Below, piece by piece: positions 1 to 64,000 of a stretch of DNA of 64,000 nucleotides; within the stretch, counting starts at the first letter, position 1; the number at the start of each line of letters is the position of its first letter. The translations under genes were made by a program, and so were the position numbers. Under the pieces are notes generated by a model. That model was not told the origin of the DNA, ran no database searches, and was given only the letters and a program-made list of their open reading frames with translations. The DNA comes from Mycolicibacterium parafortuitum (lineage in GTDB: Bacteria; Actinomycetota; Actinomycetes; Mycobacteriales; Mycobacteriaceae), in the NCBI RefSeq assembly GCF_002086815.1, contig NZ_MVID01000001.1, forward strand, positions 493,440 to 557,439, written 5' to 3'.

Positions 1-1
1 C

Positions 2-736
2 CCGCAAGGGTCGATGACCGATGAGCCGATCTTCCTGGCCGACCTCGTCGCCAAGCGCGGCCTCAGCGAGATCGGCGTGCTCGTCGAACAGAGCCTGATC
101 GGTGAAAGCTATCTGAAGAACCTGCGAACCGCATGCCGACGCAAGGGAATTCGCATCGTCGCCGAGGTCGAGATCGCACAGACCGCGCAGGACACCGACG
201 CCGCCGTACAGACGCTGCACGAAGCCAAGGCCGAGGCGATCGTCCACCTCGGTTTCGGTTTCGGCGTCGTGTTCGTCAACCCCGCCCTGGAGAGCCTCGG
301 CTGGGATCCGCCCCGGTTCACCACGACGGCGTTCCAGAACGCATGGGTCAACCCGATCATGTGGAACGCGTTCATGGGGTGGGTCGGCGTCGACCAGTAC
401 GACGAGGAGAACCCGATCGGGCAGGCGTTCCTGGACCAGTACGCCGCGGCCTACGACGGCAGCCGGCCCGAGTACTGCGTGACCGTCGTGAACCGCGATG
501 TCGCCGCGACCCTGGTGCGGGCCTTCACCGACGCCCATCCACTGAGCCCCCGCGGGGTCAAGGAGGCACTCGAGCGGGTCAAGATGCTTCCCGCCGCGTC
601 CGGAGCGCCGGGAACCCGCGTGTCCCTGGGTAAATGGACCCGGCGCGCATGGATGGGCGCCGGCTATCTGGTGGCCCGCACACTCGACGCCGACGGGGTG
701 AACTCGCACCTGGTCGACCGGTTCGGGCAGGCGTAG
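2..736 (+). CDS. ABC-type substrate-binding protein (type I periplasmic-binding fold), 3' part only
   Basis: The frame is open to the left edge, so the N-terminus, including any signal peptide, lies outside the window. The visible 240 or so residues resemble the second half of Leu/Ile/Val-type (Peripl_BP_6) binding proteins: a Rossmann-like beta-alpha start (EIGVLVEQSLIGESYLKNL), then a predicted ligand lobe with the repeated pattern 'AIVHLGFGFGVVFVNPAL', and a C-terminal stretch 'GVKEALERVKMLPAASGAPG' typical of the family. The stop is 5 bp before the AveC-like gene, so it is probably co-transcribed with the oxidative cluster and may bind its substrate or a related lipophilic ligand. That role is inference. 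No membrane or ATPase partner is visible in the window. Confidence 0.75.
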   Translation, partial: PQGSMTDEPIFLADLVAKRGLSEIGVLVEQSLIGESYLKNLRTACRRKGIRIVAEVEIAQTAQDTDAAVQTLHEAKAEAIVHLGFGFGVVFVNPALESLGWDPPRFTTTAFQNAWVNPIMWNAFMGWVGVDQYDEENPIGQAFLDQYAAAYDGSRPEYCVTVVNRDVAATLVRAFTDAHPLSPRGVKEALERVKMLPAASGAPGTRVSLGKWTRRAWMGAGYLVARTLDADGVNSHLVDRFGQA

Positions 737-741
737 CGGCG

Positions 742-1869
742 ATGACGACCCGGGAGGAGGTCGACACCGCAAACACCGAGACCACCCCGCGGAAGCGGCC
801 CAACTGGGGGCGCTGGATCTCGCTGCTCGCGTGGCTCGGCTTCCTCGGGTTGTTCGCCGCGGTCGGGCGCACCGAGGTCGATCCCCGGGTGGCCAACCCG
901 AACGTCGAGGGACGGCCGCGCCCGGTCGAGTTCCTGACCGGCTTCGACCACTGGCAGATCATCCCCCAGGTCGGCGCGCTGCTGATGGTCGTGGTGCTGA
1001 CCATCGTGTTCATCCGCGGCTGGCGCAAGAACCCGGGCAGCCCGGTGCTGTTGATGATGCTGGTGACCACGCTGATCGTGTGGCAGGACCCGATCATGAA
1101 CTGGGCGCCGTACGCGGTCTACAACCCGATCCTGGTGCACTGGCCGGAGAACTGGCCGCTGATCATGATGTCGCCGACGGTCGAGCCGTTCATCGTGTTC
1201 GGCTATGTGACGTTCTACTTCGGCCCGTACTTCCCGGCGATCTGGATCCTGCGCAAGTTGCAGGCCAAACACGGCCCGGAGTCGTTCGCCAGCAGGCACC
1301 CGCTGGTCAGCCTCGGCGGGCTGGTGCTGGTGATCGGCTTCATCTTCGACGCGATCCTCGAGATCAGCCTGGTCCGCACCGGCCTGTACATCTACTCGCA
1401 GGCCATCCCGTTCGGAACGCTGTTCCCCGGCACCACCTTCCAGTTCCCGCTGCTGTGGGAATCGCTGTCGGTGACGTTCGTGATGATCCCGGCGGCGATC
1501 CTGGTCTACCGCGACGACACCGGTAAATCGGTGGCGGAGAAGCTCGCCGCGAAGGCGCGGCTGTTCCCGAAGCGACCGGTGCTGGGCACCTTCCTGGTGA
1601 TGTTCGCGATCATCAACGTGTCGTACTTCGCGTACGGCTCCTGGTTCTGGGCGATCAAGGCCAGCGGGCTGGCCACCGCCGTCGCGTGCCCGTGGCCCTA
1701 TCCCGAGGCGAAAGTCTTCGACCCGCAGGGCTATTTCGAGGAGAACGGCGCCGAGGGACCGTATTCGGTGGGCAAGTGGTCGACGTGGCAGTACGCGCTG
1801 CCCGACGGTCGACCCGACGTGGAACGGGGATCCAAGAGCATGAAATGCGCGACCGAGGGCAACGAATGA
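742..1869 (+). CDS. AveC-family (spirocyclase-like) integral membrane protein
   Basis: The 375-residue protein starts at the ATG five bases after the preceding stop; an upstream in-frame extension would overlap that gene. It has about seven hydrophobic segments (for example near residues 14-30, 60-80 and 88-108, and a last one near 280-300) and aromatic-rich loops such as 'WQDPIMNWAPYAVYN' and 'FGYVTFYFGPYFP'. This pattern is that of the AveC family, named for the avermectin spirocyclase and common in mycobacteria next to P450s and SDRs. The biochemical role in mycobacteria is not established, and the name should not be read as proof of spiroketal chemistry. It overlaps the following SDR by ATGA, indicating translational coupling. 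A second, shorter family member is at 8589-9377. Confidence 0.75.
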   Translation: MTTREEVDTANTETTPRKRPNWGRWISLLAWLGFLGLFAAVGRTEVDPRVANPNVEGRPRPVEFLTGFDHWQIIPQVGALLMVVVLTIVFIRGWRKNPGSPVLLMMLVTTLIVWQDPIMNWAPYAVYNPILVHWPENWPLIMMSPTVEPFIVFGYVTFYFGPYFPAIWILRKLQAKHGPESFASRHPLVSLGGLVLVIGFIFDAILEISLVRTGLYIYSQAIPFGTLFPGTTFQFPLLWESLSVTFVMIPAAILVYRDDTGKSVAEKLAAKARLFPKRPVLGTFLVMFAIINVSYFAYGSWFWAIKASGLATAVACPWPYPEAKVFDPQGYFEENGAEGPYSVGKWSTWQYALPDGRPDVERGSKSMKCATEGNE

Positions 1870-2867
1870 CCGGGCAGCGCACGGTGCTGATCACCGGCGC
1901 GTCCCGTGGGCTCGGCTTCGCGTCGGCGGTTCGCCTGTATCGCGAGGGCTGGCGGGTGGTCGCCGCGATGCGTACCCCCGACCGCGGAATGCCGTTGCTG
2001 CGCGAGGCGACCGGCGCGGCCGAGGACGACGACCGGCTGATCGGTGTCACCCTCGACCTGACCGACGCGTCGTCGATCGTCGCCGCCGCCAAGACGATCG
2101 ACGAGACGGTCGGGGCGCCCTATGCGATCGTGCACAATGCCGGGATCTCGGCGACCGGGGTGGTCGAGGACACGGATGTCGCCCTGTGGCAGCAGATGTT
2201 CGCCACCCATGTGCTGGGTCCGGTCGCGTTGACGAAAGCGCTGCTGCCGTCGATGCGGGAGGCGGGCGAGGGCCGGATCGTGCTGGTGTCCAGTGCCAGT
2301 GGCGTGCGGGGTCAGCCGTCGATCGCACCGTATTCGGCGGCCAAGGGGGCGCTCGAACGCTGGGGCGAATCGATGGCCGGTGAGATCGCCCCGTTCGGTC
2401 TCGGGGTGACCGTTCTGGTCACCGGCACCTACGACACCGACATCATCACCGACGCGGGCACCACCGACGACCGCAACTTCGCCGGCCCGTATGCCCGGAT
2501 CTACCAGACGATGGATTCGCGGGGCCGGCTCGCGATGCGGATGGCCCGCCCCCCGCAGCGGTTCACCGACGGTCTGCTCAAGGCGTTGCACGACGACGGG
2601 TCGTTTCGCCGGCGCGCCGTCGGCCCCGACGCGGCGATGCTGGTGGTGTGCAACCGGGTGTTGCCCGCCGCCGGCATGCACCACATGTCGCGGCTCGTGA
2701 TGGGGATCCCGAAGCAGGGCGCGATGCGCGGCGGGGCGTGGCCGCTGACGACCGCACAGCGCGCGATGGTGGCTGCGGCGAAAGTCGTTCCGCAGCCGGT
2801 GATGACGCGGTTGGCCTACGTCGCAGCGCGGCGAGTCGCGCGACAGAAGGGTACGACCGATGGCTGA
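1866..2867 (+). CDS. Short-chain dehydrogenase/reductase (classical SDR)
   Basis: The NAD(P)-dependent oxidoreductase of 333 residues starts at an ATG overlapping the AveC-like stop (ATGA). The cofactor motif TGASRGLG lies near residues 10-17, NAG near residues 91-93, and the active-site Ser and YxxxK (VSSASG, YSAAKGALERWG) near residues 140-165. A C-terminal extension of about 80 residues goes beyond the usual 250-residue SDR, with basic, amphipathic stretches (RLAYVAARRVARQK at the end) that may contact membrane. The last 8 bases overlap the aldehyde dehydrogenase gene. With the P450s and aldehyde dehydrogenase alongside, a role in oxidising a hydroxylated intermediate is likely. The substrate is unknown. 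Confidence 0.85.
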   Translation: MTGQRTVLITGASRGLGFASAVRLYREGWRVVAAMRTPDRGMPLLREATGAAEDDDRLIGVTLDLTDASSIVAAAKTIDETVGAPYAIVHNAGISATGVVEDTDVALWQQMFATHVLGPVALTKALLPSMREAGEGRIVLVSSASGVRGQPSIAPYSAAKGALERWGESMAGEIAPFGLGVTVLVTGTYDTDIITDAGTTDDRNFAGPYARIYQTMDSRGRLAMRMARPPQRFTDGLLKALHDDGSFRRRAVGPDAAMLVVCNRVLPAAGMHHMSRLVMGIPKQGAMRGGAWPLTTAQRAMVAAAKVVPQPVMTRLAYVAARRVARQKGTTDG

Positions 2868-4350
2868 GGGCGCCCACGAGCCGAGGATGCTGATCGACGG
2901 CAAGCTCGTCGACGGCAAGCTGGTCGACGGCAAGGCGGGCACATTCGTCAACATCAACCCCGCGACCGAGGAGGTCCTCGGCGAGGTCGCCGACGCGTCG
3001 AAGGCCGATATGCTCCGCGCGATCGACGCCGCGCGGCGGGCGTTCGACGAGACCGACTGGTCGACGAATCACCAGCTGCGCAAGCGGTGTCTCGAGCAAC
3101 TCCACGACGCCCTGGAGGCCGAGAAGGAGGAACTGCGTGAGGAACTGATCCGCGAGGTCGGCGCCCCGCGGGCGGTCACCCACGGCCCGCAGCTCGACGC
3201 CCCTCTGGCCGACGGGCTGCGATATCCGGCCCGGCTGATCGAGACCTTCCCGTGGGAAACCGATCTCGGCGACATGGTGGTCTCGGTCACCGGTGTGAAC
3301 ACCACCAGAAAGGTGTGGCACGAACCCGTCGGTGTGGTCGGCGCGATCACCCCGTGGAACTTCCCGTTCGAGGTCGCGGTCAACAAGCTCGGCCAGGCGC
3401 TGGCGGCGGGAAACACCGTCGTGCTCAAACCCGCCCCGGACACCCCGTTCAACGCCACCAGGATCGGGCGGCTGATCGCCGAGCAGACCGACTTCCCGGC
3501 CGGGGTCGTCAACATCGTCACCGCGTCGGACCATCTCGTCGGCGAGGAGCTGACGCTCTCGCCGAAGGTCGACATGATCTCGTTCACCGGCTCCACCGCG
3601 GTGGGCAAGCGGATCATGGAGAAGGGTGCCGCGACGATGAAGCGGCTCTTCCTCGAGCTCGGCGGAAAGTCCGCGACGATCGTCCTCGAGGACGCGGATT
3701 TCAACACCGCCTGCCTGATCGGTATCGGCCCGCTGATGCACGCGGGCCAGGGCTGCGCCGCGCCCACCCGAATGCTGTTGCCGCGCTCGCGGTATGACGA
3801 GGGCGTCGCGATCCTGAAAGGTATCTACGAGAACATCAAAGCGAGCGACCCGCACGATCCCGGCACCCTGTGCGGACCGGTCATCTCGGCCAAACAGCAG
3901 GCCCGCATCCTCGGCTACGTCGGCAAGGGCGTCGAGGAGGGGGCGACGCTGCTGGTCGGCAGCACCGAGGCCCCGGCCCGGTTCGACAAGGGCTTCTGGG
4001 TCGACCCGACCCTGTTCACCGACGTCGACAACTCGATGACCATCGCGCAGGAGGAGATCTTCGGACCCGTGCTGGCGGTGATCCCGTACGACGACGAGGA
4101 CGACGCGGTCCGGATCGCCAACGACAGCGTCTACGGCCTGGCCGGCAACGTGATGTCGAGCTCGCTGGAGCGGTCGCTGAGCGTCGCACGCCGGTTGCGA
4201 GCGGGGTTCATCGGCCTCAACGGCACCGCGGGCTACGGCGCGGACACGCCGTTCGGTGGCTACAAGGACAGCGGGGTCGGCCGCCAGAACGGCGTCGTCG
4301 GGTTCGGCCAGTACACCGAGATCAAGTCCGTCGCCCACCCGGCCCAGTAG
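2860..4350 (+). CDS. NAD(P)-dependent aldehyde dehydrogenase
   Basis: This 496-residue protein matches the full length of the ALDH superfamily. The catalytic Cys is C299 in the motif GQGCAAPTR, the general base is E266 in ELGGKS, and cofactor motifs include TPWNFP near residue 165 and FTGSTAVGK near 244. The C-terminal EEIFGPV and PFGGYKDSG motifs are intact. A short near-tandem repeat in the N-terminus (DGKLVDGKLVDGK, residues 12-24) is unusual; it comes from a repeated 15-base unit, so the start could have drifted by slippage. It probably oxidises an aldehyde made by the neighbouring P450 and SDR enzymes to an acid. It is about 45% similar by eye to the second aldehyde dehydrogenase at 45261-46748 (shared LPRSRYDEG, FDETDWS and related blocks). 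Confidence 0.9.
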   Translation: MAEGAHEPRMLIDGKLVDGKLVDGKAGTFVNINPATEEVLGEVADASKADMLRAIDAARRAFDETDWSTNHQLRKRCLEQLHDALEAEKEELREELIREVGAPRAVTHGPQLDAPLADGLRYPARLIETFPWETDLGDMVVSVTGVNTTRKVWHEPVGVVGAITPWNFPFEVAVNKLGQALAAGNTVVLKPAPDTPFNATRIGRLIAEQTDFPAGVVNIVTASDHLVGEELTLSPKVDMISFTGSTAVGKRIMEKGAATMKRLFLELGGKSATIVLEDADFNTACLIGIGPLMHAGQGCAAPTRMLLPRSRYDEGVAILKGIYENIKASDPHDPGTLCGPVISAKQQARILGYVGKGVEEGATLLVGSTEAPARFDKGFWVDPTLFTDVDNSMTIAQEEIFGPVLAVIPYDDEDDAVRIANDSVYGLAGNVMSSSLERSLSVARRLRAGFIGLNGTAGYGADTPFGGYKDSGVGRQNGVVGFGQYTEIKSVAHPAQ

Positions 4351-4377
4351 CGGCTCAGCGGATATTCAGGAGGAACC

Positions 4378-5604
4378 GTGTCCCAATTGTTCGACGATCT
4401 GGAGGATTTCGGGTCGTTCGACGACGCCGTGTCCGGCGACGTGCGCGACCCGTACCCGGAACTGGCCCGGCTCCGGCGCGAGGAACCGATCCAGCGCATC
4501 GACATGTCCGCGATGCCCGGACAGGCCGGTCTACCGGTGTTCATTGTCTACCGCTACGAGGACGCGCAGCAGATGCTGCGCGACAACGAGACGTTCTCGT
4601 CCTCCGGGGTGATCGCGGCATTCGGTCCGGTGCTCGGCGACCGGGTGATGCTCGGCATGGACGAGCCGGTGCACGGCCGGCTGCGCTCGCTGATATCGGC
4701 GGCGTTCTCGCAGAAGTCGCTGGCCAGACGGCAGGACGAACTGGTCGCCCGAGTCGGCAACGAACTGATCGATACGTTCGCAGACAACGGGAAAGCCGAT
4801 CTGGTCAAGCAATTCACCTTCGACTACCCGAGCCGGATCATCGCCGGGCTGCTCGGGCTTCCCGAGCGGGACTACCCCCAGTTCCAGCGCTGGTCCATCT
4901 CGCTGCTGGGGTGGGTGGTGAATCCGGAGCGCGGGCTGGCCGCGTCGGCGGCGCTGTGCGAGTACTTCGCGCCGATTCTGGAGGCGCGCCGAACGGAACC
5001 CAGGGACGACCTGATCAGTCTGTTGGCCGCGGCCGAGATCGACGGTGAGAAGCTGACCGACGAGGAGATCTACTCGTTCCTGCGGCTGCTGCTGCCCGCC
5101 GGCGTCGAGACGGTTTACCGGTCGCTGGGCAATCTGCTGTTCGCATTGCTCACCCACACCGCGCAACTGGACGCCGTCCGTGCCGACCGGTCGCTGATCC
5201 CGCAGGCCATCGAGGAGGCGGTGCGCTGGAATCCGCCGCTGCTGACGATCACCCGCACCACCACGTGCGACACCGTGCTCGGCGGGGTGGAGATCCCGAA
5301 GGGGTGTTCCGTGCTGCCGATGCTGGGTTCGACGAACCGGCAGGAGGACCGCTGGGAGAACCCCGACGACTTCGACCTGTTCCGGACGGCGAAGGCGAAC
5401 CTCGGCTGGGGGTACGGCGTGCACGTCTGCCTCGGCATGCACCTGGCCCGGCTGGAGATGCGCACCGCGGTGAACCTTCTGCTCGACCGACTGCCCGATC
5501 TGCGGATGGACCCCGACGGGGACGATCCGCACATCCGGGGCCAGATCTTCCGGTCACCGACGTCTCTGCCGGTTCTGTTCGACCCGGTGAGGAGTGCGGT
5601 ATGA
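4378..5604 (+). CDS. Cytochrome P450
   Basis: This 408-residue soluble bacterial P450 starts at GTG, with AGGAGG 5 bases upstream (4367-4377 region), a strong ribosome-binding site that fixes the start. The heme loop WGYGVHVCLG carries the thiolate ligand C351. ExxR is present as EEAVRW, and the I-helix reads LPAGVETVYRS, so the usual acidic-Thr pair is E-T. The first residue of the F/WxxGxHxCxG signature is W rather than F, which is tolerated. It is the first of two adjacent P450s joined by an ATGA overlap. A separate ferredoxin gene is not present in this cluster. The substrate is not predictable from sequence; the context suggests a lipophilic alcohol precursor. Confidence 0.92.
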   Translation: MSQLFDDLEDFGSFDDAVSGDVRDPYPELARLRREEPIQRIDMSAMPGQAGLPVFIVYRYEDAQQMLRDNETFSSSGVIAAFGPVLGDRVMLGMDEPVHGRLRSLISAAFSQKSLARRQDELVARVGNELIDTFADNGKADLVKQFTFDYPSRIIAGLLGLPERDYPQFQRWSISLLGWVVNPERGLAASAALCEYFAPILEARRTEPRDDLISLLAAAEIDGEKLTDEEIYSFLRLLLPAGVETVYRSLGNLLFALLTHTAQLDAVRADRSLIPQAIEEAVRWNPPLLTITRTTTCDTVLGGVEIPKGCSVLPMLGSTNRQEDRWENPDDFDLFRTAKANLGWGYGVHVCLGMHLARLEMRTAVNLLLDRLPDLRMDPDGDDPHIRGQIFRSPTSLPVLFDPVRSAV

Positions 5605-6896
5605 GTGACCTGACCGGCGCCCGGGTCGTTTTCGAGACCGTCGACTACTTCACCGACGTCGCCCTGGTGCCCGACCCGTACCCGTACTTCGACCACCTGC
5701 GGTCGAAATGCCCGGTGGCTCCCGCCACCCCGTTCAATGTGCTCGCGGTGACCGGGTACGCCGAAGCGCTGTCGGTGTACAAGAATCCGGCGTTCTCGTC
5801 CTGCAACTCGGTGGCCGGGCCGTTCGCCGGGATGCCGTTCGGCCCGGGCGAGAGCGACGACGTCACCGATCTGATCGAGCAGCACCGCGGCGCGGTGCCG
5901 ATGGCCGAGCACATCACCTCCCAGGACCCGCCGTTGCACACCCGCACCCGCGGTCTGCTGAGCCGGCTGATCACGCCGAAGCGCCTCAAGGAGAACGAGG
6001 ACTTCATGTGGCGGCTGGCCGACCGACAACTCGACACGTTCATCGACAACGGCAGTGCCGAGTTTCTCGCCGACTACGCAAAACCGTTCTCGCTGCTGGT
6101 GATCGCCGACCTGCTGGGGGTGCCGGCCGAGGACCACGAGGAGTTCAAGGCGGCGTTCGCGCTGGAGACGGTCGGCGAACTCGGCAAGGAGGCGCCGACG
6201 TCGCACAACCCGCTGGAGTGGCTCAACGACAAGTTCCACGGCTACATCGAGGACCGCAGGCGCAGCCCGCGCGAGGACGTGCTGACCGAACTCGCCCAGG
6301 CCAAACACGAGGACGGGTCGACGCCGGACATCGAGGACGTGATGAACCTGTCGACGTTCCTGTTCGCCGCGGGCACCGAGACGACCACCAAACTGGTCAG
6401 CTCGGCGGTGCGGTTCCTCGGGGACAACCCGGGTTACGAGGCGATGCTTCGCTCCGACCGCAGCAGGATCCCGGCGTTCCTGGAGGAGACGCTGCGGATG
6501 GAGAGCCCGGTCAAATCGCATTTCCGGATGGCGAGCACGACGACGACCGTCGGGGGCGTGACCGTGCCCGCGGGCACCACGGTGATGGTGCTGCCCGGCG
6601 CGTGCAATCGGGATGCGCGAAAGTTCCAGAACCCGAACGAGTTCCAGCCGGACCGACCCAATGTGCGCGAACAGATCGCGTTCATCCGGGGCGCCCATTC
6701 ATGCCCCGGGGCGCCGCTGGCGCGCGCCGAGGGACGGATCTCGCTGGAACGGATCCTCGACCGGATGGAGAACATCGCGATCTCCGAGGAACATCACGGC
6801 CCCGCCGGCAACCGTCGCTACACCTACGAGCCGACGTTCATCATGCGCGGCCTGTCCGAGCTGCACATCACGTTCACCACGAAGGAGAACCAATGA
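5601..6896 (+). CDS. Cytochrome P450
   Basis: This second P450 of the pair has 431 residues and starts at an ATG overlapping the previous stop. The heme loop is FIRGAHSCPG with ligand C368; the Pro after Cys-Ser is less common than Leu. The I-helix motif FAAGTETTTK is canonical, and the K-helix ExxR is EETLRM. The N-terminal region between residues 60 and 90 has an insertion rich in Gly and Asp (FAGMPFGPGESDD). It overlaps the mycofactocin-type SDR by ATGA, so the P450s, SDRs and aldehyde dehydrogenase form one co-translated string from about 742 to 7771. A role in hydroxylating the same substrate family as its neighbour is inference. Confidence 0.92.
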   Translation: MSDLTGARVVFETVDYFTDVALVPDPYPYFDHLRSKCPVAPATPFNVLAVTGYAEALSVYKNPAFSSCNSVAGPFAGMPFGPGESDDVTDLIEQHRGAVPMAEHITSQDPPLHTRTRGLLSRLITPKRLKENEDFMWRLADRQLDTFIDNGSAEFLADYAKPFSLLVIADLLGVPAEDHEEFKAAFALETVGELGKEAPTSHNPLEWLNDKFHGYIEDRRRSPREDVLTELAQAKHEDGSTPDIEDVMNLSTFLFAAGTETTTKLVSSAVRFLGDNPGYEAMLRSDRSRIPAFLEETLRMESPVKSHFRMASTTTTVGGVTVPAGTTVMVLPGACNRDARKFQNPNEFQPDRPNVREQIAFIRGAHSCPGAPLARAEGRISLERILDRMENIAISEEHHGPAGNRRYTYEPTFIMRGLSELHITFTTKENQ

Positions 6897-7771
6897 CCGG
6901 CAAACTGGAGGGCAAGGTCGCGTTCATCACCGGCGCCGCCCGTGGCCAGGGCCGTGCGCATGCGATCGCGATGGCCCGGGAGGGCGCCGACATCATCGCG
7001 GTGGACATCTGCCGTGACATCCCGTCCAATCCGTACCCGCTGGCCACCCCCGAGGATCTCGCCGAGACCGAGCGTTCGGTCAAGGAAGCCGGCCGCCAGG
7101 TTCTGGCCCGCGTCGCCGATGTCCGTGAGCGCCACGAACTTCGGGAAGCCGCCGAGGCCGGCGTCGCCAACTTCGGCAAGATCGACATCGTCGTAGCCAA
7201 CGCGGGCATCCTGCCGATGGCGATGGGCAACCCCGACCCGATGGGCTTCGTCGACGCGTCCGACGTCGACCTCGTCGGTGTGATGAACACCGTCGCGGTC
7301 GCGATCCCGCATCTGCCGGACGGCGCGTCGATCATCGTCACCGGCTCCACCGCGGGGATGATCCGTGGCACCACCACGAGCCCGGACATGGGCCCCGGCG
7401 GTGCCGGATACGGGTGGAGCAAGCGCATCGTCATCGAGTACGTCGAGGAGATGAGCCTGCACCTCGCCCCGCGGATGATCCGCGTCAACGCGATCCACCC
7501 GACCAACTGCAACACCCATCTGCTGCAGAACGAAGGCATGTACGGGGTTTTCCGGCCCGACCTGAAGGCCGAGGGCAAGACCCCGACCCGTGAGGACGCC
7601 GAACCGCTGTTCTCACTGTTCCAGGCGATGCCGATCCCGTACATCGAGCCTGAGGACATGGCCAACCTCGGGGTCTTCCTGGCCAGTGACGACAGCCGCT
7701 ACATCACCGGCCAGCAGATCCGCGTCGACGCCGGTTCACTGCTGAAGTGGCCCAACGGTCCCGGGGGATAG
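6893..7771 (+). CDS. Mycofactocin-coupled SDR family oxidoreductase
   Basis: The 292-residue enzyme has the glycine motif TGAARGQGR near residues 14-22, an acidic VDICRD after beta-2 (near residue 41), NAG near residue 98 and the catalytic GYGWSKR (YxxxK type) near residue 172. The GQGR turn, the insertion between beta-2 and alpha-3 and the long C-terminal loop (THLLQNEGMYGVFRPDL) are features of the mycofactocin-dependent SDR group, whose members hold NAD tightly and pass electrons to the redox cofactor mycofactocin. The mycofactocin maturation genes are not in this window. It overlaps the P450 before it by four bases. It likely oxidises a secondary or primary alcohol formed by the P450s. 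Confidence 0.85.
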   Translation: MTGKLEGKVAFITGAARGQGRAHAIAMAREGADIIAVDICRDIPSNPYPLATPEDLAETERSVKEAGRQVLARVADVRERHELREAAEAGVANFGKIDIVVANAGILPMAMGNPDPMGFVDASDVDLVGVMNTVAVAIPHLPDGASIIVTGSTAGMIRGTTTSPDMGPGGAGYGWSKRIVIEYVEEMSLHLAPRMIRVNAIHPTNCNTHLLQNEGMYGVFRPDLKAEGKTPTREDAEPLFSLFQAMPIPYIEPEDMANLGVFLASDDSRYITGQQIRVDAGSLLKWPNGPGG

Positions 7772-7777
7772 GCGTTC

Positions 7778-8437
7778 TCATTCCGGGCGGTGCAGGAACC
7801 CGTGCAGGACGGCCTGCACCAGCTCGTCGACGATCGCCTCGCGCGGCGGCGGGGTGTTGCCGTAGAACGTCGACCGCAGTGCCACCATTCCGACGATCAT
7901 CGCGACGGTGGAGTGCGCGGGCAGATCCGGCTGGGCCGACCGCATCCCGCGCAGCTGCATCCCCTCGGCGCTGATCTGGCCGAGCACGCTGAGTGAGCGC
8001 CGGATGTCGGCGATACCCAAGGCCTCGATGTCCTCGTCGCTGAGTCCGTCGGCGGCCACCAGGGTGAGCAGCAGGCCCCGGTGTTCGACGAGGACGTCGT
8101 AGAGCCGTCCGACGAACTGCCGGGACAGTTCCTCCTCGTCGGTCTCCTCCGGGACGACCGCCTGCCAGGTGCCCCGGAACTCGTCGAGGAAGCCGGTGAA
8201 CGGGGTGACGAGGGCTTCGCGAAACAGCCCGGCCTTGGAGCCGAAGTGGCGGAACAGCAGATACTCGCTGACGCCGGCGGCCTCGGCGATCTCACGGGTC
8301 GTGGTGGCGCGATAGTCCCTGCGCGCGAAGAGATCCCGCGCCGCGTCCAGCAGGAGACGGCGCGCTTCGCCGCGAGGCCGGCGGGGGCTGCGGGCCTCGG
8401 GGTCGGGCTGGTTGCTGGATGAATGTCGCTGGGGCAC
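7778..8437 (-). CDS. TetR/AcrR-family transcriptional regulator
   Basis: The 219-residue protein has an N-terminal helix-turn-helix (TTREIAEAAGVSEYLLFRHFGSK is its core, residues about 45-67) and a helical ligand-binding domain. The first 25 residues are a polar, Arg- and Pro-rich tail. It is transcribed away from the small membrane ORF and second AveC-like gene, and the two divergent starts flank a perfect 11-bp inverted repeat at 8473-8496, the likely operator for autoregulation and for control of 8512-10583. It converges on the mycofactocin-type SDR, with only 6 bp between the stops. The ligand is probably a substrate or product of the cluster, which is inference. Confidence 0.9.
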   Translation of the reverse strand: MPQRHSSSNQPDPEARSPRRPRGEARRLLLDAARDLFARRDYRATTTREIAEAAGVSEYLLFRHFGSKAGLFREALVTPFTGFLDEFRGTWQAVVPEETDEEELSRQFVGRLYDVLVEHRGLLLTLVAADGLSDEDIEALGIADIRRSLSVLGQISAEGMQLRGMRSAQPDLPAHSTVAMIVGMVALRSTFYGNTPPPREAIVDELVQAVLHGFLHRPE

Positions 8438-8472
8438 TGGACCTCAGCGTAGTCGGGCCTTGACCCGGACCT

Positions 8473-8496
8473 ATTTAATAGTGTCCACTATTAAAT
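8473..8496. promoter_or_regulatory. Perfect inverted repeat, likely TetR operator
   Basis: ATTTAATAGTG and its exact reverse complement CACTATTAAAT are separated by two bases (TC). This AT-rich block stands out in high-GC surroundings and sits between the divergent TetR start (8437) and the small ORF start (8512). The position and symmetry suit a TetR operator overlapping both promoters. Confidence 0.75.
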
Positions 8497-8511
8497 GTGG
8501 GAGCACTCATC

Positions 8512-8592
8512 ATGATCGGCAGCCTGGTCGCGATCGCCGCGCTCATCTTCGGGCTGGTCCTCCACTTCGATCCGGAGGCGCGCAACCGGTGA
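8512..8592 (+). CDS. Putative 26-residue membrane micropeptide
   Basis: ATG at 8512 opens a 26-codon frame: one hydrophobic stretch (residues 3-18, IGSLVAIAALIFGLVL has the character of a single membrane helix) followed by a charged tail (HFDPEARNR). A GGAG lies nine bases upstream. Its TGA overlaps the GTG start of the next AveC-like gene (GTGA), so translation would be coupled. It may be a real small membrane protein or a leader peptide for the downstream gene; I know no named family. Orientation and spacing support translation, but the frame is short enough to be chance. Confidence 0.5.
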   Translation: MIGSLVAIAALIFGLVLHFDPEARNR

Positions 8593-9377
8593 GCGGCGAA
8601 CTCTCACCAGGGCTCATCGCGGGCCTGTCGTTCGCCTACATCGGCGGAATCCTGTTCCTGGCGCTCGGGGTGTACCTCAGCATCCGGCGTGGACGGTTGC
8701 ATCCGCTGCTGCTGGTCTCGATCTCGGCGATCTCGTTCTCGTGGATCGAGGCCCCGTACGACTGGGCCGTATACGCCCAGTTCCCGCCGGAGCTGCCCCG
8801 GATGCCGTCGTGGTGGCCGCTGAACATGACCTGGGGCGGCGGGTTGCCGTCGGCGGTGCCCATCGGCTACATCGCCTACTTCGTGCTCCCCGCCGTCATC
8901 GGCGCGGCGCTGGGCCGGCGCGCGGTACACCGCTTCGGGTGGCGCAGGCCGCAGACGCTGTTGATCGTCGGGTTCCTGGTCGGCTTCTGCTGGGCGTTGC
9001 TGTTCAACGGGTTCTTCGGTCCGCGGCTGGGGGTGTTCGTCTACGGCTACGTGATCGACGGTCTGGCGATCTTCGAGGGCAGCAGGTATCAGTACCCGGT
9101 CTATGACGCGGTCGCGATGGGTCTGCAGATGATGGTGCTCACCTACCTGCTGGGGCGCACCGACGAGCAGGGCCGCAACGTCATCGAGATCTGGTCGGAC
9201 AGGCGCTCGTCGAGCAAGCTCGGGTCGGCGCTGCTGTCGATCGCGGCGGTGGTGGTGGTCGGGCACGCGATGTACCTGGCGGTGTTCGCGCCGCACCTGG
9301 CCACCAAGCTGGGCGGCTGGGTGACCGTCGGCCCGACCGAACAGTTGTGGCCCGGTATCGAGAACCAGCCGAGGTAG
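8589..9377 (+). CDS. AveC-family membrane protein (short form)
   Basis: This 262-residue polytopic protein starts at a GTG that overlaps the micropeptide stop. There are about six hydrophobic segments; the loop 'SWIEAPYDWAVYAQF...WPLNMTW' and 'IGYIAYFVLPAVIG' parallel the 'WQDPIMNWAPYAVYN...WPLIMM' and 'FGYVTFYFGPYFP' blocks of the longer protein at 742-1869, so I place both in the AveC-like family. It lacks the extra C-terminal segments of the longer one. It is followed 12 bp later by a P450 on the same strand. It may form or accept a membrane-embedded substrate for that P450, which is inference. Confidence 0.65.
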   Translation: MSGELSPGLIAGLSFAYIGGILFLALGVYLSIRRGRLHPLLLVSISAISFSWIEAPYDWAVYAQFPPELPRMPSWWPLNMTWGGGLPSAVPIGYIAYFVLPAVIGAALGRRAVHRFGWRRPQTLLIVGFLVGFCWALLFNGFFGPRLGVFVYGYVIDGLAIFEGSRYQYPVYDAVAMGLQMMVLTYLLGRTDEQGRNVIEIWSDRRSSSKLGSALLSIAAVVVVGHAMYLAVFAPHLATKLGGWVTVGPTEQLWPGIENQPR

Positions 9378-9389
9378 GGAGTCGTCAAG

Positions 9390-10583
9390 GTGGCCAACCA
9401 TACCGTCGAGTTGTATTACGACCCCTACGATTACGCGATCGACGACGACCCGTACCCGGTGTGGCGACGGCTGCGCGAAGAGGCTCCGCTGTACTACAAC
9501 GACAAATACGGTTTCTACGCGCTGAGCCGATACGACGATGTGTCGCGGGCACTTCCGGACTGGGAGACCTACCGCTCGGGCAGGGGCACCACCGCCGACA
9601 TCCTGTTCAACAACATCGAGGTGCCGCCCGGCATCCTGCTGTTCGAGGACCCGCCGCTGCACGATCTGCACCGGCGGCTGCTGTCGCGGGTGTTCACTCC
9701 GCGCCGCATGCTCGCGGTCGAGGACCTGGTCCGCGGATTCTGCGCACGAGCCCTCGATCCGCTGATGGACCGGGACGGCTTCGATTTCGTCGCCGACCTC
9801 GGCGCGATCATGCCGATGCGCACGATCGGCTATCTGCTCGGTATCCCGGAGGAGGGGCAGGAGCAGATCCGTCAGCGCACCGACCAGAACATCACCGTCG
9901 GTGATGCGGCCGGTGATGTCAGCGCGACGGTGTTCGCCGAGTCGCTGGCCCTGTTCGCCGAGTACATCGAGTGGCGGGCCTGCCATCCGTCCGACGACCT
10001 GATGACCGAGCTGCTCAACGCGCAGGTCGAAGAGCCGGACGGCTCGCACCGCAAACTCGAACGCACCGAGGTGCTGGCCTACACGGCGATGATCGCGGGC
10101 GCCGGCGGTGAGACCACGGCCCGTCTGATCGGGTTCATGGGGGAGTTGCTCGGAAACCATGCCGATCAGCGCCGTGAGCTCATCGCCGATCCGTCGCTGA
10201 TCCCGTCGGCGGTCGAGGAGACGCTGCGGTTCGAGCCGCCGTCGCCGGTGCAGGCCCGCTATGTGGCGCGTGATGTCGAACTCCATGGGCAGACGGTGAC
10301 CGAGGGCTCATTCATGTTGCTGCTCAACGGGTCCGCCAACCGCGACGATGCCCGCTACACCGATCCCGACCGCTACGACATCCACCGCAAGGGCGGACAT
10401 CTGAGCTTCGGGCAGGGGCTGCACTTCTGCCTCGGGTCGGCGCTGGCGCGGCTGGAGGCCCGGGTCGCGTTCGAAGAGGTGTTCAAGCGATGGTCGGACT
10501 GGGAGGTCGACTATCAGAACGCAAGTAGGGCAAGGACGTCGAGCGTGCGCGGGTGGGCGCGCATGCCGGTACGTACGCGATGA
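9390..10583 (+). CDS. Cytochrome P450
   Basis: This 397-residue P450 starts at GTG 9390. The heme loop LSFGQGLHFCLG is canonical with ligand C347; the I-helix is IAGAGGETTARL (acid-Thr pair E-T) and ExxR is EETLRF. The N-terminus is short and soluble, as in bacterial class I P450s, and it begins directly with the ELYYDPYDYAIDDDPYPVW substrate-channel region. It is the third P450 of the first cluster and the only one in the TetR-divergent operon. It needs a ferredoxin supplied from elsewhere. Three consecutive P450s of different subgroups suggest sequential oxidations of one molecule. Confidence 0.92.
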   Translation: MANHTVELYYDPYDYAIDDDPYPVWRRLREEAPLYYNDKYGFYALSRYDDVSRALPDWETYRSGRGTTADILFNNIEVPPGILLFEDPPLHDLHRRLLSRVFTPRRMLAVEDLVRGFCARALDPLMDRDGFDFVADLGAIMPMRTIGYLLGIPEEGQEQIRQRTDQNITVGDAAGDVSATVFAESLALFAEYIEWRACHPSDDLMTELLNAQVEEPDGSHRKLERTEVLAYTAMIAGAGGETTARLIGFMGELLGNHADQRRELIADPSLIPSAVEETLRFEPPSPVQARYVARDVELHGQTVTEGSFMLLLNGSANRDDARYTDPDRYDIHRKGGHLSFGQGLHFCLGSALARLEARVAFEEVFKRWSDWEVDYQNASRARTSSVRGWARMPVRTR

Positions 10584-10630
10584 CGGGTGGGACGGATGAC
10601 GGGGCTCGGAGTTCCTGACACACTGGACGG

Positions 10631-11404
10631 ATGCGCACCTCACGGCAGTGCTGGCTCACCGACATGGACGGCGTGCTCGTCCGTGAAGAACACGCGCTGC
10701 CCGGGGCCGCGGAGTTCCTGCAGCGCCTGACCGACCGCGAACGGCCGTTTCTGGTGCTGACCAATAATTCGATCTTCACACCGCGCGACCTGGCGGCCCG
10801 GCTGGCCAGGTCGGGTCTGGGCGTCCCGGAATCGGCGATCTGGACCTCGGCGCTTGCCACCGCGGCGTTTCTGGCTGATCAGCTTCCCGGCGGGTCGGCG
10901 TACGTGATCGGCGAAGCCGGGCTGACCACCGCGCTGCACGAGGCCGGGTACACGCTGACCGACATCGACCCCGACTTCGTGGTGCTCGGTGAGACGCGTA
11001 CGTACTCGTTCGAGGCGATCACCAAGGCAGTGCGGCTCATCCTGGGCGGCGCCCGGTTCATCGCCACCAACCCCGATGTCACCGGCCCGTCGGCCGAGGG
11101 CCCGCTGCCGGCGACCGGATCCGTTGCGGCGATGATCACCAAGGCGACCGGCCGCGAACCGTATTTCGTCGGAAAGCCGAACCCGATGATGTTCCGTAGC
11201 GCCCTGAACCGCATCGAGGCGCACTCGGAGAACACGGTGATGGTCGGCGACCGGATGGACACCGACGTGGTCGCCGGAATTGAAGCCGGACTCGAAACCA
11301 TCCTGGTGCTCACCGGCTCGACCACGATCGAGGACGTGGACCGCTACCCGTTCCGGCCGAGCCGGGTGTTGCCGTCGATCGCCGAGGCCATCGACCTCAT
11401 CTGA
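10631..11404 (+). CDS. HAD-IIA family phosphatase (NagD-like)
   Basis: The 257-residue protein has the HAD nucleophile motif DMDGVL (residues about 11-16; DxD with Asp as nucleophile and acid), motif II TNNS near residue 45, a conserved Lys in VGKPNP near 183 and the motif III acidic pair in MVGDRMDTD near 205. The cap insertion between motifs II and III marks subfamily IIA, whose members hydrolyse sugar or nucleotide monophosphates, p-nitrophenyl phosphate or glycerol phosphate. The physiological substrate cannot be told. The gene follows the P450 by 47 bp and precedes the CoA transferase by 25 bp; it may be a separate housekeeping gene. Confidence 0.85.
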   Translation: MRTSRQCWLTDMDGVLVREEHALPGAAEFLQRLTDRERPFLVLTNNSIFTPRDLAARLARSGLGVPESAIWTSALATAAFLADQLPGGSAYVIGEAGLTTALHEAGYTLTDIDPDFVVLGETRTYSFEAITKAVRLILGGARFIATNPDVTGPSAEGPLPATGSVAAMITKATGREPYFVGKPNPMMFRSALNRIEAHSENTVMVGDRMDTDVVAGIEAGLETILVLTGSTTIEDVDRYPFRPSRVLPSIAEAIDLI

Positions 11405-11429
11405 GGGTGGCGCTTGCTAGCTTGAGCGG

Positions 11430-12638
11430 ATGACCGAACCTGCGCCCGATCCGACGCGGCCCCTGGCCGGCGTCCGGGTCATCGAGATCTCCAGCTTCGT
11501 CGCGGTCCCGTTGGCCGGCATGACCCTGGCGCAACTCGGCGCCGACGTGCTGCGCGTCGACCCGGTCGGCGGCGCCGCCGACTACCACCGCTGGCCGCTG
11601 ACCGAATCCGGCGACAGCATCTACTGGGCCGGCCTCAACAAGGGCAAGCGCTCGCTGGCGGTCGACATGCGCGCCGAGCAAGGCCAGGCCCTGGTCACCC
11701 GGTTGATCGCCGATGCCGGCGTGTTCATCACGAATGTCGCTGGCCGCCAATGGCATTCCTATGACACACTGCGCGAGACCCGTCCCGACCTCATTCACGC
11801 CGAGGTATGCGGGCGCGGGGACGGCGGCACCGGCGTCGACTACACCGTCAACGCGGCCATCGGATTTCCGCTCGTCACCGGCCCCGCCGGGCTCAGTACC
11901 CCGGTCAACCACGTCCTGCCCGCATGGGATGTCACGTGCGGGCTGTACACCGCGCTGTCCGTGGTCACGGCGCTGCGGCACCGCGACGCGACCGGCGACG
12001 GCCAGCGCATCAGCATCCCGCTGGAGAACGTCGCGCTGGCCACCGCGGGCAACCTGAGCCTGCTCACCGAGGCGATGATCAACGGCACGTCGCGCCAGCG
12101 CATCGGCAACGCCGTCTACGGCACCTACGGGCAGAACTTCACCAGCAGCGACGGGGTGTCGTTCATGGTGGTGGCGCTGACCGGTCGCCACTTCCGGGAT
12201 CTGAACACACTGACCGGCACCACGGAATCGGTTGCCGCGCTGGCAGAATCGCTGGGGGCGGACTTCTCCGACGAGGGTGAGCGGTTCCGGCACCGGGACG
12301 CGCTCAGCGCGCTGTACGCGGAATGGTTCTCCGCGCACACCGGCGCGGAGATCTGCGCGGCGCTGTCGGCGACCTCGGTGCTGTGGGAGCGCTACCAGAC
12401 GTTCGCCGAGACCGCGGCGGACCCGCGGGTCACCGACAACCCGTTGTTCACCGAACTCGACCAGCCCCGGATCGGGTCGTATCTGGCCGCGGGCCTTCCG
12501 GTGTCGATCGACGGCGCGTACCCGAAGGCCGTGCCCGCGCCCGTGCTCGGCGACGACACCGACACGGTGCTCACGGACTGGCTGTCCCTGGACCGCCTCC
12601 AGATCGACGAGCTGCGGGCCGCGGGCACGGTGGCATGA
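11430..12638 (+). CDS. Class III CoA transferase family protein, 2-methylfumaryl-CoA isomerase-like
   Basis: This 402-residue CaiB/BaiF protein has its catalytic Asp at D167 in the motif LPAWD. From memory of the Chloroflexus Mct sequence, many blocks agree: SFVAVPLAGMTLAQLGADV, DPVGGAADYHRWP, FWAGLNKGKRS-like YWAGLNKGKRS, DYTVN and NHVLPAWD. Mct shifts CoA within 2-methylfumaryl-CoA in the 3-hydroxypropionate cycle. Mycobacteria do not run that cycle, so the role here is probably an isomerisation or intramolecular CoA transfer on another branched dicarboxylate. The stop overlaps the thioesterase start (ATGA), so the two act together. Confidence 0.8.
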   Translation: MTEPAPDPTRPLAGVRVIEISSFVAVPLAGMTLAQLGADVLRVDPVGGAADYHRWPLTESGDSIYWAGLNKGKRSLAVDMRAEQGQALVTRLIADAGVFITNVAGRQWHSYDTLRETRPDLIHAEVCGRGDGGTGVDYTVNAAIGFPLVTGPAGLSTPVNHVLPAWDVTCGLYTALSVVTALRHRDATGDGQRISIPLENVALATAGNLSLLTEAMINGTSRQRIGNAVYGTYGQNFTSSDGVSFMVVALTGRHFRDLNTLTGTTESVAALAESLGADFSDEGERFRHRDALSALYAEWFSAHTGAEICAALSATSVLWERYQTFAETAADPRVTDNPLFTELDQPRIGSYLAAGLPVSIDGAYPKAVPAPVLGDDTDTVLTDWLSLDRLQIDELRAAGTVA

Positions 12639-13447
12639 GCACGCTGCTCGGGCTGCTCGACGTCACCGCCACCGCAACGCAGACCTGGCGCGGTGCGGCC
12701 AGCGGTCCGGAGGGCAAACGGGCCTACGGGGGTCAGTTGGCCGCGCAGAGCCTGGCCGCCGCGGCCCGCACCGTGGACGCTCCGAAGGCACCCACGGCGA
12801 TGCACCTGCAGTTCCTGCGTGGCGGCGCCGCCGGTGACCCGATCGACTACACCGTCGATGCCGTCTACGACGGACGCACCGCCGCGTCGCGCCGCGTCGA
12901 CGCCCACCAGGACGGGCGTCTGCTGACCACCGCGACCGTGTCGTTCTCGGCGCCCCTGCCCGGTCCCGAGCACGGCCGTCGCACGCTGCCCGCCGATCCC
13001 GAATCGTTGCCGAGGACCGGCCCGCCGGGGCCGGCGCCATCTCTGCCGCTCGACGAGCTCGACCTGCGCTACGTCGACGACGGCACCGGCGACGCGTTCG
13101 TCCGCAGGTTGTGGTGGCGAGCCGTCGTGGACCTCCCCGAGGACCCGTTGCTGCACACCCTGATCGCGGTCTACGTCACCGACGTGTACCTGATCGACCC
13201 GGCGCTGCAGGTGCACGGGCATTCGATGCGGGCCCGGACGCACCGCAGCGGCACCACGGATTCGTCGATGTGGTTCCACCGCACGGTGCGCGCCGACGAG
13301 TGGAACCTGCTGGAGTGCCGCTCGCCCGCGGCGGGGCGCGGACGCGGCGTCGTCACCGCGAGCCTTGTCGGTAGCGACGGCGACATCGCCGCCACGCTGG
13401 TTCAGGAAGGGCTCATCGCCGAGCGAGATCCCGCGCCGACGAGCTGA
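12635..13447 (+). CDS. Acyl-CoA thioesterase II (TesB-type)
   Basis: The 270-residue protein has the double hotdog arrangement: an N-terminal half with RAYGGQLAAQSL (typical of TesB) and a C-terminal half with the probable catalytic Asp in VYVTDVYLIDPA, a Ser/Thr-containing DSSMWFHR and the Gln in TLVQEGLI. These positions correspond to the Asp-Thr-Gln triad of TesB. It hydrolyses acyl-CoA esters, probably the product of the CoA transferase translated just before it. Its 3' end overlaps the convergent 833-residue gene by 46 bp (13402-13447), a long overlap for this genome. Confidence 0.88.
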   Translation: MSTLLGLLDVTATATQTWRGAASGPEGKRAYGGQLAAQSLAAAARTVDAPKAPTAMHLQFLRGGAAGDPIDYTVDAVYDGRTAASRRVDAHQDGRLLTTATVSFSAPLPGPEHGRRTLPADPESLPRTGPPGPAPSLPLDELDLRYVDDGTGDAFVRRLWWRAVVDLPEDPLLHTLIAVYVTDVYLIDPALQVHGHSMRARTHRSGTTDSSMWFHRTVRADEWNLLECRSPAAGRGRGVVTASLVGSDGDIAATLVQEGLIAERDPAPTS

Positions 13448-15903
13448 GCCTGCGTGCGCAGCTTCTGCCGCGCCAGCGTGACCGCCGCCGACACGGTGAT
13501 GCCGACGACGATCGCAGCGACGACACCGACCAGTTCGTGGCTGCCGAACAGCGGATAGACCTGGTAGTGCGTCAGGTAGATGTACAGCGATGCTTCGGCG
13601 ATCACCCCGGCCACCACGGCCACGCCGGCCGGGCAGCGCACGGCGGGCAGCCAGATCAGCAGCGCCAGGCCGGTGAGGACCAGGATCAGGCGCCACATGT
13701 CGTCGAAGTAGCCGAGCAGACCCACGGCGAGCACCGCGCTCACCGCGGCGCGCTGCCACACCGTCTGGGCCTTGGCCGCCGCCCAGCCGGCCGCGAAGAA
13801 CCAGAACGCCAGCATCGAGAACATCGCGTCGTTGCCCATCGTGATCCCGAGCAGGTCGTAGCGCAGCACCATCCCCAGCGCCAGGAATCCCATCGCGAGT
13901 GTGAACGGGTGCGCCCGTTCCAGCCGGTCCATCGCCGGGATCCAGAACAGCACCGCCAGCGCGAGCAGCGTCCACACCAGCACCTCGACGAACCACAGCC
14001 GGCCCGCGGTCATGCTGTCGTCGGGTCCGAGGATCTTGTTGGCCAGCAACAGATTCGTCGCGTGGTAGTCGTCGGTGACGACAAGCGCGAACGCCACCCA
14101 CAGCACCGACGGGATCGCGATCCACGCGACCGTGTTGCGCAGGTGGCGGACACGTACCCGTCGCGGCAGCGGGGTGAGGCAGAACCGGGCGAAGTTGTAA
14201 CCGGCCACGCCGAGCAGGATGTGGGCACCGCCCCACAGTTCGAACAGTTCGGCGTGTGAACCGACGACCAGCACGATGGCGATCGCGCGGAGGGCGACGC
14301 TGGTTTCCAGCGTCGAGCCCCAGGACGTCCACCTGCGGGCCTTCGGTGCGGGCAGGTTCTGCAGTTCGCGGATCGAGCGCCGGGGCCAGTCGGTGGGCAA
14401 CTGGCCGAGGGCACGTTCGAGGCGCAGCGACATCGTCACGTAGGTCAGCGAGTTGCCGCCGAGATCGACGAAGCTCGCGTCGTCGTCGATGCGGGCGGGG
14501 TCGGTCTGCAGCACCTCGGCGAACAGCGAGCGCAGATCGCCGTCGGCGCGAGCAGATTGCCGAGTCGAGGTCGCCAGTGCCCGGCCGGCGGGATAGTCGG
14601 GTTTGCCGGACGGCAGCGTCGGCAGCTCGTCGACGACGACGGTGTCGACGGCGCCTGCCGGGACACCCGCGGCCGTCGCGCAGAGCCGGCGGACCTCGGT
14701 GGCGTCATGCGCGCCTGCGGCGACGACCGCGAGCCGCTCCCCGGCATCGGTGCACATCGCGCGCACACCGGAGTCGCGCAGCGTGGTCTCCAACTGCGCC
14801 AGATCGATGCGCAGGCCGAACATCTTGACGAATCGGCTTCGGCGGCCGAGGACTTCGTACAGGCCGTCGTCGGCCTGCCGGGCGATGTCGCCGGTGCGCA
14901 GCGCGCTGAGGGTGTGCCCGGCGGCGAGGTCGGCGACGGAGTGGGCGTAGCCCATCATCACGTTGTCCCCGCGGTACACCAGTTCACCGGTGCCTTCCTC
15001 GGTCCATTCGTCGAGGGGCTCGATCGAGAACTCGCCGCCGGGGATCGGGATGCCGATCGAGTTCGGCCGGTGGTAGGCCAGATGTGCCGGGAGATACGCC
15101 ATCCGGGCGGTCGCCTCGGTGGCGCCGTACATCACGTACAACCGCCAGCCCTGGCGCTCGGCGACGGCGGCGTAGTCCCTGACCCGTTCCGGCGGCATCC
15201 TGCCGCCGGCCTGGGTGACGTAGCGCAGGTGCGGTAGGTCCATCGTCGCGAACCCGATCCGGTCGAGCAGCTCGAAGGTGTAGGGCACGCCCGCGAACGA
15301 CGTGCCGCGGTGGCCGCGGAACAGGTCCCAGAAGCCGTCGTCGGCGACGGACCGCTCCGTCAGGATCAGCGCGGCGCCGACCAGCAGGTGGCTGTGCACG
15401 ACGGACAGCCCGTAGCAGTACGACATCGGCAACGTGGTTGCCGCGCGGTCGGTTTCGCGGATGTCGAGATACTCGGCGATGGAGCGGGCGTTGGCGATGA
15501 GGTTGGCGTACGAGAGCCGGACGAGTTTCGGGGAGCCGGTGCTGCCCGAGGTGGACATCAGCACGGCGAGATCGTCGTGCAGCCGATGGCCGCCGTCGGC
15601 GCGGACGTGGACGCCCGAGCCGTCGGCGACGATGTCGGGGCGGTAGGTCTCGACGATGTGGCGGTTGTCACGGCCCGGTGGGACGGGGAGCACCACGTGG
15701 TGACCGGCGAGAGCGCCGAGATAGCGGACCAGCGTCGTGACATCGTTGCGGGTCTCGAGCAGCACCAGGCGGCGGCGCGGTCCCAGCTCGGCGGCGAACC
15801 CTGCCACGAGTTCGGCCAGCTCGGCGTAGGTGAGCTGCGTCGATTCGGTCAGGACGGCGGTGCGGTCACCGTGATTGCGCAGGTGATCGACCAGCGAGCT
15901 CAT
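13402..15903 (-). CDS. Fusion: adenylation domain, carrier domain and membrane acyltransferase-3 domain
   Basis: The 833-residue protein has three parts. Residues 1 to about 450 are an adenylate-forming enzyme: A3 LMSTSGSTGSPK, A5 MYGATEAT, A7 RTGDIA and A10 LPSGKPDY. Residues about 455-525 are a carrier domain with DLGGNSL and the phosphopantetheine attachment Ser at S485. Residues about 545-815 carry around ten hydrophobic segments with acyltransferase-3 marks (LRAIAIVLVVGSHAELF near the first helix, GYNFARF, RLWFVEVLVW). The layout suggests an acid activated as adenylate, loaded on the carrier and passed straight to an acceptor at or across the membrane. It is comparable in logic, not in homology, to D-alanylation by Dlt. 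The acid and acceptor are unknown. Confidence 0.8.
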   Translation of the reverse strand: MSSLVDHLRNHGDRTAVLTESTQLTYAELAELVAGFAAELGPRRRLVLLETRNDVTTLVRYLGALAGHHVVLPVPPGRDNRHIVETYRPDIVADGSGVHVRADGGHRLHDDLAVLMSTSGSTGSPKLVRLSYANLIANARSIAEYLDIRETDRAATTLPMSYCYGLSVVHSHLLVGAALILTERSVADDGFWDLFRGHRGTSFAGVPYTFELLDRIGFATMDLPHLRYVTQAGGRMPPERVRDYAAVAERQGWRLYVMYGATEATARMAYLPAHLAYHRPNSIGIPIPGGEFSIEPLDEWTEEGTGELVYRGDNVMMGYAHSVADLAAGHTLSALRTGDIARQADDGLYEVLGRRSRFVKMFGLRIDLAQLETTLRDSGVRAMCTDAGERLAVVAAGAHDATEVRRLCATAAGVPAGAVDTVVVDELPTLPSGKPDYPAGRALATSTRQSARADGDLRSLFAEVLQTDPARIDDDASFVDLGGNSLTYVTMSLRLERALGQLPTDWPRRSIRELQNLPAPKARRWTSWGSTLETSVALRAIAIVLVVGSHAELFELWGGAHILLGVAGYNFARFCLTPLPRRVRVRHLRNTVAWIAIPSVLWVAFALVVTDDYHATNLLLANKILGPDDSMTAGRLWFVEVLVWTLLALAVLFWIPAMDRLERAHPFTLAMGFLALGMVLRYDLLGITMGNDAMFSMLAFWFFAAGWAAAKAQTVWQRAAVSAVLAVGLLGYFDDMWRLILVLTGLALLIWLPAVRCPAGVAVVAGVIAEASLYIYLTHYQVYPLFGSHELVGVVAAIVVGITVSAAVTLARQKLRTQAQLVGAGSRSAMSPS

Positions 15904-15940
15904 TCGGTGAGGATAACCTCACCCGTGTGGGCCGCCCAGT

Positions 15941-16786
15941 TCACATCCGGCCGTAGCGGCTCCTGACGAAGCTGTACAGGCCGTACGCGGCGATCCCGGC
16001 CGCGGCCGCGATCAGCAGGAACTTGCCGAACGGTGCCTCTCCGAGCGTCTTGACCGCGGCGTCCAGACCGGAGGCCTTGGCCGGGTCGGCCTTCAGCGTC
16101 GCGAAGATGACCAGCAGGCCGGCGCCGCCGAGCACGATGCCCTTGGCGACGTAACCGGTGACGCCGATCGCGGTCACGGACGTGCCGTGGGATCCGCGAA
16201 GTTCGTCGAGGAACTTCTCGGAGGCGCCCTTGTACACGTGGTAGGCGCCGACCGCGACGACTCCGATGCCGATGGCGATCAGCAGGGCCTTGCCCCAGCC
16301 CGACTGCATGAGCTGAGCCGACATCCCGGCGTTCTGCTGGGCGTTGGACTGCCCGCTTCCCATGGCGAACCTGGCGGCCGAGAACGCGATCGCGAAGTTG
16401 ACCACCGCGAGACCGAGGGGCTTGAGCCGTTTCCAGCCGGTCTTGTCCTCGCCCCGCTCCTTGGGCTTGGAGCCCAGGATCGCCTCGGCGAGGTACCACA
16501 GCCCGAGCGCGACCAAGCCCACGGCGATCACCCACAGCATCACCGCGCCGCCGGTCTGACCGGCCACGGTGGCCAGCGCCCCGGACTGATCGGCGTTACC
16601 GCCCCCGCCGGCGCCGGCGCCGAGGAAGGCCAACCGGGCGATGATGAACGCGACCAGAAGGTGGAGCACACCGCTGGCGGCGAACCCGGCCCGGGCCAGC
16701 TTCTCCAGCGCGCTGCTGTCGGTGGCGCGGTCGGCGGCGCCGTGCAATGAGCGGGGCATCGACCCGCCTGAACTCCGGACGGCCAT
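15941..16786 (-). CDS. DUF1206 membrane protein
   Basis: The 281-residue protein is built from three copies of a two-helix unit (near residues 28-100, 120-180 and 205-270), each opening with a small-residue-rich helix such as FAASGVLHLLVAFIIARLAF, LAVVNFAIAFSAARF and TGYVAKGIVLGGAGLLVIFA. This is the DUF1206 repeat. AGGAGGA sits at 16791-16797; the second of two adjacent ATGs (16786) has a proper five-base spacing, while the first (16789) is only two bases away, so I place the start at 16786. The function is unknown. No operon partner is obvious: the carrier fusion gene follows in the same direction after 37 bp. Confidence 0.85.
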   Translation of the reverse strand: MAVRSSGGSMPRSLHGAADRATDSSALEKLARAGFAASGVLHLLVAFIIARLAFLGAGAGGGGNADQSGALATVAGQTGGAVMLWVIAVGLVALGLWYLAEAILGSKPKERGEDKTGWKRLKPLGLAVVNFAIAFSAARFAMGSGQSNAQQNAGMSAQLMQSGWGKALLIAIGIGVVAVGAYHVYKGASEKFLDELRGSHGTSVTAIGVTGYVAKGIVLGGAGLLVIFATLKADPAKASGLDAAVKTLGEAPFGKFLLIAAAAGIAAYGLYSFVRSRYGRM

Positions 16787-16885
16787 CATGTCCTCCTGGT
16801 CGGCTGATGCTGCCGGGTACCCCAGAGTTGACGATGGCGAAACCGGTTTCCGCGGGACGTCCGCGAGTGGTCCGGGGCGGGTGCG

Positions 16886-17755
16886 CTACTCCTTGAGATG
16901 CGGTGCGAGCAGGGTTATCCAGGAGTTGTTGATCTGATCGAACTCGCCCTCGCATTTGACGGCCCGGTCCTCGGGCAACCAGCCTTCGTCCACGATCACG
17001 GCATTGCCGTCGGTGTCGGCCCCGAACGCCCAGCACAGCAGGTTGTACACCCGGACCTTGTCCGGTGAGTGCTCGTCGGCGTAGGCGGCCTCGTCGGGGT
17101 CACCGGCGGCTTGGCCCCACATGTCGAACAGATCCGCCATCGCCAACAGCACGTTGACCGACTCCGCGTCGACTCGGTCGTCTTCGCCCGGCTGCAGAAG
17201 CATAAAGGCCGCGACCTGATCGGCCACGTCCTCTTCCCGCCCGGTGATGGGCAGATCGTAGATGTCGATGACCATGTGGCCCATCTCGTGGAAGAACACC
17301 GCGACGGTGGCATCGGTCGCCCTCTGCAGCGGGTCCGGTGCCCCGGCCGCGGCGAACGTCTTCTCGGCGTCGTCGATGAACTCGTAGCACATCACCAACT
17401 GCTGAAGTTCCGGATTCCAGGAGGCGTTGACCGCGTCACACTGCATTCCGACGATGGGGATGTCGTAGGGCAGCTCGAGCAGGAAGTTCATCCCGTCGGC
17501 CATGTCCTCGAGCATCTTCTGGTCCTGGTAGATCTTCTTGCCGGCGATTGCCTCCGGGCTCGTCGCGTCCTGGTACTGGACGATCATTTGCCCGGAACCC
17601 GTAGTCTCGCCGGCCTGTCCTGCCGCTGCAGCCGTCGTCGAGGTCGACGAGCCGGCTCCGTCGGACGGCGGTTGACCCTGATTCGACGATCCGCACGCCG
17701 CAACCACCATCGCGCACAGTGTTATTGGTGCCCACCGGGCAAACGTCATAGCCAT
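16886..17755 (-). CDS. DUF4344 lipoprotein, putative zinc metallopeptidase
   Basis: The 289-residue exported protein has a lipoprotein signal with the lipobox VAAC at residues 18-21, then a low-complexity Ser/Thr/Ala/Gly linker to about residue 55. The globular part has HEMGH (HExxH zinc motif) near residue 157 and an acidic REEDVADQVAAF some 16 residues later that could give the third ligand. Four Cys remain in the mature part (MQCD, VMCYE, LLCWAF, VKCEGE), probably two disulfides. The domain matches DUF4344, a putative metallopeptidase family. The substrate is unknown. The gene is flanked by intergenic gaps on both sides and appears monocistronic. Confidence 0.82.
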   Translation of the reverse strand: MAMTFARWAPITLCAMVVAACGSSNQGQPPSDGAGSSTSTTAAAAGQAGETTGSGQMIVQYQDATSPEAIAGKKIYQDQKMLEDMADGMNFLLELPYDIPIVGMQCDAVNASWNPELQQLVMCYEFIDDAEKTFAAAGAPDPLQRATDATVAVFFHEMGHMVIDIYDLPITGREEDVADQVAAFMLLQPGEDDRVDAESVNVLLAMADLFDMWGQAAGDPDEAAYADEHSPDKVRVYNLLCWAFGADTDGNAVIVDEGWLPEDRAVKCEGEFDQINNSWITLLAPHLKE

Positions 17756-17901
17756 TTCGGTTCCCCCCGAACGCGGACGGCCGCATCATCACCGCCCAAA
17801 AAGTACTTACGTTAGAGAAAGATACGGCGGCTAACGGGTTTGCGCAGTGAAACCGTTGATGTGCTGTGAAGCTGCTGTCACCCGAGGGGTCCGTCGACTC
17901 C

Positions 17902-18678
17902 TCAGGCGGTCCCGCCGCCATCGAGGCTGTCGTCGCGCACCGGCCGATCGGCGAGTTCCTCGCGCCGGCCGAACAGGTACGGATACGCCACCCCGGCGAT
18001 CGCCGCCCCGGCCAACGGAGCGAGCCAGAACGCCCACAACTGAGCCGGCGCACCGTCGCCGTTGAAGAACGCGACGCCGGTCGATCGCGCCGGGTTGACC
18101 GACGTGTTCGAGATGGGGATGGAGATGAGGTGGATGAGTGTCAACGTCAGTCCGATCGCCAGCCCGGCGAATCCTTTGGGTGCGCGGTCGTCGGTGGCGC
18201 CGAGAATGACCAGCAGGAAGATGAACGTCAGGACGATCTCGGCGATGATCACCGCGGCCAGCGTGTATCCGCCGGGCGAGTGTGCGCCGTACCCGTTGGC
18301 CGCCATGTTCCCCGCTGCCGTCCAATCGGCCTTTCCGCGGGCCACGACATAGATCACCGCACCTGCCAGCAGGCCGCCGAGGACCTGCACGATCCAATAG
18401 GGTGCGAGGACCTTCCATTCCACGCGGCGCGCCAGCGCCGCCCCGAGCGTGACCGCCGGGTTGAAGTGGCCGCCCGAGATGGTGCCGAACGCGTAGACGC
18501 CGGTGAGTACGGTCAGGCCGAACGCGAGCGCCACGCCGGCGAACCCGATCCCCAGTGGAAATCCGGAATCGTCGGTGAAACTCGCTGCGAACACCGCGCT
18601 TCCGCAGCCGCCGAAGACCAGCCAGAACGTGCCGATGAACTCGGCGGACAATCGATGGAACAGTGTGGGCTCGCTCAT
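17902..18678 (-). CDS. aqpZ: Aquaporin Z, water channel
   Basis: This 258-residue MIP channel has six membrane segments and two half-helices. The two NPA boxes are in GGHFNPAVT and NTSVNPARS. The selectivity-filter residues typical of water-only AqpZ are visible: His in LIHLISIP and Arg in NPARS. The blocks [23 protein letters not shown] and [13 protein letters not shown] follow the E. coli AqpZ pattern closely. The C-terminal cytoplasmic tail is polar ([20 protein letters not shown]). It lies alone between convergent and tandem neighbours on the same strand, with about 120-145 bp gaps on each side. Confidence 0.93.
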
Positions 18679-18804
18679 GGTGCCACCGCATCTTCTCCAG
18701 AAGGTTCAGATCTTTTCAGCGTGACACCCGCGCAGCGCCGGCGGGGACGATAGGCAAGAAACGTCCTCTCACAGAAATTGTGGGTTCCTACAACACCCGC
18801 CGCC

Positions 18805-19623
18805 CTAGAGGTACGACCGGACCGTCTCGTTGAGGAAGATCACCGCGGGATAGGTCGACACGAATGCCCAGAAGAACCCGTTCAGACCCATGACCACCGC
18901 GACCGTGGCGTGGAACCCCGCCGCGACCACGAGCAGAATCACCAGGAGGTGCAGCGGAAGAATGGGCGCCAGCACAAATGCCGATTCGAAACTGATTGTG
19001 GCCCAGCACAACACGTAGCCCAGGGCGGGTGATCTCTCGACGATGCGTGCCACCGACCTCATCCCGTGACTGCGCGTCGCCAGCACGCCGTACACAGCGG
19101 CGCCGTGACGCCACACCGGGCAGTGAAGCTTGGCGAATCCTGCGGTGACATACGACAGGACGCTCTGAGCTCCGACGAACAGCATGCCCGCGACGAGTGC
19201 TCCTTCGCAGAATCCGAGGACGAGGGAGATCGCGAACGCGATCGACATGATCGCGAGCAGTTGGTCGGACCCGTCCTCACCGCCGAGGCGGTGCCGCTCC
19301 TGGACGGCGACCGTCGTCAGGGCCACGAGAACCCAGCAGATCGCCATCTGCGCAAAGGTGTTGGGGCCGAGGACCAGAGCACACGCGGGGGCCAATCGCA
19401 GCACCGGCCAGGCGATGTGAAATCCCGGGCGCTCGAGGGTGATCGTCCGCCGGCGCGAGTCGTCACCGTGGCGCCGCAGCGCCGCGTCGATTCTGCTGAG
19501 GTCGTACACGCCGCCGGCGGCAAAGTGCTTGTGCAGCGAGATCTCCTCCAACGAGCTGATGATCAGGGCGATGCCGGCGATCCGGCTCGTCAGTTGGTAG
19601 GCCTGCAAGACATCTAGGTACAT
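18805..19623 (-). CDS. Polytopic membrane protein of unknown function (HTTM-like topology)
   Basis: The 272-residue protein has about six hydrophobic segments, the clearest near residues 95-115, 125-160, 195-215 and 220-250. The start is ATG 19623, overlapping the stop of the preceding 189-residue gene by 10 bp. Arrangement and the Arg/His-rich first loop (SLHKHF...RIDAALRRHG) recall HTTM or DoxX-type membrane proteins, but I do not find a signature motif and keep the family open. It is the third gene of a three-gene operon (20505 to 18805) with a small acidic protein and another membrane protein. Confidence 0.6.
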   Translation of the reverse strand: MYLDVLQAYQLTSRIAGIALIISSLEEISLHKHFAAGGVYDLSRIDAALRRHGDDSRRRTITLERPGFHIAWPVLRLAPACALVLGPNTFAQMAICWVLVALTTVAVQERHRLGGEDGSDQLLAIMSIAFAISLVLGFCEGALVAGMLFVGAQSVLSYVTAGFAKLHCPVWRHGAAVYGVLATRSHGMRSVARIVERSPALGYVLCWATISFESAFVLAPILPLHLLVILLVVAAGFHATVAVVMGLNGFFWAFVSTYPAVIFLNETVRSYL

Positions 19624-20183
19624 GGTTCGTCGACCCTGGAGAAGGCGTGAAACTTGCTGACGAAACCGACCTCGGGATGTCGGTCAGGCGAGAAGGGCTG
19701 GTCGTTGATGATCACGAACTGACGCGCCACCGACGTCTCGGGACGGCGTGCGTGCATGACGATGTGCAGGAGCGCGATGTAGGGAACGGTCAGCATCAGC
19801 GATTGCCCGGCGAAGTCATGGTGCTCGATATCGCGTTTCTGCACTGCCATCGCGGCCATCAGGTCGTCGACGACCTTGGTGTGAAACTTGTTGGGATTCC
19901 ACACCGCATGGAACCACCGCCGGGACTCCGGGCTGGTGACAGGTACCAGTGGTCCGATGGTCCCGAAGGAGTCCCGGTCGCGGTACATGAGGTGGGTGTC
20001 GTGGGTGGCGGGCCGGGGCGCGAAGAAGGCCCACCGTGGAATCAATCCCGCGCCGCTCAGCGCCGGCATACGTGCCTGCACATCGTCTCTGAGCTGAGCC
20101 GCCACCGAGATGAGGAACCACGCGGCGAACAATCCGGCGAGCGCGAAATCGATTGTCGTGCAGAGTAGGTGTGAAGAATCCAC
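19614..20183 (-). CDS. Membrane-anchored protein of unknown function
   Basis: The 189-residue protein starts at GTG 20183, preceded by AGGAG seven bases away. It has one N-terminal membrane segment (residues about 10-30, FALAGLFAAWFLISVAA), then a mainly soluble region with a striking motif IPRWAFFAPRPATHDTHLMYRD (residues about 48-69), a Trp/Asn-rich block WFHAVWNPNKFHTK, a weaker hydrophobic segment near 135-145 and a polar tail. I do not recognise a named family; similar 'FFAP.P..D..L.YRD' blocks occur beside HTTM/DoxX-type genes as I remember, but that is unverified. It overlaps the next gene by 10 bp. Confidence 0.55.
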   Translation of the reverse strand: MDSSHLLCTTIDFALAGLFAAWFLISVAAQLRDDVQARMPALSGAGLIPRWAFFAPRPATHDTHLMYRDRDSFGTIGPLVPVTSPESRRWFHAVWNPNKFHTKVVDDLMAAMAVQKRDIEHHDFAGQSLMLTVPYIALLHIVMHARRPETSVARQFVIINDQPFSPDRHPEVGFVSKFHAFSRVDEPCT

Positions 20184-20208
20184 CGCGTGCTCCTAGGGTG
20201 CCGCGCGA

Positions 20209-20505
20209 CTATTCGAGTCCACGCCGAAGCTCGAGCAGCCGCTCCAGCGACACCTCGTGGCCCTCGAGTTCACCGAGGGTCACGCTCCCGATCTCCCGGC
20301 CCTCTGCCCTGAGCAGGGCGAAGGCGGGCCTGCCCCACCGGAGCGTTGCCTGGGCCTGCTTGTAGCGCTCGTACGGGCTTCCCACTATCCCGCGAATCAG
20401 GTCCAGCGCGTTGACCGATTCCAGTTCGGACTCTTGCATGTACTCGATCAGAGAATCGATCTCGATCTTCTCGTCGAACGAAATACCTTCTTGGGGTTCT
20501 GACAT
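20209..20505 (-). CDS. Small acidic protein of unknown function
   Basis: The 98-residue soluble protein starts at ATG 20505, with GGAGGG nine bases upstream; a longer frame to 20589 has no good ribosome-binding site. The sequence is Glu-rich (EKIEIDSLIEYMQESELESVN is its first half) with a mixed alpha/beta second half (YERYKQAQATLRWGRPAFAL and LGELEGHEVSLERLLELR). No signal peptide, no Cys. I do not recognise a family. It is the first gene of the three-gene module running to 18805, with a 25-bp gap to the second gene. A 12-bp palindrome lies 76 bp upstream of its start. Confidence 0.6.
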   Translation of the reverse strand: MSEPQEGISFDEKIEIDSLIEYMQESELESVNALDLIRGIVGSPYERYKQAQATLRWGRPAFALLRAEGREIGSVTLGELEGHEVSLERLLELRRGLE

Positions 20506-20580
20506 GGCGGTCCCTCCATCGCTTGGTGGTCGGCGAACTTCTCGATCCGACGCTAAGTGGGTCTGCGCGTCGAGGCGTGA

Positions 20581-20592
20581 GTAGTGCACTAC
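20581..20592. promoter_or_regulatory. Perfect 12-bp palindrome upstream of the three-gene module
   Basis: GTAGTGCACTAC is a perfect palindrome in the 205-bp gap between the small acidic protein start (20505) and yraN (20711). It could be an operator for either divergent unit. The length is short, so chance occurrence is possible. Confidence 0.3.
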
Positions 20593-20710
20593 GCAAGTTC
20601 ACGGCGCCGATACGCAATGCGGGTGCGCAACGCCGAGGAGCTGCTGTGGACGGATTCGGGTTTGGGGATGAACGTCCGGTCGTGTCGGCGCGCTGCCGCA
20701 GGGTGGCGGT

Positions 20711-21082
20711 ATGACCAGAACAGAGAGTCGCGCCGAGATCGGGGCGTTGGGCGAACAGTTGGCGGCCGACTACCTCCAGGGGTTGGGGCTGCGGGTGCTC
20801 GACCGCAACTGGCGGTGCCGCCACGGCGAGTTGGACATCGTCGTGGCCGACGATGCCGCGCGGGCGGTGGTGTTCGTCGAGGTGAAGACGCGCACCAGCG
20901 ATCGGTTCGGCGGTGTCGCCGAGGCGGTGACGGTGGCGAAGGTGCGTCGGTTGCGACGACTGGCCGGGCTGTGGCTCGCGGGGCAGAGCGTCACCTGGGA
21001 ATCGGTGCGTATCGACGTCGTCACCGTCCGGATCGGGCGTCGCCGCGCTCCGGAGCTCACCCACATCGAGGGGGTGGGGTGA
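20711..21082 (+). CDS. yraN: YraN/UPF0102 family protein (putative endonuclease-like)
   Basis: This 123-residue protein has a nuclease-like fold of the UPF0102 family. The core motif HGELDIVVADDA followed by VVFVEVKTRT matches the E-x(n)-D...ExK arrangement of restriction-endonuclease-like folds (E, D, E-V-K visible at residues about 40, 42 and 59-61). Its function is not established; the order yraN-comM-dprA is conserved in actinobacteria and suggests a link to DNA processing. The stop overlaps the comM start (TGATG). It is the first gene of a block matching Rv2898c-Rv2894c. Confidence 0.9.
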   Translation: MTRTESRAEIGALGEQLAADYLQGLGLRVLDRNWRCRHGELDIVVADDAARAVVFVEVKTRTSDRFGGVAEAVTVAKVRRLRRLAGLWLAGQSVTWESVRIDVVTVRIGRRRAPELTHIEGVG

Positions 21083-22590
21083 TGGCGCTCGGGCGGGCGT
21101 TCTCGGTGGCGGTGCGCGGGGTCGACGGGGAGCTGGTCGAGATCGAGGCCGACATCGGCAATGGGCTACCGGGCGTGCATCTGGTCGGTTTGGGGGATGC
21201 GGCGCTCAAAGAGTCGCGGGACCGGGTGCGCGCGGCGATCACCAACTGCAAGTTCAGCTGGCCCCAGGCGCGGCTGACGCTGGCGTTGTCGCCGGCGACG
21301 CTGCCCAAGGCGGGGTCGCTGTACGACATGGCGCTGGCCGCCGCGGTGCTCTCGGCCCAGGTCAAGGAGGACTGGCCCCGGTTGGAGAAGACGGTGCTGC
21401 TGGGCGAGCTCGCGCTCGACGGGCGGGTGCGGCCCGTGCACGGGGTGTTGCCCGCGGTGCTCACGGCGGCGCATCAGGGCTGGCCCGCGGTGGTGGTGCC
21501 GGTCGAGAACCTGGCCGAGGCCAGCCTGGTGGACGGGATCGAGGTGTGGGGGGTGCGCACACTGAAGCAGTTGCACGCCTGGCTGGCGGGCAACGGAAAG
21601 CTGGCGGGGCGTGTCGACAGCCGGCTGCCCGAGCCGGAGGTACCGGCGGATCTCGCCGACGTCGTGGGTCAGTCGCAGGCACGGTTCGCAGTGGAGGTGG
21701 CCGCTGCCGGCGGGCACAACCTGATGATGACCGGGCCGCCGGGGATCGGTAAAACGATGCTGGCGCAACGCCTTCCCGGGCTGCTTCCGCCGCTGTCGCA
21801 CCAGGACGCGTTGGAGGTGACCGCGATCCATTCGGTCGCCGGGCTACTGGCCGGTGATACCCCGCTGATCACCCGGCCGCCGTTCGTCGCGCCGCACCAC
21901 ACCTCCAGCGTCGTCGCGCTGGTCGGCGGTGGCTCCGGCATGGCGCGACCGGGAGCGCTCAGCCGTGCCCACCGCGGTGTGCTGTTCCTCGACGAGTTCC
22001 CGGAGATCAACAGCGGCGCACTGGAGGCACTGCGAACGCCGTTGGAAGACGGCGAGATCCGGCTCGCGCGTCGCGACGGCGTCGCGCGCTACCACTGCCG
22101 CATCCAGCTGGTGCTCGCGGCCAATCTCTGCCCGTGCGCACCGCCGGACCCGCGTGACTGCGTGTGTGGCGCCGCCGAACGGCGGCGCTACCGCACCAAG
22201 TTGTCGGGCCCGCTGGTCGACCGGGTGGATCTGCGCGTCGAGATGCACGCGTCCCGGGAGGGCACCTTCAGCGACGAGGAGGGCGAGTCCACCGCCGTTG
22301 TCCGCGAACGCGTCTGGGCCGCCCGTGAGGCCGCGGCCGAACGGTGGCGCCCGTACGGGTTCAGTACCAACGCCGAGGTCAGCGGTGCGCTACTGCGACG
22401 TGAGTTCCGATTGGGTGCCGACGCGATGAAGCCGCTGCGGACCGCCGTCGACCGGGGACGACTGAGCATCCGCGGCCGGGACCGCACCTTGCGGGTCGCG
22501 TGGTCGTTGTGCGATCTCGCCGGTCGGGTGGCGCCGACCAAGGAGGATGTCGCCACCGCGATGAGCTTCCGCGGCGTGGGGGAGTCGTGA
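21082..22590 (+). CDS. comM: YifB/ComM family Mg-chelatase-like AAA+ ATPase
   Basis: The 502-residue protein has an N-terminal Lon-protease-like segment (GLPGVHLVGLGDAALKESRDR, near residues 30-50) and a central Mg-chelatase AAA+ module: Walker A GPPGIGKTML near residue 217, Walker B VLFLDEF near residue 299, and the YifB C-terminal domain with a cluster of Cys (NLCPCAPPDPRDCVCG, near residue 350) that may bind zinc. ComM acts as a helicase helping branch migration in natural transformation in other bacteria. Translation is coupled to yraN upstream and dprA downstream (both by 1-2 base overlaps). Confidence 0.92.
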   Translation: MALGRAFSVAVRGVDGELVEIEADIGNGLPGVHLVGLGDAALKESRDRVRAAITNCKFSWPQARLTLALSPATLPKAGSLYDMALAAAVLSAQVKEDWPRLEKTVLLGELALDGRVRPVHGVLPAVLTAAHQGWPAVVVPVENLAEASLVDGIEVWGVRTLKQLHAWLAGNGKLAGRVDSRLPEPEVPADLADVVGQSQARFAVEVAAAGGHNLMMTGPPGIGKTMLAQRLPGLLPPLSHQDALEVTAIHSVAGLLAGDTPLITRPPFVAPHHTSSVVALVGGGSGMARPGALSRAHRGVLFLDEFPEINSGALEALRTPLEDGEIRLARRDGVARYHCRIQLVLAANLCPCAPPDPRDCVCGAAERRRYRTKLSGPLVDRVDLRVEMHASREGTFSDEEGESTAVVRERVWAAREAAAERWRPYGFSTNAEVSGALLRREFRLGADAMKPLRTAVDRGRLSIRGRDRTLRVAWSLCDLAGRVAPTKEDVATAMSFRGVGES

Positions 22591-23717
22591 TGGACGAGTC
22601 CGAGCGGCTGGCCTGGGCGTACCTGTCCCGCGTCGCCGAACCACCCAACCCGAAGCTGTCCGAGTTGGTCGCCGCCGAGGGTGTGATCGGGGCCGCTGAG
22701 CGCATCCGCCGGCGGGATGCCGACCCGAAGCTGCTGCGCTCTACCGAGGCGAGATATGAACTCGACTGCGCCCGTGCCGATCTCGACGTCCTGGATCGGA
22801 TGGGTGGGCGCCTGGTCACCGACCGGGACGACGAGTGGCCGCACGCCGCGTTCGCCGCGTTCCAAGGTGCGGACCGCGACAGACGGCCGGACGCCCGGGC
22901 TCCGCTGGTGCTGTGGGTGCTGGGGCCCTCGCAGCTGTGCGACATCGCCGAACGCAGCGCGGCGATCGTCGGGACCCGCGCGGCGACGTCCTACGGCGAG
23001 TACGTCGCCTCCGATCTGGCATCCGGGCTGATCGACCGTGACTTCGCGGTCATCTCGGGCGGCGCGTACGGGATCGACGGCGCCGCCCACCGCGCCGCGC
23101 TGTCCTGCGACGGCGAGACGGTCGCCGTGCTGGCCGCCGGACTCGACATTCCCTATCCCGCAGGACATTCCGCGCTGCTGCACCGGGTCGGCAAGCACGG
23201 TCTGCTGGTCAGCGAGTACCCGCCCGGCATGCGACCGACGCGCAGGCAGTTCCTCACCCGCAACCGGCTGGTCGCCGCGCTGGGCAGGGCGACGGTCGTC
23301 GTCGAGGCCGGCGTGCGCAGCGGCGCCGCCAACACCGCGGGCTGGGCCCACGCGCTGGGCCGGCCGGTGTGCGCGGTGCCCGGACCGATCACGTCCTCGT
23401 CCTCGGTGGGATGTCACGAACTGCTCAAGCGAGAAGACGTCACGCTCGTCACCCGGGCCGCCGACGTCGTCGAGGTGGCGGGCCGGTGCGGTGAGCTCGC
23501 TCCGGACCTGGACCGTCCGACCACCGGGTTGGACGACCTCAGCGATGAGGAACTCACGGTGTTCGAAGCATTGCCCGGACGCGGGATGCGCACGGTGGAC
23601 GAGATCGCCGTCACCGCCGGGATACCCGCGACCGAGGTGCTCGGACCGCTGACCATGCTCAACGTCCGCGGACTGGCCACCCAGGAGAACGGATGCTGGA
23701 AGCTCGCCAAACGCTAG
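22590..23717 (+). CDS. dprA: DNA processing protein DprA
   Basis: The 375-residue protein carries the DprA Rossmann fold: AIVGTRAATSYG near residue 128, SGGAYGIDGAAHRAAL near 155, AAGLDIPYPAGH near 178 and NRLVAALGRATVVVEA near 222. A C-terminal winged-helix-like segment (DLSDEELTVFEALP...TVDEIAVTAGIP) matches the DprA C-domain. DprA loads RecA on incoming single-stranded DNA in transformable bacteria; in mycobacteria the role is unclear. The start ATG 22590 overlaps the comM stop. It ends 63 bp before the siderophore-interacting protein gene. Confidence 0.93.
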   Translation: MDESERLAWAYLSRVAEPPNPKLSELVAAEGVIGAAERIRRRDADPKLLRSTEARYELDCARADLDVLDRMGGRLVTDRDDEWPHAAFAAFQGADRDRRPDARAPLVLWVLGPSQLCDIAERSAAIVGTRAATSYGEYVASDLASGLIDRDFAVISGGAYGIDGAAHRAALSCDGETVAVLAAGLDIPYPAGHSALLHRVGKHGLLVSEYPPGMRPTRRQFLTRNRLVAALGRATVVVEAGVRSGAANTAGWAHALGRPVCAVPGPITSSSSVGCHELLKREDVTLVTRAADVVEVAGRCGELAPDLDRPTTGLDDLSDEELTVFEALPGRGMRTVDEIAVTAGIPATEVLGPLTMLNVRGLATQENGCWKLAKR

Positions 23718-23780
23718 CGCCCTGCGCCGCGACCACCGCTCGTATAGTCGACCCCAGAGCTGAGCAGTGGAGGAAACCAA

Positions 23781-24626
23781 GTGGCAGGACGTCCCGTACA
23801 CACCTTCGAGGTGGTACGCACCGAGCAGTTGACCCCGCATGTGATCCGAGTGGTGCTGGGTGGCAACGGTTTCGACACCTTCACGCCCAACGGCCATACC
23901 GACGCCTACGTCAAGCTGGTGTTCGTCGACGACGACATCGACGTGTCCTCGCTGGAGCAGCCACTGACGCTGGACAGCTTCACCGCGCTGCCGGAGCACC
24001 AACGGCCCACCGTGCGCACCTACACGGTCCGCAAGGCGGATGTCGAGCGGCGCGAGATCACGATCGATTTCGTCGTCCATGGTGAGCACGGGGTCGCCGG
24101 ACCCTGGGCCGCCTCGGCCACACCGGGCCGGCGGCTGTTCGTGATGGGACCCAGCGGGGCGTACTCGCCGAGTCCCGAGGCCGACTGGCATCTGTTCGCC
24201 GGGGACGAGTCCGCGGTACCGGCGATCAGCGCCGCGCTGGAAGCCTTGCCCGTCAACGCGATCGGCAAGGTGTTCATCGAAGTCGCCGGCCCCGAGGACG
24301 AAATCGAGCTGACCGCCCCCGACGGGGTCGAGGTGTCGTGGATCTACCGGGGCGGTCGCGCCGACCTGGTCTCCGAGGAATTCGCAGGCGACCATGCTCC
24401 GCTGATCGACGCGGTCAAGCAGGCATTGTGGTTGCCCGGCCAGGTGCAGGTCTTCATCCACGGCGAGGCCCAGGCGGTGATGCACAACCTGCGGCCCTAC
24501 ATCCGCAAGGAGCGCGGGGTGGAGGCCAGATGGGCGTCGTCGATCTCGGGGTACTGGCGGCGTGGGCGCACCGAGGAGACGTTCCGGGAATGGAAGCGCG
24601 AACTCGCCGCAGCCGAATCGAAATAG
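23781..24626 (+). CDS. viuB: Siderophore-interacting protein (FAD ferric-siderophore reductase, ViuB-like)
   Basis: This 281-residue protein has a FAD-binding ferredoxin-reductase fold. RTYTVRKAD near residue 80 fits the RxYTxR flavin motif, and the block HGEHGVAGPWAASATPG near residue 100 holds the pyrophosphate contact. The C-terminal half (LFAGDESAVPAISAAL, VFIHGEAQAVM, GYWRRGRTEE) is typical of the SIP/ViuB family, which reduces ferric siderophores to free iron in the cytosol. An AGGA lies about 7 bases before ATG 23781. The position between dprA and xerC matches Rv2895c; a lactate monooxygenase-like gene has been inserted between it and xerC here. Confidence 0.9.
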   Translation: MAGRPVHTFEVVRTEQLTPHVIRVVLGGNGFDTFTPNGHTDAYVKLVFVDDDIDVSSLEQPLTLDSFTALPEHQRPTVRTYTVRKADVERREITIDFVVHGEHGVAGPWAASATPGRRLFVMGPSGAYSPSPEADWHLFAGDESAVPAISAALEALPVNAIGKVFIEVAGPEDEIELTAPDGVEVSWIYRGGRADLVSEEFAGDHAPLIDAVKQALWLPGQVQVFIHGEAQAVMHNLRPYIRKERGVEARWASSISGYWRRGRTEETFREWKRELAAAESK

Positions 24627-24662
24627 CCCGGGATCGGCCCGCGTCGATGGCAGGCTGAGGCC

Positions 24663-25823
24663 ATGACGTTCGGCAACTACCAGCTCGAGATCTACCTGCA
24701 GGGCCTCTCGGGTGTGCTGCCCGGTTTCCCGATGGACTTCGCGGGCTGGGAATCCAGAGCGCAGGCCGCGATGGCACCGTCTGTGTGGTCGTACGTCGCG
24801 GGTGGCGCCGGTGACGAGCACACCCAGCGCTCCAACCGCACCGCGTTCGACCGCTGGGGTCTGATGCCGCGGATGCTGGTCGGGGCCAAGGAGCGAGATC
24901 TGACGGTCGATCTGTTCGGGCTCACCCTGCCGTCTCCGGTGTTCATGGCACCGATCGGCGTCGCCGGAATCTGTTCACAGAGCGGGCACGGCGATCTGGA
25001 GGCGGGCCGGGCCGCGGCGCGCACCGGGGTGCCGTTGGCCGTGTCGACGCTGACCGAGGATCCGCTCGAAGACGTCGCCGCCCAATTCGGCGACACCCCG
25101 GGCTTCTTCCAGCTGTACACCCCGACCGATCGCGATCTGGCCGCGAGTTTCGTCGACCGCGCGGAGAAAGCGGGCTACCAGGCGATCATCGTCACCCTCG
25201 ACACGTGGATCCCCGGATGGCGCCCCCGCGACCTGTCGACCTCGAACTTCCCCCAGCTACGCGGCCGTTGTCTGGCCAACTACACCAGCGACCCGGTGTT
25301 CCGCGGCATGCTGGCACAGCCGCCCGAGGAGAACCCCCAGGCCACCGTGCTGGAATGGGTCGGGCAGTTCGGCAACGCACTGACCTGGGATGACCTGCCC
25401 TGGCTGCGGTCGCTGACCGATCTGCCGCTGATCCTCAAGGGCATCTGCCACCCTGACGACGTCCGCCGCGCCAAGGACGGCGGTGTCGACGGGATCTACT
25501 GCTCCACCCACGGGGGCCGCCAGGCCAACGGCGGACTGCCCGCGCTCGACTGCCTACCCGGCGTCGTCGAAGCCGCCGACGGATTGCCGGTGCTGTTCGA
25601 CTCGGGCATCCGCAGCGGCGCCGACATCGTCAAGGCCCTCGCCCTCGGTGCCACCGCGGTCGGCATCGGCAGGCCGTATGCATACGGGCTGGCGATCGGG
25701 GGAGAGGACGGCCTCGTCCACGTGCTGCGATCGCTGCTCGCCGAGGCCGACCTGATCATGGCCGTCGACGGCTATCCGACCCTGGCAGATCTCACTCCGG
25801 ACACGCTGCGGCGCGTCACGTGA
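24663..25823 (+). CDS. FMN-dependent alpha-hydroxy-acid oxidase, lactate 2-monooxygenase-like
   Basis: The 386-residue protein follows the M. smegmatis lactate 2-monooxygenase closely as I remember it: [61 protein letters not shown] and [18 protein letters not shown]. The catalytic His-Gly-Gly-Arg (HGGRQ) and the Lys in LILKGI are present. The enzyme oxidises L-lactate with O2, giving acetate, CO2 and water when the pyruvate stays bound. The loop after TSDPVFRG is about ten residues shorter than in the M. smegmatis enzyme, so oxidase rather than monooxygenase activity, or another 2-hydroxyacid, is possible. It is not found at this spot in M. tuberculosis. Confidence 0.85.
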
Positions 25824-25855
25824 GTCTTGTCGCCGCGGTCTGCCACCTTAGGGGC

Positions 25856-26758
25856 GTGGAGGCGGTGCTCGAACAGTTCGACCAGTACCTCGCGCTGGAA
25901 CGCGGCCGTTCCGAACACACCCGGCGCGCATACCTCGGCGACCTGCGCTCGCTGATGGACTACCTGGCCGAACGCAGCCCCGGCGCCGGGCTGCGCGCCC
26001 TGTCGCTGCCGGTGCTGCGGTCGTGGCTGGCGGCCCAGGCGACAGCCGGAACCGCCCGGTCGACGCTGGCCCGGCGCACCTCGTCGGTGAAGACCTTCAC
26101 CGCCTGGGCATTGCGACGCGGCCTGATCAGCGAGGACCCCGCGGCCCGGCTGCAGGTCCCGAAAGCGCGGCGCACGCTACCGGCGGTGTTACGCCAAGAT
26201 CAGGCGCGCGATGCGTTAGAGGCCGCGAAATCCGGGGCCCAACAAGGTGATCCACTCGCCCTGCGTGACCGCCTGATCGTCGAGATGCTCTACGCGACCG
26301 GTATCCGCGTCAGCGAGCTGTGCGGCCTGGACATCGACGACGTCGACGCCTCCCGACGACTGCTGCGCGTCCTCGGCAAGGGCAACAAGCAGCGCACGGT
26401 GCCCTACGGGGAGCCCGCCCAGACCGCGCTGAGCGCGTGGCTGTCCGCCGGCCGGCCCGCCCTGGCCACCGCGGATTCCGGCCCCGCGCTGCTGCTCGGC
26501 GCGCGCGGCAGGCGGCTGGACCCACGCCAGGCACGCACCGTGGTGCACCAAACCGTCGCGGTCGTCGACGGTGCGCCCGACATCGGACCGCACGGGCTGC
26601 GCCACAGCGCCGCGACGCACCTGCTCGAAGGGGGCGCGGATCTGCGGGTCGTCCAGGAGGTGCTCGGCCATTCCAGTCTGGCCACCACACAGCTGTACAC
26701 CCACGTGACGGTCGCGCGGCTGCGCGCCGTGCACGATCAGGCCCACCCCCGCGCGTGA
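25856..26758 (+). CDS. xerC: Tyrosine recombinase XerC
   Basis: The 300-residue protein carries the whole catalytic set R151, K175, H246, R249, H272 and Y281 (motifs [34 protein letters not shown]), which parallels the E. coli XerC arrangement. The N-terminal SAM-like domain ([26 protein letters not shown]) matches the M. tuberculosis protein, which supports the GTG start at 25856 rather than 25820. XerC with XerD resolves chromosome dimers at dif. Its stop overlaps the GTG start of an alpha/beta hydrolase gene. Confidence 0.95.
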
Positions 26759-27633
26759 CGAGGTCGACCGTCCAGCTGCCGTGGGGCGAGGTCAGCTACC
26801 TGACGTGGGGCGGTGCCGCGGACCCGGCGGTGGTGCTGCTGCACGGCGGCGGGGTCGACAGCGCATCGCTGTCCTGGGGTGAGCTCGGGCCACGGCTGGC
26901 GGCCGGCGGTTACCGGGTGATCGCCCCCGACCATCCCGGCTACGGGCACACGAGACCCGCGCCGTGGCCGTCGACGCAGGAGCGGCTGGTCGCCTACGTC
27001 GGCGAGTTCGTCGACGCGCTGGATCTGGACCGCTACGCGGTCGGCGGCCTGTCCCTGGGTGGCGGGCTGACGATCGGGCACGTCCTCGACCATCCCGAAA
27101 AGGTCACCGGCGCAATGCTGCTGGCGAGCTACGGCGTGATGTCCCGATTGTCCGACGGGCCACTGTCCGCGCTGCGGCAGGCTGTGACGGCGGCGATGCT
27201 GCGCGGCGGGTTGCTCGGCGCGGCGACCCGATGGTCGGGTCGCAGCAGAACCCTGATGACACGGCTGATGCCTGCGCTGATCCACGACCCCGCCCGGCGC
27301 CCACCCGAACTCGTCGACGAGATCCTGGCCGCGGCCCGGGCCGAGCACGCCTTCGACGCGTGGGAACAGTGGCAGCGCGACCAGGTCGGGTTCGGCGGCC
27401 TGCGCACCGACTACCGCAGCCGGCTCACGTCGTTTCCGCGCCCGGCGCTGATCGTTCACGGCGATCGCGACACCAGCGTCCCACTGGCAGCGGCGCGCGA
27501 TGCCGCCGGCCGGATACCCGACGCGCGGTTGGAAGTCGTTGCCGGGGCTGCACACTGGGTGCAACGGGACCGGCCCGACGTCGTCATGGCGGTCATGCGC
27601 GAATTTCTGGGTGGGCTCACCGCAGGAGCTTGA
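26755..27633 (+). CDS. Alpha/beta-hydrolase
   Basis: This 292-residue hydrolase starts at a GTG overlapping the xerC stop. The oxyanion motif HGGGVDS is near residue 30, the nucleophile elbow GGLSLGG near residue 99 (Ser in GLSLG), the acid probably in HGDRDTSVP near 241 and the His in GAAHWVQRD near 268. There is a mobile cap region rich in Arg and Leu (residues 125-185). The substrate could be an ester, epoxide or meta-cleavage-type C-C bond; the sequence does not decide. The 3' end overlaps the convergent luciferase-like gene by 17 bp. Confidence 0.88.
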
Positions 27634-28597
27634 TGACCTCGGCGATATCGGGCATCGTCGACGGCCGGCCCGGCAGTTCGTCGAACACCGTCCAATAGCT
27701 GACGCCGAACTGCCTTTGCCGTCTGGTGAGCTGTTCTGCCATCTGTTCGTGGGTGCCGAACAGCGCGAACGGCGAGTCCCGCAGCGCGGCCGGGGAGACC
27801 CCGATGGCCGACGCCAGCTCTTCGGCTGCGCGCACCGGCTCGGTGGTCGCGACCACGGCCTGGATCAGCGCGTTGAGCTCTATGTGCTCGAACCGCCCAC
27901 CGGCGGCTTCGGCGACCACCGCGATCCGGTTCTGCAGTCCCTCCGGCCCGAAATGGGTCAGCCGCACCTCGGTCGCATCATGGTTGTGAGTGATGCCGGC
28001 CAGACCGGCGATGTCGGCGACACGGCCCGCCAGACGCAAAACCCGCCGGCCGTTGCCGCCGATCAACAGCGGTACCCGGCCAGGAGGCGGCGGAAGCAGC
28101 TGGTACGGCGCCGCATGCACGCGGTAATGGGCGCCGTCGACGTCCACCGGCGCGCCGTCGAGTAGCGCGCGGATCAGCTCGGCGGCCTCCTCCAGCCGCG
28201 ACACCCGCACCCCGCCCGCGTCGAACCCGATCCCCGCCGCGTCGTACTCGGAGCGCATATGCCCGGCCCCGAGGCCGAGTTCGAACCGGCCGTCGGAAAC
28301 GACTGCCAGACCGGCGGTTTCGCGCGCGGTGTCGACGGGATGACGGAAATCGTTGTTGAGCACCAGGGTTCCGACGTGCAGGTGCTCGGTGGCCGCCGCG
28401 GCGGCGGCCGCGCTGGTGAACGGTGGCGCCATCGGCACGAGATGATCGGCGAAGGTGAGCACGTCGAATCCCGCGGCCTCGACGCCGCGCGCGAACCGGC
28501 GCATCTGCGCGCCGGACCGCGGGGTCGCGGTCGTGAGGCCGAACCGTGGTGTCCGGGATCGGTGAGCGTCGGTGGCCACGCTTCGACGGTAGGGCAC
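27617..28597 (-). CDS. LLM-class oxidoreductase, probably F420-dependent
   Basis: The 326-residue protein has the luciferase-like monooxygenase TIM-barrel pattern: GFDVLTFADHLVP near residue 44, LHVGTLVLNNDFRHPVDTARE near 72, and GRFELGLGAGHMRSEYDAAGI near 102. These blocks suit the F420-dependent mycobacterial subgroup (Rv2893 in the equivalent position). The start is uncertain: GTG 28597 gives this length, while GTG 28579 gives a shorter N-terminus (VATDAHRSRTPRFGL). The gene converges with the alpha/beta hydrolase. The substrate is unknown. Confidence 0.82.
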   Translation of the reverse strand: MPYRRSVATDAHRSRTPRFGLTTATPRSGAQMRRFARGVEAAGFDVLTFADHLVPMAPPFTSAAAAAAATEHLHVGTLVLNNDFRHPVDTARETAGLAVVSDGRFELGLGAGHMRSEYDAAGIGFDAGGVRVSRLEEAAELIRALLDGAPVDVDGAHYRVHAAPYQLLPPPPGRVPLLIGGNGRRVLRLAGRVADIAGLAGITHNHDATEVRLTHFGPEGLQNRIAVVAEAAGGRFEHIELNALIQAVVATTEPVRAAEELASAIGVSPAALRDSPFALFGTHEQMAEQLTRRQRQFGVSYWTVFDELPGRPSTMPDIAEVIKLLR

Positions 28598-28607
28598 GCC
28601 CGCGGGG

Positions 28608-29096
28608 TCAACCGAGGGGTTTGAGACGGATCGGGGTGGTCGCCACCAGTTTCGTCGGGTCGACGTAGTCGGCGCGCTTGGCCGGACCCCACATCGCGCC
28701 CCAGTGCAGGCACGCCGATGACGGACAACCGGGATGGCCGGCGGCCAGTCCGCCGAGGGCGGTGCCCGCCGAGACCGCCTGCCCCACCCGCACCGACGGG
28801 TGCACCGGTTCGTAGGTCGTGCGCAGACCGCCGGGGTGGGCCACCGAGATCAGCGGTCGGCCGGCCAGTTCACCCGCGAAGACGACCGTCCCTGGCGCCG
28901 CGGCGTAGACCGCCTGACCGGCGGCCCCCAGCAGATCGACCCCGCGGTGTCCGCGCTGCCAGTTCGGCGCCGGGGCGTCGAACGCCCGCACCACCGCCGG
29001 GCGGGGCTGCATCGGCCACCGCAGACGCCCGGTGTCGGCGCCCGCGGGCGTCGCAAACAGCACGCTCAACACCACTCCGACCGCCAGAATCCGCAT
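28608..29096 (-). CDS. M23-family peptidoglycan endopeptidase-like secreted protein
   Basis: This 162-residue protein has an N-terminal signal peptide (RILAVGVVLSVLFATPAGA, cleavage near residue 20). The M23 core has HRGVDLLGAAGQAVYAAAPGTVVFAG with His and Asp zinc ligands near residues 50 and 54, and a second block ACLHWGAMWG near residue 130 with the third zinc ligand His. The first His of the usual HxH pair is Cys here, a variant I believe is common in actinobacterial members of this subgroup. Two Cys (GCPSSACLH) may form a disulfide. The location before rpsB matches Rv2891. Confidence 0.85.
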   Translation of the reverse strand: MRILAVGVVLSVLFATPAGADTGRLRWPMQPRPAVVRAFDAPAPNWQRGHRGVDLLGAAGQAVYAAAPGTVVFAGELAGRPLISVAHPGGLRTTYEPVHPSVRVGQAVSAGTALGGLAAGHPGCPSSACLHWGAMWGPAKRADYVDPTKLVATTPIRLKPLG

Positions 29097-29249
29097 CTGT
29101 CCAGTTCAGCGCAGCGCAACAGGTCCGCGGTAGCCTCGGTACGTCCTCCTGTGGATGCTCTCGCGCGATGGTAAAAGCACCGTTATCCAGCGTGTAAACT
29201 CCTATCCGCAGCTCGTTTGCGCGGGCTGACTTCGCGCGTCCGCGAACGC

Positions 29250-29361
29250 GGCTCTCGTAGTTCAAGAGCCACGTGACCTCGCAAGCCGGATGGTCCCGCC
29301 TCGAAAGAGACGGGTCCGGCTTCGAAGCAGACGCCAGGGTCCGGCTCACCCGATGCCGGAC
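29250..29361 (+). ncRNA. Structured 5' leader of rpsB (candidate cis-regulatory RNA)
   Basis: Three helices stand between the M23 gene start and rpsB. The first is GGCTCT/AGAGCC (29250-29255 with 29265-29270). The second is an outer helix AAGCCGGA/TCCGGCTT (29283-29290 with 29315-29322, 8 perfect pairs) enclosing a hairpin CCCGCCTC-GAAA-GAGACGGG (29295-29314, 7 of 8 pairs, GNRA tetraloop). The third is GTCCGGC/GCCGGAC (29339-29345 with 29355-29361). The two GTCCGGC copies (29314 and 29339) could each pair with the others' partners, so alternative folds are possible. The position fits autogenous control by protein S2; no Rfam family is asserted. Confidence 0.55.
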
Positions 29362-29393
29362 GACAACCGACAACACAAAGAGGTATGGCCATC

Positions 29394-30212
29394 ATGGCTG
29401 TTGTAACCATGAAGCAGCTGCTCGACAGCGGCGCCCACTTCGGGCATCAGACCCGTCGTTGGAATCCCAAGATGAAGCGGTTCATCTTCACCGACCGCAA
29501 CGGCATCTACATCATCGATCTGCAGCAGACGCTGACCTACATCGACAAGGCCTACGAGTTCGTGAAGGAGACCGTCGCCCACGGCGGGACCATCATGTTC
29601 GTCGGCACCAAGAAGCAGGCTCAGGAGTCCATCGCCGAAGAGGCGACCCGGGTCGGCATGCCCTATGTGAACCAGCGCTGGCTGGGCGGCATGCTCACCA
29701 ACTTCTCCACCGTCCACAAGCGTCTGCAGCGCCTCAAGGAGCTCGAGGCGATGGAGCAGACCGGTGGCTTCGAGGGTCGCACCAAGAAGGAAATCCTGAT
29801 GCTGACGCGCGAGAAGAACAAGCTCGAGCGCAGCCTCGGTGGTATCCGCGACATGGCCAAGGTGCCGTCGGCGATCTGGGTCGTCGACACCAACAAGGAG
29901 CACCTCGCCGTCGCCGAGGCCCGCAAGCTCAACATCCCGATCATCGCGATCCTCGACACCAACTGCGATCCCGATCTCGTCGACTACCCGATCCCGGGCA
30001 ACGACGACGCGATCCGCTCGGCCGCGCTGCTGACCAAGGTGGTGGCCTCCGCCGTCGCCGAGGGTCTGCAGGCCCGGTCCGGTGCCGACAAGCCGGAGGC
30101 TGCTGCCGCCGAGCCGCTCGCCGAGTGGGAGCAGGAGCTGCTGGCCGGTGCCACCACCGCCGCCCCCGAGGCTGCCGCCGGCGAGACCGCCGCCGCTCCC
30201 GAGCAGTCCTAA
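29394..30212 (+). CDS. rpsB: 30S ribosomal protein S2
   Basis: This 272-residue S2 matches the M. tuberculosis protein nearly throughout the core ([56 protein letters not shown]), with a variable Ala/Glu-rich tail from about residue 232. Two ATGs are possible: 29385 and 29394. The A-GAGG box ends directly at 29384, so only 29394 has a usable spacing, and it also matches the MAVVTMKQ start in relatives. It is followed by tsf after 33 bp, the classic S2-EF-Ts order. Confidence 0.97.
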
Positions 30213-30245
30213 TCCGTTTCGCGACGCCTCAAAGGAAACACTGCA

Positions 30246-31073
30246 ATGGCTAACTACACCGCAGCCGACGTCAAGCGCCTCCGGGAGCTGACCGGCGCCG
30301 GAATGATGGATTCGAAGAACGCGCTCGTCGAAGCCGAGGGCGACTTCGACAAGGCCGTCGAACTGCTGCGCATCAAGGGCGCCAAGGACGTCGGCAAGCG
30401 TGCTGAGCGCGCCACCGCCGAGGGCCTGGTCGCCGCCAAGGACGGCGCTCTGATCGAGCTCAACTCCGAGACCGACTTCGTCGCCAAGAACGCCGAGTTC
30501 CAGGCGGTCGCCGACCAGGTCGTCGCCGCCGCGGCAGCCGCGAAGGCCACCGACGTCGACGCGCTCAAGGCCGCCAAGCTCGGCGACACCACGGTCGAGC
30601 AGACCATCGCCGAACTGTCGGCCAAGATCGGCGAGAAGCTCGAACTGCGTCGGGTCGCGTACTTCGACGGCCAGGTCGAGACCTACCTGCACAAGCGGGC
30701 CGCCGACCTGCCGCCCGCGGTGGGCGTGCTCGTCGAGTACGAAGCGTCGGACGCCGCGAAGGGCAAGGAGGCTGCGCACGCGGTCGCCCTGCAGATCGCC
30801 GCGTTGAAGGCCAAGTACCTCAGCCGTGAGGACGTGCCCGAGGAGATCGTCGCCAACGAGCGCCGCATCGCCGAGGAGACGGCCAAGGCCGAGGGGAAGC
30901 CCGAGCAGGCGCTGCCGAAGATCGTCGAGGGCCGGGTCACCGGTTACTACAAGGACGTGGTGCTGCTCGACCAGCCGTCGGTGTCCGACAACAAGAAGAC
31001 CGTCAAGGCGCTTCTGGACGAGGCCGGCGTGACCGTCACGCGGTTTGCCCGCTTCGAGGTCGGCCAGGCCTAG
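30246..31073 (+). CDS. tsf: Elongation factor Ts
   Basis: The 275-residue protein has an N-terminal UBA-like segment ([34 protein letters not shown]) and the conserved ETDFVAKN motif near residue 77, where the Asp-Phe pair contacts EF-Tu. The core subdomains and the C-terminal [14 protein letters not shown] block are complete. It recycles EF-Tu-GDP. The strong 16-bp hairpin after the stop marks the end of the rpsB-tsf unit. Confidence 0.97.
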
Positions 31074-31129
31074 CCAGACCGTCGCACGCGGAAGGTTCCC
31101 GCCCGCGAGGCGGGCGCCACCGAACATCG

Positions 31130-31164
31130 CGAAGCCCCCGAGACCATCGGTCTCGGGGGCTTCG
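31130..31164 (+). terminator. Perfect 16-bp hairpin, rpsB-tsf terminator
   Basis: CGAAGCCCCCGAGACC pairs exactly with GGTCTCGGGGGCTTCG around the loop ATC. The run of T after it is weak (TTCGTCC), as in many mycobacterial intrinsic terminators. It lies 57 bp past the tsf stop. Confidence 0.85.
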
Positions 31165-31457
31165 TCCATTCCGGGTTCCGGCGCGGCGGAAATGCTCCCG
31201 ATTGCAAAATCTAGATAAGTGCAATGATCGCGGCAGATTGTTGCTGAAATCGTTCTGTAGGTAATGAGTGCGACGTAAAACGCGCTTTACTGCTGCCGGC
31301 GACCTGTGCCAAGTTTGCGGAACAGTCAATTTTGGCAAATTTTGTAGCTAACACCGTCGTTTATTGACGAAGGCGTAGGGTCGGCAATCGTCATCGATAC
31401 CCACCCCGTCGAGTTAATCTGTCTGCATGGCGGCTTGCGGGAAGTGTTCTGGTCAAC
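31165..31457. other. AT-rich intergenic region before the sugar transferase gene
   Basis: The 293 bp hold no coding frame I can support. A much more AT-rich block than the surroundings runs from about 31200 to 31380 (for example CAATTTTGGCAAATTTTG near 31326), with an inverted repeat GTAAA/TTTAC near 31275-31291 and a TTGACG near 31364 that could be a -35. It may carry the promoter and protein-binding sites of the sugar transferase gene. Confidence 0.4.
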
Positions 31458-32945
31458 GTGACCGACACCGTTGACACCGCCCGATCGGCAAACACTGTCG
31501 ATCACGGGGCAGTTCCAGAGGTAGCTCGGGTCGAGCTGAGCCAGCGAAAGAAGCCCAAGGGCTGGGAGCCGTACCTTGCGGCGGCGATCGACCTGTCGAC
31601 CGGCTCGCTTGCCGTTGCCGTCGGGATGACGTGGGCGACCGCTGACGGTCTGCAGCTCCCTCCGACGTGGATGCTGTTCCTGTTCGCCCCGACGGTGGTG
31701 ACCCTGAGTGCGCTGCGCGGGCTCTACCGGCGGTCGCTGCGACGGACGTTCCTCGACGAGCTCCCGACCGTCGAGGCGGTCACCTCGCTGGCCGCGATGC
31801 TGCTCCTCAGCGGCCTGGTGCTCAATCCGTTCGTCGACGGCTCCCGCGGATCCGCTGTCGCGCGGTTGTGGATGTGCGCCGCGGTCCTGGTGCCGCTAGG
31901 ACGGCTGCTGTGGATCACGATCAGGAACTACCACTACCGCAACAGCCGGTTGACCGCGCCGACGGTGATCGTCGGCAACGGCATGGTGGCGGCCAAAGTG
32001 GTCGACCGTCTCAAGATCACACCGGAATACGGGCTCGAGCCCATCGGGCTGATCGACGACGACGAGCCGATGATGGGCATCGATCGGGACAAGCCGGCCA
32101 GCATCCCGTATCTCGGCAAGCTCGGCGACCTCGACGACGCCCTCACCAGCACCGGCGCCGAGTGCATGATCATCGCGTTTTCCCGCACCAGGGACGATGC
32201 GATGGCCGCGGCGGTCAAGGTGGCCCATGAGCGCGGGCTCTCGGTGTGGATCGTTCCCCGGATCTACGACACCATCGGCGTGCGGTCCCGCATCGACCAC
32301 ATCGGTGGGCTGCCGCTGATCGCGGTGGCGCACACCAACCCCCGCGGTTGGCAGTTCACCGCCAAGCACCTGTCGGACCGGATGATCGCGGCGGTCGGGC
32401 TGGTGCTGATCTCGCCGCTGTTCCTGACCCTGATGCTGCTGGTGCGGTTGAGCTCGCCGGGCCCGATCTTCTTCGGCCAGCCCCGGATCGGGCGCGACGG
32501 GCGCGAGTTCAACTGCCTGAAGTTCCGCTCCATGCGCCCGCCCAAGGAATCCGATGCGCAGTTCGTGCGCGGCGCGGACTCCGCGCCCGGCGGGGTCGAG
32601 GGCGAGGACCGGCGCACCCCGATCGGCAAGTTCATGCGCAAGACGTCGCTGGATGAACTCCCGCAGTTGCTCAACGTCGTCAAGGGGGAGATGAGCCTGG
32701 TCGGCCCTCGACCCGAACGGCCCGAGTACGTCGACCTGTTCAACATCCAGATCGCCCGCTACGGCGACCGGCATCGGGTCAAGGCCGGGATCACCGGGTG
32801 GGCGCAGGTGCACGGTCTTCGCGGTCAGACCTCGATCGCGGACCGCGCCGAATGGGACAACTACTACATCGAGAACTGGTCGCTGTGGCTGGACTGGAAG
32901 ATCCTGGCGATGACCGTCGGCGCCGTCCTTCGCCCCGCTGAGTGA
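31458..32945 (+). CDS. Exopolysaccharide-type polyprenyl-phosphate glycosyl-1-phosphate transferase (PNPT)
   Basis: This 495-residue protein starts at GTG 31458. The N-terminal region has about four membrane helices (residues 40-145), followed by a Rossmann-like CoA-binding-type domain (TVIVGNGMVAAKVVDRL near residue 170), another membrane segment (MIAAVGLVLISPLFLTLMLLV near 315) and the catalytic bacterial sugar transferase domain: KFRSMRP, RKTSLDELPQLLNVVKGEMSLVGPRPERP and GITGWAQVHGLRG. This is the WbaP/WcaJ architecture: it transfers a sugar-1-phosphate from a nucleotide sugar to a lipid phosphate, starting a glycan. It stands alone between tsf and amiC, so its glycan is unknown. Confidence 0.9.
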   Translation: MTDTVDTARSANTVDHGAVPEVARVELSQRKKPKGWEPYLAAAIDLSTGSLAVAVGMTWATADGLQLPPTWMLFLFAPTVVTLSALRGLYRRSLRRTFLDELPTVEAVTSLAAMLLLSGLVLNPFVDGSRGSAVARLWMCAAVLVPLGRLLWITIRNYHYRNSRLTAPTVIVGNGMVAAKVVDRLKITPEYGLEPIGLIDDDEPMMGIDRDKPASIPYLGKLGDLDDALTSTGAECMIIAFSRTRDDAMAAAVKVAHERGLSVWIVPRIYDTIGVRSRIDHIGGLPLIAVAHTNPRGWQFTAKHLSDRMIAAVGLVLISPLFLTLMLLVRLSSPGPIFFGQPRIGRDGREFNCLKFRSMRPPKESDAQFVRGADSAPGGVEGEDRRTPIGKFMRKTSLDELPQLLNVVKGEMSLVGPRPERPEYVDLFNIQIARYGDRHRVKAGITGWAQVHGLRGQTSIADRAEWDNYYIENWSLWLDWKILAMTVGAVLRPAE

Positions 32946-32965
32946 CGAATCGGTACCGTCGCGGC

Positions 32966-34372
32966 ATGACCCGTATCGCTGCGTTCGACGACGACGCCCT
33001 TGCCGATCTCGACGCCGTGGGCCTGGCGCAGGCGCTGGGTGCGGGGACCGTCTCGGCGGCCGAACTCGTCGAGGCCGCGATCGCCCGCGTCGAGAAGGTC
33101 GATCCGGCGCTCAACGGTCTGGTGTACCGGGCTTTTGACCGGGCCAGGGCGCGCAGCCGCCAGCCCCGCCCGTACGGCGGCTTCTTCGATGGGGTGCCGA
33201 CGTTCGTCAAGGACAACGTCGCGGTGGCCGGGATGCCGACGATGAACGGCACCGATGCGTGGGATCCGGTTGCCGAGCGTGCCGACGGCGACTTCGCCCG
33301 CGCGTTCCTCGGCACGGGCCTGGTGCCGTTGGGCAAGACCCGGCTGTCGGAGTTCGGGTTCAGCGCCGCAGCCGAGCACCCGCGGCTCGGACCGGTGCGC
33401 AACCCGTGGAACACCGATCACACCGCGGGTGCGTCGTCGTCGGGGTCGGGAGCGTTCGTCGCCGCCGGTGTGGTCCCCATCGCCCATGCCAACGACGGCG
33501 GCGGTTCGATCCGGATCCCGGCCTCCTGCAACGGGCTTGTCGGTCTCAAGCCGTCGCGGGGTCGGCTGCCGCTGGACGCCGATGTGCGGCGGATGCCGCT
33601 GCGCATCGTCGCCAACGGCGTCGTGACCCGCTCGGTGCGCGACACCGCGGCGTTCTATCGCGAGATGGAGAGGATCACCGCCAACCCGGCACTGCCGCCG
33701 ATCGGTGACGTCACCGGTCCGGCGCGGCAGCGGCTGAGGGTGGCGGTGTGCACCCACTCCATCTCGCGGGAGGCCGGCGTCGAGGTCGTCGAGGCCACCC
33801 TCAAGACCGCGGCGCTGCTGGAACGGCTCGGCCACCAGGTGACCGTGATCGACAACCCGGTGCCGCAGCGATTCCTCGACGACTTCCTGCTCTATTGGGC
33901 TTTCCTGGCGTTCGCGCTGGTGCGCGGGGGCAAGCGCACCTTCGGTCCGAGCTTCGACCGCACCCGGCTCGACAACCTCACGCTCGGTCTCGACCGGCAC
34001 GCCGCACGCAACCTGCACCGGGTGCCCGCCGCGACGGCACGGCTGGCCCGCGTGCGGCGGGTCACCACAGCGCTGTACACGGCGCACGACGTGCTGCTTA
34101 CCCCGACACTGGCCGACCCTCCGCCGCGGGTCGGGCACCTGGATCCGACCGCATCCTATGAGCAGATCATCGAGCGCCTGGTGGACTGGGTCGCGTTCAC
34201 GCCACTGCAGAACGCGACCGGGGAACCGGCGATCTCGCTGCCGCTGGCGCAGTCAGCCGCCGGGCTTCCGATCGGAATGATGTTCGCCGCGCCCGTGGGT
34301 CGGGAAGCTCGCCTGCTGGAACTCGCGTTCGAACTCGAAGAGGCGCAACCCTGGCCGCGCCTGCCCGCCTGA
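32966..34372 (+). CDS. amiC: Amidase (amidase signature family, AmiC-like)
   Basis: The 468-residue protein has the amidase signature: the catalytic Lys in TFVKDN near residue 80, the glycine-serine block AGASSSGSGAFVAAG near 157 (cis-Ser), and GGGSIRIPASCNG near 180 holding the nucleophile Ser. The start ATG 32966 gives MTRIAAFDDDALADLD, matching AmiC (Rv2888c) of M. tuberculosis; an upstream GTG (32942) is less likely and would overlap the stop of the sugar transferase gene. It hydrolyses an unknown amide. A hairpin follows the stop by a few bases. Confidence 0.88.
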   Translation: MTRIAAFDDDALADLDAVGLAQALGAGTVSAAELVEAAIARVEKVDPALNGLVYRAFDRARARSRQPRPYGGFFDGVPTFVKDNVAVAGMPTMNGTDAWDPVAERADGDFARAFLGTGLVPLGKTRLSEFGFSAAAEHPRLGPVRNPWNTDHTAGASSSGSGAFVAAGVVPIAHANDGGGSIRIPASCNGLVGLKPSRGRLPLDADVRRMPLRIVANGVVTRSVRDTAAFYREMERITANPALPPIGDVTGPARQRLRVAVCTHSISREAGVEVVEATLKTAALLERLGHQVTVIDNPVPQRFLDDFLLYWAFLAFALVRGGKRTFGPSFDRTRLDNLTLGLDRHAARNLHRVPAATARLARVRRVTTALYTAHDVLLTPTLADPPPRVGHLDPTASYEQIIERLVDWVAFTPLQNATGEPAISLPLAQSAAGLPIGMMFAAPVGREARLLELAFELEEAQPWPRLPA

Positions 34373-34378
34373 CGCCAA

Positions 34379-34415
34379 GCGCCCTGCGGCCCGAGGGGGT
34401 CAGACCGCAGGGCGC
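34379..34415 (+). terminator. Hairpin terminator after the amidase gene
   Basis: GCGCCCTGCGG (34379-34389) pairs exactly with CCGCAGGGCGC (34405-34415) over a 15-base loop. It starts six bases past the amiC stop. There is no clear T-run. Confidence 0.7.
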
Positions 34416-34782
34416 AGTACATGGCCGCAGATGCCGCCGTTTCGAAGCATATGCTGCTGATACGCGCCCAGCCTAAATTAACTGCTCGGAAAATAGAAGA
34501 GCCGGATGTGTCCTAATTCCCGGACGCCGTCTTATGGCTCACAGCCGCTGCTCCGGCCCCTAACGAAAACTATTGACGAACAAGTCTTTTGGTGCACATT
34601 CCGGACATCCCGGCGTCGCCGTGGTGCGCCGGGCGTGGCGGAACGAATTTGCTGCGCCCGATTGCGCGGTCGCCTCGGTCAAAAAGCGTGACATCCCGAC
34701 GTAACCGGTACCGCCACGAGTTAACGTGTCCGAGACCGCGCGCTCCTGTGGGTGAAACTTTTGACTCCCACCATCGCTTCTC
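34416..34782. other. Intergenic region upstream of the ABC exporter operon
   Basis: The 367 bp have no coding frame I can support, and the AT content is raised in places (34470-34500 and 34555-34605). TTGACG near 34573 and TTGACT near 34761 may be -35 elements, but I see no convincing -10 at a proper distance. The promoter of the ABC/permease/oxidase operon is probably here. Confidence 0.35.
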
Positions 34783-35958
34783 GTGGAGACCAGTCGGGCC
34801 GGCACCGTGCCCACGGCAGCGCGCTCACCGCAGATCCCGGTCGGATCCGGTAATACCTTCACATGCCTGATTCGGTTCGCACTGGCCAACATTCGGCGCC
34901 GTCCCGAACGCTTCGTGCTGGCCGTGCTCGGAATCGCGCTGGCGATCGCGTGTGTGACGGTCGTGCGCACCATCTCGGCGAGCTTTGCGACGACGGGGGA
35001 GGAGTCGGTGGCCGACGTGCTCGGCGACGCCGCACTGTGGGTGGTGCCCGCCGCCGGGGTGCGCTACGACCCCACCGCGCAGGCACTGGTCGCCGACGGG
35101 CCCGTCCCCGCGATCACGGTTCCGGCAGGATGGAGCGCGACCCGGGTCGCCTCCGGGGTGATCGATCTCGACGGCGAATCGGTGGCATTGCGCGGATCCG
35201 ACGAGATTCCGAGCGGCCGAGCGGAGTTGGGCAGCGCACTGGCCGATCGCCTCGCGGTGTCGGACGGGGATGTGCTCACCGTCGGCGATCAGCATCTCAC
35301 CGTGGCGATCACCGGCGACGGCCAGTCCATGACGGTGCCGGCGGTGCCGGCACGCTCGCTCGTCGGCGACAACGGATGGTGGGTCGTGCACGCACCCCCG
35401 GGACTGGAACAGCGCCGCGATCTGGGGGCGACGTTCGGTGCCGCGGTCGGGCTGCCCTCGACACCGGATCCCGCGGTCCGGCCGGACCCGGGCGGTGAAG
35501 GGCTGATCTACGACACAGTCGGAGGATCGGGGCCGCTGACCTTCGCCCAGAAGTACTCCGCGTTGTTCTCCGGGAAGGTCACCGGGTCGACGCTCGGCCT
35601 GATCTCGACGATCGGCCTCGGCCTGGGATTCGTCATCGCGGTCTCGTCGTTCCTGGCCGCGGTCACGGAGCGACGCCGGGAGTTCGGGATCATGTCCAGT
35701 ATCGGGCTGGCCGACGAAGTGCTGTACTTCTTCCTCGTCGAATCCGCCGTGGTCTTCCTGGCCGCCTACCTCATCGGTGTGTGCGCTGCCGGAGTTGCTG
35801 TGGCACTGGTCATTCCGAGTATCGCCTCGCTCGGTGCGTGGCTGCAGGGCGCTGCGCTGACGGCGATGTTCCTGCCTGCGATGGCCATCGTCGGTGCGCT
35901 GGTCCCGGTGCACCGGCTGCTGCAGCAGCGGCCGGTGGCACTGCTGGAGGACAGGTGA
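34783..35958 (+). CDS. ABC transporter permease (MacB/FtsX-type)
   Basis: The 391-residue permease has one N-terminal membrane helix (RRRPERFVLAVLGIALAIACV), a large extracytoplasmic domain (residues about 50-260) and three C-terminal helices with the FtsX signature (SFLAAVTERRREFGIMSSIGLADEVLYF). The start is uncertain: GTG 34783 opens this length, GTG 34807 is another choice, and relatives normally begin close to CLIRFALANIRRR (codon 29), where no ATG exists; a non-standard start near 34867 is possible. It forms an operon with a shorter permease and an ATPase, a likely lipid or peptide exporter. Confidence 0.8.
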   Translation: METSRAGTVPTAARSPQIPVGSGNTFTCLIRFALANIRRRPERFVLAVLGIALAIACVTVVRTISASFATTGEESVADVLGDAALWVVPAAGVRYDPTAQALVADGPVPAITVPAGWSATRVASGVIDLDGESVALRGSDEIPSGRAELGSALADRLAVSDGDVLTVGDQHLTVAITGDGQSMTVPAVPARSLVGDNGWWVVHAPPGLEQRRDLGATFGAAVGLPSTPDPAVRPDPGGEGLIYDTVGGSGPLTFAQKYSALFSGKVTGSTLGLISTIGLGLGFVIAVSSFLAAVTERRREFGIMSSIGLADEVLYFFLVESAVVFLAAYLIGVCAAGVAVALVIPSIASLGAWLQGAALTAMFLPAMAIVGALVPVHRLLQQRPVALLEDR

Positions 35959-36539
35959 TGAGCGCCCGCGCGGGCGCCCGTCGCGGGCTCGCCTACGGCT
36001 GGCTGGCGGCGCGCCGCCGGGCCCGGGACATGGTGCTGCCCGCTGTCACCACGGCCACCGGCGCGTTCCTGGTCGTGCTCGTCTTCGGGATGTCCGCCGG
36101 CATCCGCGCCCAGTCGGCGTCTCTCGGCCACGCCGCCGAGATCTCGCGCGCCGTGCTGCTGATCGCGGTCACCGTGCTGCTGGTCGGTGTCGCCGAGGTC
36201 GCCGTGGCCACCACCCGTACCGTCGCCCATCGCACCCGCGAACTCGGGGTGCTGGCGGCCACCGGTGTGCCCCGGGCCCCGGTCGTGGCCGCGCTACTCG
36301 TCGAACCCGTCGTGTCCGCCGTCGTGGGTGCCCTGGCCGGGGCGGCACTGGCGGTCGGCACCGGTGCGGCGCTCGGAATGACCGGGCTGGTGGCCAGCGG
36401 CGTGTCGTATCCGGGGCTGGCGTACGGCGCCGCCGTCGCGACCGCCGTCAGTGTCGTGGCCGCGCTCGCCACCAGCATCATCCCGACCTACAGGGCCGCC
36501 TCCCGGCCACCGGTCCGATCCCTCGCCCAAGGAGGCTGA
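35958..36539 (+). CDS. Short ABC transporter permease subunit (FtsX-type lacking the periplasmic domain)
   Basis: The 193-residue protein overlaps the first permease by one base (TGATG). It has a first helix (VLPAVTTATGAFLVVLVFGMSA), then directly three more helices with the FtsX motif TRTVAHRTRELGVLAATGVPRA and a basic tail (YRAASRPPVRSLAQGG). The large extracytoplasmic domain seen in the partner (about 200 residues) is absent, so the pair would be an asymmetric heterodimer. Sequence between the helices is continuous with no sign of a frameshift, so it is probably a genuine reduced subunit. Confidence 0.75.
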   Translation: MSARAGARRGLAYGWLAARRRARDMVLPAVTTATGAFLVVLVFGMSAGIRAQSASLGHAAEISRAVLLIAVTVLLVGVAEVAVATTRTVAHRTRELGVLAATGVPRAPVVAALLVEPVVSAVVGALAGAALAVGTGAALGMTGLVASGVSYPGLAYGAAVATAVSVVAALATSIIPTYRAASRPPVRSLAQGG

Positions 36540-36541
36540 CC

Positions 36542-37267
36542 ATGACCACGCTCGACGAATCAGCCCGCACGCCAACCGAAGACGGTGCCGCGGGCACACC
36601 GGTGATCGAGATCTCGGACGTCTGGAAGCTGCACAAACTCGGCGACGAGGTCGTCAAAGCTCTGATGGCGGCCGAATTGACCGTGATGCCGGGCGAATTC
36701 GTGTGCCTGATGGGTCCGAGCGGCAGCGGGAAGTCCACGCTGCTCAACATCATCGGCGGACTCGACCGCCCCACCAAGGGCCGCGTCACGATCGCGGGCA
36801 CCGACACGGCCACGCTGACCGAGAGCCAGTACGCGGCGCTGCGCCACGACACCATCGGGTTCATCTTCCAGAGCTACAACCTGATCCCGTTCCTGTCGGC
36901 CGTCGAGAACGTCGAGCTGCCCCTGATGTTCGAACCGTATGACCGAAAAGCTCTGCGCCAGAGGGCCGTCGATCTCCTCGAGCTGGTCGGCCTGGGCCAC
37001 CGGATCAACCACCAGCCGACCAAGATGTCCGGCGGCGAGCAGCAGCGCACCGCGATCGCGCGGTCCCTGATCAGCAACCCGACCCTGGTGCTCGCCGACG
37101 AACCGACCGCCAACCTCGACCACCGCACGGGCGAGACGGTGGTGCGCATGCTGCGCGACCTGTGCTCCACCATGGGCGTCACCGTGGTCGCGAGCACCCA
37201 TGACCCCACGGTGGCCGACGAAGCGAGCCGTGTCGTCCGGATGAAAGACGGACAGATCGTCAACTGA
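36542..37267 (+). CDS. ABC transporter ATP-binding protein (LolD/MacB-type)
   Basis: The 241-residue ATPase has Walker A GPSGSGKST near residue 58, Q-loop IFQSYNLIPF near 109, signature MSGGEQQR near 160, Walker B LVLADEPT near 181, D-loop ANLD and H-loop STHD. The spacing of motifs suits the MacB/LolD export family. It follows the short permease by 2 bp and precedes the amino acid permease by 22 bp. A head of 20 polar residues precedes the catalytic domain. Confidence 0.92.
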   Translation: MTTLDESARTPTEDGAAGTPVIEISDVWKLHKLGDEVVKALMAAELTVMPGEFVCLMGPSGSGKSTLLNIIGGLDRPTKGRVTIAGTDTATLTESQYAALRHDTIGFIFQSYNLIPFLSAVENVELPLMFEPYDRKALRQRAVDLLELVGLGHRINHQPTKMSGGEQQRTAIARSLISNPTLVLADEPTANLDHRTGETVVRMLRDLCSTMGVTVVASTHDPTVADEASRVVRMKDGQIVN

Positions 37268-37289
37268 CCGAGCAAGGGGGAGTTACGAC

Positions 37290-38801
37290 ATGACACAAAC
37301 GGAGCCCGTGCCGCCGACGGCCGAGCGTGACAAGCTGATGACCACCGAGCTGGTTCCCGAGCAGATCCTGCCCAAGGTGATGACCACGTTCGGGCTCACC
37401 GCCGCGTACGTGTTCATCATCTGCTGGATCACCGGTTCCTCGGTGATGGCGGGCGGCGGCTGGACCGCGATCCCGATGTGGGTGCTCGGCATCCTCACCT
37501 TCCTGGTCCCGGCGGGCATGGCCGTCGTCGAGCTCGGCAACCTGTGGCCGGGGCAGGGCGGGGTGTACATCTGGGCCACCCGGACGATGGGCGAGACGTG
37601 GGGTTTCATCGGCGGATACCTGTCCTGGGTGCCGGTGATCCTCAACGCGGCATCCTCGCCCGCGGTGGTGCTGCAGTTCCTGCTGCTGGCCTTCCACGCC
37701 GAGCTCGGCCTGACGGTGAGCATCATCCTGCAGCTGGTGATCCTGTGGACGGTGATCGGGCTGGCGCTGGCGAAACTGGCGGCCAACCAGAAGATCATGA
37801 ACATCGTCTTCGTCGTCTACGGCATCCTGACGTTGACGATCTTCATCTCGGGGCTGCTGTTCGCGGTCGACAACGGCTCGGCCACGCCGTTCAGTTGGGC
37901 CGAGGCGACCATCCCGAACTTCGCGGTGGCCGGCTTCCTGTACGGCACGGTGCTGCTGTACCTGCTCGGCGTCGAGACCCCGTACAACATGGGCGCGGAG
38001 TTCCTGTCGGTGCGCAAGAGCGGGCCGAAGATGATCCTGTGGGGGTCGGCCGCACTGGTGGCCATCTACCTGCTCACCACGCTGGGCACGATGATGGCGT
38101 TGCCCGGCGACCAGATCGATCCGGTGACCGGTGTGGTCGGCATGCTCGACGTCGCCGGATTCCCCGGCCTGATGGAGATCTGCGCCGTCGTGCTGGCGTT
38201 CATCGTCGTGGTCGCGCTGATGACCTACCAGGTCGCGTACTCCCGGCTGATCTTCGTGTCCGGGCTGGAACGCCACCTGCCACGCATCTTCACCCACCTC
38301 AACCCGCGGACCCGCAACCCGGTGACCGCCGTGCTGATCCAGGGCGTGATCTCGTCGCTGATCCTGGTTGGCCTCTACTCGCAGAGCAGCATGGCCAACG
38401 TGACGGTCTACCTGCAGGGCGGTCTGTCCACGGTGTGGCTGATCTCCGGGTTCTTCTTCCTGATCCCGGTGGTCATCGCGCGCAAGAAGTACGCGGATCG
38501 CTATGCCAACGAACAGTTCTGGCGCATTCCCGGCGGCATGACCGGCGTCTGGATCACGGTCGTCGTCGGCACGCTCGCCACCATCGGCGGAATCTATTAC
38601 TCGTTCGTCACGCCGTGGATCGACGTGCCGCAGGCCACCTGGATGACCTGGGTGGGCCTGATCAGCCTGGGCATGTTCGCCCTCGGGCTGACGGTCTACA
38701 TCTTCGGCAGGCGTTCGGCCCACAAGGTGAGCCAGGAGGACGCGCTCGCCCACCTGGCGGTTTTCGACATCGACAAGAAAGCAGAGGAATCAGCGAAATG
38801 A
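37290..38801 (+). CDS. APC-superfamily amino acid/amine permease
   Basis: The 503-residue permease has about 12 membrane helices. The N-terminal APC marks include FGLTAAYVFIICWITGSS and the GLWPGQGGVY-like block NLWPGQGGVYIWATRTMGETWGFIGGYLSW near residue 88. Further helices follow regularly to YIFGRRSAH. It probably imports the amine or amino acid used by the copper amine oxidase encoded next (the stop overlaps the oxidase start, ATGA). The N-terminal 35 residues are polar and cytoplasmic. Confidence 0.88.
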   Translation: MTQTEPVPPTAERDKLMTTELVPEQILPKVMTTFGLTAAYVFIICWITGSSVMAGGGWTAIPMWVLGILTFLVPAGMAVVELGNLWPGQGGVYIWATRTMGETWGFIGGYLSWVPVILNAASSPAVVLQFLLLAFHAELGLTVSIILQLVILWTVIGLALAKLAANQKIMNIVFVVYGILTLTIFISGLLFAVDNGSATPFSWAEATIPNFAVAGFLYGTVLLYLLGVETPYNMGAEFLSVRKSGPKMILWGSAALVAIYLLTTLGTMMALPGDQIDPVTGVVGMLDVAGFPGLMEICAVVLAFIVVVALMTYQVAYSRLIFVSGLERHLPRIFTHLNPRTRNPVTAVLIQGVISSLILVGLYSQSSMANVTVYLQGGLSTVWLISGFFFLIPVVIARKKYADRYANEQFWRIPGGMTGVWITVVVGTLATIGGIYYSFVTPWIDVPQATWMTWVGLISLGMFALGLTVYIFGRRSAHKVSQEDALAHLAVFDIDKKAEESAK

Positions 38802-40768
38802 CACTCGAGGACACCAGGCTCGGCGCGGACCCGGCCACCGGCCATGGTCGCCATCCGCTCGACCCGCTCACCGGCGCGGAGATCGAAGCGGCGGCGGCGG
38901 TGGTGATGTCCTCCGAATATGCCACGCAGACGTTGCGATTCGTGATGATCCAGCTGGCCGAGCCGGCCAAGACCCCGACGCTGACCTTCGATCCGGACGT
39001 TCAGGTGCCGCGCCGGGCGTTCCTGTCGATGTACGACGCGAAGACCATCTACGAGGCCGTCGTGGATCTGAGCGCCCGCGTCGTCGAGAGCTGGACCGCG
39101 GTGCCGGGCCGGTTCCCGTCCTACCTCGTCGAGCACATGACCGGCGTCGAGGAGAAGGTCCGCGAGGACCCGCGCTGGCAGGAGGCGATGCGGCGACGTG
39201 GTGTCACCGACTTCAGCCTGGCGATGATCGACCCTTGGCCCGCAGGCTATTACGGGCCGCAGGACGACTACGAGAACTCAGCGCTGATCTGTCGGCCGCT
39301 GACGTTCGTGCGGGCCGCGCCGGGGGAGAACGGCTACGCGCGGCCCGTCGAAGGCCTGATCGTGAGGTTCAACCTCGACACGATGTCGGTCATCGACATC
39401 GAGGACCACGGCGTGGTGCCACTTCCCCCGAAAGCGGGCAACTACACGTCGGAGTTCATGTTCGACACCGACAACCGGCCGGCGTTCGGCGAATTCCGCG
39501 ACGGCGTCAAACCTCTGGAGATCGTGCAGCCGGACGGGCCCAGCTTTTCCGTCGACGGCTGGCGTGTGACGTGGCAGAAGTGGTCGCTGCGCATCGGCTT
39601 CAACCCTCGCGAGGGTCTGACGCTGCACGACGTCAGCTACACCGACCGCGGCACGGTCCGCCCGATCATGTACCGCGGCGCGCTGTCGGAGATGGTGGTG
39701 CCCTACGGTGATTCGTCGCCGACGCACTGGAACAAGAACGTCTTCGACATGGGCGAGGTCGGAATGGGCTTCTCCGCCAACCCGCTGCGGCTGGGCTGTG
39801 ACTGTCTCGGTGAGATCCACTACTTCGATGCCACGGTCAACGACTCCGACGGCAACGCGGTGACCATCCCGAACGCGATCTGTATGCACGAGGAGGACTA
39901 CGGGATCTCCTGGAAGCACACCGATTTCCGCACCGGGGAGGTCGAGGTGCGGCGCTCACGGCGACTGGTGATCTCGATGATCTGCACCGTCGGCAACTAC
40001 GAATACGGATTCTTCTGGTACTTCTACAACGACGCGTCGATCGAAGTCGAGGTCAAGCTCACCGGCGTGCTGACCACCGGTGCGGTGCCCGACGGAGAGA
40101 CACCGCGGTGGGGCAAGATGGTGGCGCCCGGCATGTACGGGCCGAACCATCAGCACTTCTTCAACTTCCGGCTCGACATGAACGTCGACGGCCCGGGAAA
40201 CAGCGTGTACGAGGTGGATTCGATTCCCGAGCCGGATCCGGAGCTCAACCCGCACCACAACGCGTGGATCACCCGCGACACCCTGGTCGCCTCGGAGGCC
40301 GAGGGGGCGCGGAACTGGGAGCACTCGACGGGCCGCTACTGGAAGGTCGTCAACCCCAGCAAGCTCAACGAACTCGGCAGCCCGGTCGGCTACAAGATCA
40401 TGCCCAAGGACGTCGTCCCGGTGATGGTGCAGGAGGGGTCGGTGATCTACGACCGCGCCCGGTTCGTCCAGCACAACCTGTGGGTGACGCGCTACGACCC
40501 GGACGAGCTGTACGCCGCGGGCGACTACATGTACCAGTGCGCCGAGGCGCAGGGACTGCCGCAGTACGTCGCCGATGACGCGCCACTGGAGAACACCGAC
40601 GTGGTGCTCTGGTACACCGTGGGCGCACACCACGTGGTGTGCCCGGAGGACTGGCCGGTGATGCCGTGCCACTACACCGGGTTCAAGCTCAAGCCGGTCG
40701 GCTTCTTCGACGGCAACCCGGCGCTGGACCTGCCGCCGTCCCCGCCGAAATCCTGCCACGCCGGGTAG
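38798..40768 (+). CDS. Primary amine oxidase (copper/topaquinone)
   Basis: The 656-residue protein follows the Arthrobacter phenylethylamine/histamine oxidase throughout. The topaquinone precursor is Y401 in TVGNYEYG, the copper ligands are H451 and H453 (NHQHFFNF) and H612 (GAHHVVCPEDW), and the catalytic base is D317 (NVFDMGEVGMG). The conserved GCDCLGEIHYFDA and ICMHEEDYGISWKH blocks are intact. No signal peptide is present, as in actinobacterial intracellular enzymes. It oxidises a primary amine to aldehyde, ammonia and H2O2. The H2O2 and aldehyde need further handling; the AhpD-like gene lies just behind on the other strand. Confidence 0.94.
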   Translation: MTLEDTRLGADPATGHGRHPLDPLTGAEIEAAAAVVMSSEYATQTLRFVMIQLAEPAKTPTLTFDPDVQVPRRAFLSMYDAKTIYEAVVDLSARVVESWTAVPGRFPSYLVEHMTGVEEKVREDPRWQEAMRRRGVTDFSLAMIDPWPAGYYGPQDDYENSALICRPLTFVRAAPGENGYARPVEGLIVRFNLDTMSVIDIEDHGVVPLPPKAGNYTSEFMFDTDNRPAFGEFRDGVKPLEIVQPDGPSFSVDGWRVTWQKWSLRIGFNPREGLTLHDVSYTDRGTVRPIMYRGALSEMVVPYGDSSPTHWNKNVFDMGEVGMGFSANPLRLGCDCLGEIHYFDATVNDSDGNAVTIPNAICMHEEDYGISWKHTDFRTGEVEVRRSRRLVISMICTVGNYEYGFFWYFYNDASIEVEVKLTGVLTTGAVPDGETPRWGKMVAPGMYGPNHQHFFNFRLDMNVDGPGNSVYEVDSIPEPDPELNPHHNAWITRDTLVASEAEGARNWEHSTGRYWKVVNPSKLNELGSPVGYKIMPKDVVPVMVQEGSVIYDRARFVQHNLWVTRYDPDELYAAGDYMYQCAEAQGLPQYVADDAPLENTDVVLWYTVGAHHVVCPEDWPVMPCHYTGFKLKPVGFFDGNPALDLPPSPPKSCHAG

Positions 40769-40783
40769 CCGCGCCCGCCGCGG

Positions 40784-41206
40784 TCAGGGTTTGACCGTGT
40801 AGTGACTGGAGATCGCGACGCGGTTGAGCGCGTTGATCGCCACCGCGACCCAGCGCAGCGTGGCGGCCTGCTGTGCGCTGACGGCGCTGGTGTCGTCGTC
40901 GCGCGCCGGCGCGGCGATGTGGGTGATGTCCTCGGCGATCGCCAGCGCCGCGCGCTCGGCGGGGGAGAAGTAGCCCGTCTCCCGCCACGCCGACAGCACG
41001 GCCAGCCGATCGGCCGTCTCCCCTTTGGTCACCGCGTCGCGGGTGTGCATCCGCAGACAGAAGGCGCACCCGTTGAGCTGTGAGACCCGGATCCGGACCA
41101 GTTCCAGGGTCAACGGGTCGACGCCGGCGGCCAGTGCGGCCGCGTCGGCCTGCTCGGACAGCAGGATGGCGGTCTTGTACGCGTTGGGTGCGGCGTTGCT
41201 CAACAT
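40784..41206 (-). CDS. AhpD/carboxymuconolactone-decarboxylase-like protein
   Basis: This 140-residue CMD-family protein has the redox motif CAFC ([16 protein letters not shown] near residue 48) and a downstream His, the arrangement of AhpD-type peroxidase partners. The only intact start is ATG 41206 (MLSNAAP). Upstream, a 17-bp tandem duplication has split the frame from its ribosome-binding site (see 41198-41231). Without one copy the frame would continue from [12 protein letters not shown]. Expression may therefore depend on re-initiation after a 12-codon upstream frame. It may detoxify peroxide from the neighbouring amine oxidase (inference). Confidence 0.82.
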
Positions 41207-41231
41207 GGTCCGGGGCTCAACATGGTCCGGG
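41198..41231. repeat. 17-bp perfect tandem duplication at the AhpD-like start
   Basis: The unit GCTCAACATGGTCCGGG occurs twice in direct succession (41198-41214 and 41215-41231). In the minus-strand gene this inserts 17 bases (not a multiple of three) after the natural start region. Confidence 0.9.
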
Positions 41232-41238
41232 TCGCCAT
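41200..41238 (-). other. 12-codon upstream frame created by the duplication
   Basis: ATG 41238 has AAGGAG six bases upstream and reads [12 protein letters not shown] then TGA at 41202-41200. It overlaps the AhpD-like ATG (41206-41204) by seven bases, so ribosomes ending here could re-initiate. Confidence 0.6.
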
Positions 41239-41471
41239 GGCGGTCTCCTTCGGTGGGCGTCGGTCACAGAGAAGACGAGACAAGCGGCACGAACGTGACG
41301 GTGGGCGGCGACGAGCGTGCGCGGACTGCCGAGGCGCGCGGCGTGTCGGGGCGCAGACACGCGCGCTCGCGGTGCAACGGGCCCCAATTGCCAGCGGATG
41401 GCGCGGGGTTTGGCAGGATTGGGGTGTCGTCTTGTCGAGGGCAACCTCGTCTGCGGACCGGAAGGAGCCCG

Positions 41472-42215
41472 ATGGCGGAACCAGTCGCCGACCAGACCCC
41501 CGTGCACAGGCCCGGCTTTTCCAGGGTGCTGCTCAAGCTGGGCGGTGAGATGTTCGGCGGCGGCCAGGTCGGACTCGATCCCGACGTGGTGGCCCAGGTC
41601 GCGCGCCAGATCGCCGAGGTGGTGCGCAGCGGTGCCCAGGTCGCGGTGGTGATCGGCGGCGGGAACTTCTTCCGCGGCGCCCAGTTGCAGCAGCGCGGTA
41701 TGGAGCGAACCCGCTCCGACTACATGGGCATGCTCGGCACGGTGATGAACAGCCTTGCACTGCAAGACTTCCTGCAGAAGGAAGGGATCGACACCCGCGT
41801 GCAGACCGCCATCACCATGGGGCAGGTCGCCGAACCGTACATCCCGCTGCGCGCGGTGCGGCATCTGGAGAAGGGCCGCGTGGTCATCTTCGGTGCGGGC
41901 ATGGGCCTGCCCTACTTCTCCACCGACACCACCGCGGCGCAGCGCGCGCTGGAGATCGGTGCCGAGGTGGTGCTGATGGCCAAGGCCGTCGACGGCATCT
42001 ACACCGACGATCCGCGGATCAACCCGGACGCGGAACTGCTCACCGCGATCACCCACCGCGAGGTCATCGACCGCGGTCTCAAGGTGGCCGACGCGACGGC
42101 GTTCAGTTTGTGCATGGACAACGGAATGCCGATTCTGGTGTTCAACCTGCTCACCGATGGCAATATCGCTCGCGCGGTCGCAGGTGAGAAGATCGGAACG
42201 CTGGTCACCACGTGA
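41472..42215 (+). CDS. pyrH: Uridylate kinase
   Basis: The 247-residue protein has the UMP kinase marks [48 protein letters not shown] and [19 protein letters not shown], and matches M. tuberculosis PyrH almost along its whole length. ATG 41472 has GGAGCC six bases upstream; the long open frame before it is a shadow. It phosphorylates UMP to UDP with ATP. The 230 bp before it hold no gene I can support; frr follows after 31 bp. Confidence 0.96.
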
Positions 42216-42246
42216 CCGGCGGGCGACAGCGACGGGAGATTACACA

Positions 42247-42804
42247 GTGATCGACGAAACCCTCTTCGATGCCGAGGAGAAGATGGAGAAGGCCGTGTCG
42301 GTGGCACGGGACGACCTGGCGTCGATTCGTACCGGCCGTGCCAACCCGGCGATGTTCAACCGGATCCACATCGAGTACTACGGCTCGCCGACCCCGATCA
42401 CGCAGCTGTCCAGCATCAACGTGCCCGAGGCGCGCATGGTGGTGATCAAGCCCTACGAGGCCAACCAGCTGCGGCCCATCGAGGACGCCATCCGCAACTC
42501 CGACCTCGGCGTGAACCCGACCAACGACGGCAACATCATCCGGGTGTCCATTCCTCAGCTCACCGAGGAGCGCCGCCGCGACCTGGTCAAGCAGGCCAAG
42601 TCCAAGGGCGAGGACGCCAAGGTGTCGATCCGCAACATCCGCCGTAAGGCGATGGAGGAGCTGGCGCGCATCAAGAAGGACGGCGACGCCGGCGAGGACG
42701 AGGTGACCCGCGCCGAGAAGGACCTCGACAAGAGCACCCACCAGTACACCAGCCAGGTCGACGAACTGGTCAAGCACAAGGAAGGCGAGCTGCTGGAGGT
42801 CTGA
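42247..42804 (+). CDS. frr: Ribosome recycling factor
   Basis: The 185-residue protein starts at GTG 42247 ([17 protein letters not shown]). The RRF core [46 protein letters not shown] and [21 protein letters not shown] is complete. It releases ribosomes from mRNA after termination with EF-G. pyrH-frr-cdsA-rlmN is a conserved run; cdsA begins 2 bp later. Confidence 0.97.
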
Positions 42805-42806
42805 GG

Positions 42807-43685
42807 ATGACCGACCAGCACTCGACTCCCGTGGAAGCCAAGCCGGTCGACGAGCCGCCGAAAAAGTCGTCGCGCGCTGGCCGCGATCTGCCCGCAGCAA
42901 TCGCCGTCGGCGTCGCCCTCGGCGGCGGACTCATCGCGATCCTGCTCTTCGCGCCGTACCTGTGGCTGGCCCTGGTCGCGGCCGCGGTCGCGATCGCCAC
43001 CTTTGAGGTCTGCAGCCGCCTGGGTGAGGCCGGCTACCGGATACCGATGATCCCGCTGCTGGTCGGCGGGCAGGCCACCCTGTGGTTGACCTGGCCGTTC
43101 GGCCCGACCGGCGCGCTGGGTGCGTTCGCCGCCACCGTCGTGGTGTGCATGATCTGGCGGCTGGTCGGACAGGGCCTCAACCACACCCCGCAGAACTACA
43201 CGCGCGACATCTCCGCCACGGTGTTCGTCGCTACCTGGGTACCGCTGTTCGCGAGCTTCGGCGCGCTGCTGATCTATCCCGACGACGGCGCCAACCGGGT
43301 CTTCTGCCTGATGCTCGGCGTCGTGTTCTCCGACATCGGCGGCTACGTGGCCGGGGTGCTGTTCGGGAAGCACACCATGGCCCCGGCGATCAGCCCCAAG
43401 AAGTCCTGGGAGGGGCTGGCCGGATCACTGCTGTTCGGCGTCACGGCGTCGGTGGTGGCCGTGGTCTTCCTGCTGGACAAGCCGTGGTGGGCCGGCGTCG
43501 CGCTGGGCCTGATGCTGGTGCTCACCGGAACGCTCGGCGACCTGGTGGAATCGCAGTTCAAGCGCGATCTCGGCATCAAGGACATGAGCAACCTGCTGCC
43601 CGGCCACGGCGGCATGATGGACCGCATCGACGCGATGCTGCCGTCGGCGGTCGCCACCTGGATCGTGCTCACGCTGTTGGCCTGA
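42807..43685 (+). CDS. cdsA: Phosphatidate cytidylyltransferase (CDP-diacylglycerol synthase)
   Basis: The 292-residue membrane enzyme has about eight helices after a polar N-terminus of 30 residues. The family signature is complete at the C-terminus: SQFKRDLGIKDMSNLLPGHGGMMDRID. It makes CDP-diacylglycerol from phosphatidic acid and CTP for phospholipid synthesis. ATG 42807 follows the frr stop by two bases with GAGGTCTGAGG just upstream. Confidence 0.95.
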   Translation: MTDQHSTPVEAKPVDEPPKKSSRAGRDLPAAIAVGVALGGGLIAILLFAPYLWLALVAAAVAIATFEVCSRLGEAGYRIPMIPLLVGGQATLWLTWPFGPTGALGAFAATVVVCMIWRLVGQGLNHTPQNYTRDISATVFVATWVPLFASFGALLIYPDDGANRVFCLMLGVVFSDIGGYVAGVLFGKHTMAPAISPKKSWEGLAGSLLFGVTASVVAVVFLLDKPWWAGVALGLMLVLTGTLGDLVESQFKRDLGIKDMSNLLPGHGGMMDRIDAMLPSAVATWIVLTLLA

Positions 43686-43718
43686 GCGCCCGTCAGCAGG
43701 GGATACTGGAGCGCAGTC

Positions 43719-44816
43719 ATGCCGAATCCACTGCCGCTCGTCTTCGATGCCCCGCGCCGCGCGCTGCCGCCGCGGCACTTCGCCGACCTCACCGACGCCG
43801 AGCGCGCGTCGGCCGTTTCCGACCTCGGGTTGCCGGCGTTCCGGGGCAAACAGCTGGCCAACCAGTATTTCGGCCGGCTGATCGCCGATCCGCAGCAGAT
43901 GACCGACCTGCCCGCGGCGGTCCGCGACCAGGTGGGTGCCGCGCTGTTCCCGCCGCTGCTGGAGCCCGCTCGCGAGATCGAATGCGACCGCGGCGAGACC
44001 CGCAAGGTGCTGTGGCGGGCCAACGACAAGACGACGTTCGAGTCGGTGCTGATGCGCTATCCCGACCGCAACACCGTGTGTATCTCGTCACAGGCCGGCT
44101 GTGGGATGGCCTGCCCGTTCTGCGCGACCGGCCAGGGTGGTCTGAAGCGCAACCTGTCGACCGCCGAGATCCTCGAACAGGTCCGCTTCGCCGCCGCGGA
44201 ACTGCGCAACCGCGACGGTGGCAGGCTGTCGAACATCGTCTTCATGGGCATGGGCGAACCGCTGGCCAACTACAACCGGGTGGTCGCCGCCGTGAAGCGG
44301 ATCATTGCCCCGGCACCCAACGGCTTCGGCATCTCGGCACGCTCGGTCACGGTGTCGACGGTCGGGCTGGCGCCGGCGATCCGCAAGCTCGCCGACGAGA
44401 AGCTCAACGTGACGCTCGCGCTGTCGCTGCACACCCCCGACGACGAGCTGCGGGACACGCTGGTGCCGGTGAACACCCGCTGGAAGGTCGACGAGGTCCT
44501 CGACGCGGCGCGCTACTACGCCGATGTGACCGGGCGCCGGGTGTCGATCGAGTACGCGTTGATCCGCGACGTCAACGATCAGCCGTGGCGCGCGGATCTG
44601 CTCGGTAAGAAGCTGCACGGCAAGCTCGGCCCGCTGGTGCACGTGAACCTGATCCCGCTGAACCCGACCCCGGGCAGTGAATGGGACGCCAGTCCCAAAC
44701 CTGTCGAGCGTGAGTTCGTCCGCCGGGTCCGCGAGCGCGGGGTGTCCTGCACGGTGCGCGACACCCGCGGTCGCGAGATCGCGGCCGCGTGCGGGCAGTT
44801 GGCCGCTCAGGGCTGA
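43719..44816 (+). CDS. rlmN: 23S rRNA (adenine(2503)-C(2))-methyltransferase
   Basis: This 365-residue radical SAM enzyme has the iron-sulfur motif CGMACPFC (C128, C132, C135), followed by [16 protein letters not shown]. Further family blocks are [57 protein letters not shown] and a C-terminal [18 protein letters not shown] with the two conserved Cys. It methylates A2503 of 23S rRNA (and A37 of some tRNAs). Its end overlaps the convergent SnoaL-like gene by 10 bp. The catabolic region starts here instead of the mpt53 area known from M. tuberculosis. Confidence 0.96.
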
Positions 44817-45256
44817 ACCGCGCCCGGCCTGTTGACGAACCAGACGTTGTCCTCGCGCAGATGGCGGCTGCGCCAGCCGTCGGGCGTGCGCACCAGGTCA
44901 TGGAAGTAGTAACCGCCACAGCTGCTTTGCTCGGACATGCCGGGCAGTTGCATCGGGTTGTAGAACATCGCGCGCACGGTGGCGGTGTCGCCGTCGGGAT
45001 CCGCTGTGAAGCCGGTGATCTCGACGTTGGTGATGTAGTGCATCGTCCACGGGATCGCCTCGAACGCCTTGCTGAAAAGGTCGGCGATCTCGTCGCGTGA
45101 ACCCGGCGGGATACCGGCCGACGAGTAGTCGATCCGCGCGTCCTCGGTGAACACCGAGCGGTACAGCTCCCAGTCCTTGGTGTCGACACCGCGGGCATAG
45201 CGGCTCAGCAGTGCCCGGATCTCCAGTTCGTCGGCGACCGTCGGAACCTCGCTCAT
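44807..45256 (-). CDS. SnoaL/NTF2-fold small protein
   Basis: The 149-residue protein starts at ATG 45256 ([11 protein letters not shown]), five bases after the aldehyde dehydrogenase stop; a longer frame to 45280 would overlap that gene. It has the NTF2-like cone pattern: [31 protein letters not shown] near residue 15, a central [14 protein letters not shown] helix and the strand run TVRAMFYNP...[21 protein letters not shown]. Members of this fold act as isomerases, dehydratases or cyclases on hydrophobic ring substrates, or just bind ligands. Translation coupling with the aldehyde dehydrogenase suggests a shared pathway. Confidence 0.8.
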
Positions 45257-45260
45257 CCGA

Positions 45261-46748
45261 TCACTGATCCGGCATGCCAATGGTTTTGGCGTCGAGGTAC
45301 TCCTTGTAGCCCTCTTCGCCGTTGCGGTAGCCCAGGCCGGACTGCTTGGTGCCGCCGAACGGGCTGCCGATGCCGAAGTGGCTCTTGCTGTTGATGGTCA
45401 CGTTGCCGGTGCGCATGCGGGTCGCGATGTTGAAGGCCCGCTCCAGGTCCCCGCCGCTGACCTCGCCGGACAGGCCGTAGATCGTGTTGTTGGCGATCGC
45501 GACGGCCTCGTCGTCGCTGCCGTAGGGGGTCACGGTCAGCACCGGGCCGAAGATCTCCTCCTGGGCCACCTGCGAATCGGGATCGACGTCGGCGAGCAGC
45601 GTCGCCTGCGTGTAGTAACCGACCGGCAGGTTCTCCGGGATCCCGCCGCCGGTGACCAGACGTGCCCCCGAATCGACACCGGATTTGATCAGGCCCAGCA
45701 CCTTCTGGCGCTGGGTGTCGCTGATCTGCGGGCCCTGCATGACGCCCTGGGTCCACGGGTCGCCGACGGGGAAGTTCTCCATCATCGTCTTGAGGATCTC
45801 GATGCCCTCGTCATAACGACTGCGCGGCAACAGAATCCGACTCGGCAGGATGCAGGACTGGCCCGACATCACGCATGCCATCATCGCGGCCATCGACAGC
45901 GCGGTGTTGAAGTCGGCGTCGTCGAGCACGATGTGGGCGGACTTGCCGCCGAGCTCGAGCAGCGTCTTCTTCACCGTCGGCGCGCCGGCGGCCAGGATCG
46001 CCCGCCCGGTCGCCGTCGAGCCGGTGAACGTGATCATGTCCACCCGCGGGTCGGCCGACAGCGCGGCACCGACCTCGTTGGCGTTGGAGACCACGACGTT
46101 GAACACCCCGGCGGGAATGTCGGTCTCCTCGGCCACGATGCGGCCGTACTCGGTGCCTGACCACGGGGTCAGCTGAGCGGGCTTGAGGACCACGGTGTTT
46201 CCGGCCATCAGCGCGGGCACCGTCTCGGCGATGTTGAGGTAGAACGGCACGTTCCACGGCGTGATCGCGCCGACGACGCCGACGGGCTCGTAGTGGATCT
46301 TGCGCCGGGCCGGGCCGAGCGGGGTGTCGTGCAGGCCGTTGTCGACCAGGTAGTCGAAGTTCTTGCCGTGCTCGGCCCAGTGCTTGACTTCCTCGATCGG
46401 GCTCTCGATCTGGCTGCCGGTCACCGTCACCGGGCAGCCGACCTCGGTGATCAGGATGCGGCGCAGGCGTTCCTTGTTGCGCTCCAGCGCGTCGTGCAGC
46501 TGGGTCAGGCAGTGGTAACGGAAGTCCAGGTCGCGCGACCAGTCGGTCTCGTCGAACGCGCGGCGCGCCGCCCCGACGGCGCGGGCCATGTCGTCGACGG
46601 TGCCGTCGGTCGCCGTGCCCGCGACCTGCTCGCTGGCCGGGTGGATCACGTCGAATGTGGCGCCACTGCCGGTCAATTGCAGTTCGCCGTCGATCAGCAT
46701 GCGCTCGTCGCCGGCGAGCACCCCGGTCTCGGTCTCCGTTGTCGTCAT
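45261..46748 (-). CDS. Aldehyde dehydrogenase
   Basis: The 495-residue ALDH starts at ATG 46748 (MTTTETETGV). The catalytic Cys is C299 in SGQSCILPSR, the base Glu lies in LLELGGKSAHIV, and TPWNVPF, FTGSTATGR, EEIFGPVLTV and PFGGTKQSG are intact. The 30-bp inverted-repeat element at 46756-46785 lies directly upstream; its near arm holds a possible -10 (TAATGC) seven bases before the ATG, so the mRNA may be leaderless. It probably oxidises an aldehyde of the catabolic cluster. It shares many blocks with the aldehyde dehydrogenase at 2860-4350. Confidence 0.92.
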   Translation of the reverse strand: MTTTETETGVLAGDERMLIDGELQLTGSGATFDVIHPASEQVAGTATDGTVDDMARAVGAARRAFDETDWSRDLDFRYHCLTQLHDALERNKERLRRILITEVGCPVTVTGSQIESPIEEVKHWAEHGKNFDYLVDNGLHDTPLGPARRKIHYEPVGVVGAITPWNVPFYLNIAETVPALMAGNTVVLKPAQLTPWSGTEYGRIVAEETDIPAGVFNVVVSNANEVGAALSADPRVDMITFTGSTATGRAILAAGAPTVKKTLLELGGKSAHIVLDDADFNTALSMAAMMACVMSGQSCILPSRILLPRSRYDEGIEILKTMMENFPVGDPWTQGVMQGPQISDTQRQKVLGLIKSGVDSGARLVTGGGIPENLPVGYYTQATLLADVDPDSQVAQEEIFGPVLTVTPYGSDDEAVAIANNTIYGLSGEVSGGDLERAFNIATRMRTGNVTINSKSHFGIGSPFGGTKQSGLGYRNGEEGYKEYLDAKTIGMPDQ

Positions 46749-46755
46749 CGCCACA

Positions 46756-46785
46756 GCATTACAAATTTTGGGCTGACTGTCAGCC
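46756..46785. promoter_or_regulatory. 30-bp inverted-repeat element, copy 1 (ALDH promoter)
   Basis: GCATTACA, then 14 bases, then TGTCAGCC. On the minus strand this gives CTGACA and TAATGC with 16 bases between, seven bases before the aldehyde dehydrogenase ATG. It shares arm sequence and exact spacing with the elements at 47357, 48597, 53440, 55360 and 62732. Confidence 0.75.
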
Positions 46786-46800
46786 CGTTTGGTCGATCGA

Positions 46801-47346
46801 TCAGTCGGTGGGGCGGATGCCGACCGCATGCCGCAGCTGGGCCAGGAACTGGTCGTCGTCGTCGGCGCGCACGATGTAGTGGCAGACCGCGACCCGGACC
46901 GCGGTGGCCGCCTTGACCGCGCCGTTGGCGCCGGGCAACAGCTTCTCCAACTGCGCGCGCATCAGCGGGATGATGTGGGACAGCCGGGCGATGACGACCT
47001 CGGGCTCGATGTCGACGAGCCGGACACCGGAATAGGACTGCTGGTACTCGACGATGAAGCGCATCGCCGCGTCGACGCGTTCGGTGCCGCGCAGGCCCGC
47101 GGTCGCCTTCAGGATCCCGGTCTCGAACATCTCGCGCTCGTACACGCCGAACGCCTCCAGCAGGGCCGCCTTGTCGGCGAACCAGCGATACAGCGTGGGG
47201 CGCGAGACACCGGCCTGTAGCGCGACCTCTGACAGGCTCAGTTTCGTCTGCCCGCTACGGCCGAGTACCTCGGCCGTAGCCACCAGGATGCGTTGTCGCG
47301 TCGAGATGTCGTCGGTGCCGTTGGTGTCACTGACAGGTTGGTTCAC
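46801..47346 (-). CDS. TetR-family regulator, paralog A
   Basis: The 181-residue regulator starts at GTG 47346. The helix-turn-helix region TKLSLSEVALQAGVSRPTLYRWFADK (residues about 34-59) is nearly identical to that of the regulator at 52890-53432 (AKLSLSEVASQAGVSRPTLYRYFADK), and the flanking RQRILVATAEVLGR and C-terminal AATAVRVAVCHYIVRADDDDQFLAQLRHA blocks also match. The ligand-binding halves diverge more. A 30-bp element lies 11 bp upstream of its start and another 16 bp past its stop, before the aldehyde dehydrogenase. It is a prime candidate to bind that element. Confidence 0.9.
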   Translation of the reverse strand: MNQPVSDTNGTDDISTRQRILVATAEVLGRSGQTKLSLSEVALQAGVSRPTLYRWFADKAALLEAFGVYEREMFETGILKATAGLRGTERVDAAMRFIVEYQQSYSGVRLVDIEPEVVIARLSHIIPLMRAQLEKLLPGANGAVKAATAVRVAVCHYIVRADDDDQFLAQLRHAVGIRPTD

Positions 47347-47356
47347 GTACCGGCCT

Positions 47357-47386
47357 CACTTACGGGTTCGGTGTCGATCGTAAAGC
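47357..47386. promoter_or_regulatory. 30-bp inverted-repeat element, copy 2 (TetR-A upstream region)
   Basis: CACTTACG, then 14 bases, then CGTAAAGC: TTACG and CGTAA are exact inverted repeats with the same 14-bp spacing as the other copies. It lies 10 bases upstream of the GTG start of the TetR paralog A gene, as expected for autoregulation. It is more degenerate in the outer bases. Confidence 0.6.
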
Positions 47387-47443
47387 GTGGCCCGCCCCGC
47401 TGCGGACGGCGCGCGGCGCGGTGTCGGTCACAAGCGGTGTCGG

Positions 47444-48559
47444 TCACAAGCTCTTCTGCAACAGTGCGGTGGTCTCAAGGTCGTCGAGCGCCTCCAGCGC
47501 CCGTGCGAGTCCCTTGAGCGCGATCGTCTCGTCCTGCATACCGCCCATACCCGCGGTGATCAGCGCCGCCACGTACGGGTACAACGCGCTCTGCCGGTAC
47601 CGGTCCCACAGCTCGTCGCGGTCGAGGTCGGGGCCGCCCGCGGCCGACAGCGCGCCGCGGTACACGTCGAGCAGGTCGCGCTGGGTATCTCGTCGGCTCT
47701 CGGCGGTCATGCTGGTGATCAGGGTGTAGGCGAGCTCCCGGCTGGGGTGGCCACGCCGGACGGCCTGCCAGTCCAGCAGCCCGGGCTGCCCGTCCCGGAA
47801 GTACAGGTTGCCGGGGTGGGCGTCTCCGTGCATCACGGTGTGCGGTGCCCGGTCGATCAGCGCCGCGGCCGCCCGGTAGTTCTCGTCGATGAAGCGGCCG
47901 CGCCCGATCGGCAGGTCGGTGCGCTCGGCGAGCCTGCGGGCCGAGGTTTTCAGCAGTGGCGCGGTGAGCAGGGACGCACTGTCCTCCGACGCCGCGTACA
48001 GCCAGCCGGGAACTCTGCCCCAGAACGTCGCGTGCAACCGCGCGAGCAGTTCGACGACCTGTGCGGCCCGGTCGGCGTCGATCGGGTGCAGGGTGTCGGG
48101 AAACTCGCAGCCGCTGACCGCCAGGTCTTCCAGTATCAGTACGTAACGACCGGTGACCGGGCTGAACCGGCCGCCGTAGCAGCGGGGCAGCCCGGCCAGC
48201 TCCGGCGCGAGCAGGCGGTAGAAGCGGGTCTCGGTGTGGGCCAGGTTGCCCAGTTCTCCCATCAGCCGGGTCGCGACCGTCTCGGCGGCCATCTTGACGA
48301 ACACCGTCGACGGGACGTCGCGTCCGGTCAGGGCCAGGCGCGCCCGCGACGACGTTCCGGCGTCCCCGTCCAGAACCGAGACCGCGGTCACCGACCGGCC
48401 CAGCAGGGCCGACATCGCCGCCGGGTCGAGATCGGCGACGGTGCGCGGCATCGACAGCAGCCGCCCGATGAGCGTGTCGGTGCCGATTCGGCGCACCCCG
48501 CGACCAAGATGCGAGGCGAGGCCCAGCGCAGGTGCGATCCGATGGGTCAGGGCGGGCAA
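47444..48559 (-). CDS. Aminoglycoside-phosphotransferase-fold kinase (phosphotransferase family)
   Basis: The 371-residue protein probably starts at TTG 48559: AGGAGG lies six bases upstream, while earlier starts in the frame have no such site. The kinase-like fold shows Brenner's motif HGDAHPGNLYF near residue 230, the metal site LLDWQ near 250, and an N-lobe with VFVKMAA near 90. Such proteins phosphorylate small alcohols, or in mycobacteria take part in steroid- or acyl-related pathways as 'phosphotransferase family' proteins. The activity is open. It is divergent from the CoA transferase across a perfect copy of the 30-bp element. Confidence 0.82.
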   Translation of the reverse strand: MPALTHRIAPALGLASHLGRGVRRIGTDTLIGRLLSMPRTVADLDPAAMSALLGRSVTAVSVLDGDAGTSSRARLALTGRDVPSTVFVKMAAETVATRLMGELGNLAHTETRFYRLLAPELAGLPRCYGGRFSPVTGRYVLILEDLAVSGCEFPDTLHPIDADRAAQVVELLARLHATFWGRVPGWLYAASEDSASLLTAPLLKTSARRLAERTDLPIGRGRFIDENYRAAAALIDRAPHTVMHGDAHPGNLYFRDGQPGLLDWQAVRRGHPSRELAYTLITSMTAESRRDTQRDLLDVYRGALSAAGGPDLDRDELWDRYRQSALYPYVAALITAGMGGMQDETIALKGLARALEALDDLETTALLQKSL

Positions 48560-48596
48560 CGCGAGCCTCCTAGGCTTGGGCCGGCAACATGGGTTT

Positions 48597-48626
48597 GCTT
48601 TACAAGATAGCGATGGACTGTAAAGC
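48597..48626. promoter_or_regulatory. 30-bp inverted-repeat element, copy 3 (perfect palindrome)
   Basis: GCTTTACA, then 14 bases, then TGTAAAGC: a perfect 8-bp inverted repeat between the divergent kinase (48559) and CoA transferase (48655) genes. It is the most symmetric copy and defines the consensus. TTTACA and TAAAGC, 16 bases apart, may act as -35 and -10 in either direction. Confidence 0.85.
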
Positions 48627-48654
48627 ATCCCGTACTTTCGGAAGGGAAGACGGT

Positions 48655-49845
48655 ATGGCGGGTCCACTGGAGGGCGTCCGGGTCGTCGAACTCGGGGTGT
48701 GGGTGGCCGGCCCGGCGGCCGGCGGCATCCTCGCGGACTGGGGTGCCGACGTCGTCAAGATCGAGCCCCCGGCCGGTGACCCGGCCCGCACCTTCGGCCG
48801 GATGCTCGGGATCCCACCCGCCGACCGCCACCACGTGAGCCCGCCGTTCCAGATGGACAACCGCAACAAGCGCAGTGTGGTGCTGGACCTGACGACGCCG
48901 GAGGGCCAGGACAGCGCGCGGGCGCTTCTCGAGGACGCCGACGTGTTCGTGACCAACATCAGGGCCGCCGCGCTGCAACGCATCGGGCTGGATTTCGAGG
49001 CCGTCGCGCGGATGAACCCGCGCCTGGTGTACGGGCTGATCACCGGGTACGGCGACGAAGGCCCCGACGCCGACCGGCCGGCCTACGACGTCGCGGCATT
49101 CTGGGCCAGGGCCGGCCTGGCCCACCTGTTGACGCGGCCCGGGCAGACACCGCCGTTCCAGCGTGGCGGCATGGGCGACCACACCGCGGGCACGACACTG
49201 GCGGGCGCGATCTGCGCCGCGCTCGTCGCCCGCGCGCGCACCGGGCAAGGGCAGCTGGTGACCACGTCGTTGTATCGGCAGGGCGCCTACACCGTCAGCT
49301 TCGACCTGACCACGTTCCTGATCACCGGCGCGCCGATCGCGATCGGCCAACGCGAGTCGATGGGTAACCCGTGCATGAACAACTACACCGCCGGCGACGG
49401 CAGGCGGTTCTGGCTGGTGGGCCTGCAGGGTGAGCGGCACTGGCCTGCGCTGTGCGCCGCGGTGCAGCGCACCGACTGGCTCGCCGACGAACGGTTCGCC
49501 ACCGGGCGGGCGCGGGCGGCCAACGCGCACACGCTGATCGCCGAGCTCGACGAGATCTTCGCGACCAGGACCCTCGACGAGTGGGCCGAGGTGTTCGCCG
49601 CGCACCCGGACGTGTTCTGGGCGCCGATCAACTCGATGGAGGACGTGCTCGCCGACGAGCAGTTCCACGCCGCGGGCGGGATCGTCTACGTGCCCGACGA
49701 CGAGGCCGGCAGCGTGCCGATGGTGGCCACCCCGGCGGACTTTCACGGTACCCCGGTCGAGATGCGCGCCAGCGCACCCGAACTCGGGCAACACACCGAT
49801 GAGGTGCTCGCCGAGATCGCTCAGCGGACGAACCGGTCCACGTAG
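48655..49845 (+). CDS. Class III (CaiB/BaiF) CoA transferase
   Basis: This 396-residue protein starts at ATG 48655 (MAGPLEGVRVVELG). The catalytic Asp is D145 in RPAYDVAAFW, and family marks include GADVVKIEPPAGDPAR, NKRSVVLDLTTPEGQD and GDHTAGTTLAGAICAAL. It would transfer CoA from an acyl-CoA such as succinyl-CoA to a carboxylic acid, activating an acid of the cluster without ATP. It converges on the sulfotransferase-like gene (25-bp overlap). AGGGAAGA upstream is a weak ribosome-binding site. It is more typical of the family than the Mct-like protein at 11430. Confidence 0.9.
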   Translation: MAGPLEGVRVVELGVWVAGPAAGGILADWGADVVKIEPPAGDPARTFGRMLGIPPADRHHVSPPFQMDNRNKRSVVLDLTTPEGQDSARALLEDADVFVTNIRAAALQRIGLDFEAVARMNPRLVYGLITGYGDEGPDADRPAYDVAAFWARAGLAHLLTRPGQTPPFQRGGMGDHTAGTTLAGAICAALVARARTGQGQLVTTSLYRQGAYTVSFDLTTFLITGAPIAIGQRESMGNPCMNNYTAGDGRRFWLVGLQGERHWPALCAAVQRTDWLADERFATGRARAANAHTLIAELDEIFATRTLDEWAEVFAAHPDVFWAPINSMEDVLADEQFHAAGGIVYVPDDEAGSVPMVATPADFHGTPVEMRASAPELGQHTDEVLAEIAQRTNRST

Positions 49846-51050
49846 GGCGCGAACCGCGCGCGCAGCTCGTCCTTGTCGAGCCCGAGATCCTCGGCGCGGT
49901 AGTCCACGGTGCCCAGCCGGCCCCGGGTGTGCCCGGTGAGATACTCGGCCACGGCCGCGCGGGACTCGTCGGTCGGGGAGTAGCCCGCCGTGTCCCAAAC
50001 CCGTTGCACCATCGCCAGATCGTCGGACATGAACTCGTCGAAGCGCACGTCGATGGTGCGTTCGGCAGGTAGCTTGTCGTGATCGCGCAGGCACGCCGAC
50101 AGCATCTCGTCGATGCGGTCGATCCAGTACCCGGCCACGGTGGGCACGTCGACCTCGTCGACGCTCATCCGCATCGTGTAGGTCATCATCGTGGCCATCG
50201 ACACCGATACGTCGACCGGATCGCGGTGGGTGACGATGAATGTCGCGTCCGGGAACACGTTCATGATCGGGACGAACTGCTCGAGGTGCTGCGGGCTCTT
50301 GAGCACCCACCGCCGCGCCCTGCCGTCCTGGTGCAGGAGTACCTGCAGCATCATGCGCAGGAACTGGTAGCCGGGCGTCTGATCGTTGTCGCGCAGGTAG
50401 TCCGACCACCGCGGCAGGTGGGTGAGGGTGGTGAAGAAGCCGCTGGCGAAATCCTGCACCATCAGCCCGATGTCCTCGTGGATGTGGTCGATCGTCATCT
50501 CGTGCATCAGCTGGAAATAGGGCATCAGCGTGTTCGAGATGTTCAGCGCGTCGCCGGTACGCTGCCGGCGTGGTTCGCTCGTGCCCTCCTCGCCCGGCGG
50601 GGGTAACGGTTCCTGCGCCTCCCAGTACGGGAGTGAACGCAGCGCCGGGTCGGCGGCGAGCAGGCTGTGCAAATGGGTGGTGCCGGTTCTGGGTAACCCG
50701 GCGATGATCAACGGCGCGGTGACGTCGATGTCGAACACCTCGGGGTGACGCTTGAGGTGGTCGACGACCTGTAGCCGGCCCTTGAGAAAGGTCAGCATCA
50801 GTGAGAACGCGTAGGTGCGCCCGAACGCGGTGAACCGGGGGAGTTCCTCGAACGCCTGCAGCAGCACCGCCATTCGTTCCCGGTAGCCCTGGTCGCCGAA
50901 ATCGGTCAGGCCGGTCTGTGCGGCCGCCTGCTCGTGCAGGGCGTCGGCGGTGAGCGGGCAGTACGGCGCCATCGCGGCCATGCCGTCGATGATCTGCCGG
51001 GCCTCCGGCGTGAACGTCGGGCGGGCCAGGTCGGTGATGTGCACGGCCAC
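49821..51050 (-). CDS. Sulfotransferase family protein
   Basis: The 409-residue protein has the PAPS-binding motifs: the 5'-phosphosulfate loop GLPRTGTTHLHSLL near residue 117 and the 3'-phosphate motif THRDPVDVSVS near residue 273. It belongs to the large mycobacterial sulfotransferase (Sulfotransfer_3) group, several of which sit in lipid and steroid pathways. GTG 51050 or GTG 51044 are both possible starts. It is divergent from the DUF1214 gene across a degenerate form of the 30-bp element. The acceptor is unknown; a hydroxylated hydrophobic compound fits the context. Confidence 0.85.
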   Translation of the reverse strand: MAVHITDLARPTFTPEARQIIDGMAAMAPYCPLTADALHEQAAAQTGLTDFGDQGYRERMAVLLQAFEELPRFTAFGRTYAFSLMLTFLKGRLQVVDHLKRHPEVFDIDVTAPLIIAGLPRTGTTHLHSLLAADPALRSLPYWEAQEPLPPPGEEGTSEPRRQRTGDALNISNTLMPYFQLMHEMTIDHIHEDIGLMVQDFASGFFTTLTHLPRWSDYLRDNDQTPGYQFLRMMLQVLLHQDGRARRWVLKSPQHLEQFVPIMNVFPDATFIVTHRDPVDVSVSMATMMTYTMRMSVDEVDVPTVAGYWIDRIDEMLSACLRDHDKLPAERTIDVRFDEFMSDDLAMVQRVWDTAGYSPTDESRAAVAEYLTGHTRGRLGTVDYRAEDLGLDKDELRARFAPYVDRFVR

Positions 51051-51077
51051 GGCGGGGACGCTACTCGACCATTACAG

Positions 51078-51118
51078 AACTTACAAGTAGTGTTGCGTTG
51101 TAAATTTGTCGATATCAT
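51078..51118. promoter_or_regulatory. Degenerate inverted-repeat element and putative leaderless promoter of the DUF1214 gene
   Basis: AACTTACA, 13 bases, TGTAAATT: similar arms to the 30-bp elements but one base shorter spacing. Downstream, TATCAT at 51113-51118 is a good -10 placed six bases before the ATG 51125, typical of leaderless mycobacterial mRNA. A second ATTACA lies at 51071. Confidence 0.5.
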
Positions 51119-51124
51119 GCGGTC

Positions 51125-52273
51125 ATGTCCTCCTCCGAGAGCGCGGCCGCATGGCGCGAATTGCTTTCCGCCTTCGCCGATTTCGACACGCTGTTCCTCG
51201 ACGGGCCGAAGGCGGTGCGCGGTCAGGCCGCGGTCGCCGAGGGCTACCAGAACCTTGCCACCATGCTGGCACTGTCGATGGACATGCACTTCTTCGCCGA
51301 TCCGGTGGCGCCGAGGTTCATCGACACGCTGACCCCGTTCCGGCCCGACCGGCGCTGGGGTGGCGACAACACCGACTGTTACTACGGGTACGCCGTGGTC
51401 GACCCGCGCCGGACCTATCGCGTCAGTGGCGTCCCGAACGACAGCGTCATGTACTCGATCACCGTGTACAACGAACCCGAGCCGGGTGCATGGCCGAACC
51501 GCACGGTCGGGCTGCTCTACGACGCGGACATGCCGATCGGTGAGGACGGGCGGTTCACCTGCCTGCTCGGCCCGCGCCGGCTGGACGGCTACACCGGACC
51601 GTTCATCGAGTTGGCTCCCGACGCCCGTGGCATCATCACCCGCGACTACCACGAACACCCGGAGGCCGGTGCCAGGGTGCAATGGGACATCGAGGTCGTC
51701 GACCACGCCGGGCTGCCCGTCGTGCCGGCGAAAACCGATGCCGACGTGGCGAAGTCGCTGCGGGCCACGCTGCGATTCGCCCAGGACATGTATGCGCTCA
51801 TTCCGCTGATCTTGATGGAACGCACACCCGTCGAACTGGCCGACGGGCAGTCGCTGAGCCTGAACACCCTGGCTCCGCCGTACCGGGCCGGCGCGGCGAC
51901 CCACGGCTTCTCGATGCAGGACGCGTGTTACAGCCTCGGTGGGTTCTCGCTGGAACCCGGCGAGGCGCTGGTCATCACGTCCACCCACCCGAAGTGCCGG
52001 TTCTGGAACCTGACCCTGTGGAATCAGTACATGGCCGCCCTCGACGTCGAATACGGCAGAGCCGGAATCAATTCCGGCTCTGCTGTGCCGAATTCCGATG
52101 GTTCGGTGACCATCGTCGTCAGCATGGAACAGCTCACGCATCCGAACGCGCTGTCGACCAAGGGGCATCCGGAGGGTTTGATGTCGTTCCGCTGGTTCCT
52201 CGCCGACGACCTGCCCGAGCACCCCGCCACGACAGTGGTGCCGGTCGACCAGGCGCCCACCGGCGTCAGCTGA
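51125..52273 (+). CDS. DUF1214-domain protein
   Basis: This 382-residue protein probably starts at ATG 51125. It has the DUF1214 C-terminal pattern: WNLTLWNQYMAALDVEYG, then INSGSAVPNSDGSVTIVVS near residue 313, and SFRWFLADDLPEHP. The N-terminal half has YYGYAVVDPRRTYRVSG and YSITVYNEPEPGAW, giving a beta-rich fold. No signal peptide is seen. DUF1214 proteins are often found beside steroid- and hydrocarbon-type pathways in actinobacteria; the function is not established. The gene converges with the TetR at 52266 by 8 bp. Confidence 0.82.
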   Translation: MSSSESAAAWRELLSAFADFDTLFLDGPKAVRGQAAVAEGYQNLATMLALSMDMHFFADPVAPRFIDTLTPFRPDRRWGGDNTDCYYGYAVVDPRRTYRVSGVPNDSVMYSITVYNEPEPGAWPNRTVGLLYDADMPIGEDGRFTCLLGPRRLDGYTGPFIELAPDARGIITRDYHEHPEAGARVQWDIEVVDHAGLPVVPAKTDADVAKSLRATLRFAQDMYALIPLILMERTPVELADGQSLSLNTLAPPYRAGAATHGFSMQDACYSLGGFSLEPGEALVITSTHPKCRFWNLTLWNQYMAALDVEYGRAGINSGSAVPNSDGSVTIVVSMEQLTHPNALSTKGHPEGLMSFRWFLADDLPEHPATTVVPVDQAPTGVS

Positions 52274-52880
52274 CGCCGTCGGTGCCCGCGGCGAGCACCG
52301 GCGCGATCCACTGCCGCAGATAGGAGCGCAGCGCCGCCGGCCCGCGCGGCGGGTCCGGCGGTGCGATCACCATCGACTGGATCATCCGGAGCAGGAATTC
52401 CACCAGATCGTCGAGCCGGCGGCCGGTGAAACCCAGGGCCGCCCAATCGAACCGGGTCTGCACGAGCATGCTCTTCGAACGCCGGACCGCGGCGGGCATC
52501 ACCATCTGTCTGCTCATCACGCGCATCCGGTCGGTCTCGAGCATCATCGCCAGCAGCGGTTCGCCGGGCAGCTTCTCGATCAGATACGCGACCGCGTCGA
52601 CGAGAAAATCCGTAGGGTCCTCCCGCATTTCCGCCATCCGGCCGATCCGCGCCGTCCAGTGACCCAGCGCGATCTCGGCTGCGGCGGCCAGGAGTTCGTC
52701 GGTCGAACCGAAGTGACGGTAGACGGTGGGCCGGGTGATGCCGAGGTCGGCGGCCACCTCTGTCAGGGTGGTCAACGCGGGCCCGCGGCGTTCGATGCTC
52801 GCCAGTGCGGCGGCGAGGATGCGTTGGCGCGCTTCGGTGTCGTCGGCCGGCGGTACGCCGCCCCACCCCTTGCGCCCCAT
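52266..52880 (-). CDS. TetR-family regulator, divergent type (C)
   Basis: The 204-residue regulator starts at ATG 52880 (MGRKGWGG), ten bases after the stop of the regulator gene at 52890 on the same strand, so the two are co-transcribed. The helix-turn-helix TTLTEVAADLGITRPTVYRHFGSTDELL (near residues 38-65) has the same general form but differs in the recognition helix (TRPTVYRHF versus SRPTLYRYF). It may bind another operator or respond to a different ligand. Its N-terminal tail is basic. Confidence 0.85.
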   Translation of the reverse strand: MGRKGWGGVPPADDTEARQRILAAALASIERRGPALTTLTEVAADLGITRPTVYRHFGSTDELLAAAAEIALGHWTARIGRMAEMREDPTDFLVDAVAYLIEKLPGEPLLAMMLETDRMRVMSRQMVMPAAVRRSKSMLVQTRFDWAALGFTGRRLDDLVEFLLRMIQSMVIAPPDPPRGPAALRSYLRQWIAPVLAAGTDGVS

Positions 52881-52889
52881 GGCAGCACC

Positions 52890-53432
52890 TTACCGATCGG
52901 GCTTGACCCTCGCGGCGTGGCGTAACTGGGCGAGGAAGTCGTCGGTGTCGTCGCTGCGCACCAGGTACTGCGAGATCGCGACGCGCACAGCGGTGGCCGC
53001 CGCCAGTGCCGCGTCGGGGCCGGTGCACAACCGCTGCAGGCGCTCCCGCATCAGCGGCAGGACCTCGGCCATCCGCCGGATCACCTGGTCGGGTTCCACG
53101 TCGATCATGCGCAGCCCGGGGTACGACAACTGGTTCTCGACGATGATCCGCAGCGCGGCGTCGAGGCGCTCGTGCCTGGGCAGCTCCGCGGTGGCCTCGG
53201 CGATCGCGCGCTCGTAGTACTGCCGCTCCCACACGACGAACACGTCGAGCAGGTCGCGTTTGTCGGCGAAGTACCGGTACAGGGTCGGGCGCGACACTCC
53301 GGCCTGGCTGGCCACCTCGGACAGCGACAGTTTGGCAGTGCCGTTGCGGCCCAGCACCTCTGCGGTGGCGACCAGAATGCGCTGGCGGGTCGCGTTGTCC
53401 GGATCTCGGGGATCCGGCACCGGCTGCGGCAT
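52890..53432 (-). CDS. TetR-family regulator, paralog B
   Basis: The 180-residue regulator starts at ATG 53432. The helix-turn-helix AKLSLSEVASQAGVSRPTLYRYFADK is nearly the same as in paralog A (46801-47346), and the C-terminal half shows the same AATAVRVAISQYLVRSDDTDDFLAQLRHA block. A 30-bp element begins seven bases upstream of its start; in this orientation TAAAGC lies seven bases before the ATG, so a leaderless mRNA is likely. It and paralog A probably bind the same class of operator, perhaps with different ligands. Confidence 0.9.
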   Translation of the reverse strand: MPQPVPDPRDPDNATRQRILVATAEVLGRNGTAKLSLSEVASQAGVSRPTLYRYFADKRDLLDVFVVWERQYYERAIAEATAELPRHERLDAALRIIVENQLSYPGLRMIDVEPDQVIRRMAEVLPLMRERLQRLCTGPDAALAAATAVRVAISQYLVRSDDTDDFLAQLRHAARVKPDR

Positions 53433-53439
53433 GGATATA

Positions 53440-53469
53440 GCTTTACAAATTATCCGTCGAGTGTCACGC
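53440..53469. promoter_or_regulatory. 30-bp inverted-repeat element, copy 4 (TetR-B / ferredoxin)
   Basis: GCTTTACA, 14 bases, TGTCACGC between TetR-B (53432) and the ferredoxin gene (53477). Minus strand: GTGACA-16-TAAAGC, seven bases before TetR-B ATG. Plus strand: TTTACA-17-CACGCT, six bases before the ferredoxin GTG. Confidence 0.8.
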
Positions 53470-53476
53470 TGTTCGG

Positions 53477-53668
53477 GTGAAGGTCGTGGTAGATCTCGCC
53501 AAGTGCACTGGCCATGGCATCTGTGAATCCATCGCCGAGGACGTGTTCGAGGTGCAGGACGACGGCACCCTCGTGATCCACGGCGCCGAGCGTCCCGGAT
53601 CGGACCGCGACCGCATGCGGCAGGCGGTCACCCAGTGCCCCGCGGCCGCACTCACCCTGCTCGACTGA
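53477..53668 (+). CDS. [3Fe-4S] ferredoxin
   Basis: The 63-residue ferredoxin has the pattern C10-x2-H13-x2-C16 and C54-Pro. The residue at the second cluster-Cys position of an ordinary 4Fe-4S ferredoxin is His, as in many P450-associated mycobacterial ferredoxins, so a 3Fe-4S cluster is likely. It starts at GTG 53477, six bases after a possible -10, thus perhaps leaderless. A P450 of the cluster (56130-57332) is the natural partner. A reductase gene is not present here. Confidence 0.92.
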   Translation: MKVVVDLAKCTGHGICESIAEDVFEVQDDGTLVIHGAERPGSDRDRMRQAVTQCPAAALTLLD

Positions 53669-53684
53669 TGCCTCCGCGGCCCGG

Positions 53685-54491
53685 TCAGCGCGGGCGCACC
53701 AGCACGGACTGCTGGATCGCCCCGATCGCGCCGGTCTGGTCGAAGAGCCGGCCCAGCGTGCTGCCGATTCCGTCCGGGCCGTAATTGGTTTCGGCACGGA
53801 TCCCGATCCACTCGCCCTCGGGCACCCGGTGGATGTGCACCGCGAGATCGGTGTTCAGGAACGTCCACTTGCGGATGTCGAGTTTGGTGCCGATGCCGTT
53901 CGCGTCGTCGGCGACGGCGAACAACCGCTGCAGCGGCGTCATCGTCTCGCCACTGACCAGGTCCACTTCGGGTTTGATCCACGACTCGCCCGGCCCGTCG
54001 CCCATCGGGACGGTCAGCCACCGCCAGTCCAGGCTGTGGACGTAGTTGCGGTCCCAGTCCTTCTTCATGTCGCGGCTGCGGGCCTCCTCGACGGGGCGCA
54101 GCGGCTCGGCCGGGGCGTGCTCCACGGCCGCGGTGTCGAGGGTCTGCAACCGCCAGCCACTGGCCTTGGCGACCGGCCGGGGAGCGCCGTCGGGCCCGGG
54201 CGCGAGCATCTCGGCGCTGACGAGCTCGATCTGCTTGCCGGAGCGTTCCCGGCGGGTGCGCACCCAGAAGTCGCCCTCGGCGGGCACCGGGCCGAGCAGG
54301 TCGACCAGGACCCGGCTCAACCGGGTGTCGTCGCGGCGCTCGCAGTGCTCCAGCCCGCGCACCAGCAGCGCCGAAACCGGTGCCGCGTGCTGGATCGCCG
54401 CCGACCACGTGCTGCGCACGAAATCCGTCGCGGCGAACTTCTCGCCGTGCTCGCCGTCGGCGTCGACGAGTTCGTAATAGGAATCGGACAC
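53685..54491 (-). CDS. Acyl-CoA thioesterase family protein (hotdog fold, TesB-like)
   Basis: The 268-residue protein probably starts at GTG 54491, with AAAGGG seven bases upstream; a TTG at 54497 is the other choice. It has the double hotdog layout: an N-terminal RSTWSAAIQHAAPVSALLVRGLEHCE segment, TRRERSGKQIELVSAEML, and a C-terminal half with the probable catalytic Asp in RLFAVADDANGIG and RKWTFLNTDLAVHIHRVPEGEWIGIRAET. It would hydrolyse an acyl-CoA of the pathway. It is co-directional with the SMP-30 gene behind it (16-bp gap). Confidence 0.82.
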   Translation of the reverse strand: MSDSYYELVDADGEHGEKFAATDFVRSTWSAAIQHAAPVSALLVRGLEHCERRDDTRLSRVLVDLLGPVPAEGDFWVRTRRERSGKQIELVSAEMLAPGPDGAPRPVAKASGWRLQTLDTAAVEHAPAEPLRPVEEARSRDMKKDWDRNYVHSLDWRWLTVPMGDGPGESWIKPEVDLVSGETMTPLQRLFAVADDANGIGTKLDIRKWTFLNTDLAVHIHRVPEGEWIGIRAETNYGPDGIGSTLGRLFDQTGAIGAIQQSVLVRPR

Positions 54492-54513
54492 GGCCAACCC
54501 TTTCAGTACCTGG

Positions 54514-55353
54514 TCAGTGGTGATGCGCGTCGGCGACGAAGCCGGCGGCCGGGACGTCGACGGTGGTGGCGTCGAGACGGGACAACCGCGTGCCGCGGAC
54601 CCGATCGGGGTACGCGTCCGGGGTCGTCACCAAGAACAGCGTGCGGCCCTCGGGTCCGCCGAGCGCGCACGCGATCGCGGTGCGCTCACCGATGTCGATG
54701 CGATCGGTGACCTCGCCGCCGTCGACGATCCGCTCGAACTGGTGGGCCAGCGTCATGCCGGCCCACACACCGCCGTCGTCATCCAGGCAGATCCCGTCCG
54801 GCGGGCCGTCGAGTCCGTCGGCGAACACCCTGCGGCCGCGCAGCGTTGCGTCCTCGGCCACGTCGAAGGCCGTCAGTCGCCGGCCCGTCGACTCGGCGAC
54901 GATCAACGTCGCGCCGTCGGGCGTCAACGCCATCCCGTTCGGGAACTCCAGGTCGCCGGCGACCACCTCGGACGTCCCGTCCGACGGATCGACACGCACG
55001 ATCACCCCGCCGTCGCGGGCCTGCGAGCCGACGTACGCGCACCCGTGCCGGTCGATCACCATGTCGCCGAGGGTGGCGGGGACGATGTCGGCCAGGTCGG
55101 CGACCGTCACCACGGACTCGCCGTCGTACCCGAGGATCTGGCGGCGTTCGGTGGACACGATCAGCAGTGTCCCGTCGGGGCGAAAGCCCAAGCCCGACGG
55201 CGCATGCCCGGGAAGCGCCAGGGTGCTCATCTCGCGGTCGAGGGTCACGGTGTGTACCGCCTCGCCGAGCATGTCGGAGAACCACACCAGGCCTTCGAAC
55301 CAGCGGGGGCCCTCACCGAAGCAGAAACCGTCCGCCAACGAGGTCAAGGTCAT
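54514..55353 (-). CDS. SMP-30/gluconolactonase-type lactonase
   Basis: The 279-residue protein has the six-bladed beta-propeller pattern of the SMP-30 family. GFCFGEGPRW near residue 9 holds the first metal ligand E14; the central Asn and Asp ligands lie in DLEFPNGMALTPDG near residue 142 and DGPPDGICLDDDG near 184. Substrates are lactones, opened with a divalent metal. This suits a Baeyer-Villiger product. It starts at ATG 55353, six bases after a possible -10 (TAAAGT) in the copy of the 30-bp element, so the mRNA may be leaderless. Confidence 0.85.
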   Translation of the reverse strand: MTLTSLADGFCFGEGPRWFEGLVWFSDMLGEAVHTVTLDREMSTLALPGHAPSGLGFRPDGTLLIVSTERRQILGYDGESVVTVADLADIVPATLGDMVIDRHGCAYVGSQARDGGVIVRVDPSDGTSEVVAGDLEFPNGMALTPDGATLIVAESTGRRLTAFDVAEDATLRGRRVFADGLDGPPDGICLDDDGGVWAGMTLAHQFERIVDGGEVTDRIDIGERTAIACALGGPEGRTLFLVTTPDAYPDRVRGTRLSRLDATTVDVPAAGFVADAHHH

Positions 55354-55359
55354 TTCGTG

Positions 55360-55389
55360 ACTTTACAAAACACGCGACAAGTGTCACGC
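55360..55389. promoter_or_regulatory. 30-bp inverted-repeat element, copy 5 (SMP-30 / EthD-like operon)
   Basis: ACTTTACA, 14 bases, TGTCACGC, between the divergent SMP-30 (55353) and the eight-gene operon starting at 55423. Minus strand: GTGACA-16-TAAAGT six bases before the SMP-30 ATG. Plus strand: TTTACA-17-CACGCT six bases before a GTG at 55397. Confidence 0.8.
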
Positions 55390-55396
55390 TCGCTGG

Positions 55397-55426
55397 GTGC
55401 AGCTGTCAACCAGGAGCATGTCGTGA
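55397..55426 (+). other. Nine-codon leaderless upstream frame
   Basis: GTG 55397 lies six bases after a possible -10 and opens nine codons (MQLSTRSMS) ending in a TGA that overlaps the next start (GTGA, 55423-55426). It also contains the AGGAG box of the following gene. It may couple translation or just be the 5' end of the mRNA. Confidence 0.35.
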
Positions 55427-56133
55427 ACATGAAGAAGTACCACAGCCACACTCTGCTCTATCTGCACGAGACCATCGATCTCGGATCGGCGCGCGGCGAC
55501 GAGTTCGTCGCAGAGTTCAGCGCCGTGTACCACCCGATGATGAGCGAGCTCGGCGCCAGGCTGTTCGCGATCTGGGAGACGACCCCCTACAACGGGCACT
55601 GGCCGCAGGTCACGATCATCTGGGAGATCGACGCGTTCGCCGATTACGCCCGGATCGGGCGGGCCCAGGCGCGCGGCGGCAGCCACGAGTCCGCCGCGGC
55701 GAAGTGGTCGACCTTCCTGCGCGAGACCGGAGCCCGCGGTGAAGGCCGCATCATGTACGCCGGGCGGGCCAACAAGACGCTGGCCCAGCTGCAGGCCGCG
55801 GATTTCAAGGCCGGGTTGGTGATCCAGGAGATCATGCAGACCAAACCCGGCAGGCAGGACGATTACATCCGCGAGCTCGAACGCCTCTACGTGCCGTGGT
55901 CGGAGTCCACCGGGAAGCGCTGGCTCGGCTCGTTCATCACCACGTTCAGGTTCAACGAGGTGATTCATTACTGGGCGCTGGAAGGGGATTGGGACGTCTT
56001 CGAGAATCACTACCCGTCGTGGAAGGACAGCCCGCCCGCCGAGATCGTCACGTGGATGAGCGTGGCTCCCGCGCTGCGCGACGGGTGGGAGGACTCGATC
56101 CTGGCCGCTCTGCCCCCGTCGCCGCTGCAGTGA
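55423..56133 (+). CDS. Dimeric alpha/beta-barrel-like protein (NIPSNAP/EthD-like), function unknown
   Basis: The 236-residue protein starts at GTG 55423, with AGGAG six bases upstream (ATG 55429 has a spacing of 12). Two similar halves (residues about 1-115 and 120-235) have the beta-alpha-beta-beta-alpha-beta rhythm of dimeric alpha+beta barrels: YHSHTLLYLHETIDL...WPQVTIIWEID and LVIQEIMQTKPGRQDDYIRELE...FNEVIHYWALEGDW. This pattern suits NIPSNAP or EthD-like folds. EthD-like proteins often accompany P450s in degradation clusters. The stop overlaps the P450 start. No certain family name. Confidence 0.65.
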   Translation: MNMKKYHSHTLLYLHETIDLGSARGDEFVAEFSAVYHPMMSELGARLFAIWETTPYNGHWPQVTIIWEIDAFADYARIGRAQARGGSHESAAAKWSTFLRETGARGEGRIMYAGRANKTLAQLQAADFKAGLVIQEIMQTKPGRQDDYIRELERLYVPWSESTGKRWLGSFITTFRFNEVIHYWALEGDWDVFENHYPSWKDSPPAEIVTWMSVAPALRDGWEDSILAALPPSPLQ

Positions 56134-57332
56134 CGTACGACCCCTTCGATCCGGCGGTGATGGCCGACCCGCTGCCGTACTACCGCGTGCTGCGCGACCA
56201 GCACCCCGTCCACTACCTCGAGAAGTGGGACACCTACGCGCTGTCGCGGTTCGACGACATCTGGAACGTGTTGGAGATCAACGACGGAACGTTCGTCGCA
56301 TCGGAAGGGACGCTGCCCGCCGCGACGGTGCTGGCCACCCACAACGACGGCCCGGTGCCGGATCCGCCGCTGCATCCGATGCCGTTCCACGCGAACTTCG
56401 ACACCCCGATCTACGACGAGGTGCGCCGCTGCACGGCAGCACCGTTCCGGCCCAAGAACGTCACCAGGCTCGGCGAGCGGATCCGGGTGCTGGCGAACGA
56501 GCGCCTCGACGAGCTGCTGCCCAAGGGCCGGTTCGATCTGACACAGGACTACGGCGGGATCGTCGCGGCGTCGATCGTGTGCGAACTGGTCGGCCTGCCA
56601 ACGGATCTGGCCGACGACGTGCTCGCCACCGTCAATGCGGGCAGCCTCGCGCAGCCGGGCAGCGGGGTGGAGGTGGCCAATGCGCGGCCGGGCTACCTGG
56701 AGTACCTCACCCCGGTGGTCCAGCGGGCCAGGGCCGAGGGGCCCGGCGGTCTGCCCATCGTGGACAACCTGCTGGCCTACCGGCTGCCGGACGGTTCCGA
56801 GCTCTCCGACACCGAGGCCGCGGTGCAATTGCTCGGAGTGTTCATCGGCGGCACCGAAACCGTGCCGAAGATCGTCGCGCACGGGCTGTGGGAGCTCACG
56901 AGCCACCCCGATCAGCTCGCCGAGGTCCGGTCCGACCTCAGCGCCAACGTCGCGGTCGCCCGAGAGGAGATGATCCGGTACTGCGCACCCGCCCAGTGGT
57001 TCGCGCGAACCCTGCGTAGGCCGTTCACCCTGCACGACACCACGATCCGGCCAGGACAGCGGATCATCTCGCTCCTGGCATCCGCCAACCGCGACGAGCG
57101 CGAATACGACCGGCCGGACGAGTTCGTGTGGAACCGTCCGATCCCGCGGCTGCTGGCTTTCGGCAGGGGGCAACACTTCTGCCTGGGCGCACACCTGGCC
57201 CGCCTCGAGATCACGACCATGGTGACCGAATTCCTCAACCGGGTCCCTGACTTCACGGTCGACACCGCCGCGGCGTCGCGGCCGCCGTCGAGCTTCCAGT
57301 GGGGCTGGAACTCGCTACCCGTGGAGGTGTGA
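56130..57332 (+). CDS. Cytochrome P450
   Basis: This 400-residue P450 starts at GTG 56130, overlapping the previous stop. The heme loop LAFGRGQHFCLGAHLARLE is canonical with ligand C351, the I-helix is FIGGTETVPK, and the K-helix ExxR reads REEMIRY. The N-terminus (TYDPFDPAVMADPLPYYRVLRDQHPVHYLEKWDTYALSRF) is of the soluble bacterial type. It sits in the same operon as an ADH, SDR and Baeyer-Villiger-type enzyme, so hydroxylation of a ring or terminal carbon is likely the first step. The electron donor is probably the ferredoxin at 53477. Confidence 0.92.
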   Translation: MTYDPFDPAVMADPLPYYRVLRDQHPVHYLEKWDTYALSRFDDIWNVLEINDGTFVASEGTLPAATVLATHNDGPVPDPPLHPMPFHANFDTPIYDEVRRCTAAPFRPKNVTRLGERIRVLANERLDELLPKGRFDLTQDYGGIVAASIVCELVGLPTDLADDVLATVNAGSLAQPGSGVEVANARPGYLEYLTPVVQRARAEGPGGLPIVDNLLAYRLPDGSELSDTEAAVQLLGVFIGGTETVPKIVAHGLWELTSHPDQLAEVRSDLSANVAVAREEMIRYCAPAQWFARTLRRPFTLHDTTIRPGQRIISLLASANRDEREYDRPDEFVWNRPIPRLLAFGRGQHFCLGAHLARLEITTMVTEFLNRVPDFTVDTAAASRPPSSFQWGWNSLPVEV

Positions 57333-57333
57333 C

Positions 57334-58302
57334 GTGTGGGCCTACCGACTCGTCGCGCCGTACACCTTCGAGAAAACCGATGTGCCGCAGCGCTCCCCGG
57401 AATCGCTGGGCGACGGTCAGGTGCTGCTGAGGTTCCTCGCCGCAGGCATCTGCGGAAGCGATCTGCCCGGGTTCCGCGGCGTCAAGGGCCGACTGCCGTT
57501 CGACACCGGCACGCAGGCCGCCGGGAAGGACGGCTTCCCGATCCACGAGATCGCCGGAGAGGTAATGGCCAGCCGCCATCCGGACCATCGGCCCGGCGAC
57601 CGCGTCGTCGGCTGGGCGTCGGGGTTCGACGGGCTGATGGAACAGGTGGCCGCCGACGGCGACGGCCTGGTCTCCTACGACCGGTCGCTGAGCCCGGCGC
57701 ACGCTGTCGCGCTGCAGCCGCTGGCGTGCGTGCTCTACGCCGTCGAGCAGATGCCCGACCTGACCGGTCGCCACGTCGCCGTGCTCGGCCAGGGCTCGAT
57801 CGGCCTGCTGTTCTCCTACGTCGCCAAGGTGGCCGGGGCCTCGCACGTCACCGGGGTGGACCCCGTGGACCGCAGCGACATCGGGCCCGCGTTCGGCGTG
57901 GACACCGTCGTGCGGGCCACCAGCGACCGGTGGGTGAGCCACCTGAGCGCCGGCGCCAAACCCGACGTCGTGATCGAGGCGGTCGGGCATCAGGTCGCGA
58001 CGCTCTCGCACGCGGTGGAGGCCGCCGCGTTCGGCGGGTTCGTCTTCTACTTCGGTGTGCCCGATGATGATTCGTATCCGATCAGCATGCGCACGATGCT
58101 GCGCAACAACCTGACCCTGAAGTCCGGTGTCACGATGGACCGCCGCCGAATGCTGCGACAGGCCGGCGAATTCACCGCCGCGCATCCCGGCCTGCTCGAC
58201 CGCTACCTGACGCACACCTACGGCGTCGACGAGGTACCGGCCGCCTTCGAGCTGGCGTCGCGGCCGGTGCCCGGGCGGATCAAGATCGCGATCGTGGAGT
58301 GA
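57334..58302 (+). CDS. Medium-chain (Zn-type) alcohol dehydrogenase family protein
   Basis: This 322-residue MDR protein starts at GTG 57334, one base after the P450 stop. The catalytic zinc Cys is in AGICGSDLPGF (near residue 40), a second ligand probably in FPIHEIAGEV (His-Glu near residue 70), and the NAD(P) motif VAVLGQGSIGLLFSYVA lies near residue 148. The lobe with four Cys that holds the structural zinc in classical ADHs is missing. It probably oxidises the alcohol made by the P450. The next gene begins one base after its stop. Confidence 0.88.
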   Translation: MWAYRLVAPYTFEKTDVPQRSPESLGDGQVLLRFLAAGICGSDLPGFRGVKGRLPFDTGTQAAGKDGFPIHEIAGEVMASRHPDHRPGDRVVGWASGFDGLMEQVAADGDGLVSYDRSLSPAHAVALQPLACVLYAVEQMPDLTGRHVAVLGQGSIGLLFSYVAKVAGASHVTGVDPVDRSDIGPAFGVDTVVRATSDRWVSHLSAGAKPDVVIEAVGHQVATLSHAVEAAAFGGFVFYFGVPDDDSYPISMRTMLRNNLTLKSGVTMDRRRMLRQAGEFTAAHPGLLDRYLTHTYGVDEVPAAFELASRPVPGRIKIAIVE

Positions 58303-58303
58303 C

Positions 58304-59059
58304 ATGACCAGCAGACTGCAGGACGCGCTCGCCGGGAAACCCCACGTGTGGGGCGGCTGGGTGGTGGGGCCGACGGTGATCGGACCCGAGGAGTACGCCG
58401 CGGCGGGTTACGACTACGTCGGATTCGACGTCCAGCACGGGTATCTCAGCGATGCCGACGTCGCGCTGATGCTGCGCCGGCTCGAGCACGTGCCGATCGC
58501 GACGCTGGTGCGACTGCCCGATGCGGCACCGGCGCCGATCGGGCGGGTACTCGATGCCGGAGCCGACGGAGTGATCATCGCGATGGTCGAATCCGCCGCT
58601 GCGGCCGCGGCCGCGGTCGCCGCCAGCCGCTACGTCCCGGACGGAATCCGCAGCTTCGGCCCGTTGCGGGCGAGCCTCGGGCTGGACCCCGTGGAGTTGC
58701 AGCAGCGCGCGTCGGTGTTCGCGATGATCGAGACGGCCGCGGGACTCGCCGCCGTCGACGAGATCTGCGCGGTGGACGGGCTGGCCGGGATCTACGTCGG
58801 CCCGGCCGATCTCGCGCTGTCGATGGGACACGGCCCGACGCAGGCGTTCTCGACCCCCGAGGTGCTCGACGCGATCGGTCGTATCCAGCGGGTCGCGACC
58901 GAGGCCGGTGTGGTCAGCGCGATCCACGCCAACGTGGGCACGGTCGGCAAAAGCGTGGCGCAGAAGGGATTTCAGATGATCACGCTCGCCTCCGAATCGC
59001 AGGCGCTGCGCCGTGGCGCCGCCGCGCATCTCGCCGACGCGCGAGGGGAGACGCCCTGA
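58304..59059 (+). CDS. HpcH/HpaI-family aldolase or citrate lyase-like protein
   Basis: The 251-residue TIM-barrel protein begins MTSRLQDALAG at ATG 58304. Family blocks: YDYVGFDVQHGYLSD near residue 30, DAGADGVIIAMVESAAAAAAAV near 84 (metal site Glu in the MVES segment), SVFAMIETAAGLAAVDEI near 140 (second acidic ligand) and GIYVGPADLALSMG near 165. HpaI-type enzymes are class II aldolases that cut 4-hydroxy-2-oxo acids to pyruvate and an aldehyde. It would suit a late cleavage step. The stop overlaps the SDR start (TGATG). Confidence 0.85.
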   Translation: MTSRLQDALAGKPHVWGGWVVGPTVIGPEEYAAAGYDYVGFDVQHGYLSDADVALMLRRLEHVPIATLVRLPDAAPAPIGRVLDAGADGVIIAMVESAAAAAAAVAASRYVPDGIRSFGPLRASLGLDPVELQQRASVFAMIETAAGLAAVDEICAVDGLAGIYVGPADLALSMGHGPTQAFSTPEVLDAIGRIQRVATEAGVVSAIHANVGTVGKSVAQKGFQMITLASESQALRRGAAAHLADARGETP

Positions 59060-59784
59060 TGACGCCCGTCGCGCTGGTGACCGGCGCCGCCCGCGGGCAG
59101 GGCGCGGCGATCGTGCGCAGGCTGCTGCAGGACGGCTATCGGGTCGCGGCGTGTGACCTCCTCGTCGAGGACGTCACCCGCACCGTCGCCGACCTGGGCA
59201 CGGACCGAGCCGTCCCGGTGGAACTCGACGTCACCTCCGCCGAGCAGTGGGCGCGGGCGGTCGACGAGGTCATCGGGCACTTCGGGGAGATCACCGCGCT
59301 GGTGAACAACGCCGGTGTGCTGCACCGTGCCTCGATCGCCGACGAGACACCGTCGGGCTTCGAGGGAAGCTGGCGGGTGAACTGTCTCGGCCCGTTCCTC
59401 GGCATCCAGGCCACTCTGCCGCACCTGCGTGCGGCCGAGGGCGCGGCGATCGTGAACACCTGCAGCACCGGAGCGGTCCGCCCGTTCCCGAACCACGCCG
59501 CGTACGGATCGTCCAAGTGGGCGCTGCGCGGGCTCACCCAGGTCACCGCCGTCGAGCTCGCCACGTCCGGGATCAGGGTCAACGCGGTGTTCCCCGGGCC
59601 CGTCGAGACGCCGATGCTCGACGACACGACCCAGACCCGGCTCGCCGAGCGGGCACTGATGGGCCGGATCGGCAAGCCGATGGAGATCGCCGACGCGGTG
59701 GCCTTCCTGCTGTCCGAGCACGCCAGCTTCATCACCGGATCCGAGCTCATCGTCGACGGTGGGCAGTCCCTGCAGATTGGATGA
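59059..59784 (+). CDS. Short-chain dehydrogenase (SDR)
   Basis: The 241-residue SDR starts at ATG 59059. It has TGAARGQGAAI near residue 8, NNAG near 82, the Ser in NTCSTGAV near 135 and YGSSKWAL near 149 (YxxxK). The C-terminus ITGSELIVDGGQSLQIG is typical of classical SDRs. GQGA in place of GIGR or GLG is a minor variation, also seen in the mycofactocin type, but the overall length is that of a classical SDR and the mycofactocin insertion is absent. It may oxidise a secondary alcohol to the ketone used by the following monooxygenase. Overlap ATGA. Confidence 0.88.
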   Translation: MTPVALVTGAARGQGAAIVRRLLQDGYRVAACDLLVEDVTRTVADLGTDRAVPVELDVTSAEQWARAVDEVIGHFGEITALVNNAGVLHRASIADETPSGFEGSWRVNCLGPFLGIQATLPHLRAAEGAAIVNTCSTGAVRPFPNHAAYGSSKWALRGLTQVTAVELATSGIRVNAVFPGPVETPMLDDTTQTRLAERALMGRIGKPMEIADAVAFLLSEHASFITGSELIVDGGQSLQIG

Positions 59785-61304
59785 CGACCGTCATGGCCAG
59801 AGCTATGTCCGTGGGCATCATCGGTGCCGGTCCCGGTGGGCTGGCGCTCGGGATCTTCCTGCGCAAGGCGGGGTTCGACGATTTCACCATCTTCGACCGC
59901 GAGGACGGCGTCGGCGGGACCTGGCGGATCAACACCTATCCCGGCCTGGCCTGCGATGTGAAGTCGCACCTGTACTCGTACTCGTTCGACCTGAACCCGC
60001 ACTGGTCGCGGCTGTGGTCCGGCCAGCCGGAGATCCTGGAGTACTTCGAGCGGTGCGCACAACGCTACGAGCTGTCCGACAAGCTCCGGTTGAACACCGA
60101 GATCGTCTCGGCGACATGGCTTTCCGAACAGCACCAGTGGGTGCTGACCACGTCGACCGGTGAGGAACGCCGATTCGACATCGTCGTCTCGGCGATCGGG
60201 CTGTTCACCCAGCCAGTGATGCCCGACCTCGTCGAGGAGGAGCCGTTCACCGGGACGATCATGCACACCGCGAAATGGGACCACTCGGTGGATCTGAGCG
60301 GCGCCCGCGTGGCGGTGCTGGGGACGGGTTCCACCGCGGCCCAGCTGGTTCCGGAAGTGGCCAAGAAGGCGGCCAAGGTGTACTCGGTGCAGCGGTCCCC
60401 GACGTGGGTGCTGCCCAAGCCCGACCGCCCGTACACCGCGCGGGAGAAATGGATGTTCGCCCACATCCCGCTGGCGAAGAAGATCTACCGGACCCGGTTG
60501 TGGCTGCGCAGCGAGTCCAACATCTCGGTGATCGAGCACGGCAGCGACAAGACCGAGGAGTTCAAGAACATCGCGCTGCGCACGCTGGAGGCGACCGTCC
60601 CCGACGACGAGCTTCGCGCCAAGCTGACGCCCGACCATCCGCTCGGGTGCAAGCGGCTGGTGTTCGCGACGGACTACCTGCAGGCGCTGACGAAACCACA
60701 CGTCGAGGTCGTGTCCAGCCCGGCACGTGCGCTGCGGTCGCGGACTCTGGTCACCGAGGACGGCACCGAACTCGACGTCGATGTGGTGTTGTGCGCCACC
60801 GGATATGCCGCGGCCGATTATCTCGGGCAGATCGACGTCCGCGGCGTCGACGGTGCCGCGCTGGGTGAGACGTGGCGCAACGGTGCCTATGCCTATCTCG
60901 GGATGACCGTCCCGGGCTACCCCAACTTCTTCATGCTCTACGGACCCAACACCAACGTCGGCTCCAACAGCGTGATCTTCATCCTGGAGGCCCAGGCGCA
61001 CTACATCGTGCGGGCGCTCGCCCACATGCGGCGCAGGAACAGGTCCTACGTCGAGGTGCGGCCGGACGTGATGAAGCGCTACCTCGACAAGATCGACACC
61101 TGGATGCAGGGCACCGTCTGGCTGACCCGGTGTAGCAGCTACTTCCGCGCACCCAACGGCCGCGTCGTCACCCAGTGGCCCCGCAGCGCGCGGGACTTCT
61201 GGGCGCTGACCCGATGGTTCCGCCCCGGGGACTACGAGTTCAGCGAAACCTCCTGCCGGCGCGCACCGATCGACGTCGGCGCCCAGACCGCGGCGCAGCA
61301 GTGA
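59781..61304 (+). CDS. Flavin-containing monooxygenase, Baeyer-Villiger type
   Basis: The 507-residue protein has two dinucleotide-binding motifs: GIIGAGPGGLALG near residue 12 (FAD) and VAVLGTGSTAAQL near 177 (NADPH). Between them the Baeyer-Villiger fingerprint FxGxxxHxxxW appears as FTGTIMHTAKWD (residues 156-167). Ketones are oxidised to esters or lactones. The preceding dehydrogenases and following esterase and lactonase make this the logical ring-expansion step. The C-terminal tail (residues 470-507) is longer than in plain FMOs. Translation is coupled to the SDR (ATGA) and to the esterase (TGATG). Confidence 0.9.
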   Translation: MTTVMARAMSVGIIGAGPGGLALGIFLRKAGFDDFTIFDREDGVGGTWRINTYPGLACDVKSHLYSYSFDLNPHWSRLWSGQPEILEYFERCAQRYELSDKLRLNTEIVSATWLSEQHQWVLTTSTGEERRFDIVVSAIGLFTQPVMPDLVEEEPFTGTIMHTAKWDHSVDLSGARVAVLGTGSTAAQLVPEVAKKAAKVYSVQRSPTWVLPKPDRPYTAREKWMFAHIPLAKKIYRTRLWLRSESNISVIEHGSDKTEEFKNIALRTLEATVPDDELRAKLTPDHPLGCKRLVFATDYLQALTKPHVEVVSSPARALRSRTLVTEDGTELDVDVVLCATGYAAADYLGQIDVRGVDGAALGETWRNGAYAYLGMTVPGYPNFFMLYGPNTNVGSNSVIFILEAQAHYIVRALAHMRRRNRSYVEVRPDVMKRYLDKIDTWMQGTVWLTRCSSYFRAPNGRVVTQWPRSARDFWALTRWFRPGDYEFSETSCRRAPIDVGAQTAAQQ

Positions 61305-62233
61305 TGCGCGACATCGCCGAACGTCTGGACCCGGCGCTGCGGCACCTGATCGCCGCGCGCACCGATCTGTCCCCGCCCGTGCTCGGGGCGGTACGGGACT
61401 CACTGAATCAGCGCAGGGCCGAAACGGCCCGCACCGCGGACCTCATCGGCGTCGAGGTCGAACAGCGCGATGTGGCGGTGCCCGCCGGGCATGCGATCAC
61501 GGTGCGGATCTACCGAGGCGGGCCGCCGCAGTCCCCAGCGGTGATCTACTGCCATTCCGGGGCTTTCGTGCTGGGCAACCTCGACACCGACCACCGGCAG
61601 TGCATCGAGCTGGCTCGCCGGGGCCGCTGCACCGTGCTGTCGATGGATTACCGGCTGGCACCCGAGCATCCATATCCAGCCGCGCAGGAGGATGCGGCGG
61701 CGATCCTGGAGTGGGCTGTGCGCTGCGCGGCCGAACTGGGCATCGACGCGTCGGTGATCGCCGTGGCCGGAAGCAGCGCGGGCGCGGCGTTGGCGGCCGG
61801 GTTGGCGCAGCGCTCGGCGGCGGGGGAGGCGCCGCCGGTGGTGTTCCAGCTGTTGCACCAGCCGGTGCTCGACGACCGCGCGACCCCGTCGAAGCAGGAG
61901 TTCACCACCACGCCGGGTTTCGACGCCGAAGCGGTCGCGTGGATGTGGCGGCATTACGCCGGCGACGTTCCGCTGCCCGACTCCGCGGTGCCGTCACGCA
62001 TCACCGAGATGGCGTCGCTGCCGCCGGCGCTGATCACGTGTTCGGAGTTGGATCCGCTGCGTGACGAGGCGATCGACTATGCGCTGCGGCTGATGTGGGA
62101 AGGCGTGAGCGCCGAGCTGCACGTGATCAGCGGAACCTGTCATGGTTTCGATTCGCTGGTTCCGGAATGGGAGATCAGCACCCAGCTGTTCGAGATCCAG
62201 GGCGCGGCGCTGCGCAGGGCATTCCTACGCTGA
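61304..62233 (+). CDS. Alpha/beta-hydrolase fold-3 (HSL-type) esterase
   Basis: This 309-residue hydrolase has the nucleophile S158 in GSSAG, the acid probably in CSELDPLRDE near residue 247 and the His in GTCHGFD near 280. The oxyanion motif, normally HGGGF, reads HSGAF (H84), two changes from consensus, which may alter activity or substrate size. MDYRLAPEHPYPAA is a family hallmark. In the operon it would open the ester or lactone formed by the monooxygenase. It starts at ATG 61304 and converges with the SRPBCC gene by 9 bp. Confidence 0.88.
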   Translation: MRDIAERLDPALRHLIAARTDLSPPVLGAVRDSLNQRRAETARTADLIGVEVEQRDVAVPAGHAITVRIYRGGPPQSPAVIYCHSGAFVLGNLDTDHRQCIELARRGRCTVLSMDYRLAPEHPYPAAQEDAAAILEWAVRCAAELGIDASVIAVAGSSAGAALAAGLAQRSAAGEAPPVVFQLLHQPVLDDRATPSKQEFTTTPGFDAEAVAWMWRHYAGDVPLPDSAVPSRITEMASLPPALITCSELDPLRDEAIDYALRLMWEGVSAELHVISGTCHGFDSLVPEWEISTQLFEIQGAALRRAFLR

Positions 62234-62710
62234 GCTCTCCAGCTCCGCGAGCTCACGGGCGACCGCGGCGTGGTAGGCGTCGATGTTGGCGGGGTTCACG
62301 GTACGGAAGAAGCCGTCGGGTAGCGGTGAATCACGGTACGCCTCAACGGTCATGGTGCGGCTGAACAGCGTGACGCCGGGGCCGGGCTCGGTGAACTTGT
62401 ACTGCACGGTGATGCGGCCCGGCATCCCGCCGTTGCCGCCGGCGTCGTGGCCGAGGTTGCCGACGGAGTTGAACATCCACAGTTTGGGGCGCATCGCGAT
62501 CGCGAGGTGCCAGGTGAAGATGCGGGATCCGTCGGGCCCGGTCTCGGTCCAGGTGTCGCCGACCTCCAGGGGCAGCTTCCCGGGGGTCGTGCCGACGTGC
62601 GCGCTGCCCGGATACGTCTTCGTCCAGTTGACCGGATTGGTCACGAAGTCATAGATCACCTCAGGGGCCTGGGTGAACGCTGTCTCCGAGGTCGTCGTCA
62701 CGATTCCCAC
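62225..62710 (-). CDS. SRPBCC (START-like) family protein
   Basis: The 161-residue protein starts at GTG 62710. It has the SRPBCC helix-grip pattern: TTTSETAFTQAPEVIYDFVTNPVNWTKTYPG, GDTWTETGPDGSRIFTWHLAIAMRPKLWMF and GRITVQYKFTEPGPGVTLFSRTMTVEAYR, with a C-terminal helix PANIDAYHAAVARELAELE. Such proteins bind hydrophobic ligands and may transport or cyclise them. The 30-bp element lies upstream between it and the divergent acyl-CoA dehydrogenase. The leader from the possible -10 to the GTG is about 22 bp here, so not leaderless. Confidence 0.82.
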   Translation of the reverse strand: MGIVTTTSETAFTQAPEVIYDFVTNPVNWTKTYPGSAHVGTTPGKLPLEVGDTWTETGPDGSRIFTWHLAIAMRPKLWMFNSVGNLGHDAGGNGGMPGRITVQYKFTEPGPGVTLFSRTMTVEAYRDSPLPDGFFRTVNPANIDAYHAAVARELAELESSA

Positions 62711-62731
62711 GCTGGTCCGCCTTTCGCGGTC

Positions 62732-62761
62732 ACTTTACAAAGCATCGTCATAATGTCACGC
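62732..62761. promoter_or_regulatory. 30-bp inverted-repeat element, copy 6 (SRPBCC / acyl-CoA dehydrogenase)
   Basis: ACTTTACA, 14 bases, TGTCACGC between the divergent SRPBCC (62710) and ACAD (62806) genes. Minus strand: GTGACA-16-TAAAGT. Plus strand: TTTACA-17-CACGCT, with the gene start 44 bases on. Confidence 0.8.
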
Positions 62762-62805
62762 TCCGGGGTACGCGCCAAGCGGATGTGCCGGATGGGGGTG
62801 TGACG

Positions 62806-63945
62806 ATGGACTTCTCGGAAGTGACTCTGTCCGACGAGGATCGCGCGTTTCGTGACGAGGTGCGTGAGTTCCTTGCGTCGGTGGTCACCGACGATGTGCT
62901 GCGCCGCGATCGGGAGACCGGGGACAACTTCGACGAGCAGGTGCATCTCGCGTTGGGGGCGGCGGGGTATCTGGAGCGGGACTGGCGTGCGGAGGCCGAC
63001 GGCGGGTTCACCGCGGTGCAACGGCGGATCTTCGAGCTGGAGGTCAGCCGGGCGCATACTCCGTGGTTCCACTGGCCCACCACGGCGATGGTGGCGAACG
63101 CGGTCGACCATTTCGGTTCGGAGGAGCTCAAGGCCGAGGTGTTGCCGCACGTGCTGGCGGGTAGGTGCCGGCTGTGTCTGGGATACACCGAACCCGAGGG
63201 TGGGTCGGATATCGCGACGTGCAAGACGCGGGCGGTGCGGGACGGTGACGGTTGGATAGTCAACGGATCCAAGATGTTCACGTCGAACGCGCACCACGCG
63301 CAGTACGTGTACCTGGTCACCAACACCGATCCGAACGCGCCGAAACACAAGAGCCTGACGATGTTCCTGCTGCCGCTCGATTCGCCGGGGGTCGAGATTC
63401 AGGCGCTGCGCACGGTCGACGGGGACCGGACCAACATTACGTATTACAGCGATGTGCGGGTTCCTGATCGGTACCGCATCGGGCCGGTCAACGGGGGATG
63501 GGGTGTGTTGCGGGAGGCGCTCAACGCTGAGCACGGCACGGGGGAGCGGGCCACGGACGGGCTGCAGAAGCTCGCGGTGATGACCGAACATGCGTTGCTG
63601 CTCGCCGAGGAGGTGGACCGGATCGCGGGGACGGTCGGCGAGCGGCTCGACGATGGTTCGGTGGCGTATCGGCTGGGACGCAGCATCGCCCGGCTGGAGG
63701 CGGCGCTGAGCACACCGGAGATGTTCGGTCGGGTCGCCATTGCGCAGACGATGCGGGACATCACGCCGGAGCTGATGGACATCGGCGGCACGAGGTCTGC
63801 GGTGCCCGAGGGGTTGAATGCCGAGTACCTGTTCCGGCTTTCGTTGCCGACAGGCATCTACGGCGGCACGCTCGACGTGTTCCGCAACATGATCGCGCAG
63901 CACGCGCTCGGGCTCGGCCGCCCGAACTACACACCGGGACGCTAA
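62806..63945 (+). CDS. Acyl-CoA dehydrogenase family protein
   Basis: The 379-residue flavoenzyme probably starts at ATG 62806 (MDFSEVTLSDEDRAFRDEVREFL); GTG 62785 would add seven residues. Substrate/flavin-loop motifs are CLGYTEPEGGSDIATCKTRAV near residue 125 and GDGWIVNGSKMFTSNAHHAQYVYLV near 150, and the C-terminal catalytic region contains GGTLDVFRNMIAQHALGLGRP. The active-site base is likely an acidic residue near ETG-like positions I cannot fix. It would start beta-oxidation of an opened acyl-CoA. It is the last gene in the window on this strand. Confidence 0.88.
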   Translation: MDFSEVTLSDEDRAFRDEVREFLASVVTDDVLRRDRETGDNFDEQVHLALGAAGYLERDWRAEADGGFTAVQRRIFELEVSRAHTPWFHWPTTAMVANAVDHFGSEELKAEVLPHVLAGRCRLCLGYTEPEGGSDIATCKTRAVRDGDGWIVNGSKMFTSNAHHAQYVYLVTNTDPNAPKHKSLTMFLLPLDSPGVEIQALRTVDGDRTNITYYSDVRVPDRYRIGPVNGGWGVLREALNAEHGTGERATDGLQKLAVMTEHALLLAEEVDRIAGTVGERLDDGSVAYRLGRSIARLEAALSTPEMFGRVAIAQTMRDITPELMDIGGTRSAVPEGLNAEYLFRLSLPTGIYGGTLDVFRNMIAQHALGLGRPNYTPGR

Positions 63946-64000
63946 AACGGTGGTGGGTCGTTGCCGCGGGGTGTGTCGCCGCGGTGGTCGGCGTTGTGTT
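63946..64000. other. Window end, no supported gene
   Basis: The 55 bp after the acyl-CoA dehydrogenase stop are GC-rich and hold no start or stop signals I can use. A gene may begin or end just beyond the edge. Confidence 0.4.

Follow-up and report, generated by a model that had tools for sequence, protein, structure and literature searches.

The TetR repressors KstR and KstR2 of mycobacteria control regulons of steroid catabolism; the KstR consensus, as given in an earlier note on this DNA, is TNNAACNNGTTNNA. A TetR gene beside an Rv0768-type aldehyde dehydrogenase gene marks the Rv0767c position. Divergent transcription from symmetric DNA was reportedly described by Warman et al. in 2021 for bacterial bidirectional promoters. 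These promoters are cited in PMC12340889. For Rv0078 (EthR2) of M. tuberculosis, PMC6016246 describes a 21-bp operator of two 10-bp repeats that lies between Rv0077c and Rv0078, spans both transcription starts, and is bound by two dimers staggered by 7 bp, with recognition helices 36.4 Å apart on the DNA; the crystallized operator DNA begins TTTACAAG. According to PMC6593523, a TetR regulon over P450s and aldehyde and short-chain dehydrogenases is associated with “motif X” and with G155_05115, the Rv0767c ortholog of Mycobacterium sp. VKM Ac-1817D, and autoregulation was proposed for this system. The predicted Rv0767c motif is given as a logo in PMC4482099.

The window analyzed here is a stretch of 64,000 nucleotides of Mycolicibacterium parafortuitum. 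It contains a catabolic cluster in which a split palindrome, with a half-site of approximately AGCKTKACA and a gap of 14 bp, recurs between the genes. This palindrome is likely to be the operator of the regulators TetR-A and TetR-B, probably set in overlapping divergent promoters, so that both neighboring units would stay shut until released by a catabolite. As in the KstR, KstR2, and motif X systems, the regulator would be a mycobacterial TetR protein and, as at the Rv0078 operator, the predicted TetR repressor lies between divergent genes and would probably bind as two dimers over both starts. Unlike in Rv0078, a 14-bp gap separates the conserved arms, the site recurs at many promoters, and there is no near-contiguous repeat of about 21 bp, positions 12–17 of the weighted logo holding 0.00–0.20 bit. 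The alignment of TetR-B with the Rv0078 sequence covered residues 12–76 only (E 1.7e-5). The genes and sites of the region are as follows.

45261..46748, minus strand: aldehyde dehydrogenase (ALDH), Rv0768-like, below the cut-off of that model
46756..46785, minus strand: site before the ALDH gene, the start codon of which (46748) lies at mirror position 37; the copy in the window is degenerate
46801..47346, minus strand: TetR-A, with TetR_N; shares 60% identity and the recognition helix with TetR-B
47357..47386, minus strand: marginal copy before TetR-A (arm matrix and mismatch search)
47444..48559, minus strand: APH/EcKL-type phosphotransferase (Pfam)
48597..48626, no strand: perfectly symmetric site with APH on its left and CoA-transferase on its right (mismatch search and conservation)
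48655..49845, plus strand: family III CoA-transferase (CaiB; Pfam)
49821..51050, minus strand: sulfotransferase (Pfam)
51069..51098, no strand: weak 14-bp-spaced copy between the sulfotransferase and DUF1214 genes (conservation)
51125..52273, plus strand: DUF1214 protein (Pfam)
52266..52880, minus strand: TetR-C, a third TetR encoded immediately behind TetR-B and likewise on the minus strand, with a similar recognition helix
52890..53432, minus strand: TetR-B, likely cognate repressor in an autoregulated position; TetR_N, site directly before the gene
53440..53469, plus strand: site flanked by TetR-B on the left (start 53432) and ferredoxin on the right (start 53477), each starting at position 37
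53477..53668, plus strand: ferredoxin (Pfam)
53685..54497, minus strand: acyl-CoA thioesterase (Pfam)
54514..55353, minus strand: SMP-30/gluconolactonase family (Pfam)
55360..55389, plus strand: site with the SMP-30 family gene on its left (start 55353, at position 36) and the NIPSNAP-led genes on its right; exact match
55423..56133, plus strand: NIPSNAP-like protein, below the Pfam cut-off
56130..57332, plus strand: cytochrome P450
57334..58302, plus strand: zinc-type alcohol dehydrogenase (ADH)
58304..59059, plus strand: HpcH/HpaI aldolase family
59059..59784, plus strand: short-chain dehydrogenase (SDR)
59781..61304, plus strand: Baeyer-Villiger-type flavin monooxygenase (BVMO)
61175..62233, plus strand: alpha/beta hydrolase, given as the open frame and probably with a later true start
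62225..62710, minus strand: 161-aa gene without a Pfam match
62732..62761, plus strand: site between the 161-aa gene (left) and acyl-CoA dehydrogenase (right); exact match
62785..63945, plus strand: acyl-CoA dehydrogenase (ACAD), open frame

Six sites with shared arms and a 14-bp spacing had been listed in the earlier note. Those at 48597, 53440, 55360, and 62732 matched without mismatches and the one at 46756 with two mismatches to the consensus given there, whereas 47357 (CACTTACG/CGTAAAGC) gave no match at up to three mismatches. Error-free arm pairs occurred in the window with spacer 14 only (spacers 0–30 tried, n = 4), and the mismatch search returned nine rows, palindromic sites being counted on both strands; none of 100 shuffles gave at least nine (mean 1.3, largest 5). 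The symmetry claimed for 48597 was borne out, its arms forming a perfect 8/8 inverted repeat, and so was the claimed absence of copies from the other 46 kb, since bases 1–46000 yielded 0, 0, 0, and 1 matches at 0, 1, 2, and 3 mismatches. In 29 of 30 rows (28/29 distinct loci), the orthologs of 48597 retained spacer 14 together with the TTACA/TGTAA arms. The arm-matrix scores of 46756 (18.3) and 51070 (15.8) did not rise above the scores seen in 50 mononucleotide shuffles of 46 kb, where the highest was 19.4, so that it is conservation in relatives alone that supports these two sites. The copy at 46756 is degenerate in the window, yet an orthologous site with spacer 14 was present in 26/26 rows (25/25 distinct loci). 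A form with a 13-bp spacer reported near 51078 was not conserved and is better read as the weak copy at 51070, which overlaps it; the 14-bp form was weakly conserved in 5/5 rows (four distinct loci, window included; scores 14.8–15.8), the other loci having yielded no row for the sulfotransferase and DUF1214 genes. The form at 47357 scored 8.7, within the shuffle range, and stood upstream of TetR-A in 11/30 rows (10/29 distinct loci); it is not distinguishable from chance, and a strong site there is unlikely.

A whole-genome scan with the pattern CTTTACA-N14-TGTMAMG placed exact copies at six positions against 0.017 expected: four lie in the region listed above, one at C1:480619 (12.8 kb left of the window), and one on another contig (C18:6768). 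With gaps of 6–22 allowed, 141 of 146 matches had a spacing of 14. The four one-mismatch places (L007–L010) were not far from the 0.9 expected, and at three mismatches the counts (89 and 87) fell below those of the reversed-pattern control (160 and 167), which shows the loose copies to be noise. The counts at three mismatches would suit a chance or base-composition artifact of AT-rich promoters, an explanation that is refuted for the exact copies by their number and spacing and whose overall probability is negligible. The palindrome is real, and its exact copies are not due to chance.

Among 198 sampled genomes of the genus, 151 carried both the motif and a TetR-A/B homolog, none the motif alone, 13 the TetR gene alone, and 34 neither (Fisher 7e-28, uncorrected for relatedness); elsewhere in the order the motif occurred in 1 of 355 genomes. 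Six genomes had a single match only, and about three chance matches are expected across the 198; in one of them, G161, the match lies on a different contig from the TetR gene. In the 13 TetR-positive genomes lacking the motif, five had a copy with one or two mismatches inside the 3.5-kb locus and eight had none at one or two mismatches within the locus; one of the 13 had a TetR gene with an internal TGA. Variant recognition helices were ruled out as the cause, the helix VSRPTLYR[WY]F being invariant in 101/101 tblastn matches (some from overlapping loci).

Pfam found the N-terminal helix-turn-helix domain TetR_N in both TetR-A and TetR-B. The AlphaFold model of TetR-B was all-helical (pLDDT 77), and Rv0078, FasR, KstR, and MtrR were among the 50 Foldseek matches listed of 926, with TM (query) of 0.47–0.69. 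In the set of 154 sites, which was partly fetched through TetR-B so that its counts are inflated, a recognized TetR-A/B gene stood beside 50 sites, always on the left (50/50), and TetR-B was the left neighbor in 44, as at 53440, where the palindrome separates it from the divergent ferredoxin gene. Since a site directly precedes TetR-B, the recognition helix is invariant, and the motif and the gene co-occur, a regulon under TetR-A/B is predicted; the motif, never seen in the sample outside genomes with such a gene, is likely their switch. Comparative genomics thus favors the earlier suggestion of a single regulon governed by TetR proteins that it encodes itself. A literature search found no description of the TetR-A/B subfamily.

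For part of their targets, the sites additionally resemble divergent promoters. On both sides start codons piled up at mirror position 37 (right 40/135 genes, left 50/129 genes; 1 at the median position), and an ANNNT element occupied −11 to −7, ending seven bases before the codon, in 40/40 cases on the right and 43/47 on the left. Left starts at 36 had ANNNT ending at 29 in 7/10 cases and left starts at 38 the element eight bases upstream in 11/11; the register was not found for right starts at 36 (n = 2) and 38 (n = 1). The −10 elements in the start-37 register lack the first T of TANNNT. Without a start at 36–38, ANNNT still ended at 30 in 79/92 cases on the right, where T30 is common, and in 31/61 on the left, the A of this element being fixed by the motif search. 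The starts at 36–38 belonged to TetR-B (40/44), ALDH (13/14), and P450 on the right (33/34); none was found for NIPSNAP (0/30), ACAD (0/5), APH (0/7), CaiB (0/7), or the 161-aa gene (0/8). Other peaks were at right 63 (n = 18), left 31 (n = 18), and left 97 (n = 16); the 33 cases of an in-frame GTG at position 21, within the right arm, were left out of the starts. To the right of 55360, where the gene order is NIPSNAP-P450-ADH-aldolase-SDR-BVMO-hydrolase, the first start is at position 63 (55423); GTG 55396 was rejected as it is out of frame with NIPSNAP. In M. smegmatis, ANNNT is located at −13 to −6 and 24% of transcripts are leaderless, as given in PMC6448022, which also notes that no SigA −35 consensus had emerged from earlier studies of mycobacteria. 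The earlier note mentioned neither the coincidence with likely divergent promoters nor the genus-wide spread.

With 17 bp between the two elements, each arm could serve one strand as an extended −10 (TGT-MAMGCT) and the opposite strand as a −35 (KTKACA); the start codons at position 37 would then be the transcription starts of leaderless mRNAs. The repressor would probably bind as two dimers, because the arm centers are 22 bp (about 75 Å) apart compared with a helix spacing of 36 Å in DNA-bound Rv0078, and it would silence both neighboring transcription units at once. The predicted inducer is an intermediate of the degradation of a hydrophobic cyclic compound by P450, Baeyer-Villiger oxidation, and beta-oxidation. 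Like the promoters of Warman et al., these sites would support divergent transcription from symmetric DNA; unlike those, −35 and −10 overlap, the predicted starts are 45 bp apart, and the promoters are TetR-coupled. Tentatively, and with somewhat more doubt than confidence, the 9-bp arm may be one word read three ways, as TetR half-site, extended −10 (TGTMAMGCT), and −35 (AGCKTKACA), the symmetric 32-bp module comprising an operator and two interlocked leaderless promoters and having been copied within mycobacteria. TetR-A/B would then recognize the promoter itself rather than an adjacent site.

The same mirrored starts, the ANNNT register, and the arms readable as extended −10 and −35 elements separated by 17 bp would also be obtained if the palindrome were nothing more than two overlapping divergent promoters, its symmetry arising from the −10/−35 match and TetR binding elsewhere or nowhere. 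Most copies are moreover persistently asymmetric, with TTTACA on the left, TGTCAC on the right, and a same-strand A at mirror positions 9 and 20. However, a general promoter would not be expected to require a particular TetR gene, whereas the motif was found in 151/164 TetR-positive and 0/34 TetR-less genomes of the genus and 1/355 others; furthermore, the symmetric APH/CaiB site is kept in 29/30 rows although none of its recognized genes starts at 36–38. We regard this explanation as quite improbable. It is unlikely that the site is recognized by another regulator traveling with the cluster (TetR-C, a further protein, or an alternative sigma factor) while TetR-A/B bind other DNA. Co-occurrence cannot separate genes that are always linked, and TetR-C lies directly behind TetR-B with a similar recognition helix (ITRPTVYRHF and VSRPTLYRYF, respectively). 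The NIPSNAP enzyme marker, present in 126/198 genomes, all motif-positive, was nevertheless missing from 25 motif-positive genomes and TetR-A/B from none, and TetR-A/B stand beside 50 of the 154 sites in the biased sample noted above. A sigma factor would be consistent with the asymmetry, but none was found among the proteins scanned with Pfam.

Regulation by an already described TetR system can be weighed in the same way. No TNNAACNNGTTNNA match lies on any site, its only occurrence in the window being at 56262 inside the P450 gene; KstR was thus rejected, in agreement with the earlier note. Identity of the site with the published motif X of the Rv0767c ortholog in phytosterol-induced genes is suggested by the similar gene content (P450s, aldehyde and short-chain dehydrogenases, TetRs) and by a palindromic motif (PMC6593523), but we consider it very improbable. 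The TetR gene in the Rv0767c position of the same genome (C12), beside the Rv0768-type ALDH, has GGACA-N2-TGTCC repeats in its promoter instead of a copy of CTTTACA-N14-TGTMAMG, and its product aligned with TetR-B over 48 helix-turn-helix residues only (35%). In addition, the Rv0767c sites of M. tuberculosis are enriched in GAC and GTC and depleted in TAA and TTA, according to PMC10312376, the opposite of the palindrome here. On the promoter of the TetR gene in its position and on this trimer content, Rv0767c was provisionally rejected as the regulator, and the palindrome is apparently not its motif.

With TetR-A/B as the preferred regulators, the results would define a genus-wide regulon for a TetR subfamily and, for 151 of the 198 sampled genomes, predict the regulator together with its operator and the start sites. 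They also point to a catabolic route with a P450, a Baeyer-Villiger monooxygenase, an SMP-30 family protein, an acyl-CoA dehydrogenase, and, in one genome, Mce uptake, the substrate of which could be found by derepression; a literature search on NIPSNAP/Baeyer-Villiger found no paper. If the threefold use of the arm is true, the site would be a compact example of an operator and divergent promoters in one symmetric code.

The symmetry scan placed the best center at the whole-site dyad, 14.5 (score 3.0), with 1.5 at 15.5 and −1.0 at 25.0; internal symmetry within one arm, as for one dimer per arm, was sought and was not convincing. The persistent asymmetry of most copies counts against a two-fold operator, which does not require it. 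In one sampled genome the motif occurred at up to 19 places, there also before a YrbE/Mce uptake operon.

The 30-bp split palindrome described in the earlier note was recovered from the window: with its consensus and a 14-base gap, five of the six listed sites were found at ≤3 mismatches, four of them without a mismatch. The scan returned nine rows for the five sites, since palindromic sites are counted on both strands, and none of 100 shuffles reached nine. The exact 14-bp spacing also held; among spacers of 0–30, error-free pairs occurred only at 14 (48598, 53441, 55361, and 62733). The genome as a whole (6.14 Mb in 88 contigs) contains the exact motif CTTTACA-N14-TGTMAMG in six places, against 0.017 expected from composition: four in the window, another (C1:480619) 12.8 kb left of it, and the sixth on a different contig (C18:6768). 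The window ends where its contig ends, and in the relative G122 (locus L224) a C18-type gene pair with its site lies downstream of the ACAD gene on one contig; this gene order suggests that C18 may continue the contig of the window. Two copies with two mismatches were also seen in the genome of the window: one (L013:1501–1528, C1:285306) immediately in front of an open frame of 391 aa, thiolase-like by eye, and CGTGACA-N14-TGTCACG (L018:1501–1528, C12:209384), which carries the other type of arm in full symmetry and may be due to chance.

The TetR genes of the cluster are as follows.

46801..47346, minus strand: TetR-A
52266..52880, minus strand: TetR-C
52890..53432, minus strand: TetR-B

Arm-matrix scores reached 19.4 in 50 mononucleotide shuffles of 46 kb; thus, the sites at 46756 (18.3), 51070, and 47357 are supported by conservation and not by score. 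The 46756 copy is degenerate, but a spacer-14 site is present at the orthologous ALDH promoter in 26/26 rows (25 distinct loci, window included). The 47357 site scores 8.7, and 11 of 30 rows have its form ahead of TetR-A; in one further row (L108), a strong copy is located 124 bases upstream of that gene. TetR-A, which follows APH on the same strand, may be transcribed from the 48597 promoter. The degenerate form with a 13-bp spacer reported near 51078 is not the conserved one; that is a 14-bp copy at 51070, between the sulfotransferase and DUF1214 genes, retained in 5/5 rows (4 distinct loci) with scores of 14.8–15.8.

The signal is real, genus-wide, and tied to the TetR pair. It is larger than the earlier note described. 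The exact motif occurred in 151 of the 198 genus genomes, the own one among them, and none of these 151 lacked a TetR-B homolog (E ≤ 1e-20; 164/198). The homolog was found without the motif in 13 genomes, and both were missing from 34, 14 of which were assigned by their absence from the list of 164 (Fisher 7e-28, shared ancestry ignored). About three exact matches were expected by chance across the 198 genomes, and the pattern read backwards gave 0–2 per genome. Six genomes had a single match (G056, G075, G138, G161, G164, and G194); in G161, this match and the TetR gene are on different contigs. Copies with 1–2 mismatches were detected within the 3.5-kb locus in five of the 13 motif-less genomes with TetR and in none of the other eight. 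In one of the 13, the TetR gene contains an internal TGA (G077:C101:2427–2948), which fits a joint decay of the regulator and its sites. The cluster's NIPSNAP protein was found in 126/198 genomes (E ≤ 1e-30), none of them motif-negative; 25 motif-positive genomes lacked it, so the motif is more tightly linked to the regulator than to this enzyme. An order-wide scan revealed matches in 38/42 genomes of the same genus and 1/355 others, the latter (G276) being a TGTCAAG variant. When the gap was left free (6–22, right arm TGTCACG, 60 genomes), 141/146 matches had a gap of 14; the others were 9, 15, 18, 21, and 22, and the gap-15 match adjoins a TetR gene.

We consider the palindrome a likely operator of TetR-A and TetR-B, probably situated within overlapping divergent promoters. 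The two proteins are 60% identical and have the same helix, VSRPTLYR[WY]F, which was unchanged in 101/101 tblastn matches. The TetR-B model (pLDDT 77, 27 sequences) is all-helical, and Rv0078, FasR, KstR, and MtrR were among its best 50 of 926 Foldseek matches. Rv0078 is the closest studied case in mechanism: its operator covers the two starts of divergent genes, each site is occupied by two dimers, and the recognition helices on DNA are 36.4 Å apart (PMC6016246). Since the arm centers of the present motif are 22 bp (about 75 Å) apart, two TetR dimers per site are predicted, and a single dimer should not span both arms. Another regulator travelling with the cluster might read the site instead; TetR-C, encoded directly behind TetR-B, has a similar recognition helix (ITRPTVYRHF), which shifts the odds slightly from TetR-A/TetR-B towards this reading; we rate the reading as unlikely overall.

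The open-access papers searched gave no description of the motif or of the TetR-A/TetR-B pair. Motif X, assigned to the Rv0767c orthologue (PMC6593523), is the nearest published element, and identity of our site with it appears highly improbable. The TetR in the Rv0767c position of the own genome has GGACA/TGTCC repeats, with no copy of CTTTACA-N14-TGTMAMG in its promoter. The rating was further lowered by trimer content: M. tuberculosis Rv0767c sites are enriched in GAC and GTC and depleted of TAA and TTA (PMC10312376). In PMC4482099, the predicted Rv0767c motif is given as a logo only. From these repeats and trimers, we take the TetR-A/TetR-B regulon to be probably distinct from that of motif X, which is itself published as a figure logo.

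The logo comes from asymmetric copies, 150 of them distinct (effective number, 51), numbered from the C of CTTTACA (position 1). Besides the searched letters, A9, A20, A19, C29, and T30 were conserved, G0 and A-1 more weakly, and positions 12–17 showed no conservation; the half-site is approximately AGCKTKACA. Asymmetric copies dominated the fetched loci (TTTACA left and TGTCAC right in 150, versus six with TGTAAAG), and a further asymmetry is the A present on the same strand at both 9 and 20, which are mirror positions. The 48597 site between APH and CaiB is symmetric in the window, as noted earlier, and has TTACA/TGTAA arms in 29/30 rows. The orientation of the site seems to matter, because a recognized TetR-A/B neighbor was on the left in 50/50 sites (44 TetR-B, 6 TetR-A).

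Start codons were surveyed at 154 distinct sites. Because some of their loci had been retrieved with the motif and others with TetR-B, this sample contains too many TetR-B sides. Of these sites, 135 had a coding frame on the right and 129 on the left. An in-frame ATG/GTG stood at position 37 (mirror-numbered on the left side) in 40/135 and 50/129, respectively, compared with a count of 1 at the median position, the next peaks being right 63 (18), left 31 (18), and left 97 (16).

Starts at positions 36–38, by gene
TetR-B: 40/44
ALDH: 13/14
P450, right side: 33/34
TetR-A: 4/6
C18-type gene: 4/14
ferredoxin: 3/11
SMP-30: 8/35
NIPSNAP: 0/30
ACAD: 0/5
APH: 0/7
CaiB: 0/7
161-aa gene: 0/8
unassigned genes: right 2/32, left 2/12

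For starts at 37, an ANNNT element ended seven bases upstream (right 40/40, left 43/47); on the left, it ended at 29 for starts at 36 (7/10) and at 30, eight bases upstream, for starts at 38 (11/11). The A is set by the search pattern and only the T is informative; T30 was common on the right even without such a start (79/92; left 31/61). The ANNNT element of M. smegmatis promoters is located between -13 and -6, mainly at two spacings, and leaderless transcripts make up 24% of the total; according to the same paper, earlier mycobacterial studies found no SigA -35 consensus (PMC6448022), which weakens the -35 part of the promoter reading. We infer that the sites act as divergent leaderless promoters, at minimum for TetR-B, ALDH, P450, and ferredoxin; the operator thus read would probably double as the promoter pair.

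The site-flanking genes encode a ferredoxin, P450, alcohol dehydrogenase, HpcH-type aldolase, SDR, Baeyer-Villiger-type monooxygenase, hydrolase, SMP-30 family protein, thioesterase, CoA-transferase, ALDH, and acyl-CoA dehydrogenase, a set that suits the breakdown of a hydrophobic cyclic compound. The nearest solved relatives of the P450 are CYP130 and CYP125-type. The relative G066 yielded 20 match rows, corresponding to 19 motif places on three contigs; on its contig C4 (L218:2660–12323), a YrbE/Mce-type uptake operon follows one of the sites, and the two of its genes that were scanned have MlaE and Mce4_CUP1 domains.

On contig C12 of the own genome (L171:10080–10330, about 175079–175329), GGACA-N2-TGTCC palindromes lie near the starts of both a TetR gene and an Rv0768-type ALDH gene and are a motif X candidate. 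TetR-C shares 38% identity over 193 aa with another TetR encoded on C12, about 7 kb away from this ALDH gene.
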